A stretch of DNA of 64,000 nt from Brachybacterium fresconis (lineage in GTDB: Bacteria; Actinomycetota; Actinomycetes; Actinomycetales; Dermabacteraceae), in contig NZ_JAGIOC010000001.1 of assembly GCF_017876515.1 (NCBI RefSeq), forward strand, positions 496,001 to 560,000. Reading direction: 5' to 3'. A program made the position numbers and the translations under genes. The notes under the pieces were generated by a model. The model made no database searches, was not told the DNA's origin, and saw only the letters and a program-made list of their open reading frames with translations. Numbering within the stretch: the first letter of the stretch is position 1; every line of letters starts with the position of its first letter. Below are positions 1 through 64,000 of the stretch, piece after piece.

Positions 1-133
1 GGTCGTCAAGACCCTGCAGCTGCTCGCCCGCGAGGGCAAGGTCGACCCCTCGGTGGTGCGTCAGGCCATCGACAAGTATGACCTGAGCAACGTCAACGCG
101 GGCCAGTCCGGCTCCTTCGGCGGCGAGTCCTGA
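1..133 (+). CDS. aceE: Pyruvate dehydrogenase E1 component (AceE), C-terminal end only
   Basis: This is the last 43 codons of a gene that begins outside the window; it is read in the frame starting at base 2 and ends with TGA at 131-133. The tail (ending in NAGQSGSFGGES) resembles the C-terminus of the actinobacterial homodimeric pyruvate dehydrogenase E1, with a VDPSVVRQAIDKY helix followed by a glycine- and serine-rich end. In Micrococcales aceE commonly lies just upstream of the fatty-acid synthesis genes, which fits this position. The enzyme decarboxylates pyruvate and feeds acetyl-CoA to the synthesis genes that follow. Only the tail is visible, so the call rests on this short similarity and on context. 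Confidence 0.6.
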   Translation, partial: VVKTLQLLAREGKVDPSVVRQAIDKYDLSNVNAGQSGSFGGES

Positions 134-138
134 TCACT

Positions 139-178
139 GCTTCGGGGTGCCCGTGATCGTCTGCGGGCACCCCGAAGC
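139..178 (+). terminator. Terminator hairpin after aceE
   Basis: A perfect 15-bp stem (139-153 with 164-178) encloses a 10-nt loop and begins five bases after the aceE stop codon. There is no clear T tract, as is usual in high-GC actinomycetes. It separates aceE from the fab genes. Confidence 0.75.
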
Positions 179-247
179 CGTCTCCGTCCCCCGGCCTCGC
201 CCCACCGGGCGGGACCGTTCCCCTTCCCCTCTCCCCTGGAGGTTCCC

Positions 248-1198
248 GTGCTCGCGATCGTCTGCCCCGGCCAAGGGGCCCAGAAGCCCGGCTTCCTGAG
301 CCCGTGGCGTGAGCTGCCCGGCGTCGAGGACACTCTGGCCTCGCTCTCCGAAGCGGGCGGCGTGGACCTCCTGCGCCACGGCACCGAGTCCGATGCCGAC
401 ACCATCCGCGACACCGCCGTGGCCCAGCCGCTCCTGGTCGCCGCCGGCATCATCGCCTCCGCGCAGCTGCGCGCCGAGGGGGACCTGGCCCCTGCCGATG
501 CGATCGCCGGGCACAGCGTCGGGGAGCTGACCGCCGCGGCCCTGGCCGGCGTGCTCACCGATCAGGACGCGATGCGCCTGGTCGCCGTCCGCTCCACGGC
601 GATGGCGCAGGCCGCCGCGGCCGAGCCGACGTCGATGGCGGCGGTCGTCGGCGGCGCCCGCGAGGACGTGCTCGCCGCGATCGAGCGGCACGGCCTGCAC
701 GCCGCGAACATCAACTCCGCCCAGCAGGTGGTGGCGGCCGGTTCCGTCGAGGCGATCACGGCCCTCGGCGAGGACGGTCCGGCGAAGGCCCGTGTGATCC
801 CGCTGCAGGTCGCCGGGGCGTTCCACACTCCGTACATGGCCGGCGCCCGCGAGGAGCTGGCCGCATTCGTCCCCTCGCTGACCGCGAGCGATCCCTCCGT
901 GCCGCTGATCTCCAACGCCGGCGGCGACGTCGTCACGGCGGGGTCCCGCTATCTCGACCAGATCGTCACCCAGGTCGCCTCCCCCGTCGACTGGGAGGCC
1001 TGCATGGGGACCCTGCGCGAGCGGGGCGTGACCGCGATGCTCGAGCTCGCCCCCGCCGGCACCCTCATCGGACTGGCCAAGCGCGATCTCAGGGGGATCG
1101 CGACCGCATCCCTGAACACCCCCGACGATCTCGAGGCCGCCCGCGAGCTCGTGCGCGAGCATGCCGGCGCCGCCCCCATCGAGGACCAGGAGAACTGA
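248..1198 (+). CDS. fabD: Malonyl-CoA:ACP transacylase FabD
   Basis: FabD moves the malonyl group from CoA to acyl carrier protein, supplying the extender unit for type II fatty-acid synthesis in the cytoplasm. The 316-residue protein has the family's normal length. The nucleophile elbow GHSVGE places the catalytic serine at residue 90, and the catalytic histidine is H193 in GAFHTPYM. An N-terminal PGQGAQ motif begins at residue 7. The start is GTG at 248, chosen because TGGAGG lies just upstream at 237-242. It is the first gene of fabD-fabH-acpP-fabF, and fabH follows after two bases. I see no convincing promoter in the short space behind the aceE terminator. Confidence 0.96.
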   Translation: MLAIVCPGQGAQKPGFLSPWRELPGVEDTLASLSEAGGVDLLRHGTESDADTIRDTAVAQPLLVAAGIIASAQLRAEGDLAPADAIAGHSVGELTAAALAGVLTDQDAMRLVAVRSTAMAQAAAAEPTSMAAVVGGAREDVLAAIERHGLHAANINSAQQVVAAGSVEAITALGEDGPAKARVIPLQVAGAFHTPYMAGAREELAAFVPSLTASDPSVPLISNAGGDVVTAGSRYLDQIVTQVASPVDWEACMGTLRERGVTAMLELAPAGTLIGLAKRDLRGIATASLNTPDDLEAARELVREHAGAAPIEDQEN

Positions 1199-1200
1199 CC

Positions 1201-2208
1201 ATGACCTCACGCGTCACCCTCCCGCCCCAGCCGACCGTGCCGGGCTCGCAGGTCCTCGCCTACGGCGCCGCCCGCGGGGACCTCGTCGTCCCCAACGAGG
1301 ACCTGATCGAGCCGATCAACTCCTCCGACGAGTGGATCCGCCAGCGCACCGGCATCATCACCCGCACGCGCGCGAGCACGGAGATCGGCGTCAAGGACCT
1401 TTCCCTGACCGCCGCGAAGGAGGCCATCGAGCGCTCCGGCATCGAGCTGGACACCCTCGATGCGATCATCGTCTCGACCATCACCTTCCCGTACCAGACC
1501 CCGTCGCTCGCGACGCTCCTGGCCGGCCAGCTGGGCCGACCCGACGTCATCGCCTACGACATCTCCGCGGCCTGCGCGGGCTTCGCCTACGGCATCGGCC
1601 AGGCCGACGCCCTGATCCGCACCGGCAGCGCCCGCAACGTGCTGGTGATCGGCGCGGAGAAGCTCTCCGATGTCGTCGATCCCACCGACCGCTCGATCTC
1701 CTTCCTGCTGGGCGACGGCGCAGGGGCCGCGATCGTCGGCCCCAGCGAGGAGCCGAAGATCGGCCCGACGGTCTGGGGCAGCGACGGCGACCACTGGGAC
1801 ACCATCCGCATGACCGGCTCGCTGATCCAGTTCCGCGACGGCGAGGGCCCGTGGCCCACGCTCGAGCAGGACGGACGCACCGTCTTCCGCTGGGCCGTGT
1901 GGCACACCGCGAAGAAGATCCGCGAGATGCTCGAGCAGTCCGCTCTGACCGTCGAGGACATCGACGTGTTCGTGCCGCATCAGGCCAACATGCGCATCGT
2001 CGACGAGCTCGCCAAGCAGCTGGGCCTCGGCGAGGACGTGGTGATCGCCCGGGATATCGCCGAGACCGGCAACACCTCCGCCGCCTCGATCCCGCTGGCG
2101 ACCCACCGTCTGATCGAGGAGGGCGCGGCCAAGAGCGGCGACGTCCTGGTGCAGTTCGGCTTCGGCGCCGGGCTGGCCTACGCCGGACAGGTGCTGATCC
2201 TCCCCTGA
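1201..2208 (+). CDS. fabH: 3-oxoacyl-ACP synthase III FabH
   Basis: FabH starts fatty-acid synthesis by condensing an acyl-CoA primer with malonyl-ACP. In actinomycetes it usually prefers branched primers, which would give iso and anteiso fatty acids, although primer preference cannot be read here. The 335-residue protein carries the thiolase-fold triad: Cys125 in ISAACAGFAYG, His260 in VFVPHQAN and Asn291 in ETGNTSAASI. The GDGAGA loop near residue 171 is also present. The ATG lies two bases after the fabD stop and is preceded by AGGAG, which indicates coupled translation. A 135-base gap separates it from acpP. Confidence 0.96.
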   Translation: MTSRVTLPPQPTVPGSQVLAYGAARGDLVVPNEDLIEPINSSDEWIRQRTGIITRTRASTEIGVKDLSLTAAKEAIERSGIELDTLDAIIVSTITFPYQTPSLATLLAGQLGRPDVIAYDISAACAGFAYGIGQADALIRTGSARNVLVIGAEKLSDVVDPTDRSISFLLGDGAGAAIVGPSEEPKIGPTVWGSDGDHWDTIRMTGSLIQFRDGEGPWPTLEQDGRTVFRWAVWHTAKKIREMLEQSALTVEDIDVFVPHQANMRIVDELAKQLGLGEDVVIARDIAETGNTSAASIPLATHRLIEEGAAKSGDVLVQFGFGAGLAYAGQVLILP

Positions 2209-2343
2209 TCGTGCGGCGGCCCCGGCCGCCCTGTCGTCCCTGTCACGCCACAGCGGTCACATCCTCCACGCTGCCCGAACAGCACCCCCGGCGCGGGTAG
2301 TCTGTCACCGCCACCCAACATCCCGTTCACCTAAGGAGAACCC

Positions 2344-2592
2344 ATGGCACACACCGATAACGAGATCCTCGAGGGCCTCGCCGAGATCGTCAACGAGGAG
2401 ACCGGTGTCGCCACGGAGGACGTGCAGCTCGACAAGTCCTTCACGGATGACCTCGACATCGACTCGATCTCCATGATGACCATCGTCGTCAACGCCGAGG
2501 AGAAGTTCGACGTCCGCATCCCCGACGAAGAGGTCAAGAACCTCGCCACCGTCGGCGATGCCGTCAAGTTCATCGTGGGCGCCCAGTCCTGA
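2344..2592 (+). CDS. acpP: Acyl carrier protein
   Basis: This 82-residue acidic protein carries growing acyl chains on a phosphopantetheine arm. The attachment serine is Ser41 in DLDIDSISMM; the residue after it is isoleucine instead of the commoner leucine (DSL), a known variant. A strong Shine-Dalgarno (AAGGAGA, 2333-2339) precedes the ATG. It lies between fabH and fabF, separated from fabH by 135 bases that could hold its own promoter; TAGTCT near 2298 is a possible -10 element, but no good -35 is visible. The hairpin right after the gene could keep ACP more abundant than FabF. Confidence 0.96.
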   Translation: MAHTDNEILEGLAEIVNEETGVATEDVQLDKSFTDDLDIDSISMMTIVVNAEEKFDVRIPDEEVKNLATVGDAVKFIVGAQS

Positions 2593-2601
2593 CCCCCGCC
2601 T

Positions 2602-2632
2602 GACGCCCGGGACCCTATGCGTCCCGGGCGTC
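2602..2632 (+). terminator. Intra-operon hairpin between acpP and fabF (attenuator)
   Basis: A perfect 12-bp G+C-rich stem (2602-2613 with 2621-2632) closes a 7-nt loop, ten bases after the acpP stop and before fabF. It may terminate part of the transcription or stabilise the upstream acpP message. There is no T tract, so partial termination is an inference. Confidence 0.6.
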
Positions 2633-2666
2633 GCCGATCGTCAGCCCATCCGACCCGGAGGTCCGT

Positions 2667-3908
2667 ATGTCCGCTTCCCGCTCCCGTGTCGCCGTCACCG
2701 GTCTCGGCACCGTCAACCCGCTCGGCGGTGACGTCGCCTCCACCTGGAAGGCGGCCCTGGCCGGTACGTCCGCCGCGCGCACGCTGGACAACGACTGGAA
2801 GGAGGAGTACGGACTGTCCGTGGACTTCGCCTGCCAGCTGGCCCCCGGCGCGCTCGAGAACCTCTCCCGCCCCCAGGCCAAGAAGCTGGATCCCTCGGGT
2901 CAGTACTCGATGGTCGCCTCCCGGGAGGCGTGGGCCGACGCCGGTGCTCCGGAGGTCGCCCCCGAGCGCCTCGGCGTCGTGGTCGGCACCGGCATCGGCG
3001 GCATCTGGACCACCCTGGACCAGTGGGACGTCGTGCGCGAGCGCGGCGCCCGACGGGTCAACCCCTTCACGGTCCCCATGCTCATGGCCAATTCCTCCAG
3101 CGCCCAGATCTCGATGGAGCTGGGCGCCCGGGCCGGGGCCCACACCCCGGTCTCGGCCTGCGCCTCCGGCGCGGAGGCCGTGGCGCTGGGCATGGGCATG
3201 ATCCGCGATGACCGCGCCGACGTCGTGGTCGTCGGCGGCACCGAGGCGTGCATCCATCCGATGACGCTGGCCGCCTTCGCGAACATCCGCGCGCTCTCGG
3301 GCCGGGTCGATGATCCCGAGCACGCCTCGCGTCCCTACGATGTGGACCGCGACGGCTTCGTGCTCGGCGAGGGCGCGGCGATCCTGGTGCTGGAGAGCGA
3401 GGAGCATGCTGCCGCTCGCGGTGCCCGCGTGTACGCCTACGCCGCCGGGCGCGGTATGGCCTCGGACGCCCACCACATCTCCGCCCCCTCCGCGGAGGGG
3501 CAGGCCCGTGCGGTCCGCGAGGCGGTCGAGGACGCCGACGTGGCCGCGCAGGACGTCGTGCACGTCAACGCCCACGGCACCTCGACGCCGCTGGGGGACA
3601 TCGGTGAGCTCACCGCCCTCTCGGACGCCCTCGGCGGGGTCACCGATCAGCTCGTGGTGACCTCGACGAAGTCGATGACCGGCCATCTCATGGGCGGCGC
3701 CGGGGCGCTGGAGTCGGTCTTCTCCACCCTCGCCGCGCATCACCGCGTCTCCCCGCCCACGATCAACATCGAGAACCTCGACCCGGAGGTGCCGGTGCGG
3801 ATCGCGCAGAACGCCCCGGTGGATCTCCCCTCCGGGGACATCGCGGTGCTGAACAATGCCTTCGGCTTCGGCGGCCACGACATCGCGGCGATCTTCACCA
3901 GCGCCTGA
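2667..3908 (+). CDS. fabF: 3-oxoacyl-ACP synthase II FabF
   Basis: FabF condenses malonyl-ACP with acyl-ACP to lengthen fatty acids. The 413-residue protein shows the KAS I/II Cys-His-His triad: Cys165 in VSACASGAEA, His303 in NAHGTSTPLGD and His340 in KSMTGHLMGG. The C-terminal NNAFGFGGHD motif is also typical. GGAGG upstream of 2667 sets the start. It ends the fab operon; a long hairpin follows, and then a DUF3145 gene on the opposite strand, an arrangement conserved in actinobacteria. Confidence 0.96.
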   Translation: MSASRSRVAVTGLGTVNPLGGDVASTWKAALAGTSAARTLDNDWKEEYGLSVDFACQLAPGALENLSRPQAKKLDPSGQYSMVASREAWADAGAPEVAPERLGVVVGTGIGGIWTTLDQWDVVRERGARRVNPFTVPMLMANSSSAQISMELGARAGAHTPVSACASGAEAVALGMGMIRDDRADVVVVGGTEACIHPMTLAAFANIRALSGRVDDPEHASRPYDVDRDGFVLGEGAAILVLESEEHAAARGARVYAYAAGRGMASDAHHISAPSAEGQARAVREAVEDADVAAQDVVHVNAHGTSTPLGDIGELTALSDALGGVTDQLVVTSTKSMTGHLMGGAGALESVFSTLAAHHRVSPPTINIENLDPEVPVRIAQNAPVDLPSGDIAVLNNAFGFGGHDIAAIFTSA

Positions 3909-3958
3909 GCGGTGCTGTCGGCCCACGAGGAGGTGCTGGCAGCCTGACGGCTCCCACC

Positions 3959-4014
3959 GAGTGCGACCGTGGGCACCCTTCCCGTGCCGGGGAGTGGTGC
4001 CCACGGTCGCACTC
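3959..4014. terminator. Long inverted repeat between convergent fabF and the DUF3145 gene
   Basis: A perfect 19-bp inverted repeat (3959-3977 with 3996-4014) with an 18-nt loop lies 50 bases after fabF. Since it lies between converging genes it probably ends transcription from both sides. Confidence 0.75.
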
Positions 4015-4103
4015 GATTGCCGTCGGGGTCGCGAACAGCTGATGCGATGCCGCGCCGATGCGGCCCATGCTCGACCGGCGCGATTCCGCTGCTCGCCAGC
4101 AGT

Positions 4104-4190
4104 TGCGGCGCGGCCGACCCTGAGCCGATGCGGCGCGGCCGGTCCTCAACCGATGCGGTGCGGACGGTCCTCAGCTGACGCGGTGCAGCC
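4104..4190. repeat. 25-bp tandem repeats at the 3' end of the DUF3145 gene
   Basis: Imperfect 25-bp units start at 4104, 4129 and 4154, with a partial fourth from 4179. Each begins TGCGG(C/T)GCGG or, for the last, CGCGGTGC. The 4179 unit lies inside the final codons of the DUF3145 gene and the 4154 unit spans its stop codon at 4171-4173, so the array seems to be an expansion of the gene's own end into the intergenic space. Confidence 0.7.
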
Positions 4191-4662
4191 AGCGCATCGG
4201 AACGCCCTCGCCGGCGTGGCGGAAGATCTCGAGGTCCTCGTCCCAGGGCTCCCCGAGCGCGATGCCGAGCTCGCGGCGCAGCGCGTGCGGATCCGTCCCC
4301 GCCCGCTCCATGCAGCCGCGCACATGGTCCTCGGTCAGCACAGTGTTGCCGGCGTGGTCGGTGGCCGCGTGGTGGATGCCGAGCTCGGGGGTGCAGCTCC
4401 AGCGGGCGCCGTCGCTGATGGCCGTGGCCTCCTGGGTCACCTCGAAGCGCACCTCGTGCATGCCGCGCAGCGCGCTGACCAGGCGGGCTCCGGTGTCGTC
4501 CCGTCCGCGCCAGATCATCTCGGCCCGCAGCAGGCCGCGAGCGACGTGCTGCTCCTCCCAGCGGATGCGGGAGGGCATGCCGAGAACTCCGCTCGCGGCC
4601 CATTCGATGTGCGGTGCGAGGGCTCGCGGCGCGGAGTGAACATACAGAACGCCCTGAGTCAT
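4171..4662 (-). CDS. DUF3145 family protein
   Basis: This 163-residue protein of unknown function belongs to DUF3145, which is confined to actinobacteria and is nearly always found beside fabF. The N-terminus (MTQGVLYVHSAPRALAPHIEW) and the tail (GEPWDEDLEIFRHAG ending in RWLHRVS) match the family pattern as I know it. GGAAGGAACG upstream of the ATG serves as ribosome binding site. No catalytic motif, signal peptide or membrane segment is visible. Its conserved link with fatty-acid synthesis suggests a role connected with lipid or mycomembrane-type metabolism, but nothing in the sequence shows what it does. The last codons are part of a tandem repeat array. Confidence 0.85.
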   Translation of the reverse strand: MTQGVLYVHSAPRALAPHIEWAASGVLGMPSRIRWEEQHVARGLLRAEMIWRGRDDTGARLVSALRGMHEVRFEVTQEATAISDGARWSCTPELGIHHAATDHAGNTVLTEDHVRGCMERAGTDPHALRRELGIALGEPWDEDLEIFRHAGEGVPMRWLHRVS

Positions 4663-4757
4663 CTCGTTCCTTCCGGTGTCCGATGCGTCTTCCCCAACGA
4701 ATCGGTGCTGTCCGGATGGTGCGTGGTGCCGGAGGGCTCCTGTCTCTACGGCAGAGC

Positions 4758-5246
4758 TTAGAGGGTCTCCCTGATCTGGCGCAACGCCTTCTTCTTCACG
4801 GAGCGTTCGAGGCCGTCGATGTAGAGCTCGCCGTCGAGATGGGCGACCTCGTGCTGGATGAGGCGGGCGACGATGCCCTCGCCGGCCAGTTCGATCTCCT
4901 GGCCGTCCACGTCGGTGCCGACGCAGCGCGCGTAGGCGGAGCGGGTGCGCGGGAAGAACAGCCCCGGCACGGACAGGCAGCCCTCGTCGTCGTGCTGGAG
5001 CTCCTCGGAGAGGTCGACGATGACGGGGTTGATGATGTGGCCGATCCCGCGGTCCTCGATGTTCCAGGAGAACGCACGCTGACCGATGCCGATCTGGTTC
5101 GCCGCGACGCCGGCGCGGCCCTCGTCGTCCACGGTGTCCTCGAGGTCACGGATCAGGTGGCGGGTGCCGTCGGTGACGGTCCGGATGGGGTCGCAGGGGG
5201 TGCGCAGCACCGGGTCGCCGACGATGCGGATCGGGCGGATGCTCAT
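4758..5246 (-). CDS. def: Peptide deformylase
   Basis: Peptide deformylase removes the formyl group from the N-terminal methionine of new proteins. The 162-residue protein has all three metal and active-site motifs: GVAANQIG (motif 1, the actinobacterial AANQ variant of GLAAPQ), EGCLSVPG with the metal cysteine, and QHEVAHLDG with the HExxH metal histidines and catalytic glutamate. The start at 5246 overlaps the OsmC-like gene's stop by 4 bp (ATGA), so the two are translated together. The basic C-terminal tail (SVKKKALRQIRETL) is usual in this family. Confidence 0.94.
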   Translation of the reverse strand: MSIRPIRIVGDPVLRTPCDPIRTVTDGTRHLIRDLEDTVDDEGRAGVAANQIGIGQRAFSWNIEDRGIGHIINPVIVDLSEELQHDDEGCLSVPGLFFPRTRSAYARCVGTDVDGQEIELAGEGIVARLIQHEVAHLDGELYIDGLERSVKKKALRQIRETL

Positions 5247-5770
5247 CGCGACTCCTGCCCGGGCTCCCCAGGCTGCTCGGCCTGTCCGGTCTGCTCCGTC
5301 TGCTCCCTCGCCGCCGACGTCTCCTCGGCCCCAAGGATCTGGTGGGTGACCTCGGTTCCGGGCACGACGGTGCGCTCGACGGTGCAGCCGGCGGCGACCG
5401 CGCGGCCGAACACCTTCACGACCGAGGCGATCTCGGCCTCGGTGAGCCCCTCGAGCGGCAGCTGGACCTGCTCGGTGATCTCCGGGTAGCGGTTGTCCTC
5501 GTCGGACGTCGCGTGCGCCCACAGGCGCATGTCGAAGTCCTCCCCCAGCCGACGGGCGAGGTTGATGTCGGAGGTCATGCCGGCGCAGCCGATGAGGGCG
5601 AGCTTCAACAGCTCGCCGGGGCTGATCTCGCCCTCCCCCTTGCCGATGGGGATCTCGACACCGCGCCGGTTCCGGCCGACGAGGGTGCGGTGGCCGGTGC
5701 GATCGGCCCATACGCTTTCGGACGTGGCCTCCTCGGGGACGGGGAAGCGATCATCGGGGACGGAGGGCAT
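5243..5770 (-). CDS. OsmC family peroxiredoxin-like protein
   Basis: OsmC-type proteins reduce organic hydroperoxides with two cysteines. Both are present in this 175-residue protein: Cys62 in LIGCAGMTSDINLA, at the head of the long central helix, and Cys129 in AAGCTVERT. The C-terminal 25 residues are rich in Glu, Gln and Gly and look disordered. It is the first gene of a two-gene operon with def, sharing an ATGA overlap. The true substrate is unknown; it is more distant from Ohr than the gene at 41728-42150. Confidence 0.85.
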   Translation of the reverse strand: MPSVPDDRFPVPEEATSESVWADRTGHRTLVGRNRRGVEIPIGKGEGEISPGELLKLALIGCAGMTSDINLARRLGEDFDMRLWAHATSDEDNRYPEITEQVQLPLEGLTEAEIASVVKVFGRAVAAGCTVERTVVPGTEVTHQILGAEETSAAREQTEQTGQAEQPGEPGQESR

Positions 5771-5822
5771 CGTCCTACTCCTTCACGGCAGCGCCTGCGG
5801 ACAGACAAGAGGGCAGAAACAA

Positions 5823-5852
5823 CGCAGCCCCGGGGGTGTCCCCGGGGCTGCG
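5823..5852 (-). terminator. Rho-independent terminator of tRNA-Asn
   Basis: A perfect 13-bp stem (5823-5835 with 5840-5852) with a GTGT loop (plus-strand reading) is followed on the minus strand by TTGTTTCTG. It lies 10 bases downstream of the tRNA gene. Confidence 0.85.
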
Positions 5853-5862
5853 CCTGGTGTGG

Positions 5863-5934
5863 CTCCCGCAGTTGGATTCGAACCAACAACCCTTCGATTA
5901 ACAGTCGAATGCTCTGCCGTTGAGCTATGCGGGA
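5863..5934 (-). tRNA. tRNA-Asn (GTT anticodon)
   Basis: On the minus strand a complete cloverleaf is visible: acceptor TCCCGCA/TGCGGGA, D arm GCTC/GAGC, anticodon loop CTGTTAA with anticodon GTT, and T arm GTTGG-TTCGAAT-CCAAC. The discriminator base is G. The 3' CCA is not encoded. A hairpin terminator follows. Confidence 0.97.
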
Positions 5935-5946
5935 TCGACCTCGACA

Positions 5947-5952
5947 ACTTTA
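5947..5952 (-). promoter_or_regulatory. Possible -10 element of tRNA-Asn
   Basis: TAAAGT on the minus strand lies 12 bases before the first base of the mature tRNA, a suitable distance for a -10 element. No clear -35 is seen, so this is tentative. Confidence 0.4.
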
Positions 5953-6050
5953 GCAGGGCCGCGCGGAGCCTGCACCCTCGATCACGGCCACGACCGGCCG
6001 GTATGACCTATCTAACCTCACTCTGCAGTCGCTCTGCGGGCGTTCTGCGC

Positions 6051-7145
6051 TCACCCGGCGACGGGCTGCGCCGCAGGATCGGTGGAGGCGCGGACCACCA
6101 GCTCCGGCTCGAGGGCGCGCACCTCCGACTCCATGCCGTCGGGCTCGCCGTCGCGCCGGCGCGCTGCGGCGATGACCTCGAGCAGCCGGGTGGCGGCGAC
6201 CCGGCCGTACTCGACGGCGGAGCGCCCGATGGCGGTGATGCCCGGGCGGTGCGTGCGCGCCAGCGGGGAGTCCTCGTAGCTGGCCACCGCGATGTCGCCG
6301 GGGACCGCGACGCCGCTCTCGGCGAGCACGTGGGAGCCGGCCAGCGCCATCTCGTCGCTGTCGAAGATGATCGCGGTGGGTGGCACGTCGGAGGCCAGCA
6401 GCTCCGCGGTCGCGACGGCGGCGTCCTGGGCACCGAAGCCCGCGTCCTGCAGCACGCCGCCGATGCCGAGCTCGGTGCAGCGATCCAGGAAGGCCTGGTC
6501 GCGCTGGGCGGTGTGGAGGAAGGCGGCGGTGCCGGCGACGCGGGCGATGCGGCGATGCCCCCGCTCGGCGAGGTGGTCCACCAGCAGGTGCGTGGCCCGG
6601 GCGTCGTCGACGTACACCGCCGGCAGCGAGCCGTGATGGCCGGGGCCGCCGACGACCAGCGCCGGCTGGCCGAGCTCTTCGAGGGCCGGGATCCGCGCAT
6701 CGTCGGCGCGCAGGTCCACCACGACGACGCCGTCGACCCGGCGCTGGCCGAACCAGCGGCGGTAGGTGTCGATCTCCGCCTCGGGCGAGTCCACGATCTT
6801 CATCTGCAGCGAGTAGTCCTGGGCGCTGAGCACCTCCTGCAGGCCGGCGACGAAGGCGCCGAAGAACGCTTCGTTGCCGAGCACCTCCGCAGGCCGGGCC
6901 AGCACCATCCCGACCGTCAGCACCGGGGCGCCGGCCAGGGCGCGGGCGGCCGGGGACGGCTCCCAGTCCAGCTCCCGGGCGATCTCCATGATGCGGGCGC
7001 GGGTCGCGTCAGAGACGCCGGGCCGACCGTTGACCGCGAGCGAGACCGCGGCGGAGGTGACGCCGGCGCGGCGCGCGATGTCGGCGATCGTGACGCGCTG
7101 CCCGCGCCCGCTGCCGCGCGATGCGGCGCTCCTGCTGGTCGTCAT
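6051..7145 (-). CDS. LacI family transcriptional regulator
   Basis: This 364-residue repressor has an N-terminal LacI helix-turn-helix (VTIADIARRAGVTSAAVSLAVNG, residues about 18-40) and a periplasmic-binding-protein-like sugar domain from about residue 75 to the end. The start at 7145 is preferred because GGAGGGG lies 6 bases upstream; an ATG at 7163 would add six residues. It is divergent from the glycoside hydrolase gene at 7322, with a 20-bp near-palindrome between them. It most likely represses that gene, itself, or both, and releases in response to a sugar. Confidence 0.92.
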   Translation of the reverse strand: MTTSRSAASRGSGRGQRVTIADIARRAGVTSAAVSLAVNGRPGVSDATRARIMEIARELDWEPSPAARALAGAPVLTVGMVLARPAEVLGNEAFFGAFVAGLQEVLSAQDYSLQMKIVDSPEAEIDTYRRWFGQRRVDGVVVVDLRADDARIPALEELGQPALVVGGPGHHGSLPAVYVDDARATHLLVDHLAERGHRRIARVAGTAAFLHTAQRDQAFLDRCTELGIGGVLQDAGFGAQDAAVATAELLASDVPPTAIIFDSDEMALAGSHVLAESGVAVPGDIAVASYEDSPLARTHRPGITAIGRSAVEYGRVAATRLLEVIAAARRRDGEPDGMESEVRALEPELVVRASTDPAAQPVAG

Positions 7146-7191
7146 CGTCGGCCCCTCCGTCATCACCTCGGCACTCCACCGCACCGTACCC

Positions 7192-7211
7192 CTACTTGAG
7201 CGCTATAGTAG
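7192..7211. promoter_or_regulatory. Putative LacI-type operator between the regulator and glycosidase genes
   Basis: CTACTTGAGCGCTATAGTAG is a 20-bp inverted repeat with 8 of 10 arm positions matching and the central GC common in LacI-family operators. It lies 46 bases before the regulator start and 110 bases before the glycosidase start. Confidence 0.55.
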
Positions 7212-7321
7212 CACTGGGCCACGGCAGTCTCCTGGCCTGTCCCTGTCGTCTGCCCGGACCTCCTTCCGGTCCCGCCCGGCATCGACTCCGCCCACCAGCT
7301 CTGACCGACGGAAGGACGACG

Positions 7322-8584
7322 ATGTCTTCCCCCGCCTCCCCCGCCCCTCCCGCCCCGCGGTTCGGGGTCAACTACACGCCCCGCACCGGGTGGTTCCACT
7401 CCTGGCTCGACCTGGACGAGGATGCCGTCGGCGAGGACCTCCAGGCGATCGCCTCGCTCGGCGCGGACCATGTGCGGATCTTCCCGCTGTGGCCGCTGCT
7501 GCAGCCCAATCGCACGCTGATCCGGCCCCGGGGTCTCGCAGACGTGCGCGCCGTGGTGGATGCTGCCGCGAGCGTGGGGCTGGACGTCGTCGTCGACGCG
7601 ATCCAGGGGCATCTCTCGAGCTTCGACTTCATCCCCAGCTGGCTGGCCACCTGGCACCGCCGCAACATGTTCACCGATCCTGAGGTGGTGGCGGCCACCG
7701 CGGAGCTCGTGCGCTCCCTCGCCGCCTGCGTCGCGGACGCCCCGAACCTGCTGGGACTGACCCTGGGCAACGAGGTCAACCAGTTCTCGGCCTCCAACCA
7801 CCCCGACCCCGATGTCACCTCTGTCGCCGAGGCCGAGGCCTGGACACGCACGCTGCTTGAGGCCGCGAGAGCCGGTGCCCCCGCCGGGATGCACACCGTC
7901 GCGAACTACGACGCCGCCTGGTTCATGGACGACCACGCCTTCACCCCCGACCAATCCGCACGGCTCGGGGACGCCACGGTGATCCACTCCTGGATCTTCG
8001 ACGGCACCGGCCAGCGCTACGGGGCCCGCTCCTACGAGGTCGCCCACCGGGCCGAGTACTACCTCGAACTCGCCCGCGCCTTCTCCCCCGCCCCGCAGCG
8101 GCCGCTGTGGCTGCAGGAGGTCGGCGCGCCCCGCAGCCTCCTGACCGAGGACGAGGTGCCCTGGTTCGTGGCCAGCACCATCGAGAACTCGCTGTCGTGC
8201 CCCGAGCTGTGGGGCGTGACCTGGTGGTGCTCCCACGACGTCTCCCGCTCCCTGGCCGACTTCCCTCCCCTGGAGCACACTCTTGGCCTGTTCGACGAGC
8301 ACGGCAGGATCAAGAACGCCGGTGAGGCTTTCCGCGACGCGGTCGCCGCGGCCCGCGAGACCGCTCCCCCGGCCTCCCGCGGCCGGGCGATCGAGTTCCC
8401 GGTCGGCGCGGATGCGCTGCTGGGGCGCAGCGCTGCGGCGCCGGGCGGCTCCGTGTTCGAGGCCTGGATGGACGCCTCCCGCGCCGGGGAGCGCCCGACG
8501 GTGCGGGTCGTGCGCGAGCAGGCCGAGATCGTCGCGGGGGACACCCGCACCGGGGGCGCGGCGGCGACCCGAGTGGGGTCCTGA
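7322..8584 (+). CDS. Clan GH-A glycoside hydrolase (GH5-like)
   Basis: The 420-residue protein looks like a TIM-barrel glycosidase. It begins with FGVNYTPRTGWFHSW, has an acid/base candidate glutamate in LTLGNEVNQF (after strand 4) and a nucleophile candidate glutamate in RPLWLQEVGAP (strand 7), the two-glutamate plan of clan GH-A. There is no signal peptide, so it probably works in the cytoplasm on an imported oligosaccharide. GGAAGGA upstream sets the ATG at 7322. It is divergent from a LacI regulator, which supports a sugar-induced role. Beta-mannosidase or beta-glucosidase activity is possible; the substrate cannot be read. Confidence 0.75.
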   Translation: MSSPASPAPPAPRFGVNYTPRTGWFHSWLDLDEDAVGEDLQAIASLGADHVRIFPLWPLLQPNRTLIRPRGLADVRAVVDAAASVGLDVVVDAIQGHLSSFDFIPSWLATWHRRNMFTDPEVVAATAELVRSLAACVADAPNLLGLTLGNEVNQFSASNHPDPDVTSVAEAEAWTRTLLEAARAGAPAGMHTVANYDAAWFMDDHAFTPDQSARLGDATVIHSWIFDGTGQRYGARSYEVAHRAEYYLELARAFSPAPQRPLWLQEVGAPRSLLTEDEVPWFVASTIENSLSCPELWGVTWWCSHDVSRSLADFPPLEHTLGLFDEHGRIKNAGEAFRDAVAAARETAPPASRGRAIEFPVGADALLGRSAAAPGGSVFEAWMDASRAGERPTVRVVREQAEIVAGDTRTGGAAATRVGS

Positions 8585-8666
8585 AGCAGTCGCAGAGGAC
8601 CCGGCATCCGGCCAGGTCACAGAGTCTCGTCATGGTAAGTTCGTCCGGGCTCCATCGTGGGTCCAT

Positions 8667-8740
8667 GGCCCAGTAGCTCAGCAGGTCAGAGCAGCGGACT
8701 CATAATCCGTCGGTCGCGGGTTCAAGCCCCGCCTGGGCTA
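8667..8740 (+). tRNA. tRNA-Met (CAT anticodon)
   Basis: The cloverleaf has acceptor GGCCCAG/CTGGGCT, D arm GCTC/GAGC, anticodon stem GCGGA/TCCGT around CTCATAA with anticodon CAT, and T arm GCGGG-TTCAAGC-CCCGC. The discriminator is A. The body resembles actinobacterial elongator tRNA-Met rather than the lysidine-modified tRNA-Ile2, but the CAT anticodon alone does not separate them. An integrase relic lies 70 bases downstream, so the 3' end is a likely attachment site. Confidence 0.9.
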
Positions 8741-8809
8741 CGTTGTAGCTGGCCATAAGCCTGTTGTGCGTGCCGCTTGGGCGTCGATTCGGAGCTGATC
8801 AGATTTTTG

Positions 8810-9151
8810 TCAGACTTTTGATTCGCCGCGAGATCGTTCCTCAGGCCGTCCGAGTGCCTCCAGTCCGCGCTCGGGAACCCCATGGGTCGAGTAGTGACGC
8901 TCAGCGACCTGAACGGTGTGGCCCATGATGGACTCGCGATCCATGCGGGACAAGCCCGCCTCCTCCAGACGCCGCTCGACCATCCGGCGGATCGAGTGAA
9001 GGGTCATCTCCGGGTGACCCGCGGCGTCGAACGAACGACGCAGTGAATTCTTCATCGCATCCTGATCGGGCATCCCATGACGTCTGGACGTCGGGAAAAC
9101 GAAGACCTCGTCGGCTCGCGTCGCGATGCCGACCTGCTGGCGAGACCTCAG
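8810..9151 (-). pseudogene. Tyrosine recombinase (integrase), C-terminal relic fused to an FGE fragment
   Basis: The last 113 codons of an open frame that begins in the FGE relic at 9697 encode the C-terminal part of a tyrosine recombinase. The active-site residues HSIRRMV (HxxR), IMGHT (second histidine) and ERHYS (the nucleophilic tyrosine) are visible. The first arginine, the core-binding domain and the N-terminal part are missing, so it cannot be a working integrase. The tail points at tRNA-Met, as integrases do in tRNA-inserted islands. It is read in frame through the junction at about 9152, which makes a chimeric ORF from 8810 to 9697. Confidence 0.75.
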
Positions 9152-9697
9152 CCGGCCGGCCCAGTCGCAATATGCGATGGCGTCGTTCCAGCTCACGTGC
9201 ACCACCGGGTGGCTCTCGCGGCCCTCGAGGTCGGAGCAGGATCCCCCAGGGCGGCGCCAGGACGCGCCCTGAACACCGCGCCACCAGGGCGCTCCGGCGG
9301 CGGGGCCCATGATCTCGCAGGCCTCGGCGGTGACGGCCAGGTGGAATACGGCGGAGAATCCGAAGAGCTCGGCCTCGGTGCGGTAGCCGGTGTCCTCGAC
9401 AAAGCGCGCAAAGTCCGCGTTGCGCACGGTGGTCACGTCGATGTCGAAGGCGCTGAGCGCGACCCTGTGGCGCGGGGTCTCCCCGTCGGCGCGGTGGCGA
9501 TCGCCGGAGGAGTCGCCCATGGTGAAGGACCCGGCGGGGATCCGTGCCTGTTCGATCATGTGGCGGGAGGCGACAGGAGTGGCAAGGTCCTGCTGCAGGT
9601 TGGGCGCCGCCCCGGGCTCTACGAACTGATCGCGTCCGGGCATCCCGCAACCACAGCCGCACCCGTCATTCTCAGCGTGTTCTCTTGGCTCGGACAT
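9152..9697 (-). pseudogene. Formylglycine-generating enzyme, truncated N-terminal half
   Basis: These 182 codons are closely similar to the first half of the intact FGE at 21516-22520: both share IPAGSFTMGDSSGD, GFSAVFHLA, HPVVHVSWNDA and YC(D/E)WAGR, and both have a short Cys-Gly-rich N-terminus. Similarity stops abruptly after WAGR, where the intact enzyme continues RLPTEAEWEYAARGG. The lost half carries both catalytic cysteines, so the product cannot make formylglycine. Its ATG at 9697 has a fair ribosome binding site (GAGAGAGG). It is likely a duplicate broken when the integrase fragment arrived. Confidence 0.85.
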
Positions 9698-9868
9698 CCT
9701 CGACCTCTCTCCTGTGCTCTGACCATTTTCCTAGCCCCTGGCGCGCTCCGCGCGACCGGGGCTGTGGGTGCGCTCTCGGGGCGCGGCCCGAGAAGCCATC
9801 GCCTGTTCCGATCGATGACGGGCACCGCGCCGCAGCCCTCCGTTGATCGACCACCAATCTATATGCAC

Positions 9869-9896
9869 TTGCACTTAGTCGCCGTTGCACTTAGTC
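9869..9896. promoter_or_regulatory. Direct repeats upstream of the PadR-sulfatase operon
   Basis: TTGCACTTAGTC occurs twice (9869-9880 and 9885-9896), with starts 16 bases apart, and a third partial copy (ATGCACTT) just before. The repeats lie 32-59 bases before the PadR start. They are good candidates for the regulator's operator or part of the promoter. Confidence 0.5.
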
Positions 9897-9927
9897 TTTC
9901 GCGCAACCACTCAAAGAGGAGGCGTAC

Positions 9928-10563
9928 GTGAAGCTGGAGTTCCCCCTGCTCGGCCTGCTGGCCGCCCGGTCCATGACCGGCTACGACATCGCACGATGGA
10001 CCCGCGTCGAAGGCAAGTTCGCAGGCCTGGACCGACACCCGAGCCAGATCTACCGGCTTCTCGGCCGGATGGAGGCCGACGGCTGGGTGACCCATGTGGT
10101 TGACCCGCGCGACAGCGCTCCGGACGGCAAGGTCTACTCCATCACCGATGCCGGCTTCGACCGACTCCTGCGCTGGGTCCGTTCCGTGTACACCCCTCCC
10201 CGCCGGTTCCAGGATCCTGAGTTCACCGCCCGGCTGCGGATCGCAGCGATGCTCGACCTCGAGCGCGCCTGCGAGCTAGTTGATGAGGAGCTCGATGCCC
10301 GCCGCGCCGTCGTGCGCGAGAACCGCGGCCGTCCTCGCGCGGAGGACCACCTGCCGAAACCGGCCCGGGCCGAGGTGGACGTGGTATTGCTGGCCCTCTT
10401 CGGCGACGAGTTGAACGCCTACGGAGAGTCGGAGATCGATCGATGGATCGCCTGGCTCGAGCATCTTCGGATTCAGCTGCGCGGCCGACTGTCCGCCCGC
10501 TCGACCGACCCCATAGTCTCCGCCGAGGCCCCGTCCGCCGGCGTCGAGGGGATGAACCGATGA
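9928..10563 (+). CDS. PadR family transcriptional regulator
   Basis: The 211-residue protein begins like a PadR regulator (LEFPLLGLLAARSMTGYDI) with a winged helix (residues about 1-85, including SQIYRLLGRMEADGWV) and a C-terminal helical Vir-like dimerisation region (about 95-175). The start is GTG at 9928, set by AAAGAGGAGG at 9914-9923. The stop overlaps the sulfatase start by 4 bp (ATGA), so regulator and enzyme are co-translated. It is similar in layout to the PadR at 28676-29287. PadR proteins usually repress nearby genes and release on binding small aromatic or lipophilic compounds. Confidence 0.92.
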   Translation: MKLEFPLLGLLAARSMTGYDIARWTRVEGKFAGLDRHPSQIYRLLGRMEADGWVTHVVDPRDSAPDGKVYSITDAGFDRLLRWVRSVYTPPRRFQDPEFTARLRIAAMLDLERACELVDEELDARRAVVRENRGRPRAEDHLPKPARAEVDVVLLALFGDELNAYGESEIDRWIAWLEHLRIQLRGRLSARSTDPIVSAEAPSAGVEGMNR

Positions 10564-12338
10564 GGGCCGTCATGCTGCTGTTCGACAGCCTGAACCGTCG
10601 CTTCCTGCCTCCCTACGGCGCCCAGGGGATCCATGCCCCGAACTTCAGCCGCCTGGCGGAGCACACGGCACGCTTCGCCACCACCTACGCCGGATCCATG
10701 CCCTGCATGCCCGCCCGCCGCGAGCTGCACACGGGTCGCTACAACTTCCTGCACCGTTCCTGGGGCCCCCTGGAGCCGTTCGACGACTCAGTCCCCCAGA
10801 TGCTCTCCGAGGCCGGGGTCTACACGCACCTCGTCACCGACCACCAGCACTACTGGGAGGACGGCGGTGCCACCTATCACAACCGCTTCGACTCCTACGA
10901 GTTCTTCCGCGGCCAGGAGGGTGACGCTTGGAAGGGCCACGTGGCGGATCCCGAGCCGCCAGCGCGCAGCACTCGGCGCATCCGCCATGGACTGTGGCGC
11001 CAGGACCTCATCAACCGCCAGTACCTCACTGAGCAGGCGGACCACCCGCAGACCCGCACGGTCGACGCCGGCCTGGAGTTCATGGCCACCAACCGCGATG
11101 AGCAGGACTGGCTCCTCCAGATCGAGTGCTTCGACCCGCACGAACCATTCTTCTCGTATGCGGAGCACCAACGTCTCTACGGCCTGGATCCCGAGGACGA
11201 GCGCCGCACCGACTGGCCGGACTACAAGAAGGCCGACGAGGACGAGGAGACGACCGCGCGGGTGCGCGCGGAGTACTCGGCCCTGCTGAGCATGTGCGAC
11301 GACTCCCTGGGCCGGATCCTGGACCGCTTCGACGAGGAGAACCTCTGGGAGGACACCGTCCTGCTGGTCTGTACCGATCACGGCTTCCTGCTCGGCGAGC
11401 ACGGCTGGTGGGGCAAGAACGTCCAGCACTGGTACGACGAGAACATCCACACCCCGCTGTTCTTGTGGGACCCGCGTGACGGGAGCGTCGGGCAGACCCG
11501 AGAAGCGCTCGTGCAGACCGTCGACCTCGGCCCCACGCTGCTGGACATCTTCGGGCAGCAACCGACCGACCGCATGCAGGGCCGCTCTATCCTGCCCGTG
11601 CTGCGCGACGACACCCCTGTGCGCGACCACGCTCTTTTCGGCACGTTCGGCGGGCACGTCAACGTGACCGACGGTCGGTACGTCTACATGCGGGCCAGCG
11701 CGGGCCCGGAGAACGCGCCGCTGCTCGAGCACACGCTGATGCCCACCCACATGAACCAGCGCTTCTCCCCGGAGGAGCTCGCCGAGGCCGAGCTACACCC
11801 GCCGCTGTCCTTCACTCAGGGAGCACCGGTGCTGCGCATGCCCGGTCGCGCCGTGGGGAACCCCTACGAATTGGGCACCGCGCTGTTCGACCTGGACACC
11901 GATCGGGAGCAGCAGACGCCGTTGCTGGACGACGAGCTCGAGCTGCGGATGATCGACCTGCTGCTGGCGGCCCTACGCGAGGCCGACGCCCCGCTCTCGC
12001 AGTACCTCCGGCTCGGGCTCCCACAGCACGGCCCCGCCACCGAGGAGCACTTGCTCGCACGACGCCAACACGGCGCGTACATGACCTCGCTCGAGGCCCC
12101 ACCCTCGGCGCAGGAGTTCGACGCGTCCTCGCCGGTCCTCACCTGCACCCTGCGCGAGCTGATGGCCACTCCGGACGGCGCCGGACCCTTACGCTCGGCG
12201 CTCGGTCCGGCGGCCGACACGCTTGCCGCCCTCGCCGGCGCGTCTACGCTGCTCCAGCTCGCCCCGCTCTCCCGAGCCCTGGACCGCGAAACCCTGCACC
12301 GAATCGACCGGGAGCTGTCCCCACCAGCCACAGTCTGA
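10560..12338 (+). CDS. Cys-type sulfatase, cytoplasmic (cassette 1)
   Basis: This 592-residue alkaline-phosphatase-superfamily sulfatase hydrolyses sulfate esters. Cys49 in SMPCMPARRELHTGR (CxPxR) is the residue FGE converts to formylglycine. Metal ligands are seen at the N-terminus (MLLFDSLN) and in TDHGFLLGEHGWWGK. It has no signal peptide, so it should act in the cytoplasm after uptake of its substrate. The start at 10560 overlaps the PadR stop; GAGGGG lies 9 bases upstream. About 95 residues at the C-terminus extend beyond the usual sulfatase core. It is paralogous to the sulfatase at 26883-28640, sharing YNFLHRSWGPLEPFDDS. Substrate unknown. Confidence 0.93.
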   Translation: MRAVMLLFDSLNRRFLPPYGAQGIHAPNFSRLAEHTARFATTYAGSMPCMPARRELHTGRYNFLHRSWGPLEPFDDSVPQMLSEAGVYTHLVTDHQHYWEDGGATYHNRFDSYEFFRGQEGDAWKGHVADPEPPARSTRRIRHGLWRQDLINRQYLTEQADHPQTRTVDAGLEFMATNRDEQDWLLQIECFDPHEPFFSYAEHQRLYGLDPEDERRTDWPDYKKADEDEETTARVRAEYSALLSMCDDSLGRILDRFDEENLWEDTVLLVCTDHGFLLGEHGWWGKNVQHWYDENIHTPLFLWDPRDGSVGQTREALVQTVDLGPTLLDIFGQQPTDRMQGRSILPVLRDDTPVRDHALFGTFGGHVNVTDGRYVYMRASAGPENAPLLEHTLMPTHMNQRFSPEELAEAELHPPLSFTQGAPVLRMPGRAVGNPYELGTALFDLDTDREQQTPLLDDELELRMIDLLLAALREADAPLSQYLRLGLPQHGPATEEHLLARRQHGAYMTSLEAPPSAQEFDASSPVLTCTLRELMATPDGAGPLRSALGPAADTLAALAGASTLLQLAPLSRALDRETLHRIDRELSPPATV

Positions 12339-12487
12339 GCCCGCCCGCACCCCACAGCGCAGCGCCTGCCGCGTGTCGCCGGACGAATCCTTCCCCTGCC
12401 CCCGGGGAAACGTGCCCCTGACTCAATGCGTCTCTCCGCCCCACGATTCCGCAGGCACCACCCCTGTTTCTCGACGAGGAGATCCCC

Positions 12488-13831
12488 ATGACCACGCCTG
12501 TCACCAAAACCACCGCACCTGCCCAGAAGGAGGTGATCGTCCCGCGTCGCTGGCGCAGGCTCGCGCTCATCGGCGGGTCGCTGTTCGCCGACAACAATGA
12601 GACCAGCGTCATCAGCACGCTGGCACCGGTCATCTTCGCGGCGCTCGCCCTCCCTCTCAGCGCGCTGGGTGTGCTCGTCGCCGTCGGCAAGACGGTGGCG
12701 GTCGTGTTCGGACCGATCTGGGCGTACGTCGCCAGGCGCACGAACCGCAAGCTCACCTTCGTGCTGACCTCAGCCGCGGCGGGACTGGCCACCATCGCCA
12801 CCGGCTTCGCCCAGGACTACGCGACGCTCCTGCTGGGCTACGGCATCACCGCGGTCTTCGTCGCCGCCTCGCTCCCGCTGGTCTCCGAGATCACCTCCGA
12901 TCTATTTGGAGAAGCTTCCCGGGGCCGCGCCTCCGGGTACACCTGGGGCGCGGTGTCCCTTATCGGCTCGATCGCAGGGCCGCTGCTCGGACAGCTCGCG
13001 AACATCGAAGGCGGCTGGCGCTGGGGCTTCTTCATCTGGGGTTCGATCATGATCGTGCTAGCGGTGATGATCTTCCTGCTCTTCGAGGACCCGGGCGTTG
13101 GCGCCAGCGAACCAGCCTCGACGGTGATGACCGCCGAACAGCGCGCCTCGCACGAGAAGATCACCTGGCCCAAGGTACGCCAGATGTTCCAGATCCCCAC
13201 CTTCGTGCTGATGCTCATCCAACGCCTGGTGAGCGGTCACCTGCTCATTGCCTCCTTCGGCACAATCTTCTTGGTCAATACCTACGGTTTCACCACCGCC
13301 GTCGCAGCTGTCGTGCTCCTGCCCTTCGGCATCGGCTACATGGTCGGCACCTTCGGCGGCGGCATCGTCACCGATCTCCTGCACCGGGCGTTCCCCAATT
13401 GGGGCCGGATCCTGGTGCTGCAGGTAGCCCAGCTCGGCTTCGGAATCGTCGCGATCGTTGCGACCCAGTTCGACTGGGGCGGTATCGAGGTGTTCGCCGC
13501 GTTCTGGGCCGTACTCGGTTTCCTCCAGGGACTGAACCCGGGCGTCAACCGCCCGATCGTCGCCGCCGTCATCCCACCGGAACTACGCGGCGCCGCCTTC
13601 GCCCTGATGCTCAGCGTGTTCGAAGCCGCCGCCTACGCGATCTTCAACCTGCTCGCCGGCTTCCTCGGCGAAGCCTATGGCCTCACTGTTGTGATGCTCT
13701 GGCTGCCCGGTATTCTCATGCTGGTCAACGGCGTGTTCGTCACCATCCTCTACAAGACCTACCCACGCGATGTAGCACGCTTTGAGGCCACAATGCTCGC
13801 CCGCACCCAGGAGAATGCCGCGCAACGCTGA
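12488..13831 (+). CDS. MFS transporter (cassette 1)
   Basis: The 447-residue protein has about 12 hydrophobic segments and the loop 2-3 motif region around RRTNRKLTF typical of the major facilitator superfamily. ACGAGGAGA upstream sets the ATG. It follows the sulfatase after 149 bases on the same strand, so it probably imports the sulfated substrate or exports the product. It is paralogous to the MFS at 29533-30891: both contain LSGHLL, FGIGY(L/M)VGT(L/F)GGG, LNP(G/P)VNRPIVA(A/S)VIPP and TYPRDVA. Its direction of transport cannot be read from sequence. Confidence 0.9.
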   Translation: MTTPVTKTTAPAQKEVIVPRRWRRLALIGGSLFADNNETSVISTLAPVIFAALALPLSALGVLVAVGKTVAVVFGPIWAYVARRTNRKLTFVLTSAAAGLATIATGFAQDYATLLLGYGITAVFVAASLPLVSEITSDLFGEASRGRASGYTWGAVSLIGSIAGPLLGQLANIEGGWRWGFFIWGSIMIVLAVMIFLLFEDPGVGASEPASTVMTAEQRASHEKITWPKVRQMFQIPTFVLMLIQRLVSGHLLIASFGTIFLVNTYGFTTAVAAVVLLPFGIGYMVGTFGGGIVTDLLHRAFPNWGRILVLQVAQLGFGIVAIVATQFDWGGIEVFAAFWAVLGFLQGLNPGVNRPIVAAVIPPELRGAAFALMLSVFEAAAYAIFNLLAGFLGEAYGLTVVMLWLPGILMLVNGVFVTILYKTYPRDVARFEATMLARTQENAAQR

Positions 13832-13987
13832 GCCCGCTGGCACTCCCACGCCACGTCCTGCGCTAGGCGGAGCGAAACGCGGGTCGATACGCCGTACCTA
13901 TGATGCGGGGTAACGATGGAGGACCGTCATGACGCGTGCCGGTCTCGTGCCGCCCATGCCTGACGTCCGAGCAATGGAGCCCACCGC

Positions 13988-14597
13988 GTGAAGATGACCC
14001 CCGCGCAGCGAGATCAGATTGCTGCCGATGCCGCTGCCCGATACCGGCCCGGTGCGACATGGGAACAGATCGCCGCGGACTACGGGGTCACCGGTGACTA
14101 CGTCCGGCGAACGACCATCGCCCGCCACGACCTCACTTACCGGCGCTGGGGGCAGCAGCCAATCGCCGACGTCGACGTTGTCCTCCGGCGACGAGAGGAT
14201 GGACAGACCCTCGATCAGATCGCCGAGGCGCTGGGCTGGTCGCACCAGGCTGTGCGTACCGCCCTCGAGACCGCGAAGCGCGAACCCGCGACGCGCTACC
14301 CGCGCTTTGTCACGTCGCCGCCAACCGACCGACGACGAGATCGCCGAGGTGAACGGTTTGTACCTGGAGTGTCCGCACGCGCCACGTAACCGCGAAGGAT
14401 CACGCGCCGTGCGAGGTCCAGAAGGTCGCGCCCTGGCCGAGGCCTGCCACGGACTCGTCATCGATGGCATTCCCGTGGCGACCCTCTCTCGCGCACTCGG
14501 ACGCGGCCCCACCTGGATGCACTGGCTCTTGAGCATCCAAGACCTCAGACCCGACCCTCGTCCGGTCCACACCACCAGCCGCAGGACCCGCACGTAG
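13988..14597 (+). pseudogene. HTH-containing protein broken by a frameshift
   Basis: The first segment (13988 to about 14310) encodes two helix-turn-helix-like units (WEQIAADYGVTGDYVRR and LDQIAEALGWSHQAVRTAL). Near 14310-14330 the sense moves to another frame and continues to 14597 with QPTDDEIAEVNGLYLECPH and IDGIPVATLSRALGRGP. The 610-base span is one base out of a whole number of codons, consistent with a single +1 or -2 change. Start is GTG at 13988 after AATGGAG. It may once have been a DNA-binding protein of about 200 residues with repeated HTH units. I do not recognise a named family. Confidence 0.5.
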
Positions 14598-14767
14598 ACG
14601 AGGCTCAGGCGCGCTGTCGCCGATATGACCTCAGCTCGCAGAGTTTGCGCGCGGCACCACGCTCAACGTCCCGGCCGTGCCACGCCGCTGCATCTGGGCA
14701 CGACCATGGTCGGCCCAGACCCGGGGCGATTCAGTCGCCTGCCTGAGCTTGCAGCGGTAGTTGGCTC

Positions 14768-15727
14768 TCAGCGTCTCTCCAAGAGGGCGTCCGTCTCTGC
14801 AGCCAACGGTGCGGTGGCCGGTCCTTCGCGAGTGACGGCGATCGCAGCGGCCGCGCCCGCACGAACCAGTGCCGTATCCAGGTCGCGCCCGGCGGCGAGG
14901 CACGCCGCGAGGACGCCGGTGTGGGCATCGCCTGCTCCGTTCGTGTCGACTGCTTCGACGCGTGGAGCTGGGAAGGTTCGAACGTGTCCGTCGGGCTGGG
15001 TGAGCAGGCTGCCTTGCGCCCCATTGCGGAGCACCAGCGCGCGCCTGGATCGGCGGGCAAGGCTCTGCGCGAGACGGTCGTGGGGAGCGTCTTCGAGCGA
15101 GGTTACGTTCCCCCATCGCTTTGCGAGGATCCGGGCTTCACGGGAGTTCGTCGTCCACACGTCAGCGCGGGTCCAGAGTGCATCGAGCGCTTCGTCGTCG
15201 ATGTTCCCGATCACGGGGCCAGGGTCGACGACCACGGTCACCCCCACGTCGAGACGCGGCAGCCAGCTCAGCAACGCGTCTCGGTTGCGCGCGTGGACCA
15301 TCGAGTATCCGGAGACGCACACGACGTCGCCGGGACGGGGTGCCGCCCGCTGCAGCATCCTCGGGTCCGGATGCGTCTCGGCGCCGCGCGTGGAGACGAA
15401 CGTGCGCTCGGCGGAGTCGTCGACCAGGGCGATGCTGAAGCCACTGTCGTGGTCCGGGGCTGCTGGGGCGAGGACCGAGATGCCCTCTGCCTCAAGCGCT
15501 TCTCGCACGATCTGTCCGAACGGGCCAGTCCCATGACCGCCTGGGTACAACACCTCAGCGCCGTCGCGCGCAGCCGCAGCCATGGCGTTGAACCCACCTC
15601 CTGCAAGGAAGCGGTGTGAGGGAGCGAAGACGTCTCCACCGGGCTCGGGTAGTGCCGGCACGCGCATCACGAGATCCACGAGGGCCTGCCCTGTATGGAC
15701 TACCCGGCCCCGGCCGGGCGCGGTCAT
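14768..15727 (-). CDS. PfkB family sugar/nucleoside kinase
   Basis: This 319-residue ribokinase-fold enzyme phosphorylates a sugar or nucleoside. The N-terminal GGGFNAMAAAARDGAEV and the C-terminal DTNGAGDAHTG (261-271, with the catalytic base Asp267) are the two PfkB signatures. The start at 15727 overlaps the permease stop by 4 bp (ATGA). As the last gene of a GntR-ADPRG-NCS1-kinase operon it probably phosphorylates the ribose or nucleoside released by the upstream hydrolase. The closest functional parallel is E. coli YegV. Substrate is inferred from context only. Confidence 0.9.
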   Translation of the reverse strand: MTAPGRGRVVHTGQALVDLVMRVPALPEPGGDVFAPSHRFLAGGGFNAMAAAARDGAEVLYPGGHGTGPFGQIVREALEAEGISVLAPAAPDHDSGFSIALVDDSAERTFVSTRGAETHPDPRMLQRAAPRPGDVVCVSGYSMVHARNRDALLSWLPRLDVGVTVVVDPGPVIGNIDDEALDALWTRADVWTTNSREARILAKRWGNVTSLEDAPHDRLAQSLARRSRRALVLRNGAQGSLLTQPDGHVRTFPAPRVEAVDTNGAGDAHTGVLAACLAAGRDLDTALVRAGAAAAIAVTREGPATAPLAAETDALLERR

Positions 15728-17175
15728 GACCGAGCCCCCTTCGGTGCGTCCTTCGCCCCGCCCAGCACTGCGTAAACGACGGCGGCTACGACTCCAGAGA
15801 TCAGCCAGTCCATCCCGTTGCGGCCCAGCCACGTGTCGAACAGCGGGCCCGTGTAGACAGGAGTGGAACCGGGGGTCATCTGCATGAACAGGACCCCGCA
15901 CACGATGCCGATTAGCCACGGTGCAAAGGCGCGCCAGCGGATGCCACCCGTGTACCAGTATCCGCTGGAGCGGCTCAGGTCCATGAGGGCTTCTTCGTTG
16001 TAGTAGTGCCGCCGGATCATGTCGACCAGGAACACACCGACCCAGGCGGAGATCGCCACGGCGAGCACCGAGATGAAGGACACGAACGGACCGTAGAACC
16101 CGTCGGCTACCAGCAAGAATAGGAGCGAGGCCGTGGTGGTGACCACGACGTCGACGATGACGGCGTGCGAGCGCTTCAGACGGATTCCGAGGGTCAACGT
16201 GACCAGGCCCGCGGAGTACACCGACAGGTGGTTCGACAGCAGCAGCCCGATGAACGAGACGATCAGGTAAGTGATCGCCACTGCGGGCGGCAGCGAGGCA
16301 CGGATCGTGTCCATGGGGTTCGCCGAGTCGACGATCTCGCTGTGGGAAGCGCCCAGCAGCGCCCCCATGGAGATCATCACTGTCAGGGGGATACCCGCAC
16401 CTGCGGCGGCTGACAGCACGAGAGGGGCGGCCTTGACCCTGGGTGACTGGTAACGGGCCATGTCTGCGCCCGAGTTTGCCCACCCAATGCCCGTCCCGGC
16501 GGCGATGGTGCCGATGCCGGTGAGGACGGCGGCGAGGGAGCCGGAGGAGGTGGCGGCCACGGCAGACCAGTCGACGCGGACCACGAGGAACACGATGATC
16601 ACGAGATTGATCGCCCCGAATATCCAGGTGGCCCACTTTTGGACTACGAGGATCGTGGCGTGTCCCATGGCGGAGACCGCGACGGTCAGACCCACGAAGA
16701 GTGCGACGCCGACGACGGTCACCACGGGCGCTTGCTTAGCCGCGGAGGCGGTGCCTAGCAAGAGGGAGGAGATCGTCACGACTCCGAGTGCAGCAGTGGA
16801 GGTGTTGACGGTTTCCCAGCCCAGCCGTGAGATCAGGGCCACGGAGGTCGGACCGGCGTTCCCCCGGGCGCCGAAGATCGCGCGCGAGAGAGTCAGGCTG
16901 GGGGCGCCACCGCGTTGACCGGCCACGGAAATGAGGCCGACCAGGGCGAACGAACCAAAGGCGCCAACGATCGCGACGATGGCCGCTTGCCAGACCGAGA
17001 GGTCGAGGGCGATAAGGGAGATGCCGAGCGGGAGGCCGATCACCGAGATATTAGCGGCGAACCAGACCCAGAATAGTTGGAGCGGGTATCCGTGCTGTTC
17101 AGATCTCGGGACAGGTTCGATGCCGCGTTGTTCGACAGCGTTGAGCGGAGCGGCATTGTTCGAGAGGTCAGTCAA
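15724..17175 (-). CDS. NCS1-type nucleobase/nucleoside permease
   Basis: The 483-residue membrane protein has about 12 hydrophobic segments and resembles purine-cytosine permeases: LFWVWFAANISVIGLPLG in segment 1, RAIFGARGN, and GIGWANSGADMARYQS around segments 6-7. It should import a nucleobase, nucleoside or related compound with H+ or Na+. The start is TTG at 17175, overlapping the ADP-ribosylglycohydrolase stop by 8 bases, with only a weak ribosome binding site, which suggests translational coupling. It takes the place of the MFS-type nucleoside carrier of the E. coli yegTUVW set. Confidence 0.88.
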   Translation of the reverse strand: MTDLSNNAAPLNAVEQRGIEPVPRSEQHGYPLQLFWVWFAANISVIGLPLGISLIALDLSVWQAAIVAIVGAFGSFALVGLISVAGQRGGAPSLTLSRAIFGARGNAGPTSVALISRLGWETVNTSTAALGVVTISSLLLGTASAAKQAPVVTVVGVALFVGLTVAVSAMGHATILVVQKWATWIFGAINLVIIVFLVVRVDWSAVAATSSGSLAAVLTGIGTIAAGTGIGWANSGADMARYQSPRVKAAPLVLSAAAGAGIPLTVMISMGALLGASHSEIVDSANPMDTIRASLPPAVAITYLIVSFIGLLLSNHLSVYSAGLVTLTLGIRLKRSHAVIVDVVVTTTASLLFLLVADGFYGPFVSFISVLAVAISAWVGVFLVDMIRRHYYNEEALMDLSRSSGYWYTGGIRWRAFAPWLIGIVCGVLFMQMTPGSTPVYTGPLFDTWLGRNGMDWLISGVVAAVVYAVLGGAKDAPKGARS

Positions 17176-18178
17176 GGTGATCTACTTCGTCTCGTAGGGT
17201 CAAGAGCTGGTCGGTAATCGGGTGCAGGGACAGACCGCTGATCGACTCGACCTTCTGGGTGGCGTTTGCAGGAAATGCCGCGGTGCCGTGACAGGCGCCG
17301 AGGATGGCACCGGTCATGGCGGCGATGGTGTCGGTATCACCACCAAGGGATGCCGCGCGAGTCAGAGCACGCCACGGATCGCTGGCGTCGTGGTCGGCGA
17401 TCAAGAGCGCGCACACCACCGATTCCTGCGACTGGACTGAGCTGCCGACAACGTCGTAGAGGAAGGCGTCAAACGCATCGTCGGCCAAGCTTCGGATGGA
17501 GTCCCGGAAGGCGGCCGTCCTCTCGGCGATCGAGGCACCAGCTACCCAGTGCCCGCGTGCGGCGCCGCGCCGTGCGGCTGAGATCGCACGGTCCACGGCC
17601 TCGTGTGGGCTAAGTCCTTCGATGCCACTGCTGACTGCGGTCGCCACGGCAGACGCGCCGGCGATGCCAAGGCCCGTGTTATGGGTTACACGGCCGGACT
17701 CGACGACCGCGTCCTCAAGAGCCGCGCCAGGCCGGTAGGCAATGCCGACGGGTGCGATACGCATGGCCGCCCCATTTGTGGTGCCCGTGCTCCCGGTCTC
17801 ATCTGGCGGTATCCCGTCCTGGAGGTTGCGCAACGCGAGCCGCGTCGAGGGACCTAGCAAATCCAGTGAACCGCGGCGGATCATCGATCGTTCCCAGTCC
17901 AACAGTGCATTGGCCAGCGCGAGCGGGTCGACGTGTCCCCCACCTTCAATCAACAGGTGGGCCAGGATGATCGCCTGTTCAGTGTCGTCAGTGATGGATC
18001 CCGCTGGCATCGACGGAGCGATCGGCTGGTCGGGTGCAGCGTCCACGAGGCCATTGATCCGGTTGTACCGTTCCCGGATGCTGGTTCGGGACAAGGACTG
18101 CGTCGGCATGCCCAAGGCATCGCCGAGCGCGAGCCCGAGCAACGCGCCATGGGCGCGGTCGTGCGAGGTCGTACTCAC
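17168..18178 (-). CDS. ADP-ribosylglycohydrolase family protein
   Basis: This 336-residue protein has the ADP-ribosylglycohydrolase fold markers: GALLGLALGDALG (11-23), the metal-binding SITDDTE (61-67) and GGDTDTIAAMTGAI near the C-terminus, which together bind two Mg ions. Family members cleave N-ribosyl bonds. In this operon with a permease and a PfkB kinase it more likely splits an imported ribosylated small molecule than ADP-ribosylated protein. Its ATG overlaps the GntR stop (ATGA). E. coli YegU is the analogous protein. Confidence 0.9.
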   Translation of the reverse strand: MSTTSHDRAHGALLGLALGDALGMPTQSLSRTSIRERYNRINGLVDAAPDQPIAPSMPAGSITDDTEQAIILAHLLIEGGGHVDPLALANALLDWERSMIRRGSLDLLGPSTRLALRNLQDGIPPDETGSTGTTNGAAMRIAPVGIAYRPGAALEDAVVESGRVTHNTGLGIAGASAVATAVSSGIEGLSPHEAVDRAISAARRGAARGHWVAGASIAERTAAFRDSIRSLADDAFDAFLYDVVGSSVQSQESVVCALLIADHDASDPWRALTRAASLGGDTDTIAAMTGAILGACHGTAAFPANATQKVESISGLSLHPITDQLLTLRDEVDHLD

Positions 18179-18900
18179 GAGTTCTCTCCGAAGGTGAGGG
18201 TCAGTCGAAAATGTCGGGGATCGAGCAGGGAAATGACGTGCTCGACGAAGGTTCCGGTGACGTCGAAGGACGTGCGGACGCTGCGGAGGAAGCTCGTGCC
18301 AACATCGCGTCCCAGGATTGAGGCTTCCCGGGCGTCGAGTGGGCGCACGTCGACCTGCTGAGTGCCGTGATCAGAGATGAGTCCGGCGTCGGCCAGGGCG
18401 TTGGCCAACGACCCCTCGGGCAGACCTTGACCGGGCAGATCGACGAGGCCGGCGACGGCGGGAACAGTCGAGCACTCGAAGGAGATCGGACATGGCCGGC
18501 CATCCTCGAGAACGCTGCGCACTCGTCGCACTGCTATCCCCTGGTCGAGTGAAACCTCCGTGGGGAGCTCGGGCACCATGCTGCGTTCTACTGGCTCGAT
18601 ACCCAGTACACGGGTGCTTACGTCGAGCCCAGCCTCGGTCATGGATCGCGCCCATCCACGCCCCAGACGGTGCCCGTCGAACGAGACGAATGATCCCAAC
18701 CCGGAACGGGTGGCGATCAGACGTTGGCGCTGGAGATCCGCGAGGGCCTGGCGGATCGTCCCTCGAGAGACTCCGAACTCGCGCGCTAACTCGTTCTCCC
18801 CGGCCAGGCGTGCACCTGGTGCATAGCGGCCGTCGTAGATCCGCTCGGAGAGTGTGGCCACGATGCGCTCGCGCTTCCCGCGAGCCGGGTGTTTAGACAT
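18175..18900 (-). CDS. GntR family regulator (HutC/UTRA type)
   Basis: The 241-residue protein has a GntR winged helix (residues about 8-72; LAREFGVSRGTIRQALADLQRQRLI) and a C-terminal UTRA effector domain. The ATG at 18900 directly abuts a perfect TGTATATACA palindrome, and no Shine-Dalgarno is seen, so the message may be leaderless or very short. It heads the operon and overlaps the ADP-ribosylglycohydrolase start by 4 bp. It probably represses its own operon until a nucleoside- or sugar-phosphate-like ligand binds. E. coli YegW is the analogue. Confidence 0.92.
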   Translation of the reverse strand: MSKHPARGKRERIVATLSERIYDGRYAPGARLAGENELAREFGVSRGTIRQALADLQRQRLIATRSGLGSFVSFDGHRLGRGWARSMTEAGLDVSTRVLGIEPVERSMVPELPTEVSLDQGIAVRRVRSVLEDGRPCPISFECSTVPAVAGLVDLPGQGLPEGSLANALADAGLISDHGTQQVDVRPLDAREASILGRDVGTSFLRSVRTSFDVTGTFVEHVISLLDPRHFRLTLTFGENS

Positions 18901-18909
18901 GTATATACA
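18900..18909. promoter_or_regulatory. Putative GntR operator
   Basis: TGTATATACA is a perfect 10-bp palindrome overlapping the first base of the GntR start codon, with GGTACA next to it. AT-rich palindromes of this kind are usual for GntR operators. A repressor here would block its own transcription start. Confidence 0.55.
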
Positions 18910-19440
18910 GGTACACCATAGCTCGGTACGGGTCAAGGCGCCGTTGCGCGGCCCGCTGGCCCACCACCCGTCCGCTGCGGAGCTCCGTACGGCACTCTCG
19001 TGCGATGCAGCTCCCTGGTCGGGCGAGGCCACTTCCGAGGCGAACCATGAATTTCCGCCGTCTGTCCAGCACTCTGCGACTCCGGAATGCATCCGCTGGT
19101 CAGCCCAAGCCCTTGGGATCAGCAAGCCGATGCATCACACACCACCCACGGGCGAGAAGCATCGCCGTCGACAGCACCGGCACCGTGCGAACTCTCGGTG
19201 AGCTGGACGCTTCGGACCTGGGCCTTCTTCGCGAAGGACCTGTCTGGTCGCCGCCGCACCGCCCACACTGCCGCGACCGCTGCCGGATTCGCCGACCACT
19301 ATGAGCACGCGTCGAGCCGATGCCAGGAGGGTCCGCGCCGGTGATGATCGCCCCGGCGTGGAGGCCTGGGCCGCCTCTCGCCACTGGCGCCGCCCACTTC
19401 CCTCATCGACAGGCCACCATCACAGGAGGGACGCGGCACC
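18910..19440. other. 530-base gap with no recognisable gene
   Basis: Beyond the GntR promoter nothing coding is convincing in this stretch. Short open frames exist on both strands but none has a clear ribosome binding site with recognisable sequence. It may be the remains of a decayed gene, like its frameshifted neighbours downstream. Confidence 0.4.
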
Positions 19441-20217
19441 ATGACGGTCAAGCGGAAGAAGGACACGGGCGAGCAGGGCAACGGCGGCCAGTTCGGCACC
19501 ACCCACCGGGGAGAGGCGGACGTGTCCGTTCCCCCTGTTGACTCCGGGCGGGAGCACCCGTTCCCTGCGAAGGGCTACTACTCCGCCGAAGAGCTCGAAT
19601 CTCTCGAGGACCGCGGCATCACGGTGAAGACCTCTCCCCTGCCCCGCCGCACGCCGTTCGTCGACCGCAACGCGGAGCTCGGATCCGGGACGACCATCGG
19701 CACGAGCGTGTTCATCGAGAGCGCCTCACGAATCGGCCAGGACGCCAAAGTCTCCAACCACAGCCTGGTCGTGGTGGACGCTCAGGTCGGAGACGATGCC
19801 ACCGTCGGCAAGCATGCCACCGTGTCCTCCGGCGCGCAGATCGGAGATCGCAGCTCCGTCGACTTTCGCTCCACAGTGGGCCAGGACGCGTCCATCGAGG
19901 ACTCCCCTGGTCGGCGTGAACAGCAGCGTCGGTGACCGCAGCACCATGGGGCCCGCAGCTGCATAGTCGGCGGCGCCCACGTCGGCAAGGACGTCCGGGC
20001 CGGTGACGATGTCGTGATCGGCTCCCGAGCACGGATCGACGATGGCGTGACGATCGGCGACGGCGCAGTGGTCTGGGGCCACATCACCTCCGACGTCGCC
20101 CCGGAAGAGGTACGCCGCGATGGCCAGACGTTCGACGCCCTCACCGAGTGCTGCGAAGAGGCCGCGTCCGGGTCCCAGGGAGGGTGGCTGCCCAAGCAGT
20201 ACGGCCGCGCCCGCTGA
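19441..20217 (+). pseudogene. Hexapeptide-repeat (left-handed beta-helix) protein, frameshifted
   Basis: From ATG 19441 the first frame runs to about 19905 and encodes repeated hexapeptides (ELGSGTTIGTSVFIESASRI, then AQVGDDATVGKHATVSSGA). The repeats then continue in a second frame (VGVNSSVGDRSTM, ending at a TAG near 19963) and a third (IVGGAHVGKDVRAGDDVVIG to 20217). At least two indels are needed. The N-terminus (KRKKDTGEQGNGGQFGTTHR) recalls a leader seen in actinobacterial phage and plasmid proteins. No enzyme domain is visible, so whether it was an acyltransferase or a structural protein is unknown. Confidence 0.65.
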
Positions 20218-20300
20218 CGACCCCGGCACCCAGTAGTCCCACCAGCGCTCTTCCCCGCCCACTGGTCTCGTCGACCGGCACTCGAGGAGAGGTGAAGACG

Positions 20301-20715
20301 ATGGGCATGGGGCGAGGGCCACGATTCGAGAAGGATTCTGAGGACCTGATCGAGGCGCTCAGCGGCCACGGGGTGAGGGTCGGGCTGTTCGTGCTGGTGC
20401 TGCTGGTCGGCGGCTCGATCCTGGTCGGGATCTTCTGGTGTTCAAGGGCTACCCGCCACCCCTGCCGAGTTCGCCGTTCACCTCGGCCAGGCCACGCATC
20501 TGCGACGCACCACCCGCCCGGAGCCCACCCGAGCCGAGATCGCCGAGCACACGGGCATGGACGACCTCGACCACGGATCCGGTCAGCTTCCCGACGACGA
20601 CCCCTGGAACGGGCGGCGGGCCCCGAAGGCCGACTCGGACCGGGTCTACGCCGACGACGGCACAGAGCTGCGCGGTGCCGCTGCGGCCGCGCGGGCCGCG
20701 AAGAAGCCCTCCTGA
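20301..20715 (+). pseudogene. Small membrane protein gene with a frameshift
   Basis: ATG 20301, preceded by GAGGAGAGGTG, opens a frame with one membrane segment (VGLFVLVLLVGGSILVGIFW). Near 20440 the sensible reading shifts by one base into a frame that encodes an acidic, soluble tail (AEIAEHTGMDDLDHGSG, ending AAAARAAKKPS) and stops at 20713-20715. The join would give a protein of about 137 residues. I do not recognise a family. It could be one gene with a frameshift or two remnants. Confidence 0.45.
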
Positions 20716-20821
20716 CGGTCCTCAGAACGCGGAACACAGTGGTGATCGACGCTGCGAGAATCGGTCGAGCTCTGCTGCCGAATTCGAGGGAGGAGTTAAG
20801 CGACGGTCCTTCCCCGAGGTC

Positions 20822-21160
20822 TCACATGCGTTGCAGGAGGAAACCGGCACAGATGACGCCGATGACGAGAACAGCGATCGTAGCGAAGAGGACCGCGGGG
20901 CCTCCGTGGGCGAGTACCTGCCCGCGGTGCAGCTGTGCGTGCCTTCTACGGTACTCCCGTGCCGTGAATGTGTAGGCCAGAAGGGCGAAGCACGCAACGA
21001 CGAGGCCTGCAAGAACGGCGAACACACCCAGCTCTTCCACGGTGCACCGCAGCGCAATCAAGCTCGTCAGCCCGAATGAGAGACACGTGCGACGCCAGGC
21101 CAGCAATGTTCGTTCGAGCTGCAGGCCTCGGTCGAACACACCATCAGCCGGTGAGTTCAT
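20822..21160 (-). CDS. DUF202 small membrane protein (second copy)
   Basis: The 112-residue protein has the DUF202 start (FDRGLQLERTLLAWRRTCLSFGL) and about three membrane segments. DUF202 proteins such as YidG/YidH have no established function. The ATG overlaps the preceding DUF202 gene's stop by 4 bp, making a coupled FGE-DUF202-DUF202 set. The pair may form a heteromeric membrane complex; that is inference. Confidence 0.85.
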   Translation of the reverse strand: MNSPADGVFDRGLQLERTLLAWRRTCLSFGLTSLIALRCTVEELGVFAVLAGLVVACFALLAYTFTAREYRRRHAQLHRGQVLAHGGPAVLFATIAVLVIGVICAGFLLQRM

Positions 21161-21519
21161 GCGTAGATTCCGATCGTGACCAGAGATACGGCAATCACGA
21201 TGCCCACGGAGATGATCGCGCCGGTGGCGAGGCCGGGAAGCGCTTCGGCGCGACGCAAGGAGCGTTCGGCAGCGCGCCAGCCGAACCATGCCCGTACGAC
21301 CGCGAAGGTGCCCAGCGCGATGAAGACCGATGCCGCGGCGGTCCGCCAGCTTGACGCATCCGGGAGCGTGAGCGCTTCCAGCGCAAATGCGGCAGCGTAC
21401 ATCGCCAAAGCAGTGCGGAGCCAGGCGAGGAACGTGCGCTCGTTGGCCAGACTGAACCGCGGGTCTGGCTCCTCCCCCGTCTCATAAACGTTGCGTGGGA
21501 ATCGCCGCGGAGTGGTCAT
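21157..21519 (-). CDS. DUF202 small membrane protein (YidH-like, first copy)
   Basis: This 120-residue protein begins with a charged segment and then DPRFSLANERTFLAWLRTALA, the DUF202/YidH signature, followed by three hydrophobic segments. It lies between the FGE gene and a second DUF202 gene, with ATGA overlaps at both ends. Two adjacent DUF202 genes are common in bacteria (yidG-yidH), but the link to FGE is unusual and suggests a role near sulfate ester metabolism or its membrane side. Confidence 0.88.
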   Translation of the reverse strand: MTTPRRFPRNVYETGEEPDPRFSLANERTFLAWLRTALAMYAAAFALEALTLPDASSWRTAAASVFIALGTFAVVRAWFGWRAAERSLRRAEALPGLATGAIISVGIVIAVSLVTIGIYA

Positions 21520-22520
21520 GACAGCGCCTCCCGCCGCGCAACGGTGCGGAATCCGCCGTTGCCCATCGAGGAGTCCGGGGTGTTCTGCGAGCGCGCAGAG
21601 TTGCGGTAGCGGTTGCAGTACGAGATGTGGCAGAGGTAGCTGCCGCCACGCATGATCCGGGTCTGGCCGGTCTCGGGGCCGACGGGGTCGGTCACCACCA
21701 TGCGGTGCTCCGCGCTGGTGCCGCGCCGGTAGGTGGCGGGGTGGAACCAGTCCTCGCACCACTCCCACACGTTTCCGACGGGCTGCCAGAGCCCGTACCC
21801 GTTGGGCTCGAAGGTGCGTACGGGGGCGGTGGTGAGGAAGCCATCCTCGAGCGTGTTGGCTCGCGGGAAATCGCCCTGCCAGATGTTCGCACGCCAGCCG
21901 CCGGCGTCGACCTCTTCATCACCCCACGGGTACTTCGCACCCTCGATGCCACCACGCGCGGCATACTCCCACTCGGCTTCGGTGGGCAGGCGTCGGCCCG
22001 CCCACTCGCAATATGCCTGGGCGTCGTTCCAGCTCACATGCACGACGGGATGGTCGCCGAGGCCGTCCACGTCCGAGCTGCTCCCGCCGGGATGGCGCCA
22101 GTCAGCACCCTGCACTCCAGCCCACCAGGGGGCGCCCGTGACAGGGCCCATGACGTCCTCCTGCGTCGCCGCGATCGCCAGGTGGAAGACAGCGGAGAAG
22201 CCGAAGCTCTCCGCCTCGGTCACATATCCGGTGTCCTCGACGAAGCGGGCGAAGTCGTCGTTGGTGACCGTGGTGGCGTCGATGTCGAAGGCACTGATGG
22301 CGACGTCGTGGAGCGGGGCCTCGCCGTCGGCCCGGTTCCGATCGCCCGAGGAATCCCCCATCGTGAAAGAGCCGCCGGGGACCGCGATCTGCTCGATCGC
22401 GTGGCGTCCCGGGCGCTGGGTAATCCTCACTGTGCTCGCTGGGGCGATCCCGGCGAACTCAGCGCGCGACGGGACCCCGCAGGAGCACCCTGCACCCGGC
22501 ACTTCCGCTGCTTCGACCAC
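21516..22520 (-). CDS. Formylglycine-generating enzyme (sulfatase-activating)
   Basis: FGE oxidises the CxPxR cysteine of sulfatases to formylglycine, using oxygen and copper. This 334-residue protein has the FGE/SUMF1 fold motifs in order: GGSFTMGDSSGD, TNDDFARFVEDTGY, HPVVHVSWNDAQAYCEWAGRR, RLPTEAEWEYAARGG and GNVWEWCEDW. Both catalytic cysteines are present: Cys297 and Cys302 in SYLCHISYCNRYRNSAR. GTG at 22520 is chosen because AAAGGAG lies 5 bases upstream; a frame extends further to 22598. A Cys-Gly motif (GCSCG) near residue 11 is shared with the broken copy. It has no signal peptide, matching three cytoplasmic sulfatases in this island. Confidence 0.95.
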   Translation of the reverse strand: MVEAAEVPGAGCSCGVPSRAEFAGIAPASTVRITQRPGRHAIEQIAVPGGSFTMGDSSGDRNRADGEAPLHDVAISAFDIDATTVTNDDFARFVEDTGYVTEAESFGFSAVFHLAIAATQEDVMGPVTGAPWWAGVQGADWRHPGGSSSDVDGLGDHPVVHVSWNDAQAYCEWAGRRLPTEAEWEYAARGGIEGAKYPWGDEEVDAGGWRANIWQGDFPRANTLEDGFLTTAPVRTFEPNGYGLWQPVGNVWEWCEDWFHPATYRRGTSAEHRMVVTDPVGPETGQTRIMRGGSYLCHISYCNRYRNSARSQNTPDSSMGNGGFRTVARREALS

Positions 22521-22625
22521 CTGGGCTCCTTTCGTGAGGCCACCATGCTCGCAGATCTGGGGGTGCGCAGCTGGTCGGCCGCTCGTGGCAACGGTCACGA
22601 GTGCTCAAAGGATTCAGCATTGGTT

Positions 22626-22637
22626 TCAAACGTTTGA
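22626..22637. promoter_or_regulatory. Putative LacI operator upstream of the GPH transporter
   Basis: TCAAACGTTTGA is a perfect 12-bp palindrome with the central CG characteristic of LacI-family sites. It lies 120 bases before the transporter start, in the space shared with the divergent FGE operon, so it could control both. Confidence 0.65.
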
Positions 22638-22757
22638 GTTCCTACAGTCAAGACTCGCGACCCGGTGATCGTTCCGAAAGGAACGGATGATCTGCCGGCC
22701 CCTCGCCGCACACGCGCCGCGCCCCGCCGTGCATGCCGCACGCCTCAAAGGAGAGAC

Positions 22758-24191
22758 ATGACCAGACCGACGATCGCCGCACCACCTCGCCCGCACACGC
22801 CGATCCGTCCGTTCGGCGCCCGCGACAGGATCGGTTACCTGTTCGGAGACCTCGGGAACGACTTCACGTTCATCCTCGCCTCGGCGTACCTGATGGTGTA
22901 CTACACCAACATCGCCGGGCTCGAGGCCGCGCATGTCGGGCTGCTCTTCCTCGCCGCGCGCCTGGTCGATGCGTTCACCGACATCGGCTGGGGACGCTTC
23001 CTCGACCGCCATGTCCCCTCCGCGAAGGGGCGGTTCCGTCCCTGGGTCGCACGAATGGCCGTGCCGGTCGGCATCGCGAGTGCGCTGATGTACGTGCCGT
23101 TCACGGCCGACTGGGCGTACGGCGCCAAGCTCGCCTACGCCGCCGTCACGTATCTGCTGTGGGGATCGGTCTTCTACACGACGACGAACATCGCCTACGG
23201 CTCCATGGCCTCCGTGCTGACGATCGTCCCGGGCGAACGCGCCTCCCTCTCAGTGTTCCGCGGCATCGGCGCGAACATCGCCGGGCTGTTCGTCTCCCTG
23301 GTGCCGCCGCTCCTCATCTACACCATGGTCGACGGCCAGTCGCAGCTGGACGGCCAGCGCATGTTCCTCACCGCGATCGTGTTCTCGGCCCTGGCCGTCG
23401 TCTGGTACCTGCTGTGCACGACGAACGTCCGCGAGCGCGTGGCCGCCCCCGTCGGAACGGTCGAACGCCGCTCCCTCCTCAAGCTGGCGCGCTCTCTCGT
23501 GAGCAGCAGACCGCTGCTCACCCTGATCGCCGCGAACATCATCATCATGCTCGGTGCCCTGCTGATGGGCACGATCGCTGCCTATCTGTGGCTGTACCAC
23601 TTCAACGACGGCGCCCTCTCCGGTCCCGCACAGCTGACCTCCTACCTGCCCGGCTTGCTGCTCTCGCCCTTCGCTGCGCGACTCGCGGCGCGCTTCGGCA
23701 AGAAGGAGGTCGTCACCGTCTCGCTGATCCTCGCCGGCGGCGTGTACATCGCCATCTTCGCGCTGCACATCACCTCGGCCTGGGTCTTCATCGGGGCGTC
23801 CTTCTTCGCCGGCTTCGGCATCGGCTTCTACAACCTGATGGTGTGGGCTCTCGTCGGGGACATCATCGACGACGAGGAGCGGCGCAACGGAGAGCGGGAC
23901 GACGGCACCGTCTACGCCATCAACACGTGGGCTCGCAAGCTCGGACAGGCAGCCGCGGGCGGGCTCGGCGGATTCGCGCTCACCCTGGTGGGCTTCCAGT
24001 CCGGTCAGAGCACCCAGAGCGGAGAGACCGCCGACGGGATCTATACGATCGCCACCCTGGTGCCCGGCGTCCTCTTCCTGGTTGCCGCGGCGATCCTGCT
24101 GTTCCTCTACCCGCTCAATCGTGCTCGCGTGGATGCCAATGTGGCAGAGCTCGCGCGGCGACGAGACGAGAAGGAGTCCGAGACCCGATGA
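22758..24191 (+). CDS. GPH family (glycoside-pentoside-hexuronide) symporter
   Basis: The 477-residue membrane protein resembles MelB/GPH symporters: it opens with RIGYLFGDLGNDFTF, has RLVDAFTDIGWGRFLDR after segment 2, and a late NTWARKLGQAAAGGLGG helix. These carry glycosides with H+ or Na+. AAAGGAGAG (22747-22755) sets the ATG at 22758; the frame is open further upstream. It overlaps the LacI gene (ATGA) and is followed by a sulfatase, so it likely imports a sulfated or unsulfated sugar. Confidence 0.9.
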   Translation: MTRPTIAAPPRPHTPIRPFGARDRIGYLFGDLGNDFTFILASAYLMVYYTNIAGLEAAHVGLLFLAARLVDAFTDIGWGRFLDRHVPSAKGRFRPWVARMAVPVGIASALMYVPFTADWAYGAKLAYAAVTYLLWGSVFYTTTNIAYGSMASVLTIVPGERASLSVFRGIGANIAGLFVSLVPPLLIYTMVDGQSQLDGQRMFLTAIVFSALAVVWYLLCTTNVRERVAAPVGTVERRSLLKLARSLVSSRPLLTLIAANIIIMLGALLMGTIAAYLWLYHFNDGALSGPAQLTSYLPGLLLSPFAARLAARFGKKEVVTVSLILAGGVYIAIFALHITSAWVFIGASFFAGFGIGFYNLMVWALVGDIIDDEERRNGERDDGTVYAINTWARKLGQAAAGGLGGFALTLVGFQSGQSTQSGETADGIYTIATLVPGVLFLVAAAILLFLYPLNRARVDANVAELARRRDEKESETR

Positions 24192-25252
24192 CGCGTCCCC
24201 CCGCTCGCCCCACCCTCAAGGACGTCGCCTCGGCCGCGAATGTGTCGATCTCGACCGTCTCCTACGCTCTGAACGATCAGTCCCAAGTGCGGCTCGCCGC
24301 AGATACGCGCGCCAGGGTCCGACGCATCGCGAAGGACCTCGGCTACACACCGAACGGCATCGCCCGTTCGCTGCGGGCCCGCTCGAGCCGCACCGCGGGC
24401 GTGGTGATCAGCAAACCGTTGACCAACCCGCGGTACGCCGCCATCGTCCAGGGAATCGGCACCGCTCTGACCGAGCTCGGTTTCCGCATGTCGGTGCTTC
24501 CGGACGTCACCGGGGAGTCGTTCCTCGCGGACTGCCGCAGCGGGGTGCTGGACGGTCTGGTCTTCGTGGGACACGACGATGTAGAGCTCCCGTCCTCGCT
24601 GGCAGCGGCCGCCGCCGACGGCTCCTCCCCACTGGTGACGATCGACTGTGGGGCGCCGGAGGCGGACGCGACGTACTCGAGCGTCGATTTCGCCTACGAG
24701 CGCGGAGCAGAGGGGATGATCCGGCGTCTCGCCGAGCAGGGGATCACCACGATCCTGCACCTGCGTCCCGAGGTCCCTTCACGGGCGGAGCGGCAGCGCC
24801 AGGCAGCCATGATGCGTGTCCTGGGCGAGGTGGACGGCATCACGCTCCGGGTGATCAGCACCGGGCTGCGCGATGAAGATCTGCGACAGGTCGAGCGCTC
24901 GCCCGAGGCGATCGAGCCCTATCTCCGCACGAAGACCGCACGGCTGGCGTCGGCGCTGGAGTCGGTGGAGAGCGCCCCCGAGCGGACCGCTGTGCTGTGC
25001 TCCTGGGGCGCCGACGTCGAAGCGGCGCTCTCCGTTGCGCGCACCCGAGCGCCGGGGGTGACCATCGCGTCTCTTGCGGCAGGCGTGCCCCGGGTGGAGC
25101 TGTGGGACGAGCTGGTGTACTCCAGCCTGCCACTGGTCGACGCCGGGCACCGCGCAGCACACCTCCTCGCAGCGGTGCTGAGCCACGACCCGATCTACGA
25201 GCACGTGCTGCTGGAGCCCGTGCTCACGCCACCGGCCGCCCCTCGTCGCTGA
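24188..25252 (+). CDS. LacI family regulator
   Basis: This 354-residue repressor has the LacI HTH (TLKDVASAANVSISTVSYALND, residues about 9-30) and hinge helix (ARSLRARSSRTAGVV), followed by a periplasmic-binding-like sugar domain. The start overlaps the transporter stop by 4 bp. It likely binds the TCAAACGTTTGA palindrome upstream of the transporter and controls the transporter, itself and the sulfatase that follows 53 bases later. Confidence 0.92.
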   Translation: MTRPPARPTLKDVASAANVSISTVSYALNDQSQVRLAADTRARVRRIAKDLGYTPNGIARSLRARSSRTAGVVISKPLTNPRYAAIVQGIGTALTELGFRMSVLPDVTGESFLADCRSGVLDGLVFVGHDDVELPSSLAAAAADGSSPLVTIDCGAPEADATYSSVDFAYERGAEGMIRRLAEQGITTILHLRPEVPSRAERQRQAAMMRVLGEVDGITLRVISTGLRDEDLRQVERSPEAIEPYLRTKTARLASALESVESAPERTAVLCSWGADVEAALSVARTRAPGVTIASLAAGVPRVELWDELVYSSLPLVDAGHRAAHLLAAVLSHDPIYEHVLLEPVLTPPAAPRR

Positions 25253-25305
25253 GCCCGCAACCGCGCCTCACGCCTCCCTCCTGGCTCCCTTCCGAAAGGA
25301 CCCTC

Positions 25306-26820
25306 ATGACCCGTCCGAACATCGTGTTCGTCATGTCCGACGACCACGCCGCCCACGCGATCTCCGCCTACGGCAGCCGCGTCAACAGCACGCCCCACCT
25401 CGACCGGATCGCGCAGGAGGGCACCCGCATGGATGCGGTCTTCTGCACCAACTCGATCTGCAGCCCGTCCCGGGCCTCGATCCTCACCGGCACCTACAGT
25501 CATATCAATGGGGTCTCCTCGATCTGGACCGAGATGGATTACCGCGTGCCCACCTTCGTAGACTGCCTGCACGATGCGGGATACCGCACGGCCCTCTTCG
25601 GCAAGTGGCACCTGGGCGAGCACGGCGCCTCTCGTCCTCGCGGGTTCGATGAGTGGAAGATCTTCCCCGGTCAAGGCGACTACGTCGACCCGGAGATGAT
25701 CGACGAGAGCGGCTCTTCGACGGTCGAGGGGTATGCGACGGACATCGTCACGGATCTCGCGATCGACTGGCTGGACGAGCAGGCCGACGACGGGCAGCCG
25801 TTCTGCATGATGGTCCATCACAAGGCCCCGCACCGCCCCTGGGTCCCGGACGAGAAGCACGCCCATCTGTACGCCGACGGCTCGATCCCCGAGCCGGAGA
25901 CCTTCTTCGATGACCTCGAGTCGCGCTCTCAGGCTGTGCGCGGCGTGCACATGACCATCGCCGACGACATGGGCGCCGATGATCTCAAGAGCGAGGTGCC
26001 CGAGCATCTGCGCGGCGAGGAGAACCGCGAAGCGCGCATGCGGTGGAAGTATCAGATCTATATGCGCGATTACCTTCAGTGCATCCAGTCGATCGACGAC
26101 AACGTGGGCCGCCTCCTCGACCATCTCGATGAGAAGGGTCTGCGGGAGAACACCGTCGTCGTGTACACCTCGGACCAGGGATTCTTCCTCGGCGACCACG
26201 GCTGGTTCGACAAGCGCCTGATGTTCGACCAGTCCCTGCAGATGCCGATGCTGATCCGCTGGCCGGCCGAGATCGAGGCCGGCTCCCGCTGCGAGGCGAT
26301 CATCACCAACGTCGACTTCGCCGCCACTTTCCTGGATATGTGCGGTCTCGATGCCGCTGAGGCACTACCCACCTCGCAGGGGCGGAGCTTCCGCCCGCTT
26401 CTGCGCGGCGAGCAGATCGAGGACTGGCCCGACGCCGCCTACTACCGCTACTGGGAGCACGACGACCCGATCCACCACGCCCCCGCGCACTACGGGATCC
26501 GCACCAAAGATCACAAGCTCATCCACTATTTCGGTGCGGGCCTCGGCGTGCCGGGCGCCTCGCAGAGGGTCTTCCCCTCCGAATGGGAGCTGTACGACCT
26601 CGCTGCGGATCCCACGGAGGTGAACAACGTCGCGGACGACCCCGCCTACGCGAGCGCGCGCGCTGAGTTGGAACAGAAGCTCGCCGAGTACCAGGCGCAC
26701 TATGCGGATGAGCCGTATCGCGGGGAGGGCACCCCGCACCCTGAGTGGGGCCCGTACGACGAGGAGGTCTTCGCACGGGTGCGGGAGTACGTCGCACAGA
26801 TCGACGCGACCAGTCGCTGA
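25306..26820 (+). CDS. Cys-type sulfatase (S1 family), cytoplasmic
   Basis: The 504-residue sulfatase begins RPNIVFVMSDDHAAHAIS, with the paired Asp metal ligands. Cys52 in SICSPSRASILTG (CxPxR) is the formylglycine site. KWHLGEHG and the TSDQGFFLGDHGWFDKR metal loop are also present. There is no signal peptide. Its sequence is closer to common iduronate-sulfatase-like enzymes than to the two long cassette sulfatases. CGAAAGGA before the ATG is the ribosome binding site. With the GPH transporter and LacI gene it forms a third sulfatase unit; the probable substrate is a sulfated sugar. Confidence 0.93.
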   Translation: MTRPNIVFVMSDDHAAHAISAYGSRVNSTPHLDRIAQEGTRMDAVFCTNSICSPSRASILTGTYSHINGVSSIWTEMDYRVPTFVDCLHDAGYRTALFGKWHLGEHGASRPRGFDEWKIFPGQGDYVDPEMIDESGSSTVEGYATDIVTDLAIDWLDEQADDGQPFCMMVHHKAPHRPWVPDEKHAHLYADGSIPEPETFFDDLESRSQAVRGVHMTIADDMGADDLKSEVPEHLRGEENREARMRWKYQIYMRDYLQCIQSIDDNVGRLLDHLDEKGLRENTVVVYTSDQGFFLGDHGWFDKRLMFDQSLQMPMLIRWPAEIEAGSRCEAIITNVDFAATFLDMCGLDAAEALPTSQGRSFRPLLRGEQIEDWPDAAYYRYWEHDDPIHHAPAHYGIRTKDHKLIHYFGAGLGVPGASQRVFPSEWELYDLAADPTEVNNVADDPAYASARAELEQKLAEYQAHYADEPYRGEGTPHPEWGPYDEEVFARVREYVAQIDATSR

Positions 26821-26834
26821 CACCTGGACAACGT

Positions 26835-26869
26835 CGAGCCCGGCGAGGGCCTCTCCCTCGCCGGGCTCG
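26835..26869. terminator. Bidirectional terminator between convergent sulfatase genes
   Basis: A perfect 15-bp stem (26835-26849 with 26855-26869) closes a 5-nt loop in the 62-base gap between the two convergent sulfatase genes. Confidence 0.8.
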
Positions 26870-26882
26870 CGCATCGACATGC

Positions 26883-28640
26883 TCAGGCGCTTACGAGCGC
26901 CTCTCCGACTCGCCGCAGCTGATCGACGCTGATCGCACCGTGTGCCGCCAGGTCGTACAAGCTCATGCCCGGCGGCACGGAGACGGCCTCCGTCGCCATG
27001 ACGGACGACGCCTCGGCCTCGAGGGCAGCCCGGCCGCGGGTGGTGCCGGCCAGGTCGAGCAACGGTCCGGTCAGCAGGCCAGCGGCGGGCAGATCCTCGA
27101 GCCTAGGCATCGGTACGGCCATGTCCTGGACGCGTCCGGCATGCCGTCGCACAAGCAAGTGCTCCGGGGACACCTCTCCCTCGGCGGGCAGCCCGAGCCG
27201 TTCGAACTGGCTTCGGGGCGCCTCATTCGAGCGCATCGCCTCAACCAGCATCTTCGTCATTCGCAACTCCACCTCGTCATCTTGGAGGGGGTCGAGCTGT
27301 TCGGGATCTGCCTCGAGGTCAAACAGCACGCTGCCGTGCTGCCACGAGTTCATCCAGCCGCCTTGGGCCTCGACCCGGATCGTGCGCAACCCCTTGGTAA
27401 ACGTAAAGGGCTCGGCGGGAATCCAGTCCTGGAGCTCCGCCGGGCTGAAGCGCGAGCGCATGTGCGTGGGCATCAGCGTGAACTCCTCCAGCGGTCCGTT
27501 CTCCGGCGCTGAGGCGGACCGCATGTAGACGTACCGTCCATCCGTGATGTTGACGTGGCCACCATAGATCCCGAAGAGCGCCGGACGCGTCGTGCCCGCG
27601 GAGGCGTCTGACGGGGCGACGCCGAGGTCCGTGCCCTGCATGTCAGGCGTCGGCTCGATGCCGAAGTAGCGCAGCAGGGTCGGCGCGATGTCGATTGTCT
27701 GCGCGAGGTCGCCGCGACGGATGTCCGCGGCACCGCTGCGTGGATCCCACAGGAACATCGGCAGGTGCACCAGCTCGTTGAACCACGGCTGCACGGACTT
27801 CGCCCACCAGCCGTGCTCCCCGAGCAGGAAGCCGTGATCAGTGTTGACGATCAGCATTGTGTCATCCCACAGACCCTGCTCGTCCATCGCGTCGAGCACC
27901 CGACCCAGCGAGCGGTCGCACATGATCACCAGCGCCGCGTACTCCCGGCGCGCATGCTCGACCTGTGCCTCAGGCTGCGTGACCTTCTGATATCCGGGCC
28001 AGTCGAACTCGGGACCGTCGTATTCATGGGGGTAGAGGTCCTTGTAGTGCTGATGGGTAAAGAACGGTTCGTGTGGGTCGAACAGCTCGATCTGCACCAT
28101 CCAGTCGTCCGTCGCCGCGTTCGTCTCGACGAAGTGCAGGCCGGCGTCCACCGTGCGGGTCTGAGAGTGCTCGGATTCGGTGGGCATGTAGCTGCGGTTC
28201 ACGCGGTCCTGGTGGACCATCTGCTGCCCTAGCGGGGTGTCGCGCGCATCGGAGGCGACGACGCCCTTCCACGGATCACCCTCCTGCCCGCGAAAGAACT
28301 CCCAGGTCGAGTAACGGGTGTGGTACGTCGCCCCTCCGTCTTCCCAGTAGTGTGGATGGTCGGAGGCGAGGTGGGTGTGGATGCCGTGTTCTTTGAGGAT
28401 CTGAGGCATCGAGTCGTCGAAAGGTTCGAGGGGACCCCAGGAGCGGTGCAGGAAGTTGTAGCGCCCGGTGTGCATCTCTCGTCGTGCGGGCATGCACGGC
28501 ATCGAGCCTGCGTAGAAGTTGTCGAAGGTGACGACCTTTTCGGCGAGCCGTGCGAAGTTCGGCGCTTCGACGATCGTGTCGCGATACTGCTCGAGCATGT
28601 GTCGATTGAGGCTGTCGAACATCAAGATGATGGCCTTCAT
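26883..28640 (-). CDS. Cys-type sulfatase, cytoplasmic (cassette 2)
   Basis: The 585-residue protein is a paralogue of the sulfatase at 10560-12338. It shares the N-terminal layout (MFDSLNRHMLEQY), Cys49 in SMPCMPARREMHTGR, the same YNFLHRSWGPLEPFDDS segment, NTDHGFLLGEHGWWAKS and a C-terminal extension of about 95 residues. The extension is the least conserved part between the two. No signal peptide is present. The start at 28640 follows AAGGAGAG; the frame is open upstream but lacks a better start. It lies 35 bases downstream of a PadR gene. Confidence 0.93.
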   Translation of the reverse strand: MKAIILMFDSLNRHMLEQYRDTIVEAPNFARLAEKVVTFDNFYAGSMPCMPARREMHTGRYNFLHRSWGPLEPFDDSMPQILKEHGIHTHLASDHPHYWEDGGATYHTRYSTWEFFRGQEGDPWKGVVASDARDTPLGQQMVHQDRVNRSYMPTESEHSQTRTVDAGLHFVETNAATDDWMVQIELFDPHEPFFTHQHYKDLYPHEYDGPEFDWPGYQKVTQPEAQVEHARREYAALVIMCDRSLGRVLDAMDEQGLWDDTMLIVNTDHGFLLGEHGWWAKSVQPWFNELVHLPMFLWDPRSGAADIRRGDLAQTIDIAPTLLRYFGIEPTPDMQGTDLGVAPSDASAGTTRPALFGIYGGHVNITDGRYVYMRSASAPENGPLEEFTLMPTHMRSRFSPAELQDWIPAEPFTFTKGLRTIRVEAQGGWMNSWQHGSVLFDLEADPEQLDPLQDDEVELRMTKMLVEAMRSNEAPRSQFERLGLPAEGEVSPEHLLVRRHAGRVQDMAVPMPRLEDLPAAGLLTGPLLDLAGTTRGRAALEAEASSVMATEAVSVPPGMSLYDLAAHGAISVDQLRRVGEALVSA

Positions 28641-28675
28641 TTGGCTCTCCTTCGTCCAGTGGCGGCGGGCGATGA

Positions 28676-29287
28676 TCAGGCGTCGCCGGGGGGTTGCGCG
28701 AACCCGAGGGCGGGTCGGCGCGGCATGGTCTCGGGCGCGTCGAGGAGCTCTCGACGCAGGGTCGCGACGGAGTCGATGTGGGCGTCCATCGCGGCCGCAC
28801 CGTTGTTGTGGGCCCATTCGCCGACAATGTCCGAGAGCTCGTCGTCGAAGGGCAGCACCGGCGTGAGTTCGAGGCCGCGGTCGCGGTGGCGATACTTGGC
28901 AACCTCCCGTGCCCGCGCATCAAGCTCAGTGTCGAGCAGCAGGATCAGCTCGTCCCGGGACATGAAGCCTGCGAACGCGAGTCGCGCCGACAGCTCCGGG
29001 TCGACGTGCCGGGAAGGTGGGGGGTATGGACCCGTGAGCCAGTCGAGGAAGACGGTCGCGCCCTCCTCGGTGAGAAAGTACCGCTTGGCGTCCGTGGCGC
29101 CGGGGCGTGGCTCCAGCTCGTGGAGTGCCCATCCGTTGCGCTCCATGGTCGCCAAGGAGCGGTAGACCTGACTCATCTGGGTGTTCGACCGCAGGAAACG
29201 GCCGTGGGTGTCCATGTACTTCTTCAGGTCGTAGCCGGTGCGTGGATGCATCGCCAGCACCCCGAGCAGCAGATGCTCTAGCTTCAT
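28676..29287 (-). CDS. PadR family regulator (cassette 2)
   Basis: The 203-residue protein starts LEHLLLGVLAMHPRTGYDL, followed by a winged helix (residues about 1-85, with MSQVYRSLATMERNGWAL) and a helical C-terminal part, the same plan as the PadR at 9928. It lies 35 bases before a sulfatase gene on the same strand and is divergent from an MFS gene. Two palindromic sites sit in the 245-base space between it and the MFS gene, so it probably controls both directions. Confidence 0.92.
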   Translation of the reverse strand: MKLEHLLLGVLAMHPRTGYDLKKYMDTHGRFLRSNTQMSQVYRSLATMERNGWALHELEPRPGATDAKRYFLTEEGATVFLDWLTGPYPPPSRHVDPELSARLAFAGFMSRDELILLLDTELDARAREVAKYRHRDRGLELTPVLPFDDELSDIVGEWAHNNGAAAMDAHIDSVATLRRELLDAPETMPRRPALGFAQPPGDA

Positions 29288-29318
29288 TGCCTACCTCCTC
29301 CATGAGAACCCAAGAACC

Positions 29319-29334
29319 ATGACACATGTGCCAT
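29319..29334. promoter_or_regulatory. PadR-type operator, regulator-proximal site
   Basis: ATGACACATGTGCCAT is a near-perfect 16-bp palindrome (7 of 8 arm positions match) of the ATG-N-CA-type form described for PadR operators. It lies 32 bases upstream of the PadR start. Confidence 0.65.
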
Positions 29335-29433
29335 GCATCCGCAAGCCGCCGCATGGCCGCCACCGTCACGGACAGGCGCGCCGGACGCGCTTGACCAAGC
29401 ATTCGCTTTGTGTCATCGTTTTCGCCAATCGGT

Positions 29434-29449
29434 ATGACTCAAGTGTCAT
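29434..29449. promoter_or_regulatory. PadR-type operator, transporter-proximal site
   Basis: ATGACTCAAGTGTCAT repeats the half-sites ATGAC and GTGTCAT of the site at 29319. A further lone half-site GTGTCAT lies at 29410-29416. The pair of sites flanks the promoter space of the divergent MFS gene. Confidence 0.6.
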
Positions 29450-29532
29450 GGAATCGTCGAGCGCAGGCGCTCACCCTCCATGCTTCGCGCCGACATTCCC
29501 TCCCACGCCTGACGACGACGACAGGAGCTCCT

Positions 29533-30891
29533 ATGGCCCATTCCGCCCCGACCTCACCACCGGTCGCTGCCCCGCCCTCCGGTAGTGAAAGGACCGTCCC
29601 CCACCGCTGGCGCAACCTCGCCACCCTCACCGGGTCCACCGCCGTGGATAGCACCGAGGGCAGCATCACCGGCACACTTTTCCCGAGCATCGCCACCGCA
29701 CTCGGCCTGAACAGTAGTCATCTCGGCACGATGACCGCACTCGGCAAACTCGCCTCAGCCCCGGCGGGTCCACTATGGACCTGGCTGGCCTCCATTACCT
29801 CGCGCAAGAGCGTCTTGGTAATCACTTCGCTCCTCGGCGGCGCGTTCGGCGTCGCGTCTGCCTTCAGCCAGGGCTACGTCGCGCTGCTGGTGCTAAACGT
29901 CCTGATGGCGGCGTCCCTCGTTGGCGGCTCGCCCGTCGGTAACGCGCTGATCCTGGACTCCTTTTCCGACAAAGACCGGGCACGCGCAGTCTCCTACTTC
30001 TACGGCGCGGTCAACGGCATCACATCCCTCATCGGGCCTCTGATCGGCCTGTTCACCCGATCCGACGAAGGATGGCGCTACGGCCTGATGACGATGGGCG
30101 CCATCGCGATCGCAGCGGGACTGGCCCAATGGGCCCTCATCAAGGACCCGGGCGTCGGAGCCTCCGAGCTGGAGTTCGCCGACCTCTCAGCCTCCCGTCG
30201 CCCACCGGAAAAGACCTCGATCGCTTCGATCCTGAGCCTGTTCAAAGTACGTAGCTACTCGATCATGATGCTCTCGCGCCTGCTGTCGGGGCACCTGCTC
30301 ATCTCCGTCTTCGGCGTGACGTTCCTTGTCAATGAGCGCGGCTTCACCAACGCCACCGCAGCAATAGTGCTCGCCCCCTTCGGCATCGGCTATCTCGTCG
30401 GCACTCTCGGCGGTGGCGCTCTGGTCGGTTGGCTCGACCGCAAGATGCCCGACCGCGGACGAATCTGGTATATTCAGGCAGCGCAGCTTGGCTTCGCAGT
30501 GGCTGCGCTCATCGCATCGCAGTTCGACCTCGGTAGCATCGGTTTCTACTCCGTGCTGTGGGCCTTCATGGGAGCAGCCCAAGGACTGAACCCGCCGGTA
30601 AACAGGCCGATCGTCGCTTCGGTCATCCCTCCCCAAAGGCGTGGCCAGGCGATGGCCGTGTTCATCACAGTCTTCGAGACGATCGGCTGGGCAGTCTTCT
30701 CGATCGGAGCCGGCCAGCTCGCCACCACGTACAGCATCCAGACCGTGTTCCTCTGGGTCCTCGTCGTCCTGATGATCGTCAATGCACTGGTTCTCGGTCT
30801 GCTGCACTTCACTTACCCGAGGGATGTCGCGGCCGCACGTGCCGAACGAGAGCGCGAGCGCACCGCCGCACTGACAGACAACGCGACGTGA
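29533..30891 (+). CDS. MFS transporter (cassette 2)
   Basis: The 452-residue protein has 12 predicted hydrophobic segments and is a paralogue of the transporter at 12488-13831, with the shared FGIGYLVGTLGGG, LNPPVNRPIVASVIPP and TYPRDVA motifs. It begins at ATG 29533 after CAGGAG. It is divergent from the PadR-sulfatase pair and separated by the operator region. Its role is probably import of the substrate for the neighbouring sulfatase. In cassette 1 the transporter instead follows the sulfatase, so the modules have been rearranged. Confidence 0.9.
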   Translation: MAHSAPTSPPVAAPPSGSERTVPHRWRNLATLTGSTAVDSTEGSITGTLFPSIATALGLNSSHLGTMTALGKLASAPAGPLWTWLASITSRKSVLVITSLLGGAFGVASAFSQGYVALLVLNVLMAASLVGGSPVGNALILDSFSDKDRARAVSYFYGAVNGITSLIGPLIGLFTRSDEGWRYGLMTMGAIAIAAGLAQWALIKDPGVGASELEFADLSASRRPPEKTSIASILSLFKVRSYSIMMLSRLLSGHLLISVFGVTFLVNERGFTNATAAIVLAPFGIGYLVGTLGGGALVGWLDRKMPDRGRIWYIQAAQLGFAVAALIASQFDLGSIGFYSVLWAFMGAAQGLNPPVNRPIVASVIPPQRRGQAMAVFITVFETIGWAVFSIGAGQLATTYSIQTVFLWVLVVLMIVNALVLGLLHFTYPRDVAAARAERERERTAALTDNAT

Positions 30892-31159
30892 CCGTGGGGC
30901 AAACCATCTGCGATGAAGCAGCACGACTGATCTTCAACTCGCATAACGGTCCGGCTGACCCCAACGATCTGAAGTTCCGTGATCTATCAGGGCGAGCAAA
31001 GCCAGCCACTGACGCGAGCGCTGGCGTGTAAGAACATTCTGCTCAGTGCAGGGCGGGCAGCGCACCACCGCCGCTCCCCGCCTCCTCATCTCCGCTGTCG
31101 GATCTCCCGCCCACTGGTGACGCTGCGTATCCGGCATCCCAGAGACTGAGGAAGCATCA
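30892..31159. other. Intergenic stretch with no gene seen
   Basis: No convincing coding sequence is visible between the MFS stop and the short truncated ORF at 31160. Together with the insertion-sequence relic it marks the right boundary of the sulfatase island. Confidence 0.4.
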
Positions 31160-31267
31160 ATGAGCAGCTCGAGCAACTACCAGGCCCTCACCGGCTCCGG
31201 TCAAGTCCCGGGTAGTGGTGTAGCGGTGTTTTCCTTCGATGTTCCGGGGGTAGGGGTCAGGCGGTGA
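31160..31267 (+). pseudogene. Gene start interrupted by an IS256-type element
   Basis: GAGGAAG followed by ATG at 31160 opens a frame reading MSSSSNYQALTGS, then runs into the end of an insertion sequence at about 31199. The 35-codon ORF ends at 31267 inside the element. The native protein was cut off after about 13 residues and cannot be identified. Confidence 0.4.
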
Positions 31268-31412
31268 GGGTGTCCAGGCGGTCTGCAGGGGTCACCTCCT
31301 GATGGTCGGGGCTGGCGGCGACCAGGAGGAGCTGGGAGCGGCGGAGGACGTCGAGACCGAGGTAGCGGCGTCCCTCTAACCATTCATCGGTCTGCTCGGC
31401 CAGGACCACGCC
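31199..31412 (-). mobile_element. IS256-family transposase end relic
   Basis: On the minus strand, codons ending at 31257 encode the C-terminus of an IS256 (mutator-type) transposase: VLAEQTDEWLEGRRYLGLDVL and a tail ending RLDTLTA. The sequence after the stop ends at about 31199 in GGTCAAGTCCCGGGTAGTGG, which looks like the element's terminal repeat. The catalytic DDE part is absent, and the frame breaks upstream near 31412. No other end is seen, so it is an old remnant. Confidence 0.7.
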
Positions 31413-31546
31413 GCCACATCTCGGTACGAATGCGGTCGGTCCAGAACCGGGTCGGTTCGATCAGCTGGATGTAGCGTCCTGTCACGGGTTGCGGTTTCGG
31501 TGGACACGGGTTGCATTCATAATCCCAGCGGACACAAGGTCGCGCA

Positions 31547-32725
31547 TCAGTCCCTATTCCTCTCTGCAAGGTGCAGGGAAAGCGACCTGGCGAGGGCAAC
31601 GCCGAAGGCACGGGCGCTGGCGTCGTCGACCTCGGCACCGTGGGCGTCCGCGTAGGGAAATTCGAACACGGCGTGCGTCCCGACGTCCACCCGGTCGGCG
31701 AGGAACGCGTCGAGAGAGGTCAGGGGAATGTCTCGGCCGTCGCGGCTGATGTAGTTCGCGGGGCCGTTCCAAGCGGTGCCGAAGGGCAGATCGTCGGCGC
31801 GCCGGTACGGCAGGGGGCCCGCGGCGGTCTCCTCCTCGAGAGCTGCGGCGAGCCGTTGCACCGCATCCCAGTTCTCGGCGCCCTCGGAGCCGACGAAGTA
31901 GCCGCGCTGATTCGTCGGGCCGGCCACGTTCGGGCAGTGCAGGTCGAGCACCGCGTCGAATCGTCCGGTGTCCTCGATGAGCTGCGAGATCGCGCGGGTC
32001 TCGGGGTACAGCCCGCCCTCGGGCCCGTAATCCCGGGCGTGGTCGTGAGGTGCTCGATTCTTGCCCTGGTCCCCGCGAGCGACACCGTCGACATCGACGA
32101 CGGGGACGACGACGAACTCGACGTGTTCCCTGAGCCAGTGCGCGTACTCGGCAACGCCCGAGAGTACCTCGGCCATCAAACCTTCCAGGACGTGGCTGGC
32201 CATCATCTCGCAGGCGTGATGGCGGCAGGTGAGGAGAACACGACGGTCCTGGGTGCCGTGCAGGTTCCCGAGGCGGAGGAGGTCCACACGGCGTCCTCGG
32301 TCCGAGCGAGTCAGCAATCCGCGTTCGAGGGCGGAGTGCGCGGCGTTCGCCGTGAGGAAGCGCTCGAGGTGCTCCGCGGTGTAGGACATCCCGAAGGACA
32401 GCCGCAGCTCGGCGGCGTGCTCCGGAACCGACAGGGTGAATTCGTCCCCGGTGACAGCGTCCGCTCCGAGCCATGTCCAGTGGCGCCCGCCGTCCTTGCT
32501 GACCGCTGGCCCGCGCACGCCGATCCCGGGACCGGCATCACGACGGACCTGCACGGTGAGGTCCCGGCCCGCCGCTCCGCGCACGCGGATGCACCAGTAG
32601 AACCAGTCTCCGAGCGTGTCGCGCAGGTCGGGGCGGAGCTCGATGCGATCTGCCCCGACGTGCTCGATGACCGCGTTGCCGCCGGGGAAATCCGTATCCA
32701 CCTGCACGGGCCGCTCTTCGTTCAT
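31547..32725 (-). CDS. M14-like zinc carboxypeptidase family protein
   Basis: The 392-residue protein has the metallopeptidase M14 zinc plan: His170 and Glu173 (CRHHACE, HxxE), His263 (VLDLHCPN) and a catalytic-type Glu355 (HAVFEFPYAD). A beta-rich N-terminal domain of about 120 residues precedes it, as in cytosolic-carboxypeptidase-type members. There is no signal peptide. It overlaps the upstream phosphodiesterase gene by 4 bp (ATGA) and ends the operon. It may cleave an amide or peptide bond in the imported compound; deacetylase-like activity is also possible. Confidence 0.85.
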   Translation of the reverse strand: MNEERPVQVDTDFPGGNAVIEHVGADRIELRPDLRDTLGDWFYWCIRVRGAAGRDLTVQVRRDAGPGIGVRGPAVSKDGGRHWTWLGADAVTGDEFTLSVPEHAAELRLSFGMSYTAEHLERFLTANAAHSALERGLLTRSDRGRRVDLLRLGNLHGTQDRRVLLTCRHHACEMMASHVLEGLMAEVLSGVAEYAHWLREHVEFVVVPVVDVDGVARGDQGKNRAPHDHARDYGPEGGLYPETRAISQLIEDTGRFDAVLDLHCPNVAGPTNQRGYFVGSEGAENWDAVQRLAAALEEETAAGPLPYRRADDLPFGTAWNGPANYISRDGRDIPLTSLDAFLADRVDVGTHAVFEFPYADAHGAEVDDASARAFGVALARSLSLHLAERNRD

Positions 32726-33675
32726 CGGGTGTGCAGATCCGTCCCTGCGTGCCGTGCGGACGGAGGTAGCCCCAGGTGGGCGAGCGCGGTCGGTGCGATG
32801 TCGATGTTCTCGGCCGTCACGGCCCAGCCCTCGGCGCTGCCGGCCCGGGGAGCACCGCCGGCCGGGAGAGGCTCGCCGATCGGAGGCGCGCCGTCGCCGA
32901 GAATCGCGCCGACGACGAATGATTGCCGCTCCTCCCAGGACCCCTTCCCGTGGCCACCCTCGTCGAGATGCCCGTGATCGGTGGTCACCATGAGCAGCCA
33001 CCGCTCGGACGCCCAGGTGGGGCGGGCTCGCAGTGCAGCGACCAGGCGCCCGAGCCGCTCGTCCTGCCGGAGGATCGCAGCGTCGTACTCGGTGCCGACC
33101 CCGTGCTCGTGGGCGATCTGGTCGGTCTCCCCGAGGTAGACGAAGGCGATGTCCGGGTCCTCGTCCCGGAAGTGACGCTCGGCGGCCTCCAGGATGATCG
33201 GGTCGGTCTCGGTGAACTTCCCCGGGAACTCCCGGCGGTCCACCCAGTCGACGGTGCCCACCCCGGGGCCGAAGAGCGGGCCGGGTCCGAAGTCCGTCCC
33301 GAAGATCAGCGCGGAGGCCGCCCCGTACGTGTTCAGCTCCGGACGTGCGCAGAACGCCGTCGTGAGCAGCTCGGGATAGCGGTGGAGGCGGTTGAGCTCC
33401 TCCTCGTTGCCCATCACGCCGTGGGCATCGGGCCAGACCCCGGTGAGGATCGTCGACCAGCCGACCGCCGTCACCGTGGGCGCCACGTCGATGTCCGGGA
33501 GGGTCGTGCTCCACCAGCGGCCCTGGGCCGCCAGGGCGCTCAGCGCCGGCGGCGCGAGCTGGCGGGCCCGGTCGTCGCGGACGCCGTCCCAGCCGACGAC
33601 GAGGACCTTCGGCCGGAGCCCGCCATCGTCGGGCCGGCCAACCGCTGGATTCGTCCCTGCCTCGGGAAGCTTCAT
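32722..33675 (-). CDS. Type I phosphodiesterase/nucleotide pyrophosphatase family hydrolase
   Basis: The 317-residue protein belongs to the alkaline phosphatase superfamily. Metal ligands are seen as Asp30 (VVGWDGVRDD), Asp185 and His189 (GETDQIAHEHG), and Asp233/His234 (TTDHGHLD) with His242. The nucleophile is likely a threonine in APTVTAVGW (residues 66-73). It should cleave phosphate or phosphonate esters. No signal peptide is present, so it acts in the cytoplasm. It lies 59 bases after the permease genes, with GGAAAGGAACG as ribosome binding site. Confidence 0.85.
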   Translation of the reverse strand: MKLPEAGTNPAVGRPDDGGLRPKVLVVGWDGVRDDRARQLAPPALSALAAQGRWWSTTLPDIDVAPTVTAVGWSTILTGVWPDAHGVMGNEEELNRLHRYPELLTTAFCARPELNTYGAASALIFGTDFGPGPLFGPGVGTVDWVDRREFPGKFTETDPIILEAAERHFRDEDPDIAFVYLGETDQIAHEHGVGTEYDAAILRQDERLGRLVAALRARPTWASERWLLMVTTDHGHLDEGGHGKGSWEERQSFVVGAILGDGAPPIGEPLPAGGAPRAGSAEGWAVTAENIDIAPTALAHLGLPPSARHAGTDLHTR

Positions 33676-33734
33676 GGTCGTTCCTTTCCGGACTGCGTGC
33701 GGAGGATGGGTATCGTGCGTGTCCGTCGGCGGCG

Positions 33735-34562
33735 TCATCCCTTCACCGCGCCGGCGACGAGGCCTGCCTTCAGCTGGCGCTGGCCCACGACGAGCACGAC
33801 GAGCGTCGCCGCCATCACCATGACGGTCGTCGCCATCACGAGAGGCCAGGCGGTGGTCGCCTCGCCTTGCAGGCTCCGCAGGCCGATCTGCACCGTGCGG
33901 ACCCGTTCCTCGCTCGTCACCAGCAGGGGCCACAGATAGGTGTTCCACGTCGTGATGAACGTGTACACGGCGAGCGTCGCGAGCATCGGTCGGTTCAGGG
34001 GCAGCACGGTGGAGACGAAGAATCGGAGCCGCGTGGCCCCGTCGACCTGCATTGCTTCGTGCAGCTCGTCCGGCAGAGTGCTGAACGCCTGTCGCAGGAG
34101 GAAGATGCCGAAGGCCATCGCGAACGAGGGCACGCTGAGTCCCTGGAAGGTGTTGAGCCAGCCAAGATTCCTGATGGTCTGGAAATTGACGATGATCGTG
34201 GCTTCCCACGGGATCATGAGGGTTGCGAGAACGATCGCGAAGAGGATCCCGCGGCCGCGGTACCGGATGAAGGTGAACGAGAACGCAGCCATGCTGCTGG
34301 TGATCAGCACGGCAACAGTCACCGCGCTCGCCATGATGAGGGAGTTGGCAAGGTATCGCAGGAGGGGGAAATTCTTGAAGGCGTCCGCGTAATTGCTGAA
34401 CTCGAGCGGCCACGACGGCAGGACGGCGCCCGCGTTGAAGTCGGTCTGCGTCATGAGACTGGCAGCGATCGCGTACAGCAGCGGGAACGTCGTCAACAGT
34501 GCTGCCACGCACAGGGCGACCCACACGAGGATCCGGGAGAGAGGTCCTTGGGAGAGTTTCAC
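33735..34562 (-). CDS. ABC transporter permease (CUT1, MalG/UgpE-like)
   Basis: The 275-residue permease has six hydrophobic segments and the EAA loop (ELHEAMQVDGATRLRFF) that contacts the ATPase. The GTG start at 34562 overlaps the other permease's stop by 4 bp (GTGA), so the two are coupled. No ATPase gene is present in the operon; actinomycete CUT1 systems often share one MsiK-type ATPase. Similarity is to sugar or glycerol-phosphate transporters. Confidence 0.93.
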   Translation of the reverse strand: MKLSQGPLSRILVWVALCVAALLTTFPLLYAIAASLMTQTDFNAGAVLPSWPLEFSNYADAFKNFPLLRYLANSLIMASAVTVAVLITSSMAAFSFTFIRYRGRGILFAIVLATLMIPWEATIIVNFQTIRNLGWLNTFQGLSVPSFAMAFGIFLLRQAFSTLPDELHEAMQVDGATRLRFFVSTVLPLNRPMLATLAVYTFITTWNTYLWPLLVTSEERVRTVQIGLRSLQGEATTAWPLVMATTVMVMAATLVVLVVGQRQLKAGLVAGAVKG

Positions 34563-35500
34563 TGGTAATGCACCTTCTTCGACCCCACCCGGTACTGCAC
34601 GGCCGTGAGGGCCATGACGACGAGGAACAGGATGATGGTCTGCGAGCTGGCATATCCGATCTGGTTCTGCACGAACGCGTTTTGATAGATCTCGTACACG
34701 ATGAGGTTCGTCGCCCCCGCGGGGCCTCCGCCGGTGAGGATGTCGATCTGCCCGAAGGACTGCAGCGAGTTGATGACGAGTACGACGCTCACGAAGAACA
34801 GCACTGGCGAGAGCAGCGGGAGGGTCACGTGTCGCAGCTGCTGACGGCGGCCAGCCCCGTCGATCGCAGCGCTCTCGTACAGCTCCGTCGGAAGGGCCTG
34901 GAGCCCTCCGAGGAGCACGATGAAGGTGAACCCGATGTGCATCCAGATGGTGGTCAGGGCCACGGAGATGAGCGCGATGCGGGGATCGGTGAGCCATCCG
35001 AACGTGGGGAGGCCGGCGGCACCGAGGGCGGTGTTCAGGATGCCTTGGCTGGGGTGGAAGATGAGTCGCCACACGACCGCGGCAGCGGCCGAGGAGATCG
35101 CCAGCGGCATGGCATACACGGTCCGGAAGAGCCCGATGCCGCGGATCTTCTCGTTCGCGAGGAGTGCGAGGACGAGAGCAACCACCATCGTCGCGGGAAC
35201 CACCATCACGGTGAACAGCAACGTCGCCCACAAGCTCGACTGGAATCCCTCCGACGTGAGATTCGAGATGTAGTTCGTCAGCCCGATGAACTGGGTGGGG
35301 ATCCCGCGCACATTCGTTCTGAACATGCTCAGCCATCCGGTCTTGATCGCCGGGTAGAAGAGGAACATCGCGAAGATCGCCAGGGCGGGCGCGAGATACA
35401 GGATCCCGCTCCCGAGATTCCTCCACTCCTTGCGCCGACGGATCGCCCGGCGTTCCGCCGGCATCGGTGGCAGGACTGGTGCGCTGTCGCCCGCAGTCAT
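34559..35500 (-). CDS. ABC transporter permease (CUT1, MalF/UgpA-like)
   Basis: This 313-residue permease has about six hydrophobic segments after a charged N-terminus and the EAA loop ELYESAAIDGAGRRQQL. Its ATG overlaps the binding protein stop by 4 bp. It forms the heterodimeric channel with the permease at 33735. The order binding protein-permease-permease is that of CUT1 systems such as ugpBAE. Confidence 0.93.
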   Translation of the reverse strand: MTAGDSAPVLPPMPAERRAIRRRKEWRNLGSGILYLAPALAIFAMFLFYPAIKTGWLSMFRTNVRGIPTQFIGLTNYISNLTSEGFQSSLWATLLFTVMVVPATMVVALVLALLANEKIRGIGLFRTVYAMPLAISSAAAAVVWRLIFHPSQGILNTALGAAGLPTFGWLTDPRIALISVALTTIWMHIGFTFIVLLGGLQALPTELYESAAIDGAGRRQQLRHVTLPLLSPVLFFVSVVLVINSLQSFGQIDILTGGGPAGATNLIVYEIYQNAFVQNQIGYASSQTIILFLVVMALTAVQYRVGSKKVHYQ

Positions 35501-36816
35501 CCGTTCGCCTTGTTGTACTTCTCCAGATCCGTATCGACCAGGTCGGCGGCCTTCGTCAGCTCCTCCGTGGTGTCCCCGCCGTCGTACACGGCCTCCCAGG
35601 CATCGGCGATGTAGCTGTCGGGGGACACCCCGGAGAGTGGACTACGGGTATCGGGCGAGTCGCCCGTCTCCTGCACGAGCTTGTTCGCCGTCTTCATCGC
35701 CGGGATCTTCTCCATCGCGTCCCGGAGGACGTCCTCGTCCCATGCGGACTCGACCACCGGGAAATACCCCGTGTTCGCCGCCCATCGGGCCTGGATCTCG
35801 GGGGAGACGAGGAATTTCACGAGTTCGAAGGCGGCTTGCTGGGTCTCTTCAGCAACATTCTCGAGAATCGCGAGGCCGTTTCCGCCCGGCGACGCGGTGA
35901 GCGGTTCGACGTCGTCGGGCACAGGGAGGGGCATGACATCGAACGCGAAGGTCGCGGCCTGTTCGTGCATCATGGTCGCGGCCGTCGTGTCCGAGATCAT
36001 GGCAATCTTTCCCGAGTACCAAGGTTGGCGCAGATTGTCGAAATCGCGGCCATAGTTGCCGAGGATGCCCTCATCGAGCATCTGCTGGAGCCAGGTCATG
36101 ATGCCGACTCCGGCCTCCCCGTCGAACTCGGCGGCAGTCGGCGCCCCCTCCCAGCCGTTGGCGTTGTTGAGCAGCGGTTCGCCCTGCACGCTGTTCAGCG
36201 TGGAGAAGACACTGCCGTTGATGAGGACTCCGGCGCCCTCGTCCAAGTCGAGCTTCTCCTTGAGGGTTCTTGCTGCGTCCGCGAACTCCGAATAGGTGCG
36301 CGGCGGATCGTCGGGATCGAGGCCGGCCTCCTTGAAGGCGTCGACGTTGAAGAAGATGACGTTGTTGGACGCTGAATGGGGCATGTACTGGAGGGTGTCG
36401 TCGACGGTGTACACGCCGCGAGTGGCCGGGAGGAGCTCATCGGCATCGAAGCTGTCGTCGGCGTCGACCAGTTTCTGCATCGGAGTGATCATGCCGGCGT
36501 CCAGGGTCTGGCGAAGATTCCCCATCTGCATGATGTCCGGAGCGTCGTCGGTGCCGACCACCTGCATGAGCTTCGTGTACGCCTCTTCGTACATGCCCTG
36601 CTGGGACTCGTTGACGATGATCTCGTCCTGGCTCTCGTTGAACTCCTTGACATAGGCCTGCAGCTGTTCACCGTTGTTCCCGCGCATCGAATGCCAGAAC
36701 GTCACGATGATCTCGTCGTTCTCCCCCCTCTCGGCTTTCGGGGCCCCACTGCACGCAGTGAGGGTGAGTCCGGTGGCTGCAGCCACGGTGGCGAGGTGGA
36801 ATGCGCGGCGTCTCAT
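35497..36816 (-). CDS. ABC transporter substrate-binding lipoprotein
   Basis: The 439-residue protein has a lipoprotein signal (MRRRAFHLATVAAATGLTLT with lipobox LTAC; Cys22) and a periplasmic-binding fold of cluster B/D type (IVTFWHSMRGNNGEQL near the start). The resemblance is to UgpB-like glycerol-3-phosphate binding proteins and related sugar binders. It is anchored outside the membrane and delivers the substrate to the permeases. It lies 33 bases after the FAD oxidoreductase gene in one operon. Confidence 0.93.
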   Translation of the reverse strand: MRRRAFHLATVAAATGLTLTACSGAPKAERGENDEIIVTFWHSMRGNNGEQLQAYVKEFNESQDEIIVNESQQGMYEEAYTKLMQVVGTDDAPDIMQMGNLRQTLDAGMITPMQKLVDADDSFDADELLPATRGVYTVDDTLQYMPHSASNNVIFFNVDAFKEAGLDPDDPPRTYSEFADAARTLKEKLDLDEGAGVLINGSVFSTLNSVQGEPLLNNANGWEGAPTAAEFDGEAGVGIMTWLQQMLDEGILGNYGRDFDNLRQPWYSGKIAMISDTTAATMMHEQAATFAFDVMPLPVPDDVEPLTASPGGNGLAILENVAEETQQAAFELVKFLVSPEIQARWAANTGYFPVVESAWDEDVLRDAMEKIPAMKTANKLVQETGDSPDTRSPLSGVSPDSYIADAWEAVYDGGDTTEELTKAADLVDTDLEKYNKANG

Positions 36817-36849
36817 CAGGGGGTCCTTCCCAGAGGGTGGATACGGGGG

Positions 36850-38241
36850 TCAGAGCATCGATCTGTCCCGGGCCAGCCGCTCACCGAGGTAAGCACCTGC
36901 CTCCAGGAGTCGTTCTTGCAGTGCGCGGACATCGACGTCGCGGGGCGCGATGCCGCCACGGGCGGCCTGGGCCGCCGCGGTCCCGGCGGCCTGGCCCAGG
37001 GCGAAGGCCGGGGGCATCACGCGGATCGCCGCGAGCGCCTCGTGCGTGCCGGAGATGCACCGGCCTGCGACGAGCAGCCCGTCGACCTCGGCCGGGACGA
37101 GGGCACCATAAGGGATCTCGTAGACGTTCGCGGTCGTCGGGATGTCATCGTCGAAGGGGCCGTCCTTCGACGTCGGGCTGTGGATGTCGACCGGGTAGCC
37201 GGCGACAGTGACGACGTCCTCGAAGGCGCGTGCCTGCACGAGGTCGTCGAGGGTGATCTCGTACGTCCCGACGATCCGGCGCGTCTCCCGCACTCCGATG
37301 GTCGCGGCCGTGTCGAGCAGACGGCTGCTGCCCATCCCGGGCAGCTCGGCGCGGAAGAAGTCGAGCAGGTCGAGAACTTGCCGACGGGCCTCCACCTCGG
37401 CTCGGGTCAGGTCATGGACATCGGTCCCGTCGACCCCGGTGACGCGGGTCGTGTTGACCCGCCACACGCCCGGCTCGAGGGTCTTGAACAGTTGCACGCC
37501 CCGCCGGGGCAGGCTGTACGTCCCGTCGCGGTGCGCCTTCTCGACGAGGGACTCGAAGGGGAACCGCTCCTCGGGGTGCTCCGCCTGGTAGGCGGCAACG
37601 GCCTCGTCGTCGACGTCGCGGACCCGGAAGAACAGCGTCATCGGCTGCACGGTGCCGTCGGACTCCCGGCCGTAGCGGAATTCCGCGCGGGCGCGGGCCG
37701 CGACGTCCCCATCGCCGCTGGCATCCACCGTCACGGTGGCGGGCAGGAACGACATCCCGCCCTTGTGCGCGACGACCGCGCCGGCGACCCGACCGTTCTC
37801 GACGACGGAGTCGACCATCATGCTGTGCAGCATCAGCTCCACGCCGGCGTCGAGGGCCATCTCGAGAGCGACGCGCTTGGCCACTTCGGGATCGAAGGGG
37901 GTGACGGCCTCGTGGCCGTAGGTCATGAATCCCGCGAAGGGGCTTCCGCCCACCGTGTGCGACGGATGCACGGCACCCCCGAGCGACTCCATGGTGCGTA
38001 CGAACTCGTCGAAGATCCCGCGGATCAGCTGCGTCTTACCGTCCAGGGAGAACGAGGTCATGCACGGCCCGACGAGGGCGCCGGTGAGGTTACCGCCGAG
38101 ATATCCGTACTGCTCGACGAGCCGCACCGTCATCCCTTCGCGAGCGGCGGCCACGGCGGCGGCGAGACCGGAGGGTCCGCTGCCGATCACGAGCACATCG
38201 GTCGGTGACTCGACGTCGATCTCCCGGGTGTAGGTGCGCAT
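36850..38241 (-). CDS. FAD-dependent oxidoreductase (FAD_oxidored family)
   Basis: The 463-residue protein has an N-terminal Rossmann motif (VLVIGSGPSGLAAAVAAARE), a VEQYGYLGGN flavin segment, DASGDGDVAARA and a C-terminal GRCISGTHEALAAIRVM FAD-binding motif. This is the FAD_oxidored group, often near sugar-catabolic genes. GGAAGGGACG upstream of the ATG is the ribosome binding site. It heads a six-gene operon with the ABC transporter and is divergent from a SorC-type regulator. It likely oxidises the imported compound or one of its breakdown products. Confidence 0.9.
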   Translation of the reverse strand: MRTYTREIDVESPTDVLVIGSGPSGLAAAVAAAREGMTVRLVEQYGYLGGNLTGALVGPCMTSFSLDGKTQLIRGIFDEFVRTMESLGGAVHPSHTVGGSPFAGFMTYGHEAVTPFDPEVAKRVALEMALDAGVELMLHSMMVDSVVENGRVAGAVVAHKGGMSFLPATVTVDASGDGDVAARARAEFRYGRESDGTVQPMTLFFRVRDVDDEAVAAYQAEHPEERFPFESLVEKAHRDGTYSLPRRGVQLFKTLEPGVWRVNTTRVTGVDGTDVHDLTRAEVEARRQVLDLLDFFRAELPGMGSSRLLDTAATIGVRETRRIVGTYEITLDDLVQARAFEDVVTVAGYPVDIHSPTSKDGPFDDDIPTTANVYEIPYGALVPAEVDGLLVAGRCISGTHEALAAIRVMPPAFALGQAAGTAAAQAARGGIAPRDVDVRALQERLLEAGAYLGERLARDRSML

Positions 38242-38480
38242 GCTGTCGTCCCTTCCTCCCGGCCTCCACCGAGGTGTTCTCCGGGCGATTTACTGGGCGG
38301 AGGTCAGCGCCCATCGGTTGCCCCATCGTGCCGACCTCGTGATCGCCTTCTCAATGGAGTTGGACGGATGTTCATGCGGTGTTACCCGGCTCCATCGCCG
38401 AAGACGTAGCGTCTTACAGCTCGGTGAACGGAATTGCAAAGGCGGCACCGTGCCGGGATCCGGCCTGGCATCATCAGGAC

Positions 38481-39473
38481 ATGACACGTGCCGGGTCCTC
38501 ACCGCCGCAGCTTCCCCACCCCGGTGATGAGGACCGTGCGCTGCGCGCCGCCGTCGCGTACCACCTCGAGGGAAAGACGATGGATGCCGTCGCCCGCGAG
38601 CTGCGGGTCTCCCGGGCCACGGTGTCCCGGCTCCTGGCTCGTGCTCGCGAGACGGGGATCGTCGAGATCACCGTCTTCACCCCCGGGGCGCGGGCCTCGC
38701 AGCTCTCGACGGAGCTGCACGACCGTCACGGGGTCGAGGCTCTCGTCGTCCCCCTCCAGGAGCGGATTCCGGTCGAGGAGCGGCATGCGCGGACCGCCGA
38801 GGCCGCCGCAGATGCCCTGCGGCAGGTGGTCACCTCCGATGGGGTGCTCGCCGTCGCCTGGGGAACCATGACGCACGCGATCAGCCTGCACCTGCATCCG
38901 AAAGCCGTGACGAACTGCTCCGTGGTGCAGGTGAACGGGATGGGGAACAGCGCCGGGATCGGCGTGCACTACGCCCACGCGATGATGGACCGCTTCGGCC
39001 ATGCCTTCGGTGCCCGGGTGCAGGAGAATCCCCTCCCGCTTTTCCTCGATTCGGCCGAGGTCGCGGCGATGCTCCGGGCCGACCGCCTGCTCTCCGGGGT
39101 GACGCAGGCGATCGAGACTGCGGATCTGTTCCTGTTCAACGTGGGCACGGTGACGGGTGGGGTGCCCAGCGCACCCCACCTCTACGGGAACTACCTGGGG
39201 GACGCCGAATACGACACTCTGCGAGAAGACGGGGCCGTGGCGGACATCGCGACAACGTTCTTCGACGCGCAAGGGCGCACCGACCCGATCCGGCTCAACG
39301 CTCAGAGCACGGGACCCGATCTCGATGCTCTGTGCGCCGTCAAGCGCAGGATCTGTGTGACCTCCGGGGTGCACAAGGTCGAAGCGCTGAGCGCAGCCCT
39401 TGCCGGCGGGTACATCACCGATCTCATCATTGATGAGCACACCGCCCACGCTCTGCTCGATGCCGAGCGGTGA
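38481..39473 (+). CDS. SorC/DeoR-type sugar-binding transcriptional regulator
   Basis: This 330-residue regulator has an N-terminal HTH (residues about 15-60; MDAVARELRVSRATVSRLLARA) and a large sugar-phosphate-binding domain of the SorC/CggR type. ATG 38481 with AGGA just upstream is preferred; the frame is open further to 38379. It is divergent from the FAD oxidoreductase operon, so it very probably controls it, with a phosphorylated sugar as effector. Confidence 0.9.
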   Translation: MTRAGSSPPQLPHPGDEDRALRAAVAYHLEGKTMDAVARELRVSRATVSRLLARARETGIVEITVFTPGARASQLSTELHDRHGVEALVVPLQERIPVEERHARTAEAAADALRQVVTSDGVLAVAWGTMTHAISLHLHPKAVTNCSVVQVNGMGNSAGIGVHYAHAMMDRFGHAFGARVQENPLPLFLDSAEVAAMLRADRLLSGVTQAIETADLFLFNVGTVTGGVPSAPHLYGNYLGDAEYDTLREDGAVADIATTFFDAQGRTDPIRLNAQSTGPDLDALCAVKRRICVTSGVHKVEALSAALAGGYITDLIIDEHTAHALLDAER

Positions 39474-39823
39474 CGCTGGAGCGCCAGCGGGTGCGACATG
39501 CGTTTGCGGGCGACCTCGCGACCCGCGCACGCGACGGGAAGCTGGAGCCCGACGAGTATCACGGCAGCACGTTCAGCATCAGCAACCTGGGCATGTTCGG
39601 CATCGATGACTTCGACGCCATCATCAATCCGCCCGAAGCGGCGATCCTGGCCGTCGGCACCGCCCGGCAGGAGCCCGTGCTCCGGGACGCAGAGCTGGGC
39701 AGCCGCACCATCATGACGCTGACGTTGACCGTCGACCATCGCGTCCTCAACGGCGCCGTCGCCGCGGCCTTCCTCCAGGAGGTGCAGGCGGTCCTGGAGG
39801 AACCGCTGCGCATCGTGGTGTAG
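39470..39823 (+). pseudogene. 2-oxo acid dehydrogenase E2 acyltransferase, C-terminal fragment
   Basis: These 117 codons encode only the end of an E2 catalytic domain: STFSISNLGMFGIDDFDAII, PEAAILAVGTARQEPV and TLTVDHRVLNGAVAAAFL. The lipoyl and E1/E3-binding domains and the first half of the catalytic core are missing. The active-site motif reads DHRVLNG where most E2s have DHRxxDG. A GTG overlaps the SorC stop, but no ribosome binding site supports a start there. It is best read as a remnant. Confidence 0.8.
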
Positions 39824-39956
39824 CCGACCGTACGGTCGAGACCCTGAGGAACCTGCAGCGGGATCGCAGAAGACGAGTATCGGCATTCCCGGACCGTCGC
39901 AGCCGCGTTACCGTCGAGGATCGACGCACTAACCGAACTGCACAGAGAGGATGACC

Positions 39957-40274
39957 ATGGCACTCACAGACCCGCAGCAGGCTCGCACGTGGCTCGACGG
40001 AATCGACTTCCCCGCCGACAAGCAGCAGCTGGTCGCTCACGCGGAGCAGAACGATGCGCCGCAGGACGTCGTCCGTGCTCTTCGTGCGATGCCGCCGGTT
40101 GAGTACGGGAGCATCGGCGAGGTGTTGTCGTCGGTGACGGTCCGTGATGATCAGAGCGACGCCGAGAAGGCGAGCCAGGCCCACCACCACGCCCACAGCG
40201 GCCTTGCTGAGCAGGAGCGTGAGACCCCGATCAACCCCATCGTCGACGAGCTGGGAGAGAACCGCGGCAGCTGA
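39957..40274 (+). CDS. DUF2795 family protein
   Basis: The 105-residue protein contains a DUF2795 unit (DKQQLVAHAEQNDAPQDVVRA, then MPPVEYGSIGEVL), found in many actinobacteria and of unknown role. The ATG at 39957 is preferred over 39951 because AGAGAGG lies 7 bases before it. The C-terminal half is rich in His, Glu and Gln and looks disordered. It stands alone on the plus strand between decayed genes. Confidence 0.8.
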   Translation: MALTDPQQARTWLDGIDFPADKQQLVAHAEQNDAPQDVVRALRAMPPVEYGSIGEVLSSVTVRDDQSDAEKASQAHHHAHSGLAEQERETPINPIVDELGENRGS

Positions 40275-40309
40275 CCGAAGCCCGGTTCACCAGATGCCCG
40301 ATCGCAGCT

Positions 40310-41301
40310 TCATCCACCGGGGAGGGGCCGGATGATGCGTCGTCCGGCCCCTCCCCCATACTTCGCGTTCGCGTGATGCGCGGTGGCCTGTTCGAGCAGC
40401 GGGCCGAACCCGGCCGGTAGCTGTGAACGCACTTCACCGACGACGGCGATGTGGCGCATGCTCGACAGGAGGGAGCCGTACAGCGGCCAGGTCTCCTCGG
40501 GGAGACCCTGGTCGTCTCCCATCTCCCGTGCGAGAGCGGTGATGCGGTCGTAGATCGGATCGGACGTTCGCGTCGGGACCGGCAATGGCATGTTCGGCGT
40601 CGCGGACGATGGCTCTCCATCTCTCGCGGAATCGTTCGTCCCAGTCGCCCTCGGAGTAGGCGGACTGCCACGCGGTGTCCAGCTCCTCGCTCATCGACTC
40701 GGTCTCTTGCCGCCATGCGTCGCCTTGTCGGTCTCCCAGGAGGTGGAGAACTCGTCGGCCATGTTGATGAGGACGTCGCCCATGCGACGGCTGATGCTGT
40801 CCACGTATCGCGCGGCCTGCTGATCGCGCAGCGGGGGAATGATCAGCAGGTTGGCGAGGACCCCCGATCGCCATCCCGACGCCGACCTCGATGATGCGGT
40901 CCAGCAGCAGGGGCTGCTGCTCGGAGAAGCCGCTGCCGAGGATGAAGATCGCCGTGGTCGCGATCGCGACACTTTCGTCACGGATCCATGAAAGTCGCGC
41001 TCCGGCAAGCCCGACGAACAGTGCCAGGGCGAAGGTCCACACGTTCACGCCGAGGTAGGCACCGATCAGGAACGACAATCCGACGCCGATCGTGGAGGCC
41101 ACCGTCGTATGCGCGCCCCGCGACAGCGACCGGTGCATCGTGGCATGCACCGTCAGCAGCGCCGTCCACGGAGCCAGGAACGGCAGCATCGAATCCAGCA
41201 CCTCGCGGGAGAGCCACCACGCGGCGGTGGCCGCGACCACGCTCTTGAGGATCTGCAGCAGATCGGTGCTGAGTTCGGGCCGGCGTACGAGCTCTCGTCA
41301 T
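40310..41301 (-). pseudogene. FUSC/aromatic acid exporter family gene with several frameshifts
   Basis: Read on the minus strand, hydrophobic segments (FLIGAYLGVNVWTFALALFVG, and WTALLTVHATMHRSLSRGAHTT) match FUSC-family inner membrane exporters. The coding sense moves between frames near 41285, 40865, 40700 and 40595, and continues to 40310 in a fourth piece. At least three indels are required. The product cannot be made unless these are sequencing errors. The break near 40865 falls on a run of Cs (in plus-strand reading). Confidence 0.75.
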
Positions 41302-41648
41302 CGCGTCATGTATCCCCTTCTCGTGGAGCGGTTCTCCCGGCCGATCAGCCGTCGGCTCGGGGTGATGGGGCGATATCCGGGCCAGCCATGACCAGTCATA
41401 GGGGGCAGGGGGTTAGCGCGAACGGACCGGAGAGCAGCGGTCTGGAAGAACAGCGCGGCGGCCCGGCTGATCGGCACCCGTCGCCCGGCCAGCAGCAAGA
41501 GCGCACTGCCGAGGGTGATCTCGACGACGCCCGAGGCCACCACCACGGTGTCATCACTGAGTGGGACGAACTCCGGCACCTGCGCGGTGAACTCCTCGCG
41601 GGCCACGGTGAGATGGCTGATGCCGGCGACGACGAGCATGCCTCCCAA
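41298..41648 (-). CDS. DoxX-like small membrane protein, possibly truncated
   Basis: The 116-codon frame begins with TTG at 41648 (GGMLVVAGISHLT follows) and has two clear hydrophobic segments. It resembles the first half of DoxX-type proteins, but the last 40 residues are Arg- and Pro-rich and not family-like, so the gene may have decayed at its 3' end. Its stop overlaps the start region of the FUSC pseudogene. No firm ribosome binding site is seen. Confidence 0.4.
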   Translation of the reverse strand: MGGMLVVAGISHLTVAREEFTAQVPEFVPLSDDTVVVASGVVEITLGSALLLLAGRRVPISRAAALFFQTAALRSVRANPLPPMTGHGWPGYRPITPSRRLIGRENRSTRRGYMTR

Positions 41649-41727
41649 GCCGCTCCGCGCGAGAGTGCGGGGCTGTCCGGTCGAGGTGGCCGGTGCCGCC
41701 GGGCGGGCGAGCCATGAGCGGCGATGT

Positions 41728-42150
41728 TCAGTCGTCGGAGACCGTCACCGAGACCTCGATGTTGCCGCGTGTGGCATTCGAGTAGGGACACACCTGATGC
41801 GCCGAGTCGGCGAGTTCCTGGGCCTGTTCGTGCGCAATGCCCGGGATGACGACCTCCAGCGTGACGGCCAGCTGGAACCCGCCCTCGCCGTTCGGCCCGA
41901 TCTGCACGCGTCCGCCGACGCTGGAATCGGTGATCGCGACGTCCCGGGCGCGCGCCACCCCCTGCAGGGCGGAGTGGAAACAGGCGGCGTACCCCGCGGC
42001 GAAGAGGAGCTCGGGGTTGGCGCCGTTCCCGGAGCCGCCCATCTCCTTCGGCACCGCCATGGTCAGGTCGAGAGTGCCGTCGGGCGTGGTGACGCGGCCG
42101 TCGCGGCCGGCGCCGGTGGACAGCGCTTCGGCGGTGTAAAGAGTCTCCAT
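41728..42150 (-). CDS. ohr: Organic hydroperoxide resistance protein Ohr
   Basis: Ohr reduces organic and fatty-acid hydroperoxides with a Cys pair recycled by lipoylated proteins. The 140-residue length is normal. The catalytic Cys57 (AAGYAACFHSAL) and resolving Cys121 (HQVCPYSNATRGN) are both present, as is the N-terminal ETLYTAEALSTGAGRDG segment with its arginine. An adjacent OhrR-type MarR regulator is not seen. Confidence 0.95.
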   Translation of the reverse strand: METLYTAEALSTGAGRDGRVTTPDGTLDLTMAVPKEMGGSGNGANPELLFAAGYAACFHSALQGVARARDVAITDSSVGGRVQIGPNGEGGFQLAVTLEVVIPGIAHEQAQELADSAHQVCPYSNATRGNIEVSVTVSDD

Positions 42151-42746
42151 GGTGTTCTCCTGGATGTCGTGGTGGGTCTTGCGGAGCGGATAGATGGTCT
42201 AGGGGCAGCGGAAGACGGCGGCGGTTGACCGACTATAGCGACGCGCACGATGTCATCACGGGCCTCCTGAGGAGGCGGAGTGGGTATAGGACACCGCCTT
42301 TCTCGCCGCACCTCGTGGCGTCACGGATGGTGCCCCGCCTCTTCGAGGTCCAGCTCCAGCAGATCACCCATCGTGACGGCGAGGCGAAACGGCGATCGTG
42401 GCCGTCGACGCCAGCTCCGCCTGAGCTGATTGACGGCGCTCGACGACGAGACCACGATGAACGAGGTCGCCGCGCTGGCGGCCTGAGACGTGAGGGCCGA
42501 GGAGCTGGTCTCCGGGGCCGAAGATCCGAGGAGGCAGCCAACGATGGGGAAGACCAAGAAGCACATCCGGACTCCCTGGTCCATCCTGACAATAGGATCG
42601 AAGGGCAACACAAGAAAACGACGGCGACCGGGAAAGTTCACGGCCACCACATGGCGAGCGAGCAGTTCGAAGAAAGTTCCGAGGCAGAGCCGACGAAAGA
42701 ACTTGCTCAGGAGGTAGGTCACGGACGCAGAACGCCGGAGGGTGCG
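42151..42746. other. 600-base stretch with no supported gene
   Basis: Only shifting open frames without clear ribosome binding sites or recognisable sequence occur here, between ohr and a photolyase N-terminal remnant. It probably holds the decayed remains of that gene and of others. Confidence 0.4.
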
Positions 42747-42863
42747 CCCCTCGATCATCTCGTCCACGTGGACAGCGATGACCTCACCGTCCATGGCCGC
42801 CGCACGACGAGCGGAGATGTCATGGAGTCGCAGGTCGTCCCTGACCCACCAGATGCTGCGCAT
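42747..42863 (-). pseudogene. DNA photolyase/cryptochrome N-terminal fragment
   Basis: About 39 codons on the minus strand (MRSIWWVRDDLRLHD, then GEVIAVHVDEM) look like the start of a photolyase, where an IWFRRDLRL(H)D segment leads the Rossmann domain. The frame runs on but similarity ends, and no FAD-binding domain follows. Photolyase genes are common in light-stress carotenoid clusters, so a lost phr is plausible here. Short length keeps confidence moderate. Confidence 0.5.
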
Positions 42864-42891
42864 CGCTCTCTCATCCTTGCAGGACGGGCGG

Positions 42892-44433
42892 TCAGAGCCC
42901 GTCGAGCTCACCGTCACGATCCGTGCCGTCCGGGAGGCTTCCCGAGGTGGTCCGGGCCGCCGTCATGATGTTGCGGGCCATCGCGGGGAAGACGAGCGCG
43001 TGGAAGGGGGAGATCCCCCACCAGTACAGACGCCCCAGCAGGCCATCGGGGAAGTAGATGGCGCGCTGGCGATAGCGGGCGCCTCCGTCGCAGGGCTCGA
43101 CGGACAGCTGCAGCCATGCGCGGCCGCTCATCCTCATCTCGGCGCGCAGGGTGAGGCACTGGCCGGGCTCTATCCTCTCGACCCGCCACCAATCCACGGC
43201 GTCTCCGACCCGCAGGCGCTGCGGGTCGCGACGGCCACGCCGGAGGCCCGGCCCCCCGAGGAGCCGGTCCGCGAGACCGCGCAGGGCCCACAGCACGGGC
43301 GTCGAGTACCAGCCGGACGCACCCCCTATGCCCTCGATCACACGCCATACCGAGGCCGGGTCGACGTCGGCCCGTTCGCGCTCCCTCTCGTCCGTGAACA
43401 CGGTGTTGCCCGCCCACTCCGGATCGGCGGGCAACGACGACTCCGGAGCCCTCTCGTGCCCGAGGTCGGCGTCCCAGCGCGAGGCCAGGTCCCCGAAGCG
43501 CTCGGCCTCCAGCGCCGACCTGACGGCCGTCCGGTACGGCATCGGACCGCCGGCAGGCGAGGGCAGGACCTCGTCGGCCAGAGGCCCGCTGGTGACTGCT
43601 TCGTGCTGCATCGACTGGGCGAGCGGCACCGCGATCGACAGCGGCACGGGCGTCACCAGAGCGATCCACCCGCCCGACAACAGCGGAGCCGGCAGCGGCA
43701 GCGAGAACACGCGACGGCGTCGGAGCCCGGCGACCTCGGCGTACACGGTGAGGAGATCGGCGAATCGCAGGTCCGACTCGCCGCTGCCCACCCCGTAGGT
43801 CCCGGAGACGTCTCCCGCAGCGTCCACGGCCTCGACGAGGTAGTGGAGGACGTCGGTGACGGCGACGGGCTCGATCCTGTTGCGCACCCAGCGCGGCGCG
43901 GGCATGACGGGCAGCCGCTCGGAGAGGTGTCGAACGATCTCGAAGCTGGCGGATCCGGCACCGATCACCGTAGCGGCCTCCAGCACGGTCGTCGGCACGG
44001 CGCTGTCGCCCAGGATGCGTCCGACCCGGCGGCGGGAGGCCATGTGCTCGCTGAGCCGCTCGGAGTCCGGGTGCAGGCCGGAGAGGTAGACGATCCTGCC
44101 GACGCCGGCGCGCTCGGCCTCGTCGGCCATGATGTGCGCCATGCGCGCCTCGCGCTCGGCGAACCCGCTGCCGCCCGACATCGAATGCACGAGGAAGACC
44201 ACCACGTCGACCCCGGATACGGCGCGTCGCACGGACAGGCGATCCGCGAGATCCGCCTCCACGGCCTCCACGCGGTCCCTCCAGGGCTGTGCATCCAATC
44301 GGCGCATGTGCCGCCCGCAGACCCGCACCCGGGCACCGCGATCGTCGAGGGCCGGCACGAGACGGCTGCCGACGTATCCCGTCGCGCCCGTGACGAGGAC
44401 GCGCGGCCGGTCGCCTCTCCCCTGCCCGGTCAT
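42892..44433 (-). CDS. SDR-like NAD(P)H-binding protein with C-terminal DUF2867
   Basis: The 513-residue protein has an N-terminal extended-SDR Rossmann domain (VLVTGATGYVGSRLVPAL, residues about 12-29) running to about 300, then a DUF2867 region of about 190 residues. The start overlaps the hemH stop by 4 bp (ATGA), so the two are coupled. It lacks a signal peptide. Proteins of this build recur in light-stress carotenoid clusters of actinobacteria, but their reaction is not established. Confidence 0.88.
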   Translation of the reverse strand: MTGQGRGDRPRVLVTGATGYVGSRLVPALDDRGARVRVCGRHMRRLDAQPWRDRVEAVEADLADRLSVRRAVSGVDVVVFLVHSMSGGSGFAEREARMAHIMADEAERAGVGRIVYLSGLHPDSERLSEHMASRRRVGRILGDSAVPTTVLEAATVIGAGSASFEIVRHLSERLPVMPAPRWVRNRIEPVAVTDVLHYLVEAVDAAGDVSGTYGVGSGESDLRFADLLTVYAEVAGLRRRRVFSLPLPAPLLSGGWIALVTPVPLSIAVPLAQSMQHEAVTSGPLADEVLPSPAGGPMPYRTAVRSALEAERFGDLASRWDADLGHERAPESSLPADPEWAGNTVFTDERERERADVDPASVWRVIEGIGGASGWYSTPVLWALRGLADRLLGGPGLRRGRRDPQRLRVGDAVDWWRVERIEPGQCLTLRAEMRMSGRAWLQLSVEPCDGGARYRQRAIYFPDGLLGRLYWWGISPFHALVFPAMARNIMTAARTTSGSLPDGTDRDGELDGL

Positions 44434-45704
44434 CGCTGCTCACCGTCCTGGCGAGCACGGGCCCGGAACTCGCGGAGGTCCTGGTCGGAATCGAGCGCGG
44501 AGGTGGTGGGGACCGTCGCCACGCGGCTGGATCCGGACAGGCAGCAGGCGGTGCCGCAGACGTCGGGCGTCGCCCCGAATTCCGTGACCGTGCGACGAGG
44601 CGACCCGGCGATCGTCCTCTCCTCGACGAGGTCCGCCAGCGCGGCCACGAACCGCGGATCGGTGCCGGACGTCGACACGCGGCGGAACGCCAGGTGGCGC
44701 TGCTCGGCACTTCGGCGCGCCTCCGTGTCCAGATCCCAGATCACCTCCACGTGGTCGCTGACGAACCCCACGGGAACCACGATCACGGCATCGTGAGACC
44801 CCGACCGCCCGATGCGCGCGATGACGTCATTGATGTCGGGCTCCAGCCAGGGAACCTGGGGCGGGCCCGAGCGGGACTGGTACACGAGCTCCCACGAGAG
44901 GTCCGCAGGGGCCCCGCCCGTGACGGTGTCGCGCGTCTCGCCATCGGGCACGGACTCCATCAGGTAGCGGCAGGCCGCCTCGTGCTGGGCGACGTACCAT
45001 CGCACGGGGCCCGCTGTCCGCTCCTCCGCCGGGCCCGAGGCGTCGGCCATGACGTCGGGGATCGAATGCGTCGAGAACAGGATCCGGATGCGTGAGCGGT
45101 CGTGGCCCTCGGACTCCAGGTCCTTCAGGGCACCGCGGATCCCGTCCGTCATCGGCGCCAGGAATCCCGGATGGTTGAAGTAGGGCCGTGTCTTGTCGAT
45201 GCGCAGCGACCCCAGCAGTCCTGTCTCCTCGAGTGCGCGGCCGAAGTCCTCCCGGTATTGACGGCACGAGGAGTAGGAGGAGTACGCGCTGGTGGCGATG
45301 CCGAGGACCTCGTGATGCCCGTCCTCGTGCAGCTCGCGCACGGCCCGGGACATGGAGGGCTCCCAGTTGCGGTTCCCCCAGTACACGGGGAGGTCGATCC
45401 CCCGCGCGTCGAGCTCCGCGCGCAGCGCATCGATCAGCGCCCGGTTCTGGTCGTTGATCGGGGAGCGCCCACCCAGCGCCGTGTAGTGCTCACCGACCTC
45501 GACCAGTCGTTCATCCGGTATCCCTCGGCCTCGCGTGACGTTGCGCAGGAAGGGCAGCACATCCTCGTGGGACTCCGGCCCGCCGAACGACGCCAACAGG
45601 ATCGCGTCGTAGTCGCGCGCCGCGGCGCGGCGCTGTCGAGGATCGGAGCACGTGTCGTCGCCGACCTCCGCCCGCAGATCGGTGGTGGAAAGGTGGTGCG
45701 TCAT
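44430..45704 (-). CDS. hemH: Ferrochelatase (coproporphyrin III type)
   Basis: This 424-residue enzyme inserts iron into a porphyrin ring; actinobacterial members act on coproporphyrin III. Active-site residues are visible: His213 in LFSTHSIPD and Glu320 in GFVSDHVEVIWDLD. C-terminal cysteines 383, 387 and 388 (DVCGTACC), perhaps with Cys147, probably bind the [2Fe-2S] cluster of this branch. It is the first gene of a two-gene operon with the SDR protein, with its own promoter and operator in the gap after the P450. It may supply heme to the P450. Confidence 0.93.
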   Translation of the reverse strand: MTHHLSTTDLRAEVGDDTCSDPRQRRAAARDYDAILLASFGGPESHEDVLPFLRNVTRGRGIPDERLVEVGEHYTALGGRSPINDQNRALIDALRAELDARGIDLPVYWGNRNWEPSMSRAVRELHEDGHHEVLGIATSAYSSYSSCRQYREDFGRALEETGLLGSLRIDKTRPYFNHPGFLAPMTDGIRGALKDLESEGHDRSRIRILFSTHSIPDVMADASGPAEERTAGPVRWYVAQHEAACRYLMESVPDGETRDTVTGGAPADLSWELVYQSRSGPPQVPWLEPDINDVIARIGRSGSHDAVIVVPVGFVSDHVEVIWDLDTEARRSAEQRHLAFRRVSTSGTDPRFVAALADLVEERTIAGSPRRTVTEFGATPDVCGTACCLSGSSRVATVPTTSALDSDQDLREFRARARQDGEQR

Positions 45705-45754
45705 CCAGACCTCCTGAGTTCCGGCACCCGTCGTCGACTCCGCGACGCTTTCGA

Positions 45755-45771
45755 TAGCCTAGCTAATGATA
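45755..45771 (-). promoter_or_regulatory. hemH promoter -10 with shared palindromic operator
   Basis: On the minus strand TATCAT (45771-45766) is directly followed by TAGCTAGGCTA (45765-45755), the reverse complement of TAGCCTAGCTA. The same arrangement, TATAGT followed by TAGCCTGGCTA, stands at the marR/crtE promoter; the two 17-mers match at 13 positions. Confidence 0.65.
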
Positions 45772-45813
45772 TGTGATCGTACCTGTGAGAGCACGGGGTC
45801 AGGGCCCGATGCG

Positions 45814-47016
45814 TCAGGCGGGGCCGAGACGCAACTCGACGCCGCGCAGCCGGTATCCCGCGATGAGGTCGTCCCATCCGATTGCCGGCTCGGCGACCAT
45901 CGTCGGCTCCTGCGCGAGCAGACGGGTCAGGAGCGTGTCCGTCTCGAGCAGCGCGAGGGAGCGTCCCGGGCAGCGATGAGCTCCGTCCCCGAAGCCGAGT
46001 CCTGATTCGCTGACACCGCGCGGCAGCGTCCGACCCGGGCAGAGCTCGAGAGGTGCGGCGCCGACGCTCGCCGGGTCCGCGTTCGCGCCTCGCACGTCGA
46101 TGTCGACGAGATCGCCGGGAACCAGGTGGTGCTCGACGCCCTCGTCGCTGACGGTGATGTGCTCGCTGACCCGGCGGTACAGGTGACCGACGACCGGCTC
46201 GAGACGGATGATCTCGTGGAGGATGCCGAGGCGCTCGTCCTGGCCGGCTGCGAGGTACCGGGCGCGCAGCAGATCGTCCTCCAGCAGATGCCAGCAGGCC
46301 ATGGAGATGAACTCGCGCGTGGTGACCATGCCGGCCGTCCCGTAGGTCACGCATTCGACCAGGATGTCGGTGTGTCCGGCGCCCTGGTCCAGCAGCTGGC
46401 TGATCACGTCGTTCCGCGGGCGCCGGCGGTGGTCGCGAAGAGCGGGGAGCACGTCGGCGAGGTAGAAGCGCAGCACCGCTGACAGCCCGTTGTACGCCGC
46501 GCGCATCAATTGTCGCTTCGTGCGCCCCAGGCGCGGCCGGGCGAGGTCGAACGGGGGCTGACGGAAGAAGCTGGTCAGCCGCCTGGACATCGCCGGCACC
46601 GAGGAGGAGGTGAGACCGACGACCTCGGCGGTCACGGCGACCGCATAGTGCAGAGCGAGGTCGTCCAGACGGCATCGACCGACCCGGACGGCCTCCGCGA
46701 TCATCTCGTCCGCGGTCGATTCCATGAGCGCTGTGTAGCGTTCGGCGACCACACTCGGAGCGAAGAGGCGCGCGAGAGACCTGCGCTGTTCGTCGTGGAG
46801 TGCTCCGTCCGAGATGAGGATGGGGTGGCGTCGGAAGATCCCTCGCGGGATCTGTTCGGCCGTGAACCCGGCCTGGGTCGTGCGGTCGCGCGCGCGCAGG
46901 ATCTGTCGTGCGGCATCGAGCGAGCGGATCTGCCAGATCGGGCCGTCGCGCTGGACCCGTGGCCCGTCGAGGTCGTCGGGACGCACCGCTTTGCGGTGCC
47001 CGGGGTGATCCATCAT
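45814..47016 (-). CDS. Cytochrome P450, probable carotenoid ring hydroxylase
   Basis: The 400-residue P450 has all core motifs: I-helix AGMVTT (229-233), ExxR (Glu268-Arg271) and the heme loop GFGDGAHRCPGR with ligand Cys349. The start at 47016 (ATGATG) overlaps the crtU stop. In Brevibacterium linens a cytochrome P450 has been linked to hydroxylation of isorenieratene, and this gene sits at the end of an equivalent operon, so 3- and 3'-hydroxylation of the aromatic ring is the likely job. No redox partner gene is nearby. Confidence 0.9.
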   Translation of the reverse strand: MMDHPGHRKAVRPDDLDGPRVQRDGPIWQIRSLDAARQILRARDRTTQAGFTAEQIPRGIFRRHPILISDGALHDEQRRSLARLFAPSVVAERYTALMESTADEMIAEAVRVGRCRLDDLALHYAVAVTAEVVGLTSSSVPAMSRRLTSFFRQPPFDLARPRLGRTKRQLMRAAYNGLSAVLRFYLADVLPALRDHRRRPRNDVISQLLDQGAGHTDILVECVTYGTAGMVTTREFISMACWHLLEDDLLRARYLAAGQDERLGILHEIIRLEPVVGHLYRRVSEHITVSDEGVEHHLVPGDLVDIDVRGANADPASVGAAPLELCPGRTLPRGVSESGLGFGDGAHRCPGRSLALLETDTLLTRLLAQEPTMVAEPAIGWDDLIAGYRLRGVELRLGPA

Positions 47017-48590
47017 GGTCGCGGCGCCTCCGATGGTCGTGGTCGACGGATCCGCCCGAGCACGCCCCGGCGCAGCAGGCCGCGCATCGGCGGCGAGATC
47101 AGGTCGTGCCCGACGACCCCCCAGGAGTGCAGGAGCTCGTTCGCCGCGAGGAATCCGGTGGTGGCGGCGCGCTCCATCAGGGCTACCGGGTAGTCGCACA
47201 CGATGCGATCCCCGGCGAGCACCAGGCCCGTCAGCGGCGTCACGACGCCCGGTTGCCGGCTGCGGGGCTCGAGATCGACCAGCCCGCAGTCGTCATCGAT
47301 CCTCAGCTCCTCGGCGACGATGGCGAGGTCGGTGGTCTCCGGATACACGCCGCGCAGATCCGCGAGCAGCAACCGGCGAACCCGGTCCGGGTCCACCAGT
47401 CGCGGATCCCGGTCGGCATCGAGCGCATAGGCATGCAGCTCGAGGACGGAGCCGTCGTGGTCCTCGCTCCATCGCCGGGCGCCCTGCTCGTAGCGCTCGA
47501 GGACGGTGACGTTGTCGAGCACTGCGTACCCGCTGGTGCCGCAGAAGGCCTGGCGCGAGGGATCGACGCGGCCGTCGAGCCACAGGCGCAGCACGGCGAA
47601 CGGCGGCGCATTGCGCTGATCGGCGATGTCCCTCTGCCATGTCCCCACAGCCTCTGCGCCCGGAGCGGAACCAGCGAGGTCGGGATCGAGCCCTGCGACC
47701 AGATCGCGAGTCGTACGTGGGTCCGTGGCGAGGACCACGGCGTCGACGTCGACCTCGCCGTCCTCGGACGCCACGCACCAGGTGGCCGAGCGCTGCGCCA
47801 GAGAGGTGACCCGTGCTGACGTCCGGATGGTCACCCCGAGGTGCGTGAGGTGCTCACCGAGAGGCGCCCACAGCGTGGTGTCGTAATCGTCGGCGGGAAC
47901 GTCGAAGAGGAGCCCTTCGGAGGATCCGACGAAGTAGGTGTGGAACATCGCCACGAGCTCGCCGGCGGCGAAGTCCTCGGGATGCGCGAAGAAGGAGCGG
48001 GCGAACACCTCGAGGGCCAGGTGCCGTGCGCCGCGGGGGAAGCGGAGCCGATCGAGGAACTGCGCAGCCGAGACGCCGTCGAAGCGCGAATGGGTCGACG
48101 GGAAGTCCACGTCGATGAGCTCGAGCGCGGTGCGGAGGTCGATGCCGGCCAGCGCACGCAGCGGGAAGCTGGGGCTGCGCAGGACGAAACCGACGAGGTT
48201 CCACGGCGGGGTGCGCGGGATCGCCGCGAAGGAGTCGACGAGACCGTCGGCGCGCTGCAGCGGGTAGTCGTCGATCGGGACGAGGCGTCGAAGACCCGGG
48301 TCGACGCGTCGCAGCAGGGACCGCAGATTGTAGTACTGGCGGAAGAAGGCGTGGAAGCCACGACTCATGGTGCGCCCGCCATCGAGGGGCCAGGCTGCGA
48401 CGCGTCCGCCGAGGCGGTCGGTCGCTTCCCAGAGCGTGACCTCGACGCCACGTTCGGCGAGGGCGGTCGCGGCGGCCAGGCCGGCGATGCCGCCGCCGAT
48501 CACGGCGACCGATCGAGGGCGCGCGGGGGCGGACAGCCCGGGCTCCGGGGGGATACGTAGGGCGTGGGGATCGCGGGGTGCGGTGCTCAT
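47013..48590 (-). CDS. crtU: CrtU beta-carotene desaturase/methyltransferase (isorenieratene synthase)
   Basis: The 525-residue FAD protein converts the beta rings of beta-carotene to aromatic phi rings, giving isorenieratene. It has an N-terminal FAD motif (VAVIGGGIAGLAAATALAE) and RGFHAFFRQYYNLRSLLRRV, typical of CrtU. It overlaps crtT by ATGA at its start and the P450 by ATGA at its end. No phytoene desaturase function is needed here, since crtI is separate. Confidence 0.9.
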   Translation of the reverse strand: MSTAPRDPHALRIPPEPGLSAPARPRSVAVIGGGIAGLAAATALAERGVEVTLWEATDRLGGRVAAWPLDGGRTMSRGFHAFFRQYYNLRSLLRRVDPGLRRLVPIDDYPLQRADGLVDSFAAIPRTPPWNLVGFVLRSPSFPLRALAGIDLRTALELIDVDFPSTHSRFDGVSAAQFLDRLRFPRGARHLALEVFARSFFAHPEDFAAGELVAMFHTYFVGSSEGLLFDVPADDYDTTLWAPLGEHLTHLGVTIRTSARVTSLAQRSATWCVASEDGEVDVDAVVLATDPRTTRDLVAGLDPDLAGSAPGAEAVGTWQRDIADQRNAPPFAVLRLWLDGRVDPSRQAFCGTSGYAVLDNVTVLERYEQGARRWSEDHDGSVLELHAYALDADRDPRLVDPDRVRRLLLADLRGVYPETTDLAIVAEELRIDDDCGLVDLEPRSRQPGVVTPLTGLVLAGDRIVCDYPVALMERAATTGFLAANELLHSWGVVGHDLISPPMRGLLRRGVLGRIRRPRPSEAPRP

Positions 48591-49333
48591 GTGGGCTCCT
48601 CCGGCCTGCGGGCCGTGTAGGTGTGCAGGATCCCGCGGTGCCAGCCGCGACCGGTGCGGACGGCGACCTCCTCGAATCCCGCCTCGACGAGCCGACCCCG
48701 GAATCGGACGGTCGAGTCGTTCTCACGGACGGAGCGCCACAGGTACCGGTAGAGACCGGGGTCGGCGCCGACGATCCGGCTGAGAGGGATGACGATCAGC
48801 CAGCAGACGAGGCTCCACACGATCCGGGCGCGCAGGGACTCGCTGACCGAGTAGTCGTGCACGAGGAGACGTCCGCCCGGGCGCAGGCGGGTGGAGAGAT
48901 GCGCCAGGGTGGCGTCGCGGGCGGCGGGAGGGAGGTTCCGGAAGAGATACGCCGCGAAGATCCCGTCCGGCTGCTCCTCCAGGGCAGGTTCGGGATGCGT
49001 CGGGAGCTCTTCGACACCGCCGAGCAGGAACTGCGTGGTCGACGGCCAGGACTTGATACGGGCCTGTTCGAGCATGCCCGCTGAGGAATCGAGGCCCACG
49101 ATGCACGCCGTCGGCATCGCGCGCAGCAGGGCCCGGGTGCTGAGTCCGGAGCCGCAGCCGAGGTCCCAGATGCGGGGCGAGGGAGCCTGGTCATGATCCT
49201 GCTCTTCCCGGTGTCCGATCCCTGCGGCGAGATCCTCGGCGGCGTCGCGCAGCTCTCGCCCGTAGCCGGGGTTCAGCCAGGTCAGCAGATCGTAGCGCCG
49301 GGCGCTGCGCGTGAAGGCGTCACTCAGCGTCAT
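48587..49333 (-). CDS. crtT: SAM-dependent methyltransferase (CrtT-like)
   Basis: This 248-residue class I methyltransferase has the SAM motif IWDLGCGSGLSTRAL and a GLDSSAGML acidic loop. It resembles the CrtT-type enzyme found beside crtU in Streptomyces carotenoid clusters. Its true substrate is not known; ring rearrangement by CrtU itself does not need an outside methyl donor. It overlaps crtYd by 14 bases and crtU by 4. Confidence 0.75.
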   Translation of the reverse strand: MTLSDAFTRSARRYDLLTWLNPGYGRELRDAAEDLAAGIGHREEQDHDQAPSPRIWDLGCGSGLSTRALLRAMPTACIVGLDSSAGMLEQARIKSWPSTTQFLLGGVEELPTHPEPALEEQPDGIFAAYLFRNLPPAARDATLAHLSTRLRPGGRLLVHDYSVSESLRARIVWSLVCWLIVIPLSRIVGADPGLYRYLWRSVRENDSTVRFRGRLVEAGFEEVAVRTGRGWHRGILHTYTARRPEEPT

Positions 49334-49652
49334 CGTCAGCCCCTCGCCGATTCTTCAGATGCTGCCACGTCATGATCGTCAGGGTCATCATGGCGAACCC
49401 GAATCCGAAGTCCTCGATCGGGATGTCCCAGGGGAAGCGGATGCCGAGGATGTGGTCCGGATGGTAGAGAACGATCGGTGCGGAGAGCTTTGTGAGCCAC
49501 CCGTCGACGGGGATCTGGAAGGCCAGGCAGATCGCCATCGCGAGCCAGTAGGCGGGCCGGCGGAAGATGCCGGTGCGGAGCACGAGCAGCTCGAGCAGGA
49601 CGACCAGCACGATCCCGAGGACCGTGAGCGCGGTGTATTCGGGGATGTCCAT
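49320..49652 (-). CDS. crtYd: Lycopene beta-cyclase subunit CrtYd
   Basis: The 110-residue membrane protein has three hydrophobic segments and the PIED motif (DIPIEDFGFGF) that marks the heterodimeric lycopene cyclase. It works with CrtYc to close the beta rings of lycopene. The ATG shares one base with the crtYc stop (TGATG). Confidence 0.9.
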   Translation of the reverse strand: MDIPEYTALTVLGIVLVVLLELLVLRTGIFRRPAYWLAMAICLAFQIPVDGWLTKLSAPIVLYHPDHILGIRFPWDIPIEDFGFGFAMMTLTIMTWQHLKNRRGADDDAE

Positions 49653-49996
49653 CACTCCTTCGTCCGTCGATCGGCCCAGCGGCGGCGTGCGATCTGCAGG
49701 ACGGTCCCGACGCCCTCGTAGCTGAGGAGGGCGGCAACCGGGATGACCACGAAGAAGACCAGCTCCTCGAGCGGCAGCGGCCCGAACATCACCCCGGTCA
49801 TGGAGACGCTGTCGTACGTCCAGTGCTCGCGGACGATCCCGACGATGTCCCAGAGACCGAAGACGAGCACGACGACGAGGATCGTCGGCAGGAGCAGACG
49901 CCATCGCCGGTAGACCCGGGCGCGGAGGACGAACTCGAGGGGCAGCGTGATCGCGACGCACGCGCCCATCAGGAGCAGGTACTGGAACTCGGTCAT
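49652..49996 (-). CDS. crtYc: Lycopene beta-cyclase subunit CrtYc
   Basis: This 114-residue membrane protein has three hydrophobic segments and the PLEE motif (GPLPLEELVFF), the partner of the PIED motif in CrtYd. Both subunits are needed for activity in the known Brevibacterium enzyme. The start overlaps the crtI stop by 4 bp (ATGA). Confidence 0.9.
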   Translation of the reverse strand: MTEFQYLLLMGACVAITLPLEFVLRARVYRRWRLLLPTILVVVLVFGLWDIVGIVREHWTYDSVSMTGVMFGPLPLEELVFFVVIPVAALLSYEGVGTVLQIARRRWADRRTKE

Positions 49997-51618
49997 GACC
50001 GTATGGTGCCCTCCGGCGGGGGACGGTGGGAGGGGGATGGAGACATGGGTGTGGGCAGCCGGGACGGCGAGTGGTCCCCCCGCAGGCGTTTCAGGAGGAC
50101 CTCGGCGCTGATCAGACACATGGGCAGTCCGATGCCCGGGATCGTGGACGACCCGGCGTAGTAGAGCGAATCCACGCGGCGGGAGGCGTTCCCGGCGCGG
50201 AAGAAGGCGCTCTGCCGGAGAGTATGGGCCGGACCGAGGATGCCGCCGCGCCAGGCACCGAGATCGTCGCGGAAGTCGGCTGGTCCGACGGTGCGGCGCA
50301 CCACCACGCGGTCGGAGAGATCGCCGACGCCGGCCCACCGCCCGAGCTGTTCGATCGCCTCATCGGCGATGCGCTCCACAGCGCTGGACCCCGCGCCGTC
50401 CTCCCCGCCGTGCCCCAGCGCAGGGTCCGCCGGGGCCGGCACCAGAAGGAACAGATTCTCGTGACCGGGGGGAGCGACCGAGGAGTCCGTGGCGGAGGGC
50501 TTGCACACGTACGTCGATGCGGGCGAGGGGACGCGACCGTCGGCGATCGCCCCGAAGTTCGCGGACCAGTCCCGGGTGAACAGGAGGGTGTGGTGGGGCA
50601 GCTGCGGCAGCTCCCCGCGGATCCCGAGCATGACCAGGACCCCGCCCGGGCTGCTGGTGCGCCGACGCCACCAGGACTCGGGGTAGGTCTGCAGGGGGCG
50701 CGGCAGCATGGTCGTCTCGACGTGGTGCAGATCGGCGGTCGCGACGACGACGTCGGCGTCCAGCGTCCTCTCCTCCCCCGCGGGATCGCGCACCTGCACA
50801 CCGCGGGCCGTGGCGCGGGCCCGTCCGGGGCCCCCGGGCGCGGTCACGATGCGCGTGGCCGCGGTGCCCGCGTGCAGGCGCGCCCCGGCGGCGCGGGCCA
50901 GGTCGACCATGGCGTCGATGAGAGCGGCGAATCCGCCGTGCGGATACTGCACCCCGCCGGTCAGGTCCAGGGAGCTCATGAGGTGGTACAGGCTCGGCGT
51001 CCGGCCCGGTGAGGAGCCGAGGAAGACCGCGGGATAGCCGAGGATCTGCCGGAGGCGGGGGTCGTGGAACCGCCGCGCGACGAAGGATTCCAGCGGTTCC
51101 AGGAGCAGCTGCATTAGGCGGGGCCCGCGGCGGACGACCTCGGCCGACAGGAAGGGCCTGGCGGAGTCGAACGAGGTGTAGAGGAAGCGTTCGACAGCGA
51201 TGTCGTAGGTGCGCTGGGCGGAGTCGAGATAGCGTTCCAACCGATGACCGGCACCGGCTTCGACCGCCTCGAAGCGCTCCATGTTCTCGGTCGCCGATGC
51301 GCTGATGTCGAGAGGATCGGCGTGTCCCTCGAAGAAGATGCGATATCCGGGAATGAGTCGCTCGAGGTCGAGCTGCTCGGCGGCGGAGGTGCCCAGCAGG
51401 TGGAAGAAGTGGTCGAACACTTCGGGCATCAGGTACCAGGAGGGGCCGGTGTCGAACCGGAATCCATCTCGCTCCCAGCGCCCTGCGCGGCCGCCGAAGC
51501 CGTCGCGGGCCTCGACCAGGTCGACGTCGTAGCCGTCGCGGGCGAGGAGCGCGGCGGAGGCGAGCCCGGAAATGCCGCCACCGATGATCACCACCGAGCG
51601 CTGGGAAGTGCTTCTCAT
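49993..51618 (-). CDS. crtI: Phytoene desaturase CrtI
   Basis: The 541-residue FAD enzyme desaturates phytoene to lycopene. It has the N-terminal FAD motif (VVIIGGGISGLASAALLARDG), FDTGPSWYLMP, and the C-terminal CrtI signature around YYAGSSTIPGIGLPMCLIS. ATG 51618 overlaps the crtB stop by 4 bp. The C-terminus is extended by a Ser/Pro-rich tail. Confidence 0.95.
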   Translation of the reverse strand: MRSTSQRSVVIIGGGISGLASAALLARDGYDVDLVEARDGFGGRAGRWERDGFRFDTGPSWYLMPEVFDHFFHLLGTSAAEQLDLERLIPGYRIFFEGHADPLDISASATENMERFEAVEAGAGHRLERYLDSAQRTYDIAVERFLYTSFDSARPFLSAEVVRRGPRLMQLLLEPLESFVARRFHDPRLRQILGYPAVFLGSSPGRTPSLYHLMSSLDLTGGVQYPHGGFAALIDAMVDLARAAGARLHAGTAATRIVTAPGGPGRARATARGVQVRDPAGEERTLDADVVVATADLHHVETTMLPRPLQTYPESWWRRRTSSPGGVLVMLGIRGELPQLPHHTLLFTRDWSANFGAIADGRVPSPASTYVCKPSATDSSVAPPGHENLFLLVPAPADPALGHGGEDGAGSSAVERIADEAIEQLGRWAGVGDLSDRVVVRRTVGPADFRDDLGAWRGGILGPAHTLRQSAFFRAGNASRRVDSLYYAGSSTIPGIGLPMCLISAEVLLKRLRGDHSPSRLPTPMSPSPSHRPPPEGTIRS

Positions 51619-52481
51619 CCGAGCCTCCCGGCGGCAGCGCGGGCGAGGATCCACGCCTTCTGAGCGTCGGGCACCCGGATGCGCCGACGCCCGATCTCTG
51701 CGGCAGGAGTGACGCGCAGCCGTTTCGCGAGCGCGCAGTACAGGCCGTGCGCGGCGCTGACGGCCCGCCGGCTGCTGACCGGAAGATCCCCGATGACGGC
51801 GGCCGCGGCCTCCAGATCGGCGTCGATGTCATCCAGCAGGACGTCGCGCTCGGCGTCCGTGAAGGAGTCCCGGTCGATCCCGCGGAGGTATGCGCGCCCG
51901 AGCAGCTCCTCGTCGTCGGCGAGATCGCGGAGAAAGTTGACCTTCTGGAAGGCCGCTCCGAGCCGACGGGCGCCGGGTCCGAGGCGTTCGTAGGCGTGCG
52001 GGTCGCCGTCGACGAAGGCGCACAGGCACATCAGGCCGACGACTTCGGCGGAGCCGTAGATGTACTCGGACAGGCTCTCGGCGCTGTGCGGCCGCGGAGA
52101 TAGGTCCCGTCGCATCGAGGTGAAGAACGGCGAGACCAGCTCGTCGCCGATCCCGCACCGTCGTGCCGTCAGTGCGAATGCATGGACCACCAGATTCGCA
52201 CTCCGGCCACTCCTCAGCGCACGGTCGGTCTCCTGCTCGAGCCCGTCCAACAGCTCGGCGCGCAGCGGCGGTGTGAGTCGCGGATCGGGGTCGTCGACGA
52301 TCTCGTCCGCGACGCGCACCAGCGCGTAGGTGCTGCGCACGTGGGTGCGCACGGGTTCGTCCAGGAGTCTCGACGCCCACCCGAAGGAGGTCGAGTACCC
52401 GGCGATGACCTGCCGCGACGCCGCTTGGGCGACCCGGTCGTACTGCGTGAGGGTGGGGCAGGATCCGTGGCGCGCTCTCAT
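51615..52481 (-). CDS. crtB: Phytoene synthase CrtB
   Basis: CrtB joins two geranylgeranyl diphosphates to form phytoene. The 288-residue protein has both aspartate motifs: VRVADEIVDD near residue 60 and NFLRDLADDEE near 185, which bind the diphosphates through Mg. The start overlaps the tspO-like gene by 4 bp. Confidence 0.95.
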   Translation of the reverse strand: MRARHGSCPTLTQYDRVAQAASRQVIAGYSTSFGWASRLLDEPVRTHVRSTYALVRVADEIVDDPDPRLTPPLRAELLDGLEQETDRALRSGRSANLVVHAFALTARRCGIGDELVSPFFTSMRRDLSPRPHSAESLSEYIYGSAEVVGLMCLCAFVDGDPHAYERLGPGARRLGAAFQKVNFLRDLADDEELLGRAYLRGIDRDSFTDAERDVLLDDIDADLEAAAAVIGDLPVSSRRAVSAAHGLYCALAKRLRVTPAAEIGRRRIRVPDAQKAWILARAAAGRLG

Positions 52482-53290
52482 CCGGCCACCGTGCTCCGGG
52501 ACCTGCGCAGCCGCCGCACGACGGCGACGACCGTGGCCGCGCCGACGACGACGGCGGCGATGGCGGCTCCCGTCGCGGTGATCGGTGAGTGCGGCTCACC
52601 GGTGCTGCGAGCGACCGCGATCCACGCGATGCCCCACGTGATACCGGCGGGCGCGGCGATCGCTCCCCGGCCGGATGAGGCGAGAGCGATTCCGATCAGT
52701 CCGGCGACGACGAGCACGAGGACCGCCAACCACTCGGGGTGGCCGAGGTCCGGCGCCCCGGCTCCGACCAGCGCGGCGGTGATGTTCGCACAGGTGGCGA
52801 CGCTGACCCATCCGAGGTAGAGGCCGAAGGTGCCGTCGACCACCAGCAGCTCCAGCGGTCCGCGGGCGGCGGCACGTGAGAGGCGCCGGAAGAGCACGGC
52901 GAGGGCAGCGAGCAGCAGCACGATCACGGGCACGGTGAGGCCGACCCGGCCCGCCTGGACCAGCAGGATCCACGCGGCATTGAGCAGCAGGGAGGCGATG
53001 GCGGGCCCCGCCACGCGCCGCTCGTCGGTCCGGTCCCACCACTGCCACAGGGTGTATGCCCCCAGTGCCGCGTAGATGACGGTCCAGATCGAGAAGGCCG
53101 GCCCCGCGGGGGCGATGAGGGTGGCATCGGTGGCCAGGAGCCCGTCGGCGGCTTCGGAGATCGGCACGCCACCGAAGGCTCCGACGCCGATCGCGGATCC
53201 CACGATCGCGACGACGAAGCTCGCGGTCACGGCAAGTCGCCGTGCGAGAGTTCGCCGGCGCGTCGACGAGGACGAGTCGGTGCGCGTCAT
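52478..53290 (-). CDS. TspO/MBR-like membrane protein
   Basis: The 270-residue protein has about seven hydrophobic segments and Trp-rich stretches (FSIWTVIYAALGAYTLWQWW, then LLLNAAWILL) like the TspO/MBR family, which binds porphyrins and affects light and oxidative responses. It lies inside the carotenoid operon with ATGA overlaps to crtE and crtB. A role in carotenoid or tetrapyrrole handling is plausible; the N-terminal half has no named domain. Confidence 0.75.
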   Translation of the reverse strand: MTRTDSSSSTRRRTLARRLAVTASFVVAIVGSAIGVGAFGGVPISEAADGLLATDATLIAPAGPAFSIWTVIYAALGAYTLWQWWDRTDERRVAGPAIASLLLNAAWILLVQAGRVGLTVPVIVLLLAALAVLFRRLSRAAARGPLELLVVDGTFGLYLGWVSVATCANITAALVGAGAPDLGHPEWLAVLVLVVAGLIGIALASSGRGAIAAPAGITWGIAWIAVARSTGEPHSPITATGAAIAAVVVGAATVVAVVRRLRRSRSTVAG

Positions 53291-54378
53291 GATGCTTCCT
53301 CCGTCAGGGTCGGGGCGGGCACGAGCGCCTCGCCCGCGGTCGCACGGATGTCGTGGACGACGTCCGTGAGACGGTCGGCGAGGGTGCTCGGCAGGCCGGA
53401 TCGGTGCGCGGTCTGCACCGCCCGGTCCAGGTGGTGGTCGGCGAGATCCTGGACGGCGCCGCGCGCTCCGCACTCGGTGAGCACCGTCCGCGCCCGAGCG
53501 GCGCCGCCGTGGTCGAGCCGTCGATCACCGACCAGGCCGTCCAGAGCGGTCCAGGACGGCGTGGATCGCGCGTGGGCGATGAGGGCGGTGGCCTTCCCCT
53601 CGCGAAGATCCGAGAGGGTGCTCTTGCCCGTACGGGCCTCGTTGCCGAACACGCCGAGCAGGTCATCCAGCAGCTGGAAGCCGACTCCGAGGCAATGCCC
53701 GATCTCCCCCAGGGCGGTGACGGTGGAGGGCTGAGCCTCGGCCAGCACCGCCGCGGCTCGCAGGGGGAGCTCGAACGAGTACGAGGCCGTCTTCAGGGCC
53801 GCGACGCGCAGGGTGGCGTCGACGACGGGGTCGATCTCGAGGCCGAGCCCGAACCGGACGTCGGCGAGCTCGCCGGTGGCCGAGGTGTGCACGGCCGCGT
53901 CGAGCAGATCCAGCAGGTGATCGACGATCTCCTGCTCTGCACCGCAGGTGGCGACCGTTCGGATGGCGGTCGTCAGCGCGAGGTCGCCGGCGAGGACCCC
54001 CGCCGCGTCGGCGTAGCGCCGTACCGAGGTCTCGGGCAGGTCGCCCTCGCGGGCTTCGCCGGCGAAGGCACCGGAGACGTTGAGCCGCCCCCGACGCAGG
54101 TGATCCCCGTCGATGACGTCGTCGTGGATCACGAATGCGGTGTGCAGCAGTTCGACGGCGGCCGCGGTCCGGACGGCGGCCGCGGTGCGCCGACCGCCGA
54201 GGCCCTCGTGGGTGATCAGCAGGAGCTGAGGACGCAGTCTTTTCCCGTCCCTCAGCGCCTCCCCCACCGCGATCCAGAGTCGCCGGTGATCAGGGCCCAG
54301 GTCTCCGGATCGGGCAGAGCCGGCACGGATCTGCGCTGTCAGCTCGCGCTCGACCGCTGCGAGCGGTTCGTCTCCCAC
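53287..54378 (-). CDS. crtE: Geranylgeranyl diphosphate synthase CrtE
   Basis: This trans-prenyltransferase makes geranylgeranyl diphosphate, the carotenoid precursor. The 363-residue protein has the first aspartate-rich motif IHDDVIDGD (Asp86-Asp90) and a second region FQLLDDLLGVFG. GTG at 54378 is chosen because AAGGAG (minus strand) lies 5 bases upstream; the frame stays open to 54438 but lacks a ribosome binding site there. It heads the crt operon and its promoter overlaps that of the divergent marR gene. Confidence 0.92.
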   Translation of the reverse strand: MGDEPLAAVERELTAQIRAGSARSGDLGPDHRRLWIAVGEALRDGKRLRPQLLLITHEGLGGRRTAAAVRTAAAVELLHTAFVIHDDVIDGDHLRRGRLNVSGAFAGEAREGDLPETSVRRYADAAGVLAGDLALTTAIRTVATCGAEQEIVDHLLDLLDAAVHTSATGELADVRFGLGLEIDPVVDATLRVAALKTASYSFELPLRAAAVLAEAQPSTVTALGEIGHCLGVGFQLLDDLLGVFGNEARTGKSTLSDLREGKATALIAHARSTPSWTALDGLVGDRRLDHGGAARARTVLTECGARGAVQDLADHHLDRAVQTAHRSGLPSTLADRLTDVVHDIRATAGEALVPAPTLTEEAS

Positions 54379-54387
54379 GTCTGCTCC

Positions 54388-54427
54388 TTGGGGCCCGGTC
54401 AATCCAGGAATATAGTTAGCCTGGCTA
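54388..54427 (+). promoter_or_regulatory. marR promoter with palindromic operator, shared with crtE
   Basis: TTGGGG (54388-54393) and TATAGT (54411-54416) are spaced by 17 bases and could drive the marR gene. The palindrome TAGCC-T-GGCTA (54417-54427) abuts the -10. On the other strand TATATT is a possible crtE -10, and the palindrome falls in that promoter's spacer. A repressor bound here would close both directions. Confidence 0.6.
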
Positions 54428-54452
54428 GGTAGAGGCACCGTATCATGAGGTC

Positions 54453-54989
54453 ATGCCTGATCACACGGCGGCACCGGCCGCGGACACGCGACGCGCAGCG
54501 CAGAACGCACCCTCGAGCACCTCGTATTGGTTCGACGAGCCGGACTCGGCGGTGTCCGTGCTGCACGCCGTGCGCGACGTGCAGGAGGCCGGCCGCGATA
54601 TGCGTCGCCGGATGAGCACCGGCATGTCGATGAACACCACCGACCTGGAGGCCCTCCGCCACGCCATAGCCCACGAGCGCGACGACGACCCGCTCACACC
54701 CAAGACGCTCTCCCGGCATCTCGACATCTCCGGCGCCTCGACATCGAAGCTCATCGATCGCCTCACCCTCTCGGGCCACCTGGTCCGGACCGACCATCCA
54801 CGGGACCGCCGTTCCGTGATCCTCCTGGCCACGGAGCACGCCCACCATCAGGTCCGCGAGCGCTTATCGGACATGCACGAACGCATGCTGGCCGTCGCCC
54901 GCTCCCTGCCGGAGGGCTCCCGGGCGGATACCGCCGAGTTCCTGCAGGCGATGGCCGAATGCCTGAGGGCGGAGCCCGCGCCGCACTAG
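54453..54989 (+). CDS. MarR family regulator of the carotenoid operon
   Basis: The 178-residue protein has a MarR winged helix (residues about 75-130; LTPKTLSRHLDISGASTSKLIDRL, then DHPRDRRSVIL). It is divergent from crtE, the same arrangement as the MarR-type CrtR of Corynebacterium, which represses the crt operon and is relieved by geranylgeranyl diphosphate. By analogy it may sense an isoprenoid. The palindrome between the two genes is its likely site. The ribosome binding site is short (GAGG, close to the ATG). Confidence 0.9.
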   Translation: MPDHTAAPAADTRRAAQNAPSSTSYWFDEPDSAVSVLHAVRDVQEAGRDMRRRMSTGMSMNTTDLEALRHAIAHERDDDPLTPKTLSRHLDISGASTSKLIDRLTLSGHLVRTDHPRDRRSVILLATEHAHHQVRERLSDMHERMLAVARSLPEGSRADTAEFLQAMAECLRAEPAPH

Positions 54990-55142
54990 GAAGCGGGTCA
55001 GGCTCGATGCAGCGCATCGACGTCGACGCGACTCGCGAGCGGCGCAGGACGAGTCAACTGCATCGCTGTGTCCACGCCCCCTATCCACGAGGCACCAGGA
55101 GGGAATAGCCTGAAGCATTGTTTTGCACCCTCATAGGAGCTG

Positions 55143-56171
55143 ATGATGACTTCCTCTCCCGTCACCATCCTGCCCGCCGTTCATCTGACCTCTGACGTCA
55201 CCGCACGGGCGACGACGGAGCGACCGGTCCAGCACGCCGTGCACGTGCTGCACGACAATCCCGAGTGGCTGCCGCCGTTCCGTCGTGCCTTCGAGGCGGA
55301 GGGAGTGCCGCTGGTGGAATGGCGCCTCGGAGAGGGATCCCTCGACCTGGACGCGGAACCGCCCCGCGGGGTGATCTGGTCACGTTTGAGCGCCTCCTCG
55401 CACACCCGCAGCGCCCCGCTGGCGAAGGACGCCGCCCGCTCGATCACGGCCTGGGCCGCCTCCTGGGGTCGCCGCGTGGTGAACGGTCAGCACGTCGCGG
55501 ACCTCGAGGTCTCCAAGATCGTGCAGCACGCCCAGCTGCGCCGCGCCGGATTCGACGTCCCGCGCACTCTCGCCGTCTTCGGCCGCGACGGCCTGATCGA
55601 GGCGGCCGAAGGCTTCCGGGCCCCGTTCCTGACCAAGCACAATCAGGGCGGCAAGGGCCTCGGGGTACGACGCTTCGACGACCACGCGGCCTTCGCCGCC
55701 TACGTGCACGGGGACGATTTCGAGGACGCGGCCGACGGGATCACCCTGCTGCAGGAGCTGCTGGTCGCCGACGAGCCCGCCATCACTCGTGCCGAGTTCG
55801 TCGGGGGCGAGTTCGTCTACGCGGTACGGGTGGACACCTCCGGCGGTGCCTTCGAGCTGTGCCCCGCCGAGGCCTGCGCCGTACCCGGGCAGGACACCGC
55901 CGCGGAGCCGATGTTCCGGATCCGCCCCGACGTGACGGCACGCACGCCTCTGATCCGTCGGTACCAATCGCTGCTGTCCGAACTCGGCATCGAGATCGCC
56001 GGGATCGAGTACATGACCACGATCGACGGCCGCACCGTCACCTACGACATCAACACCAACACCAACTACAACCCCGACGTCGAGGGATCCCTGCAGGCCC
56101 CCGCCGCCCGACACATCGCCCGCTATCTGGGGTCCCTGCTGCGCGAGGAGCAGGAGGCCGACGGGCGCTGA
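55143..56171 (+). CDS. ATP-grasp family protein (RimK-like)
   Basis: The 342-residue protein has the ATP-grasp layout of RimK and related ligases: a lysine-containing loop (PFLTKHNQGGKGLGVRRF, near residue 160), an acidic Mg site near YMTTIDGRTVTYDINTNTNY, where Asp and Asn residues bind Mg. These enzymes join amino acids to carboxylates; the substrate is unknown. Two ATGs (55143, 55146) follow AGGAG; the second has the better spacing and would make the protein one residue shorter. Confidence 0.75.
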   Translation: MMTSSPVTILPAVHLTSDVTARATTERPVQHAVHVLHDNPEWLPPFRRAFEAEGVPLVEWRLGEGSLDLDAEPPRGVIWSRLSASSHTRSAPLAKDAARSITAWAASWGRRVVNGQHVADLEVSKIVQHAQLRRAGFDVPRTLAVFGRDGLIEAAEGFRAPFLTKHNQGGKGLGVRRFDDHAAFAAYVHGDDFEDAADGITLLQELLVADEPAITRAEFVGGEFVYAVRVDTSGGAFELCPAEACAVPGQDTAAEPMFRIRPDVTARTPLIRRYQSLLSELGIEIAGIEYMTTIDGRTVTYDINTNTNYNPDVEGSLQAPAARHIARYLGSLLREEQEADGR

Positions 56172-56346
56172 CGCCGCGAGGCCGAGCGGTGGGCCGCGCT
56201 GTCCCGCGACGAGCGAGGCGCCCGGCCGAGACCGGCTCGATGACTCCGCCGGAGCCAGAACAACCGCCTGGCACCTGCAGCGTGTTCACCGCTGCGATCA
56301 AGGCCGGCAGCTCACATCGACTGCCGCTCCCCCACGATCACCTCGA

Positions 56347-57942
56347 TCAGGTCCGCGGCGGGAAGAGGTCGGGGAACCGCTCCTGGACCCGGGCCTGACG
56401 CCAGCGATCATGGAAGAGCGCGACCGCTTCGCCGTCGGGTCGGTAGAGGACCTCGACACCGGGAAGGGACGCCATCTGCGCGACACCGGAGGCGGGCAGC
56501 GGCAGCGAACGGTCGTAACCCAGGGGCGCGTCGAGGGTGATCTCGGCCCCGAACTCGCGGCGCATCCGGTCGACCACGACATCGAACTGCAGCTCCCCGA
56601 CGGCGGCGAGGACGGGTCCGCCCGGGCTCCCGTTCGCGTCGCGGAGAACCTGAATGGCACCTTCTTCCTCCAGCTGGGAGAGGCCCTTGGCGAAGCGCTT
56701 GTGGTGCGCGGCGTCGAGGTTGTGGGCCACGCGGAACCGCTCGGGATCGAACCGCGGCATACCGGGGAAGGTCACGCTCGGGCCGGCATGGATCGTGTCT
56801 CCGACGTGCAGCCCGCTGGCATTGACGAATCCGACGACGTCTCCGGGCCACGACGCCGTCGCGGTGTGGCGTCCGCGGCCGACCATGTGGTGGGCGTACT
56901 TGGAGGAGACAGGGCGGCCGCTCTGTGCATGATGCAGCTCCATGCCCCGCGCGAACACTCCGGAGTTCACACGCACGAACGCGATCTGGTCGCGATGGGC
57001 AGGATTCATGCCGGCCTGGACCTTGAACACGTAGCCCGAGAAGTCCGAGCCCAGGGGCCGGGACGCTCCGGAGACATCACGGCGCTGCTCGGGGGCCGGC
57101 GCGTGCTGGGTGAGGAAATCCAGCAGGAGCCGCACCCCCACGTTCCCCGCGGCCGCGGTGAACAGGACCGGCGTCTGCTCCCCGGCGAGGAACTGCTCTG
57201 CCTCGAAAGTGCCGTTGAGCGCGGCGGCGACACCGGCTCCTTCGACCGCCTCGAGCCAGATCCCGGGATCGAGACCTCGATCCGCAGCGCCGTCGACGGC
57301 CTCCTCCCGAGCGACCCGGGCGCCGGAGTCGACCACCTCATGGCGCACATAGGTCGCCGCCCCCGGCTCCAGCAGCCCGGTGAACCGTCCGGCGTATCCC
57401 ACGGGCCAGTTCACGGCGACCGGGGTGCGGCCGGTGGCCGCCTGGATCTCGTCGAAGAGCTCGAGGGCCTCGAGCCCGGGTCGATCCCATTTGTTGATCA
57501 CCGTCACCACGGGCAGACCCAGCCGGCGGCACGCGTCGAAGAGCTTGCGCGTCTGGGCCTCCATGCCCTTGGCGGCATCGATGAGCATCACCGCGAAATC
57601 GACGGCGGTGAGCACTCGGAAGGTGTCCTCGGAGAAGTCGGAGTGGCCCGGGGTGTCCACCAGGTTCAGCACCACGTCCCGGTAGTCGAAGCGCAGGGCG
57701 GTCGAGGTGACCGAGATACCCCGCTCCTTCTCCACCTCTCCCCAGTCCGAGATGCTCGCGGCGCGGCTGGCCTTGCCGTGGGTGACGCCCGCTTCCTCCA
57801 TGACGTGGGCGTGCAGAGCCATCGCCTCTGTCAAGGTCGACTTGCCGGCGTCGGGGTGGGAGATGACGGCGAAGGTGCGTCGCCGCACCGCCTCGTCGAG
57901 AACGGGCGAGGACTGCGGGGCGGTCGTCAGATCGGTGGCCAT
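56347..57942 (-). CDS. prfC: Peptide chain release factor 3
   Basis: RF3 is a translational GTPase that recycles RF1 and RF2 after termination. The 531-residue protein shows the P loop SHPDAGKSTL, the switch II GTPase motif DTPGHSDF and NKWD. Its N-terminal motif order and the later RF3-specific FKVQAGMNPAHRD segment separate it from EF-G. It is a single gene on the minus strand. Confidence 0.95.
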   Translation of the reverse strand: MATDLTTAPQSSPVLDEAVRRRTFAVISHPDAGKSTLTEAMALHAHVMEEAGVTHGKASRAASISDWGEVEKERGISVTSTALRFDYRDVVLNLVDTPGHSDFSEDTFRVLTAVDFAVMLIDAAKGMEAQTRKLFDACRRLGLPVVTVINKWDRPGLEALELFDEIQAATGRTPVAVNWPVGYAGRFTGLLEPGAATYVRHEVVDSGARVAREEAVDGAADRGLDPGIWLEAVEGAGVAAALNGTFEAEQFLAGEQTPVLFTAAAGNVGVRLLLDFLTQHAPAPEQRRDVSGASRPLGSDFSGYVFKVQAGMNPAHRDQIAFVRVNSGVFARGMELHHAQSGRPVSSKYAHHMVGRGRHTATASWPGDVVGFVNASGLHVGDTIHAGPSVTFPGMPRFDPERFRVAHNLDAAHHKRFAKGLSQLEEEGAIQVLRDANGSPGGPVLAAVGELQFDVVVDRMRREFGAEITLDAPLGYDRSLPLPASGVAQMASLPGVEVLYRPDGEAVALFHDRWRQARVQERFPDLFPPRT

Positions 57943-58109
57943 TCCCGTCAGAATACCCCCACGTCAGAGGAAGATTCTGGGGATGGTGAGCGAGCCAACG
58001 CGGGTCGCTCCCGGTTCCTCCACGGCGGCCCGGCCCCGGCGGCTCCCCACGCCCACCCCCGACCCCGCTCGACCGGATCTCGCGAACCCCAGGCCTCTAG
58101 GCTGGGGCC

Positions 58110-59372
58110 ATGATGACCTCGCGCCTCTCCCTCCCCGCCCGTGGACGCCGGATCCTGGTCCGGACCGCTGCCGTGGGTGCCGGGACGCTGTTCGGCGCCC
58201 AGGTGCTCGTGATCGGGACGCTGGCGACGGCGGACTGGGTCAAGGAGCGGGGCCGCAAGGTGCGCGACGCGCCGCGGCCGGGCACATTCCACGCCCAGGT
58301 GGAGGGGACGCCCTTTCGCATCTACACCTCGGGCGACACCCTCTACGACGACATGATCGAGGCGATCGACTCCGCCCGCGACTCGATCCAGCTGGAGACG
58401 TTCATCTGGAAGGGCGATGACGTGGGTCAGCGCTTCCTGGACGCCCTGAACCGTGCCGCGGAGCGGGGCGTGAGCGTGCATGTGATCTACGACGGATTCG
58501 CCAACCTCGTGGTCCCGGCCTCGTTCTATCGACAGGTCTCCGAGCGCGTCCACCTCTGGCGGGTGCCGGTCCTGCACCGGACGTTCTGGAAGGGGCTGAT
58601 CCGCCACACCGGCGTCAACCATTCCAAGGTCATGGTGGTCGACGACGACGTCGCCTTCGTCGGCGGGTACAACATCGGATCCCTCTACGCCCGCCAGTGG
58701 CGCGACACCCACCTGCGCACGAGAGGACCGGCCGTCTGGGGACTGCGCGACGCCATCGCCCAGAAGTGGAACGAGGGCCGGGACGCCGGAGAGGACATCC
58801 CGTGGATCCCGCCGCGCTCCTGGGAGCCGGAGATGCGCGTGGCCGCTAACCTCCCGATCCAGCTGGTGTACCCGATCCGGGGCCTCTATCTGGAAGCGAT
58901 CGAACGCGCCCAGGACCACGTGTACATCACCACCCCGTACTTCATCCCCGACCACCAGATCCTCACCGCGCTCCTGAAGGCTGCCCAGCGCGGGGTCGAC
59001 GTGCGGGTGATGCTGCCCAAGGACTCCAACCACTTCGTGGCGGACTGGGTCTCCCGCGGCTTCTACGGACAGATGCTGGACGCCGGGATCACGATCCTGC
59101 TCTACAGCGCGGCGATGATCCACGCGAAGACCGCCACGGTCGACGGCTACTGGTCCACCGTGGGGACCGCGAACATCGACCGCCTCTCGCTGTCGTTCAA
59201 CTATGAGACGAACGTCGCGATCTCCGATCCGGGCTTCGCGGCCGAGATCGAGAAGATCTTCGCGGCCGACTCCGAGCACTGCGAGGAGCTCACCTCCCCG
59301 CGCTGGCGGGATCGCCATCCGATGGCGCGCGTGGCGGAAGCGATCCTCGCCCCGCTGGGGCCGCTGCTGTGA
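58110..59372 (+). CDS. Phospholipase D family protein (cardiolipin-synthase-like)
   Basis: The 420-residue protein has two HKD motifs: His171-Lys173-Asp178 (NHSKVMVVDD) and His338-Lys340-Asp345 (IHAKTATVDG). An N-terminal hydrophobic segment (residues about 20-42) should anchor it in the membrane. Two such motifs, with the hydrophobic anchor, suggest cardiolipin synthase activity. MM at the start leaves two possible ATGs; no strong ribosome binding site is seen. Confidence 0.88.
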   Translation: MMTSRLSLPARGRRILVRTAAVGAGTLFGAQVLVIGTLATADWVKERGRKVRDAPRPGTFHAQVEGTPFRIYTSGDTLYDDMIEAIDSARDSIQLETFIWKGDDVGQRFLDALNRAAERGVSVHVIYDGFANLVVPASFYRQVSERVHLWRVPVLHRTFWKGLIRHTGVNHSKVMVVDDDVAFVGGYNIGSLYARQWRDTHLRTRGPAVWGLRDAIAQKWNEGRDAGEDIPWIPPRSWEPEMRVAANLPIQLVYPIRGLYLEAIERAQDHVYITTPYFIPDHQILTALLKAAQRGVDVRVMLPKDSNHFVADWVSRGFYGQMLDAGITILLYSAAMIHAKTATVDGYWSTVGTANIDRLSLSFNYETNVAISDPGFAAEIEKIFAADSEHCEELTSPRWRDRHPMARVAEAILAPLGPLL

Positions 59373-59431
59373 GCACGCGATATCCCCGAACCGACCACGC
59401 GGAACCACGACGAGCGATGTGAAGATACGAG

Positions 59432-59773
59432 ATGGATGCGAGGACGGCCCTGAGCGCAGGCCTGTTCGCCGCCTGGGCCGTGCACGACGCGGAGGAGGTG
59501 GCCACAATGGCGGCGACGTCCCGCCGCGTGCTCGGCGCAGAGCCGCGGAAGCTCCCGATCCCGGAGCCGCTGCGCTCCCGAGGACTCTCCCAGGCCCACG
59601 TGACCCTGAGCGTCGCCCCGATGTCCCTCCCCGTCGCCACGGCCGCGTTCCAGGGCATCCGGACGCGATGTCGGTCGCGGTGGTTCCGCGGCGCGGTGCT
59701 CCCCCTCACCGTCGGTGCGCATCTCCTCGCCGCGGCGATCCTCGGCGAGAGATCCCTGGGCCGCGAGATCTGA
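59432..59773 (+). CDS. HXXEE domain membrane protein
   Basis: The 113-residue protein has the AVHDAEEV segment (His-x-x-Glu-Glu) that names the family, in a hydrophobic context, followed by two more hydrophobic stretches. Members are commonly near 170 residues, so this one may be shortened. Function is unknown. Confidence 0.6.
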   Translation: MDARTALSAGLFAAWAVHDAEEVATMAATSRRVLGAEPRKLPIPEPLRSRGLSQAHVTLSVAPMSLPVATAAFQGIRTRCRSRWFRGAVLPLTVGAHLLAAAILGERSLGREI

Positions 59774-59796
59774 GGAGCTCCAGGGCGAGCACCCGC

Positions 59797-61689
59797 TCAG
59801 TCCGTCCCGTACTCAGCGCTCACGTGATGCACCTGCCCGCCCCAGCCGTCCTCGGGGAAGGCGTCGGACACCTTCAGATACACGTCCTGGTCCTCGCCCT
59901 CGAGATACGGCGTCAGGTCGACGATGTGATCGGCGCGGTTGGAGGCGTCCCGGATCGGCTCGTCCTCCGCCAGCACGCGGGTCCAGGTCCGCCCGTCGGC
60001 TCCCAGGTCCACCAGATACTGATTGCTGATCGTCACCGTGAGCTCACCCGACGTCGTCCCCGCCGGGAACGGGAAGCGGTAGACGAAGGAGCTGTCGCCG
60101 TCGGCGAACCGGCCGGGTTCGTCGGTGACGCCCGACCCGCCGGCGTCGAACAGCCACGGCGCGTCCTCGCTGGTCCCTGCGTCGAAGTCGATCGTGCGCG
60201 CCACCACCACCGCCGTCCGGGCGAGGAACTCCAGCCCGCCGGGGGCCCTCGCCGACACCGCGAGCAGATGGTTCCCGTCGGCCGCATCCGGCGGGACGGT
60301 CACCTGCACGGGGATGCGGGCGGTCACGGGCCGGCCGTCCGTCTCGGGCACGTCGAGCTGGACCTTCTGCTCGGTCTCGACCACCCAGCCGTCAGGCCCC
60401 TGCGCCGTCAGGTGCACGGGGACATGGCGGGCATGACGCGAGGTGACCGCGACCTGCAGCTCCACCTCGAGCTGCCGGGGCTCGCCGTCGGGCATCACCA
60501 CCGGGACCGGCGCGAGGGAGGCGGACAGGGAGCGGTCCACGCCGCCGATCGGGACGTCGGCGATCAGCGCGCTGAGGGCGCTCGCCTGGGTGCGCCAGTC
60601 GAAGACGTTCGGGGACGCCTGCGTGCTCGCACCCGCCCAGCGCACCCCGAGCCGGTCGGCGATGGTCCGGTCCTGCTCCCAGATGGTCGCCGCCTGGGAC
60701 GCGACGACGTCCCGGTACCGGTCATCGCCGGTGGTGTCGGCGAGGTCCATCAGGTAGCGCAGGAAGATGCCCTTGAACTGCTTGTGGTTGTCGTTGGTGG
60801 TCTCTCCCAGCACGTCGGTCCACTCGGTGAGGATCCCGTCGGCGAACAGAGCGCCCTCGGCCAGCGCCGAGTCCGCGACGTACCGGGCCTGCTCGAGCAT
60901 CTGCGGGTCCCCGGTGGCGCGCCACAGCTCGAGGGGGGCGCCGACGGCCAGTCCCTGGTTGTAGGTGTAGACGTGGTCGCCGTTGTTCTCGCAGGCATCC
61001 GTCAGGCCGTCGTTGAGCAGGCCGTCCTCGTTGATCATCCCGCTGGCGAGGTACCAGTCCCATGCGATCTGGGAGCGCTCGAGCCACACCGTGTCTTCGG
61101 GGATGCGGTTGTGCAGCTCGGCCGTCAGGCGGATCCACTGCCCGTTGGTGACGGCGTTCTTGTAGGTGCGCTCCTCGTTCCACCAGATGCCGCCCCCGCA
61201 GGTGCTGGGGTCCCAGAAGTCGTTCATGAACTCGCCGATGGTCACGGCCATGTCCAGGTACTTCTGATCCTCGGTGAGGTCGTAGGTGGTGATCCAGGTC
61301 AGCGCCCACCAGCCCGAGTCGTCGATGGCCCGGCTGGTGAAGTTGCCGTACAGCTCGTCCCCGGACAGCTCCCCGGCGGGGAACGGGCCCTTGTTCCGCT
61401 CGAAGGTGTGGTCCAGCCGGCCGAGGTAGCGGCGGTCGCCGCTGCGCAGCATGTAGTCGCCGATGGTCTGGAGAGCGACCGCGGAGTTCCACCAGCTCGA
61501 GGGGAACCAGGCCTTGTTCTCGTCGTAGTCGTCCAGCAGGACGTCGGCGGCGACCCGCGCCCGCGCCAGCGCCTGCTCACCGCCGCTGTGCGGAGAGCCG
61601 GGTGGCGCCGCGTGCGCGACGGAGGCCGCCCCGAGCGCGGGCAGGGTGGCGGCTGACAGGGCGATGAGGGTGCGGCGGGACATGGTCAT
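59797..61689 (-). CDS. Secreted GH76 family glycoside hydrolase
   Basis: GH76 enzymes cleave alpha-1,6-mannan. The 630-residue protein has a Tat-like signal (SRRTLIALSAATLPALG) and a helical barrel with the paired catalytic Asp123-Asp124 (RAIDDSGWWAL) and HVYTYNQG. Downstream are an NPCBM-associated/NEW3-like beta domain (about 395-510) and a C-terminal beta module. The start at 61689 is set by a GGAG 10 bases upstream. Yeast or plant mannan is a likely food; a LacI-type palindrome precedes the gene. Confidence 0.9.
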   Translation of the reverse strand: MTMSRRTLIALSAATLPALGAASVAHAAPPGSPHSGGEQALARARVAADVLLDDYDENKAWFPSSWWNSAVALQTIGDYMLRSGDRRYLGRLDHTFERNKGPFPAGELSGDELYGNFTSRAIDDSGWWALTWITTYDLTEDQKYLDMAVTIGEFMNDFWDPSTCGGGIWWNEERTYKNAVTNGQWIRLTAELHNRIPEDTVWLERSQIAWDWYLASGMINEDGLLNDGLTDACENNGDHVYTYNQGLAVGAPLELWRATGDPQMLEQARYVADSALAEGALFADGILTEWTDVLGETTNDNHKQFKGIFLRYLMDLADTTGDDRYRDVVASQAATIWEQDRTIADRLGVRWAGASTQASPNVFDWRTQASALSALIADVPIGGVDRSLSASLAPVPVVMPDGEPRQLEVELQVAVTSRHARHVPVHLTAQGPDGWVVETEQKVQLDVPETDGRPVTARIPVQVTVPPDAADGNHLLAVSARAPGGLEFLARTAVVVARTIDFDAGTSEDAPWLFDAGGSGVTDEPGRFADGDSSFVYRFPFPAGTTSGELTVTISNQYLVDLGADGRTWTRVLAEDEPIRDASNRADHIVDLTPYLEGEDQDVYLKVSDAFPEDGWGGQVHHVSAEYGTD

Positions 61690-61738
61690 GGACGGGGCTC
61701 CCGATCGTGGCGCTCGGACGTCGAACGCGCTGGACGTG

Positions 61739-61754
61739 CCGTGAGCGCTCACGG
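61739..61754. promoter_or_regulatory. LacI-type palindrome upstream of the GH76 gene
   Basis: CCGTGAGCGCTCACGG is a perfect 16-bp palindrome with the GAGCGCTC core known from the cellulose regulator CebR. It lies 50 bases before the GH76 start, suitable for repression. No LacI gene is adjacent, so the regulator must be elsewhere. Confidence 0.65.
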
Positions 61755-61844
61755 ACGCCGTCGAGCATGACATCGGTCACAGGAGGCGTCAATCGTCTGC
61801 CGCCCGCGCACGCCCATCCGGAGACCGACGGAGCGTCCGGTCCG

Positions 61845-62621
61845 CTACTGCTCGTCGAGGTACCGCAGCACGGCCCGCACCCGCCTGCTGGTCTGCTCGT
61901 CGCCGCTGAGCTCGAACTTGTCGAAGGTCGCGCTGATCGCCTTCTCGACGGTGGACAGCGAGAGGAACAGCCGCTCGGCGATCCCGCGGTTGGACAGGCC
62001 CTCGGCCATCGCTTCGAGCACCTCGACCTCGCGCGGCGTCAGCCGGCTGAGCACCTGGCGCTGTTCGGGACTGCGCAGCAGGGTCCGCACCACGGCCGGG
62101 TCGATGACGGTGCCGCCGGAGGCGACGGCGTGGACGGCGCCCAGGAAGCCGTCGATCTCGGTGATGCGGTCCTTGAGCAGGTACCCGATGCCGGGAGTGT
62201 CGGCGCCGAGCAGGTCGCTGGCGTACTCGCGGGCCACGTACTGGGAGAGCATCAGCACGCCGACGTCCGGGTGCTCCCGCTTGATCCGCAGCGCCGCGAG
62301 CAGTCCCTCGTTGGTGTGGGTGGGCGGCATGCGCACGTCGACGATGGCCAGCTGCGGCCGGTGACGGGCCACCTCCTGCAGCAGGGTCTCCCCGTCGCCG
62401 ACGGAGGCGAGCACCTCGATGCCCTCGTCGACCAGGAGGCTGCGCACGCCCTCGCGCAGCAGCACGGCGTCGTCGGCGAGGACGACGCGCAGCGGCGGCG
62501 TGCTCGCACCGGGGTCCTCAGGACGGGGCACGGAATTCTCCCTCATGTCGGGCTCACTGCGGTCGCTCTCCCTCGGGTCGGGCGTGCTCACGCCGGGTTC
62601 CGTCATGCCGGGCTCAGTCAC
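61845..62621 (-). CDS. NarL/FixJ-type response regulator
   Basis: The 258-residue protein has a receiver domain (residues about 44-165, phosphorylated Asp95 in IVDVRMPP) and a LuxR-type HTH at the C-terminus (LTPREVEVLEAMAEGLSNRGIAERL). The Ser/Pro/Glu-rich first 40 residues look disordered. The GTG start overlaps the histidine kinase stop, so the pair is coupled. Its target genes are not visible. Confidence 0.9.
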   Translation of the reverse strand: MTEPGMTEPGVSTPDPRESDRSEPDMRENSVPRPEDPGASTPPLRVVLADDAVLLREGVRSLLVDEGIEVLASVGDGETLLQEVARHRPQLAIVDVRMPPTHTNEGLLAALRIKREHPDVGVLMLSQYVAREYASDLLGADTPGIGYLLKDRITEIDGFLGAVHAVASGGTVIDPAVVRTLLRSPEQRQVLSRLTPREVEVLEAMAEGLSNRGIAERLFLSLSTVEKAISATFDKFELSGDEQTSRRVRAVLRYLDEQ

Positions 62622-63786
62622 GGGGGATCTCCGCGGTGATGGTGGTCGGTCCGCCGAGCGGGCTGTCCACGCTCACGCTACCGTCCAGCGCCGCCACCCG
62701 CCGGGCGAGGCCCTGCAGCCCCCCGCCCTCGGGGTCCGCGCCCCCGATGCCGTCGTCGGTGACCGTCAGCCGGAGCAGCTCGCGGTCGGCCTCCTCGATC
62801 GTGACCAGGGTGAGGTCCACCCGGGAGGCGCCGGCGTGCTTGACGACGTTGGTCACCGCCTCGCGAGCCACGAAGTAGGCGGCCGATTCGACGGCCTGCG
62901 GAAGCTCGTCCTCGAGGCGGAGGTCGAGATGCACCGGCACCGGGCTGGTCTCGGCGACCCCGTCCAGCGCCGAGGCCAGACCGTGCTCGTCCAGGGCCGT
63001 GGGATAGATCCGCCAGGCCACCTGCCGCACCTCCTCGATGAGGGACTGGGACTGGGTGTGGGCCTGGTCCAGCAGCGCGGCGGAGCGCTCCGGGTCGCCG
63101 GCGCGGCGGGCGCGGGCGAGGGTCACCGAGAGGGACACGACGTTCTGCTGGACCCCGTCGTGCAGGTCGCGTTCGATGCGCCGACGCTCGTCGTCGATGG
63201 CGACCACCACCCCGCGCCGGGTGGTCAGCAGACGGCTGATGCGGCTGTCCATCGCGTCGGCGCGCACCACGGAGGTCCACCGGCGCAGCAGCGTGGTCTG
63301 CAGCCAGACGACGAACTCGGCGTACAGCGCGGCGGCCAGCAGGCTCGAGGTGCCGAAGATCAGCAGCACGGCCGGAGCGGGACGGCTGATCGCCCACAGA
63401 TCGAACTCGATGATCACCGCACTGCCGTAGAGGGACTGGACGAGACTGCCGAGCACCACGGCGGCGACCAGCATCAGCAGGTCCCCCATCACGTATCCCA
63501 GCACGCCGGCGAGGGTGCCGTGCAGGAGGGACCGTCGGCCTCCGAGGAAGCTCCCGCCCGAGTCCTCAAGCTGCAGGCGGTAGGCCCAGCCCAGCCGAGC
63601 CAGCTCCCAGCGGCGCACGCGGCGGAACGGGCCGCGCCAGCGCACCAGCTGCAGCAGCGCGGTCAGCACCAGCAGCGGCCCCACCAGCAGACCCAGCAAT
63701 GCCCCGGCGACATGGCGCAGCGAGCGGCGCGCGAGCCGGGTGGGCTCGCGGGGCAGCTGGTGACCGGAGAGGTCGGGAAGGCGCAT
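62614..63786 (-). CDS. NarL-type sensor histidine kinase
   Basis: The 390-residue kinase has an N-terminal region with about four hydrophobic segments (25-160), a HisKA_3 dimerisation domain with the phosphorylated His209 (ERDLHDGVQQ) and a C-terminal HATPase domain (REAVTNVVKHA, DDGIGG). ATG 63786 has TGGAG 5 bases upstream. It forms an operon with the response regulator. Signal unknown; no extracellular sensing domain is seen. Confidence 0.9.
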   Translation of the reverse strand: MRLPDLSGHQLPREPTRLARRSLRHVAGALLGLLVGPLLVLTALLQLVRWRGPFRRVRRWELARLGWAYRLQLEDSGGSFLGGRRSLLHGTLAGVLGYVMGDLLMLVAAVVLGSLVQSLYGSAVIIEFDLWAISRPAPAVLLIFGTSSLLAAALYAEFVVWLQTTLLRRWTSVVRADAMDSRISRLLTTRRGVVVAIDDERRRIERDLHDGVQQNVVSLSVTLARARRAGDPERSAALLDQAHTQSQSLIEEVRQVAWRIYPTALDEHGLASALDGVAETSPVPVHLDLRLEDELPQAVESAAYFVAREAVTNVVKHAGASRVDLTLVTIEEADRELLRLTVTDDGIGGADPEGGGLQGLARRVAALDGSVSVDSPLGGPTTITAEIPRD

Positions 63787-64000
63787 GGGGACTCCAGGAC
63801 GGGAGGGGACGACGCCGCTCGGCGTCGCCTGCAAGCTACCAAGGCCTCCGCGGCGGGGGCAGGGGGCAGCCCTCAGCGGGCGTTACGGGTTTCCGTACGA
63901 GGGCCGCCGGTTCCCCGCCGCGGGCGGAGGGCCCGCCCCGTTCTGCCGCCGCCTGTGGCTCCGTAGCGTCGTCGGCGACGTATCACCCACCTTTGGAGAT
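63787..64000. other. Intergenic region, upstream space of the kinase and of the next gene
   Basis: No coding sequence is supported. TTTGGAG at 63992-63998 could be a ribosome binding site for a gene starting just past the window on the plus strand. A possible promoter region lies around TACGGGTTTCCGTAC. Confidence 0.4.

What the first reader, a model, noticed from the sequence alone, without database searches (positions are those of the whole stretch)
9928..30891. Two rearranged copies of a PadR-cytoplasmic sulfatase-MFS cassette in one island
Each cassette pairs a PadR regulator, a signal-less sulfatase of 585-592 residues with CMPAR at residue 49, and an MFS transporter. The members of each pair share distinctive motifs, yet the gene order differs (PadR-sulfatase-MFS all on plus in cassette 1; sulfatase and PadR on minus divergent from MFS in cassette 2). 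Sulfatases are usually exported; here uptake and cytoplasmic desulfation appear to be the plan, with PadR as the switch. I know of no characterised system with exactly this makeup, though I could not search.
Basis: partly seen in the sequence, partly recalled or inferred. Interest (0 to 1): 0.7.

Follow-up and report, generated by a model that had tools for sequence, protein, structure and literature searches.

The report
Two PadR-switched sulfatase operons
Two distantly related copies of a widespread bacterial gene set, each a switch protein, an enzyme that strips sulfate from small molecules inside the cell, and a transporter, lie near each other in this genome; the parts are ordinary, but the set and its DNA control site look undescribed.

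Summary
In detail: PadR1-SulfA-MFS1 (9928-13831, +) and SulfB-PadR2 (-) / MFS2 (+) (26883-30891) are homologous gene by gene (52, 36, 44% identity). "Two rearranged copies in one island" is wrong: SulfA and SulfB sit in different clades with kin in other genera, and a single clade is rejected (p-AU 5.65e-9). This is a recurring actinobacterial module: in 90 loci of the nearest relatives, PadR lies within 5 kb in 50, this MFS type in 41, a formylglycine-generating enzyme (FGE) in 53. The switch has support: a motif learned from 20 PadR promoters of other genera gives its two best hits in the 64-kb window just upstream of PadR1; PadR2 has a different conserved box. Cytosolic sulfatases are no oddity here: 13 of 13 in the genome show no signal peptide by eye. 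Best reading: two separately regulated, substrate-inducible uptake-and-desulfation operons, one with its own FGE broken. Substrate and inducer are unknown. New variant of a known kind; moderate interest.

The parts
8810..9697 (-). Truncated FGE fused to an integrase-like C-terminal tail; probably the remnant of the FGE gene that stands divergent to PadR in relatives
   Evidence: PF03781 profile positions 6-127 of 255 only; 67% identity to the intact FGE over 177 aa; tail matches PF00589 weakly, E 0.0037, below Pfam's cut-off; full FGE at the same place in same-genus L119
9869..9896 (+). Putative PadR1 operator: TTGCACTTAGTC repeated with a 16-bp period (9869-9880, 9885-9896)
   Evidence: Overlaps the top two hits in the 64-kb window of a motif trained on 20 other-genus PadR promoters; core 9872-9893 is the only match with at most 1 mismatch in 4.63 Mb to a pattern written after seeing the site; coordinates
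9928..10563 (+). PadR1, putative local repressor
   Evidence: PF03551 E 6.6e-10
10560..12338 (+). SulfA, cytosolic S1-type sulfatase, Cys49 in CMPAR; start overlaps the PadR1 stop by 4 bp
   Evidence: PF00884 E 3.5e-34; catalytic residues conserved in the 54-row alignment; sulfatase fold
12488..13831 (+). MFS1, putative importer
   Evidence: PF07690 E 2.7e-32
20822..21139 (-). DUF202 membrane protein
   Evidence: PF02656 E 1.9e-11; its cluster spans 10 loci, window included
21157..21519 (-). DUF202 membrane protein
   Evidence: PF02656 E 1.1e-14; its cluster spans 12 loci, window included
21516..22598 (-). Intact FGE (sulfatase-activating enzyme); start may be 22430
   Evidence: PF03781 E 2e-80, profile positions 4-254 of 255
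22758..24191 (+). MFS_2 (GPH-type) sugar transporter
   Evidence: PF13347 E 6.6e-76
24188..25252 (+). LacI-type regulator (named by eye from its N-terminal sequence, no profile search run)
   Evidence: Sequence; similar gene with the same neighbours in L119, L125, L126
25306..26820 (+). SulfC, third sulfatase, CSPSR motif, close to the solved BT4656-type GlcNAc-6-sulfatase
   Evidence: PDB 5g2v E 1.8e-126; PF00884 E 2.1e-55
26883..28640 (-). SulfB, cytosolic S1-type sulfatase, Cys49 in CMPAR
   Evidence: PF00884 E 4.7e-34; 52% identical to SulfA
28676..29287 (-). PadR2, putative local repressor
   Evidence: PF03551 E 3.7e-8
29317..29335 (-). Putative PadR2 operator at the PadR2-SulfB promoter (CATGGCACATGTGTCATGG)
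   Evidence: Seen, with variation (TGTGTAAT in L125-L127), in all 7 same-genus cassette-2 loci compared; one perfect match to CAYRTGTGTNATGG in the genome, three more with one mismatch (post-hoc pattern)
29409..29451 (+). Two further GTGTCAT boxes (29409-29416 and 29443-29451) upstream of MFS2
   Evidence: GTGTCA cores 33 bp apart in all 7 loci; 18 TGACAC/GTGTCA hits in 1755 bp of these regions against 8 in the whole 64-kb window, 3 of those 8 being these sites; coordinates
29533..30891 (+). MFS2, putative importer, divergent from PadR2
   Evidence: PF07690 E 5.9e-37; 44% identical to MFS1

Best explanation
These are two separately descended (probably separately acquired) members of one actinobacterial operon family: PadR repressor, cytosolic S1-type sulfatase and importer, often with an FGE nearby to activate the sulfatase. 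Without substrate, PadR sits on a box beside its own promoter and keeps the operon off. A small sulfated compound, probably a sulfated sugar or glycoside, enters through the MFS and makes PadR let go; FGE turns Cys49 into formylglycine; the sulfatase frees sulfate inside the cell. PadR1 and PadR2 have different boxes, so the cassettes are separate switches. Cassette 1 has a broken FGE beside it and must rely on one of the genome's two intact FGEs. Shown by sequence or computation: gene content, homology, separate ancestry of the sulfatases, conserved active site, fold, conserved promoter motifs. Inferred: repression, ligand release, import direction, FGE dependence, substrate class.
For: Homology and coordinates. 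Recurrence: 32 PadR-sulfatase pairs in direct same-strand order (30 other loci and both window copies), 20 of the 32 with exactly a 4-bp overlap; within 5 kb of the sulfatase: PadR 50, MFS 41, FGE 53 of 90 loci. Separate ancestry. Motif trained without the window's genus has its top two hits in 64 kb at PadR1's promoter; leave-one-out with under 60% PadR identity: the locus-wide top hit lies within 200 bp upstream of PadR in 20 of 32. PadR2-side boxes in 7 of 7 close relatives. D9, C49, R53, H95, H194, D273, H274, K286 identical in 54 of 54, window's two included. FGE genes. MFS 41, ABC permease 26, both 0 of 90. Sugar-linked neighbours: MFS_2 transporter, SulfC, glycosidases within five genes in 24 of 90 loci.
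Against: No binding, expression or activity data. The motif search missed 12 of 32: seven PadR2-type loci, L044, L055, L061, L103, and PadR1 itself; for the two window entries the other window promoter was in the training set, so those two tests are not clean. In one search the third-best window hit (10.0) is close to the second (11.7). After correction for shared ancestry, MFS/ABC exclusion points the right way but is not significant (median p 0.25), nor is PadR-MFS co-occurrence (median p 0.5). MFS and a substrate-binding protein occur together in 1 of 90 loci (L093). In 40 of 90 loci no PadR lies within 5 kb (some loci are short), and Curtobacterium and Patulibacter cassette-1 relatives have a TetR-type gene instead. 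No GH1/GH3 cluster member was seen in the window.
Confidence: 0.68

Rival explanations
1. The cassettes are a duplication inside one island with later inversion.
For: Same three gene families within 21 kb; FGE sequence at both places.
Against: Identity only 36-52%; the tree puts SulfA with Curtobacterium, Patulibacter and Nocardia and SulfB with a Streptomyces-rich clade; one clade of the ten same-genus rows rejected, p-AU 5.65e-9, the group being named after the tree was seen. The MFS and PadR trees also keep the same-genus A and B sets apart (no AU test). Of 37 other same-genus genomes 2 carry type A and 6 type B, none both among the matches listed (at most 13 candidates per genome were scored).
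Confidence: 0.03
2. The MFS exports the desulfated product or a toxic aglycone and the cassette is a detoxification unit; PadR senses the compound, as in phenolic-acid and drug-responsive PadR systems.
For: PadR proteins are known in phenolic acid stress and multidrug export (recalled; PMC4534193 on LmrR and PMC6804342 on PrhP seen only as listing and abstract start). MFS1 and MFS2 hit efflux models weakly among others, all below cut-off.
Against: Where this MFS is absent, an ABC permease with a binding protein (named by eye), importer-like by make-up, often takes its place; glycosidases and a sugar transporter are neighbours.
Confidence: 0.2
3. The main role is sulfur scavenging: PadR responds to sulfur status rather than to the substrate.
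For: Sulfatases release sulfate; the genome holds 13.
Against: The PadR1 pattern has one match in the genome, the PadR2 pattern one perfect match and three with one mismatch, as expected for local rather than global regulators (both patterns post hoc); two different boxes for two cassettes.
Confidence: 0.12
4. The conserved upstream boxes are extended promoter elements, not PadR operators.
For: PadR2-side boxes lie near possible -10 hexamers (by eye).
Against: In 10 of 32 promoters the cross-genus box matches a pattern that asks for it downstream of a -35/-10 pair (no shuffled control). In cassette-1 relatives without PadR (L039, L052) the best score is 0.8 and -2.2, against 18 or more in 18 of the 20 training loci.
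Confidence: 0.12

Closest known systems
Choline sulfatase / phosphonate monoester hydrolase / dimeric arylsulfatase subgroup of the alkaline phosphatase superfamily (BetC of S. meliloti, SpAS1, RlPMH)
   Different: 22% identity over the structurally aligned part to BetC; the Gln15 partner of Lys309 is Ser or Thr (44 and 10 of 54); 111 and 107 bits against NCBIfam's choline sulfatase cut-off of 433
PadR-family local repressors
   Same: PF03551 domain; heads its own operon; conserved box next to its own promoter
   Different: No PadR tied to a sulfatase operon among the papers listed (30 of 89 listed; 20 of 51; 4 of 4; 10 of 43)
BT4656-type GlcNAc-6-sulfatase (SulfC only)
   Same: E 1.8e-126 to PDB 5g2v
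   Different: SulfC stands with an MFS_2 transporter and LacI-type gene; it is not SulfA or SulfB (25.5% identity to SulfA)

Membership tests
FGE-dependent S1-type sulfatase (PF00884) | CxPxR nucleophile motif | tested here: met
   C49, P51, R53 in 54 of 54 rows, SulfA and SulfB included
FGE-dependent S1-type sulfatase (PF00884) | Profile match above curated cut-off and sulfatase fold | tested here: met
FGE-dependent S1-type sulfatase (PF00884) | Formylglycine formation and sulfate ester hydrolysis | not testable with these tools
   Needs mass spectrometry and assay
Choline sulfatase (TIGR03417) | Score above the curated cut-off of 433.45 bits | tested here: not met
   111.1 and 107.1 bits
PadR family (PF03551) | N-terminal winged-helix domain above cut-off | tested here: met
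   39.3 and 33.7 bits against 27
PadR family (PF03551) | Binds its own promoter and responds to a ligand | not testable with these tools
   Conserved boxes are consistent but there are no binding data
Aerobic FGE (PF03781), copy 21516-22598 | Full-length domain | tested here: met
   Profile 4-254 of 255; C-terminal cysteine pair present by eye (role recalled)
Aerobic FGE (PF03781), copy 8810-9697 | Full-length domain | tested here: not met
   Profile 6-127 of 255 only
Duplication within the island | The two copies are each other's nearest kin | tested here: not met
   Sulfatases only: p-AU 5.65e-9 against one same-genus clade

The most novel reading that the evidence does not exclude
Actinomycetota carry a modular, exchangeable sulfate-ester uptake unit: a PadR switch with a recognisable operator, a cytosolic sulfatase of an uncharacterised subfamily (Asp-Ser/Thr where choline sulfatase has Asp-Gln), and an interchangeable importer (MFS or ABC), plugged into a shared FGE-DUF202 activation core. 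The units spread horizontally, keep private operator codes so that several can coexist, and target sulfated glycosides; the DUF202 pair would assist FGE.
Probability: 0.3. Interest if true: 0.55.

Novelty: new variant of a known kind. Interest (0 to 1): 0.38.

Why it matters
If right, a conserved operator lets one predict which sulfatase operons are inducible and use PadR as a reporter to find the substrates of an uncharacterised sulfatase subfamily. Soil and host-associated actinobacteria would have a defined route for using sulfate esters inside the cell, and the PadR boxes could serve as sensors of sulfated compounds.

Tried and rejected

Corrections to my notebook: entry 3 says 21 of 32 in the leave-one-out test; the recount is 20. 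It also says that no other sulfatase has a signal before two of them were looked at.

Papers: PMC5870055 and PMC5066984 seen as passages; all others as listings with the start of the abstract.
Full report
Observation. The window is bases 496001-560000 of contig 1 of a 4.63-Mb genome; the tools give it no name. Both cassettes exist as described. SulfA and SulfB share 52% identity over 565 residues, PadR1 and PadR2 36% over 184, MFS1 and MFS2 44% over 423. The PadR1 stop and SulfA start overlap by four bases; PadR2 and SulfB are 35 bases apart. The genome has two intact FGE genes plus the fragment and six PadR matches, one below cut-off; two of the six stand beside SulfA and SulfB.

How common. 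With 11 stretches from unnamed kin, 90 loci have a called sulfatase of this family; one more, L060, had none called. PadR lies within 5 kb in 50 of 90, this MFS type in 41, FGE in 53, an ABC permease (named by eye) in 26, its binding protein in 24; GH1 or GH3 clusters (families for GH3, by eye for GH1) lie within five genes in 24 of 90. Thirty-two PadR genes, both window copies included, are directly upstream of the sulfatase on the same strand, 20 of these with a four-base overlap and 4 with a one-base overlap. In an even draw of 296 phylum genomes, own included, 6 had the family at E at most 1e-100, two of them with an in-frame stop; in the window's genus 11 of 38 genomes, own included, have a match above 600 bits. 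The two thresholds differ, but it is a patchy accessory trait.

Ancestry. In a 92-row sulfatase tree SulfA groups with two same-genus orthologues (L119, L120), Curtobacterium, Patulibacter, Nocardia and Microbacterium oryzae (10 rows, 99*), SulfB with six same-genus orthologues in a 17-row clade with Streptomyces and one Nocardia (99*). Holding the ten same-genus A and B rows together costs 125.5 log units, p-AU 5.65e-9; the group was named after the tree was seen. In the PadR and MFS trees type A again joins the same other-genus kin where these have the gene, and the seven type-B genes form their own set. The link of B with Streptomyces is not seen there, no AU test was run on them, the MFS tree warns of long branches, and three type-B loci (L125-L127) have an MFS well apart from the window's. 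Among 38 same-genus genomes only the window's shows both types in the matches listed, with at most 13 candidates per genome scored. In L119 the order is DUF202-DUF202-FGE, then PadR1-SulfA-MFS1-GPH-LacI-SulfC; in L125 and L126 it is DUF202-DUF202-FGE, GPH-LacI-SulfC, then SulfB-PadR2 and MFS2. The window matches the second layout plus a detached cassette of the first type with a broken FGE. The simplest story, an inference, is that different PadR-sulfatase-MFS units plug into a common FGE core.

Switch. Upstream of PadR in Microbacterium, Agromyces, Streptomyces, Nocardia and Pseudonocardia a box of the form CACATAgGTG-n5-GCACATA stands near the start of the operon. A strict pattern that asks for a -35, a -10 and then the box matches 10 of 32. 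A 26-base motif trained on 20 such regions, with the window's genus and two outliers (L103, L061) left out, scores 14.1 at 9860 and 11.7 at 9868, its two best in the 64-kb window; the third is 10.0 at 52101. The best hits of L119 and L120 are likewise upstream of PadR; those of the four type-B loci scanned (L124, L125, L128, L129) are not. With leave-one-out training on PadRs under 60% identical, 20 of 32 have their locus-wide top hit within 200 bases upstream of PadR. The 12 misses are seven PadR2-type loci, L044, L055, L061, L103 and PadR1; for the two window entries the training set held the other window promoter, so those two tests are not clean. Of 41 control loci in which gene calling saw no PadR, two (L074, L116) score over 30, and both have a PadR by direct search; L067 scores 17.6 unexplained; the other 38 score 11.3 or less. 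A post-hoc pattern for the PadR1 box has one match in the genome with up to one mismatch, against 16 for the reversed pattern. PadR2 has CATGGCACATGTGTCATGG at its own promoter, with variants in the relatives, and two GTGTCAT boxes 33 bases apart before MFS2 in seven of seven related loci, which are close kin and not independent. Both divergent units could thus be controlled together.

Import. MFS and the ABC permease are never together within 5 kb (41, 26, both 0 of 90; Fisher 2.2e-9 without tree correction); MFS and the binding protein are together in one, L093. With independent pairs the direction agrees but the median p is 0.25. This favours import by the MFS without proving it. SulfC is close to the solved GlcNAc-6-sulfatase 5g2v (E 1.8e-126), so sulfated carbohydrates are probably at least part of the region's business.

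Literature. Searches for PadR with sulfatase in several wordings and for cytoplasmic sulfatase in actinobacteria listed no paper on such an operon; some searches showed only the top of longer lists, and most subscription journals are not held, so this is weak evidence of absence.

Verdict. A real, recurring, probably locally regulated sulfatase operon family, present twice through separate descent; parts known, combination and operator apparently undescribed, substrate unknown.

Noticed in passing
20822-21519: A pair of DUF202 membrane protein genes sits next to FGE and recurs beside FGE in other genomes (L058, L069, L119, L124-L126 among others); a functional link with formylglycine formation is possible.
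   Followed up: partly
8810-9697: The cassette-1 FGE is cut after about half its domain and continues in frame into a tail with a weak phage integrase match.
   Followed up: partly
14768-18900: GntR-type regulator, ADP-ribosylglycohydrolase-like, NCS1-type permease and PfkB-type kinase genes form a compact minus-strand operon between the cassettes (named by eye).
   Followed up: no
L045, L046, L049-L051, L057, L085: Another sulfatase type (CLPSR motif, cluster 14) also sits between a PadR and an MFS, with FGE and often GH3, so PadR-sulfatase pairing is not limited to the SulfA/SulfB family.
   Followed up: partly
L039:1446-1982, L052:7391-7927: Cassette-1 relatives in Patulibacter and Curtobacterium have a TetR-type gene in the place of PadR and no PadR-like box: a regulator swap.
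   Followed up: partly
L067: A Mesorhizobium locus in which no PadR was found scores 17.6 with the PadR-box motif; unexplained.
   Followed up: no
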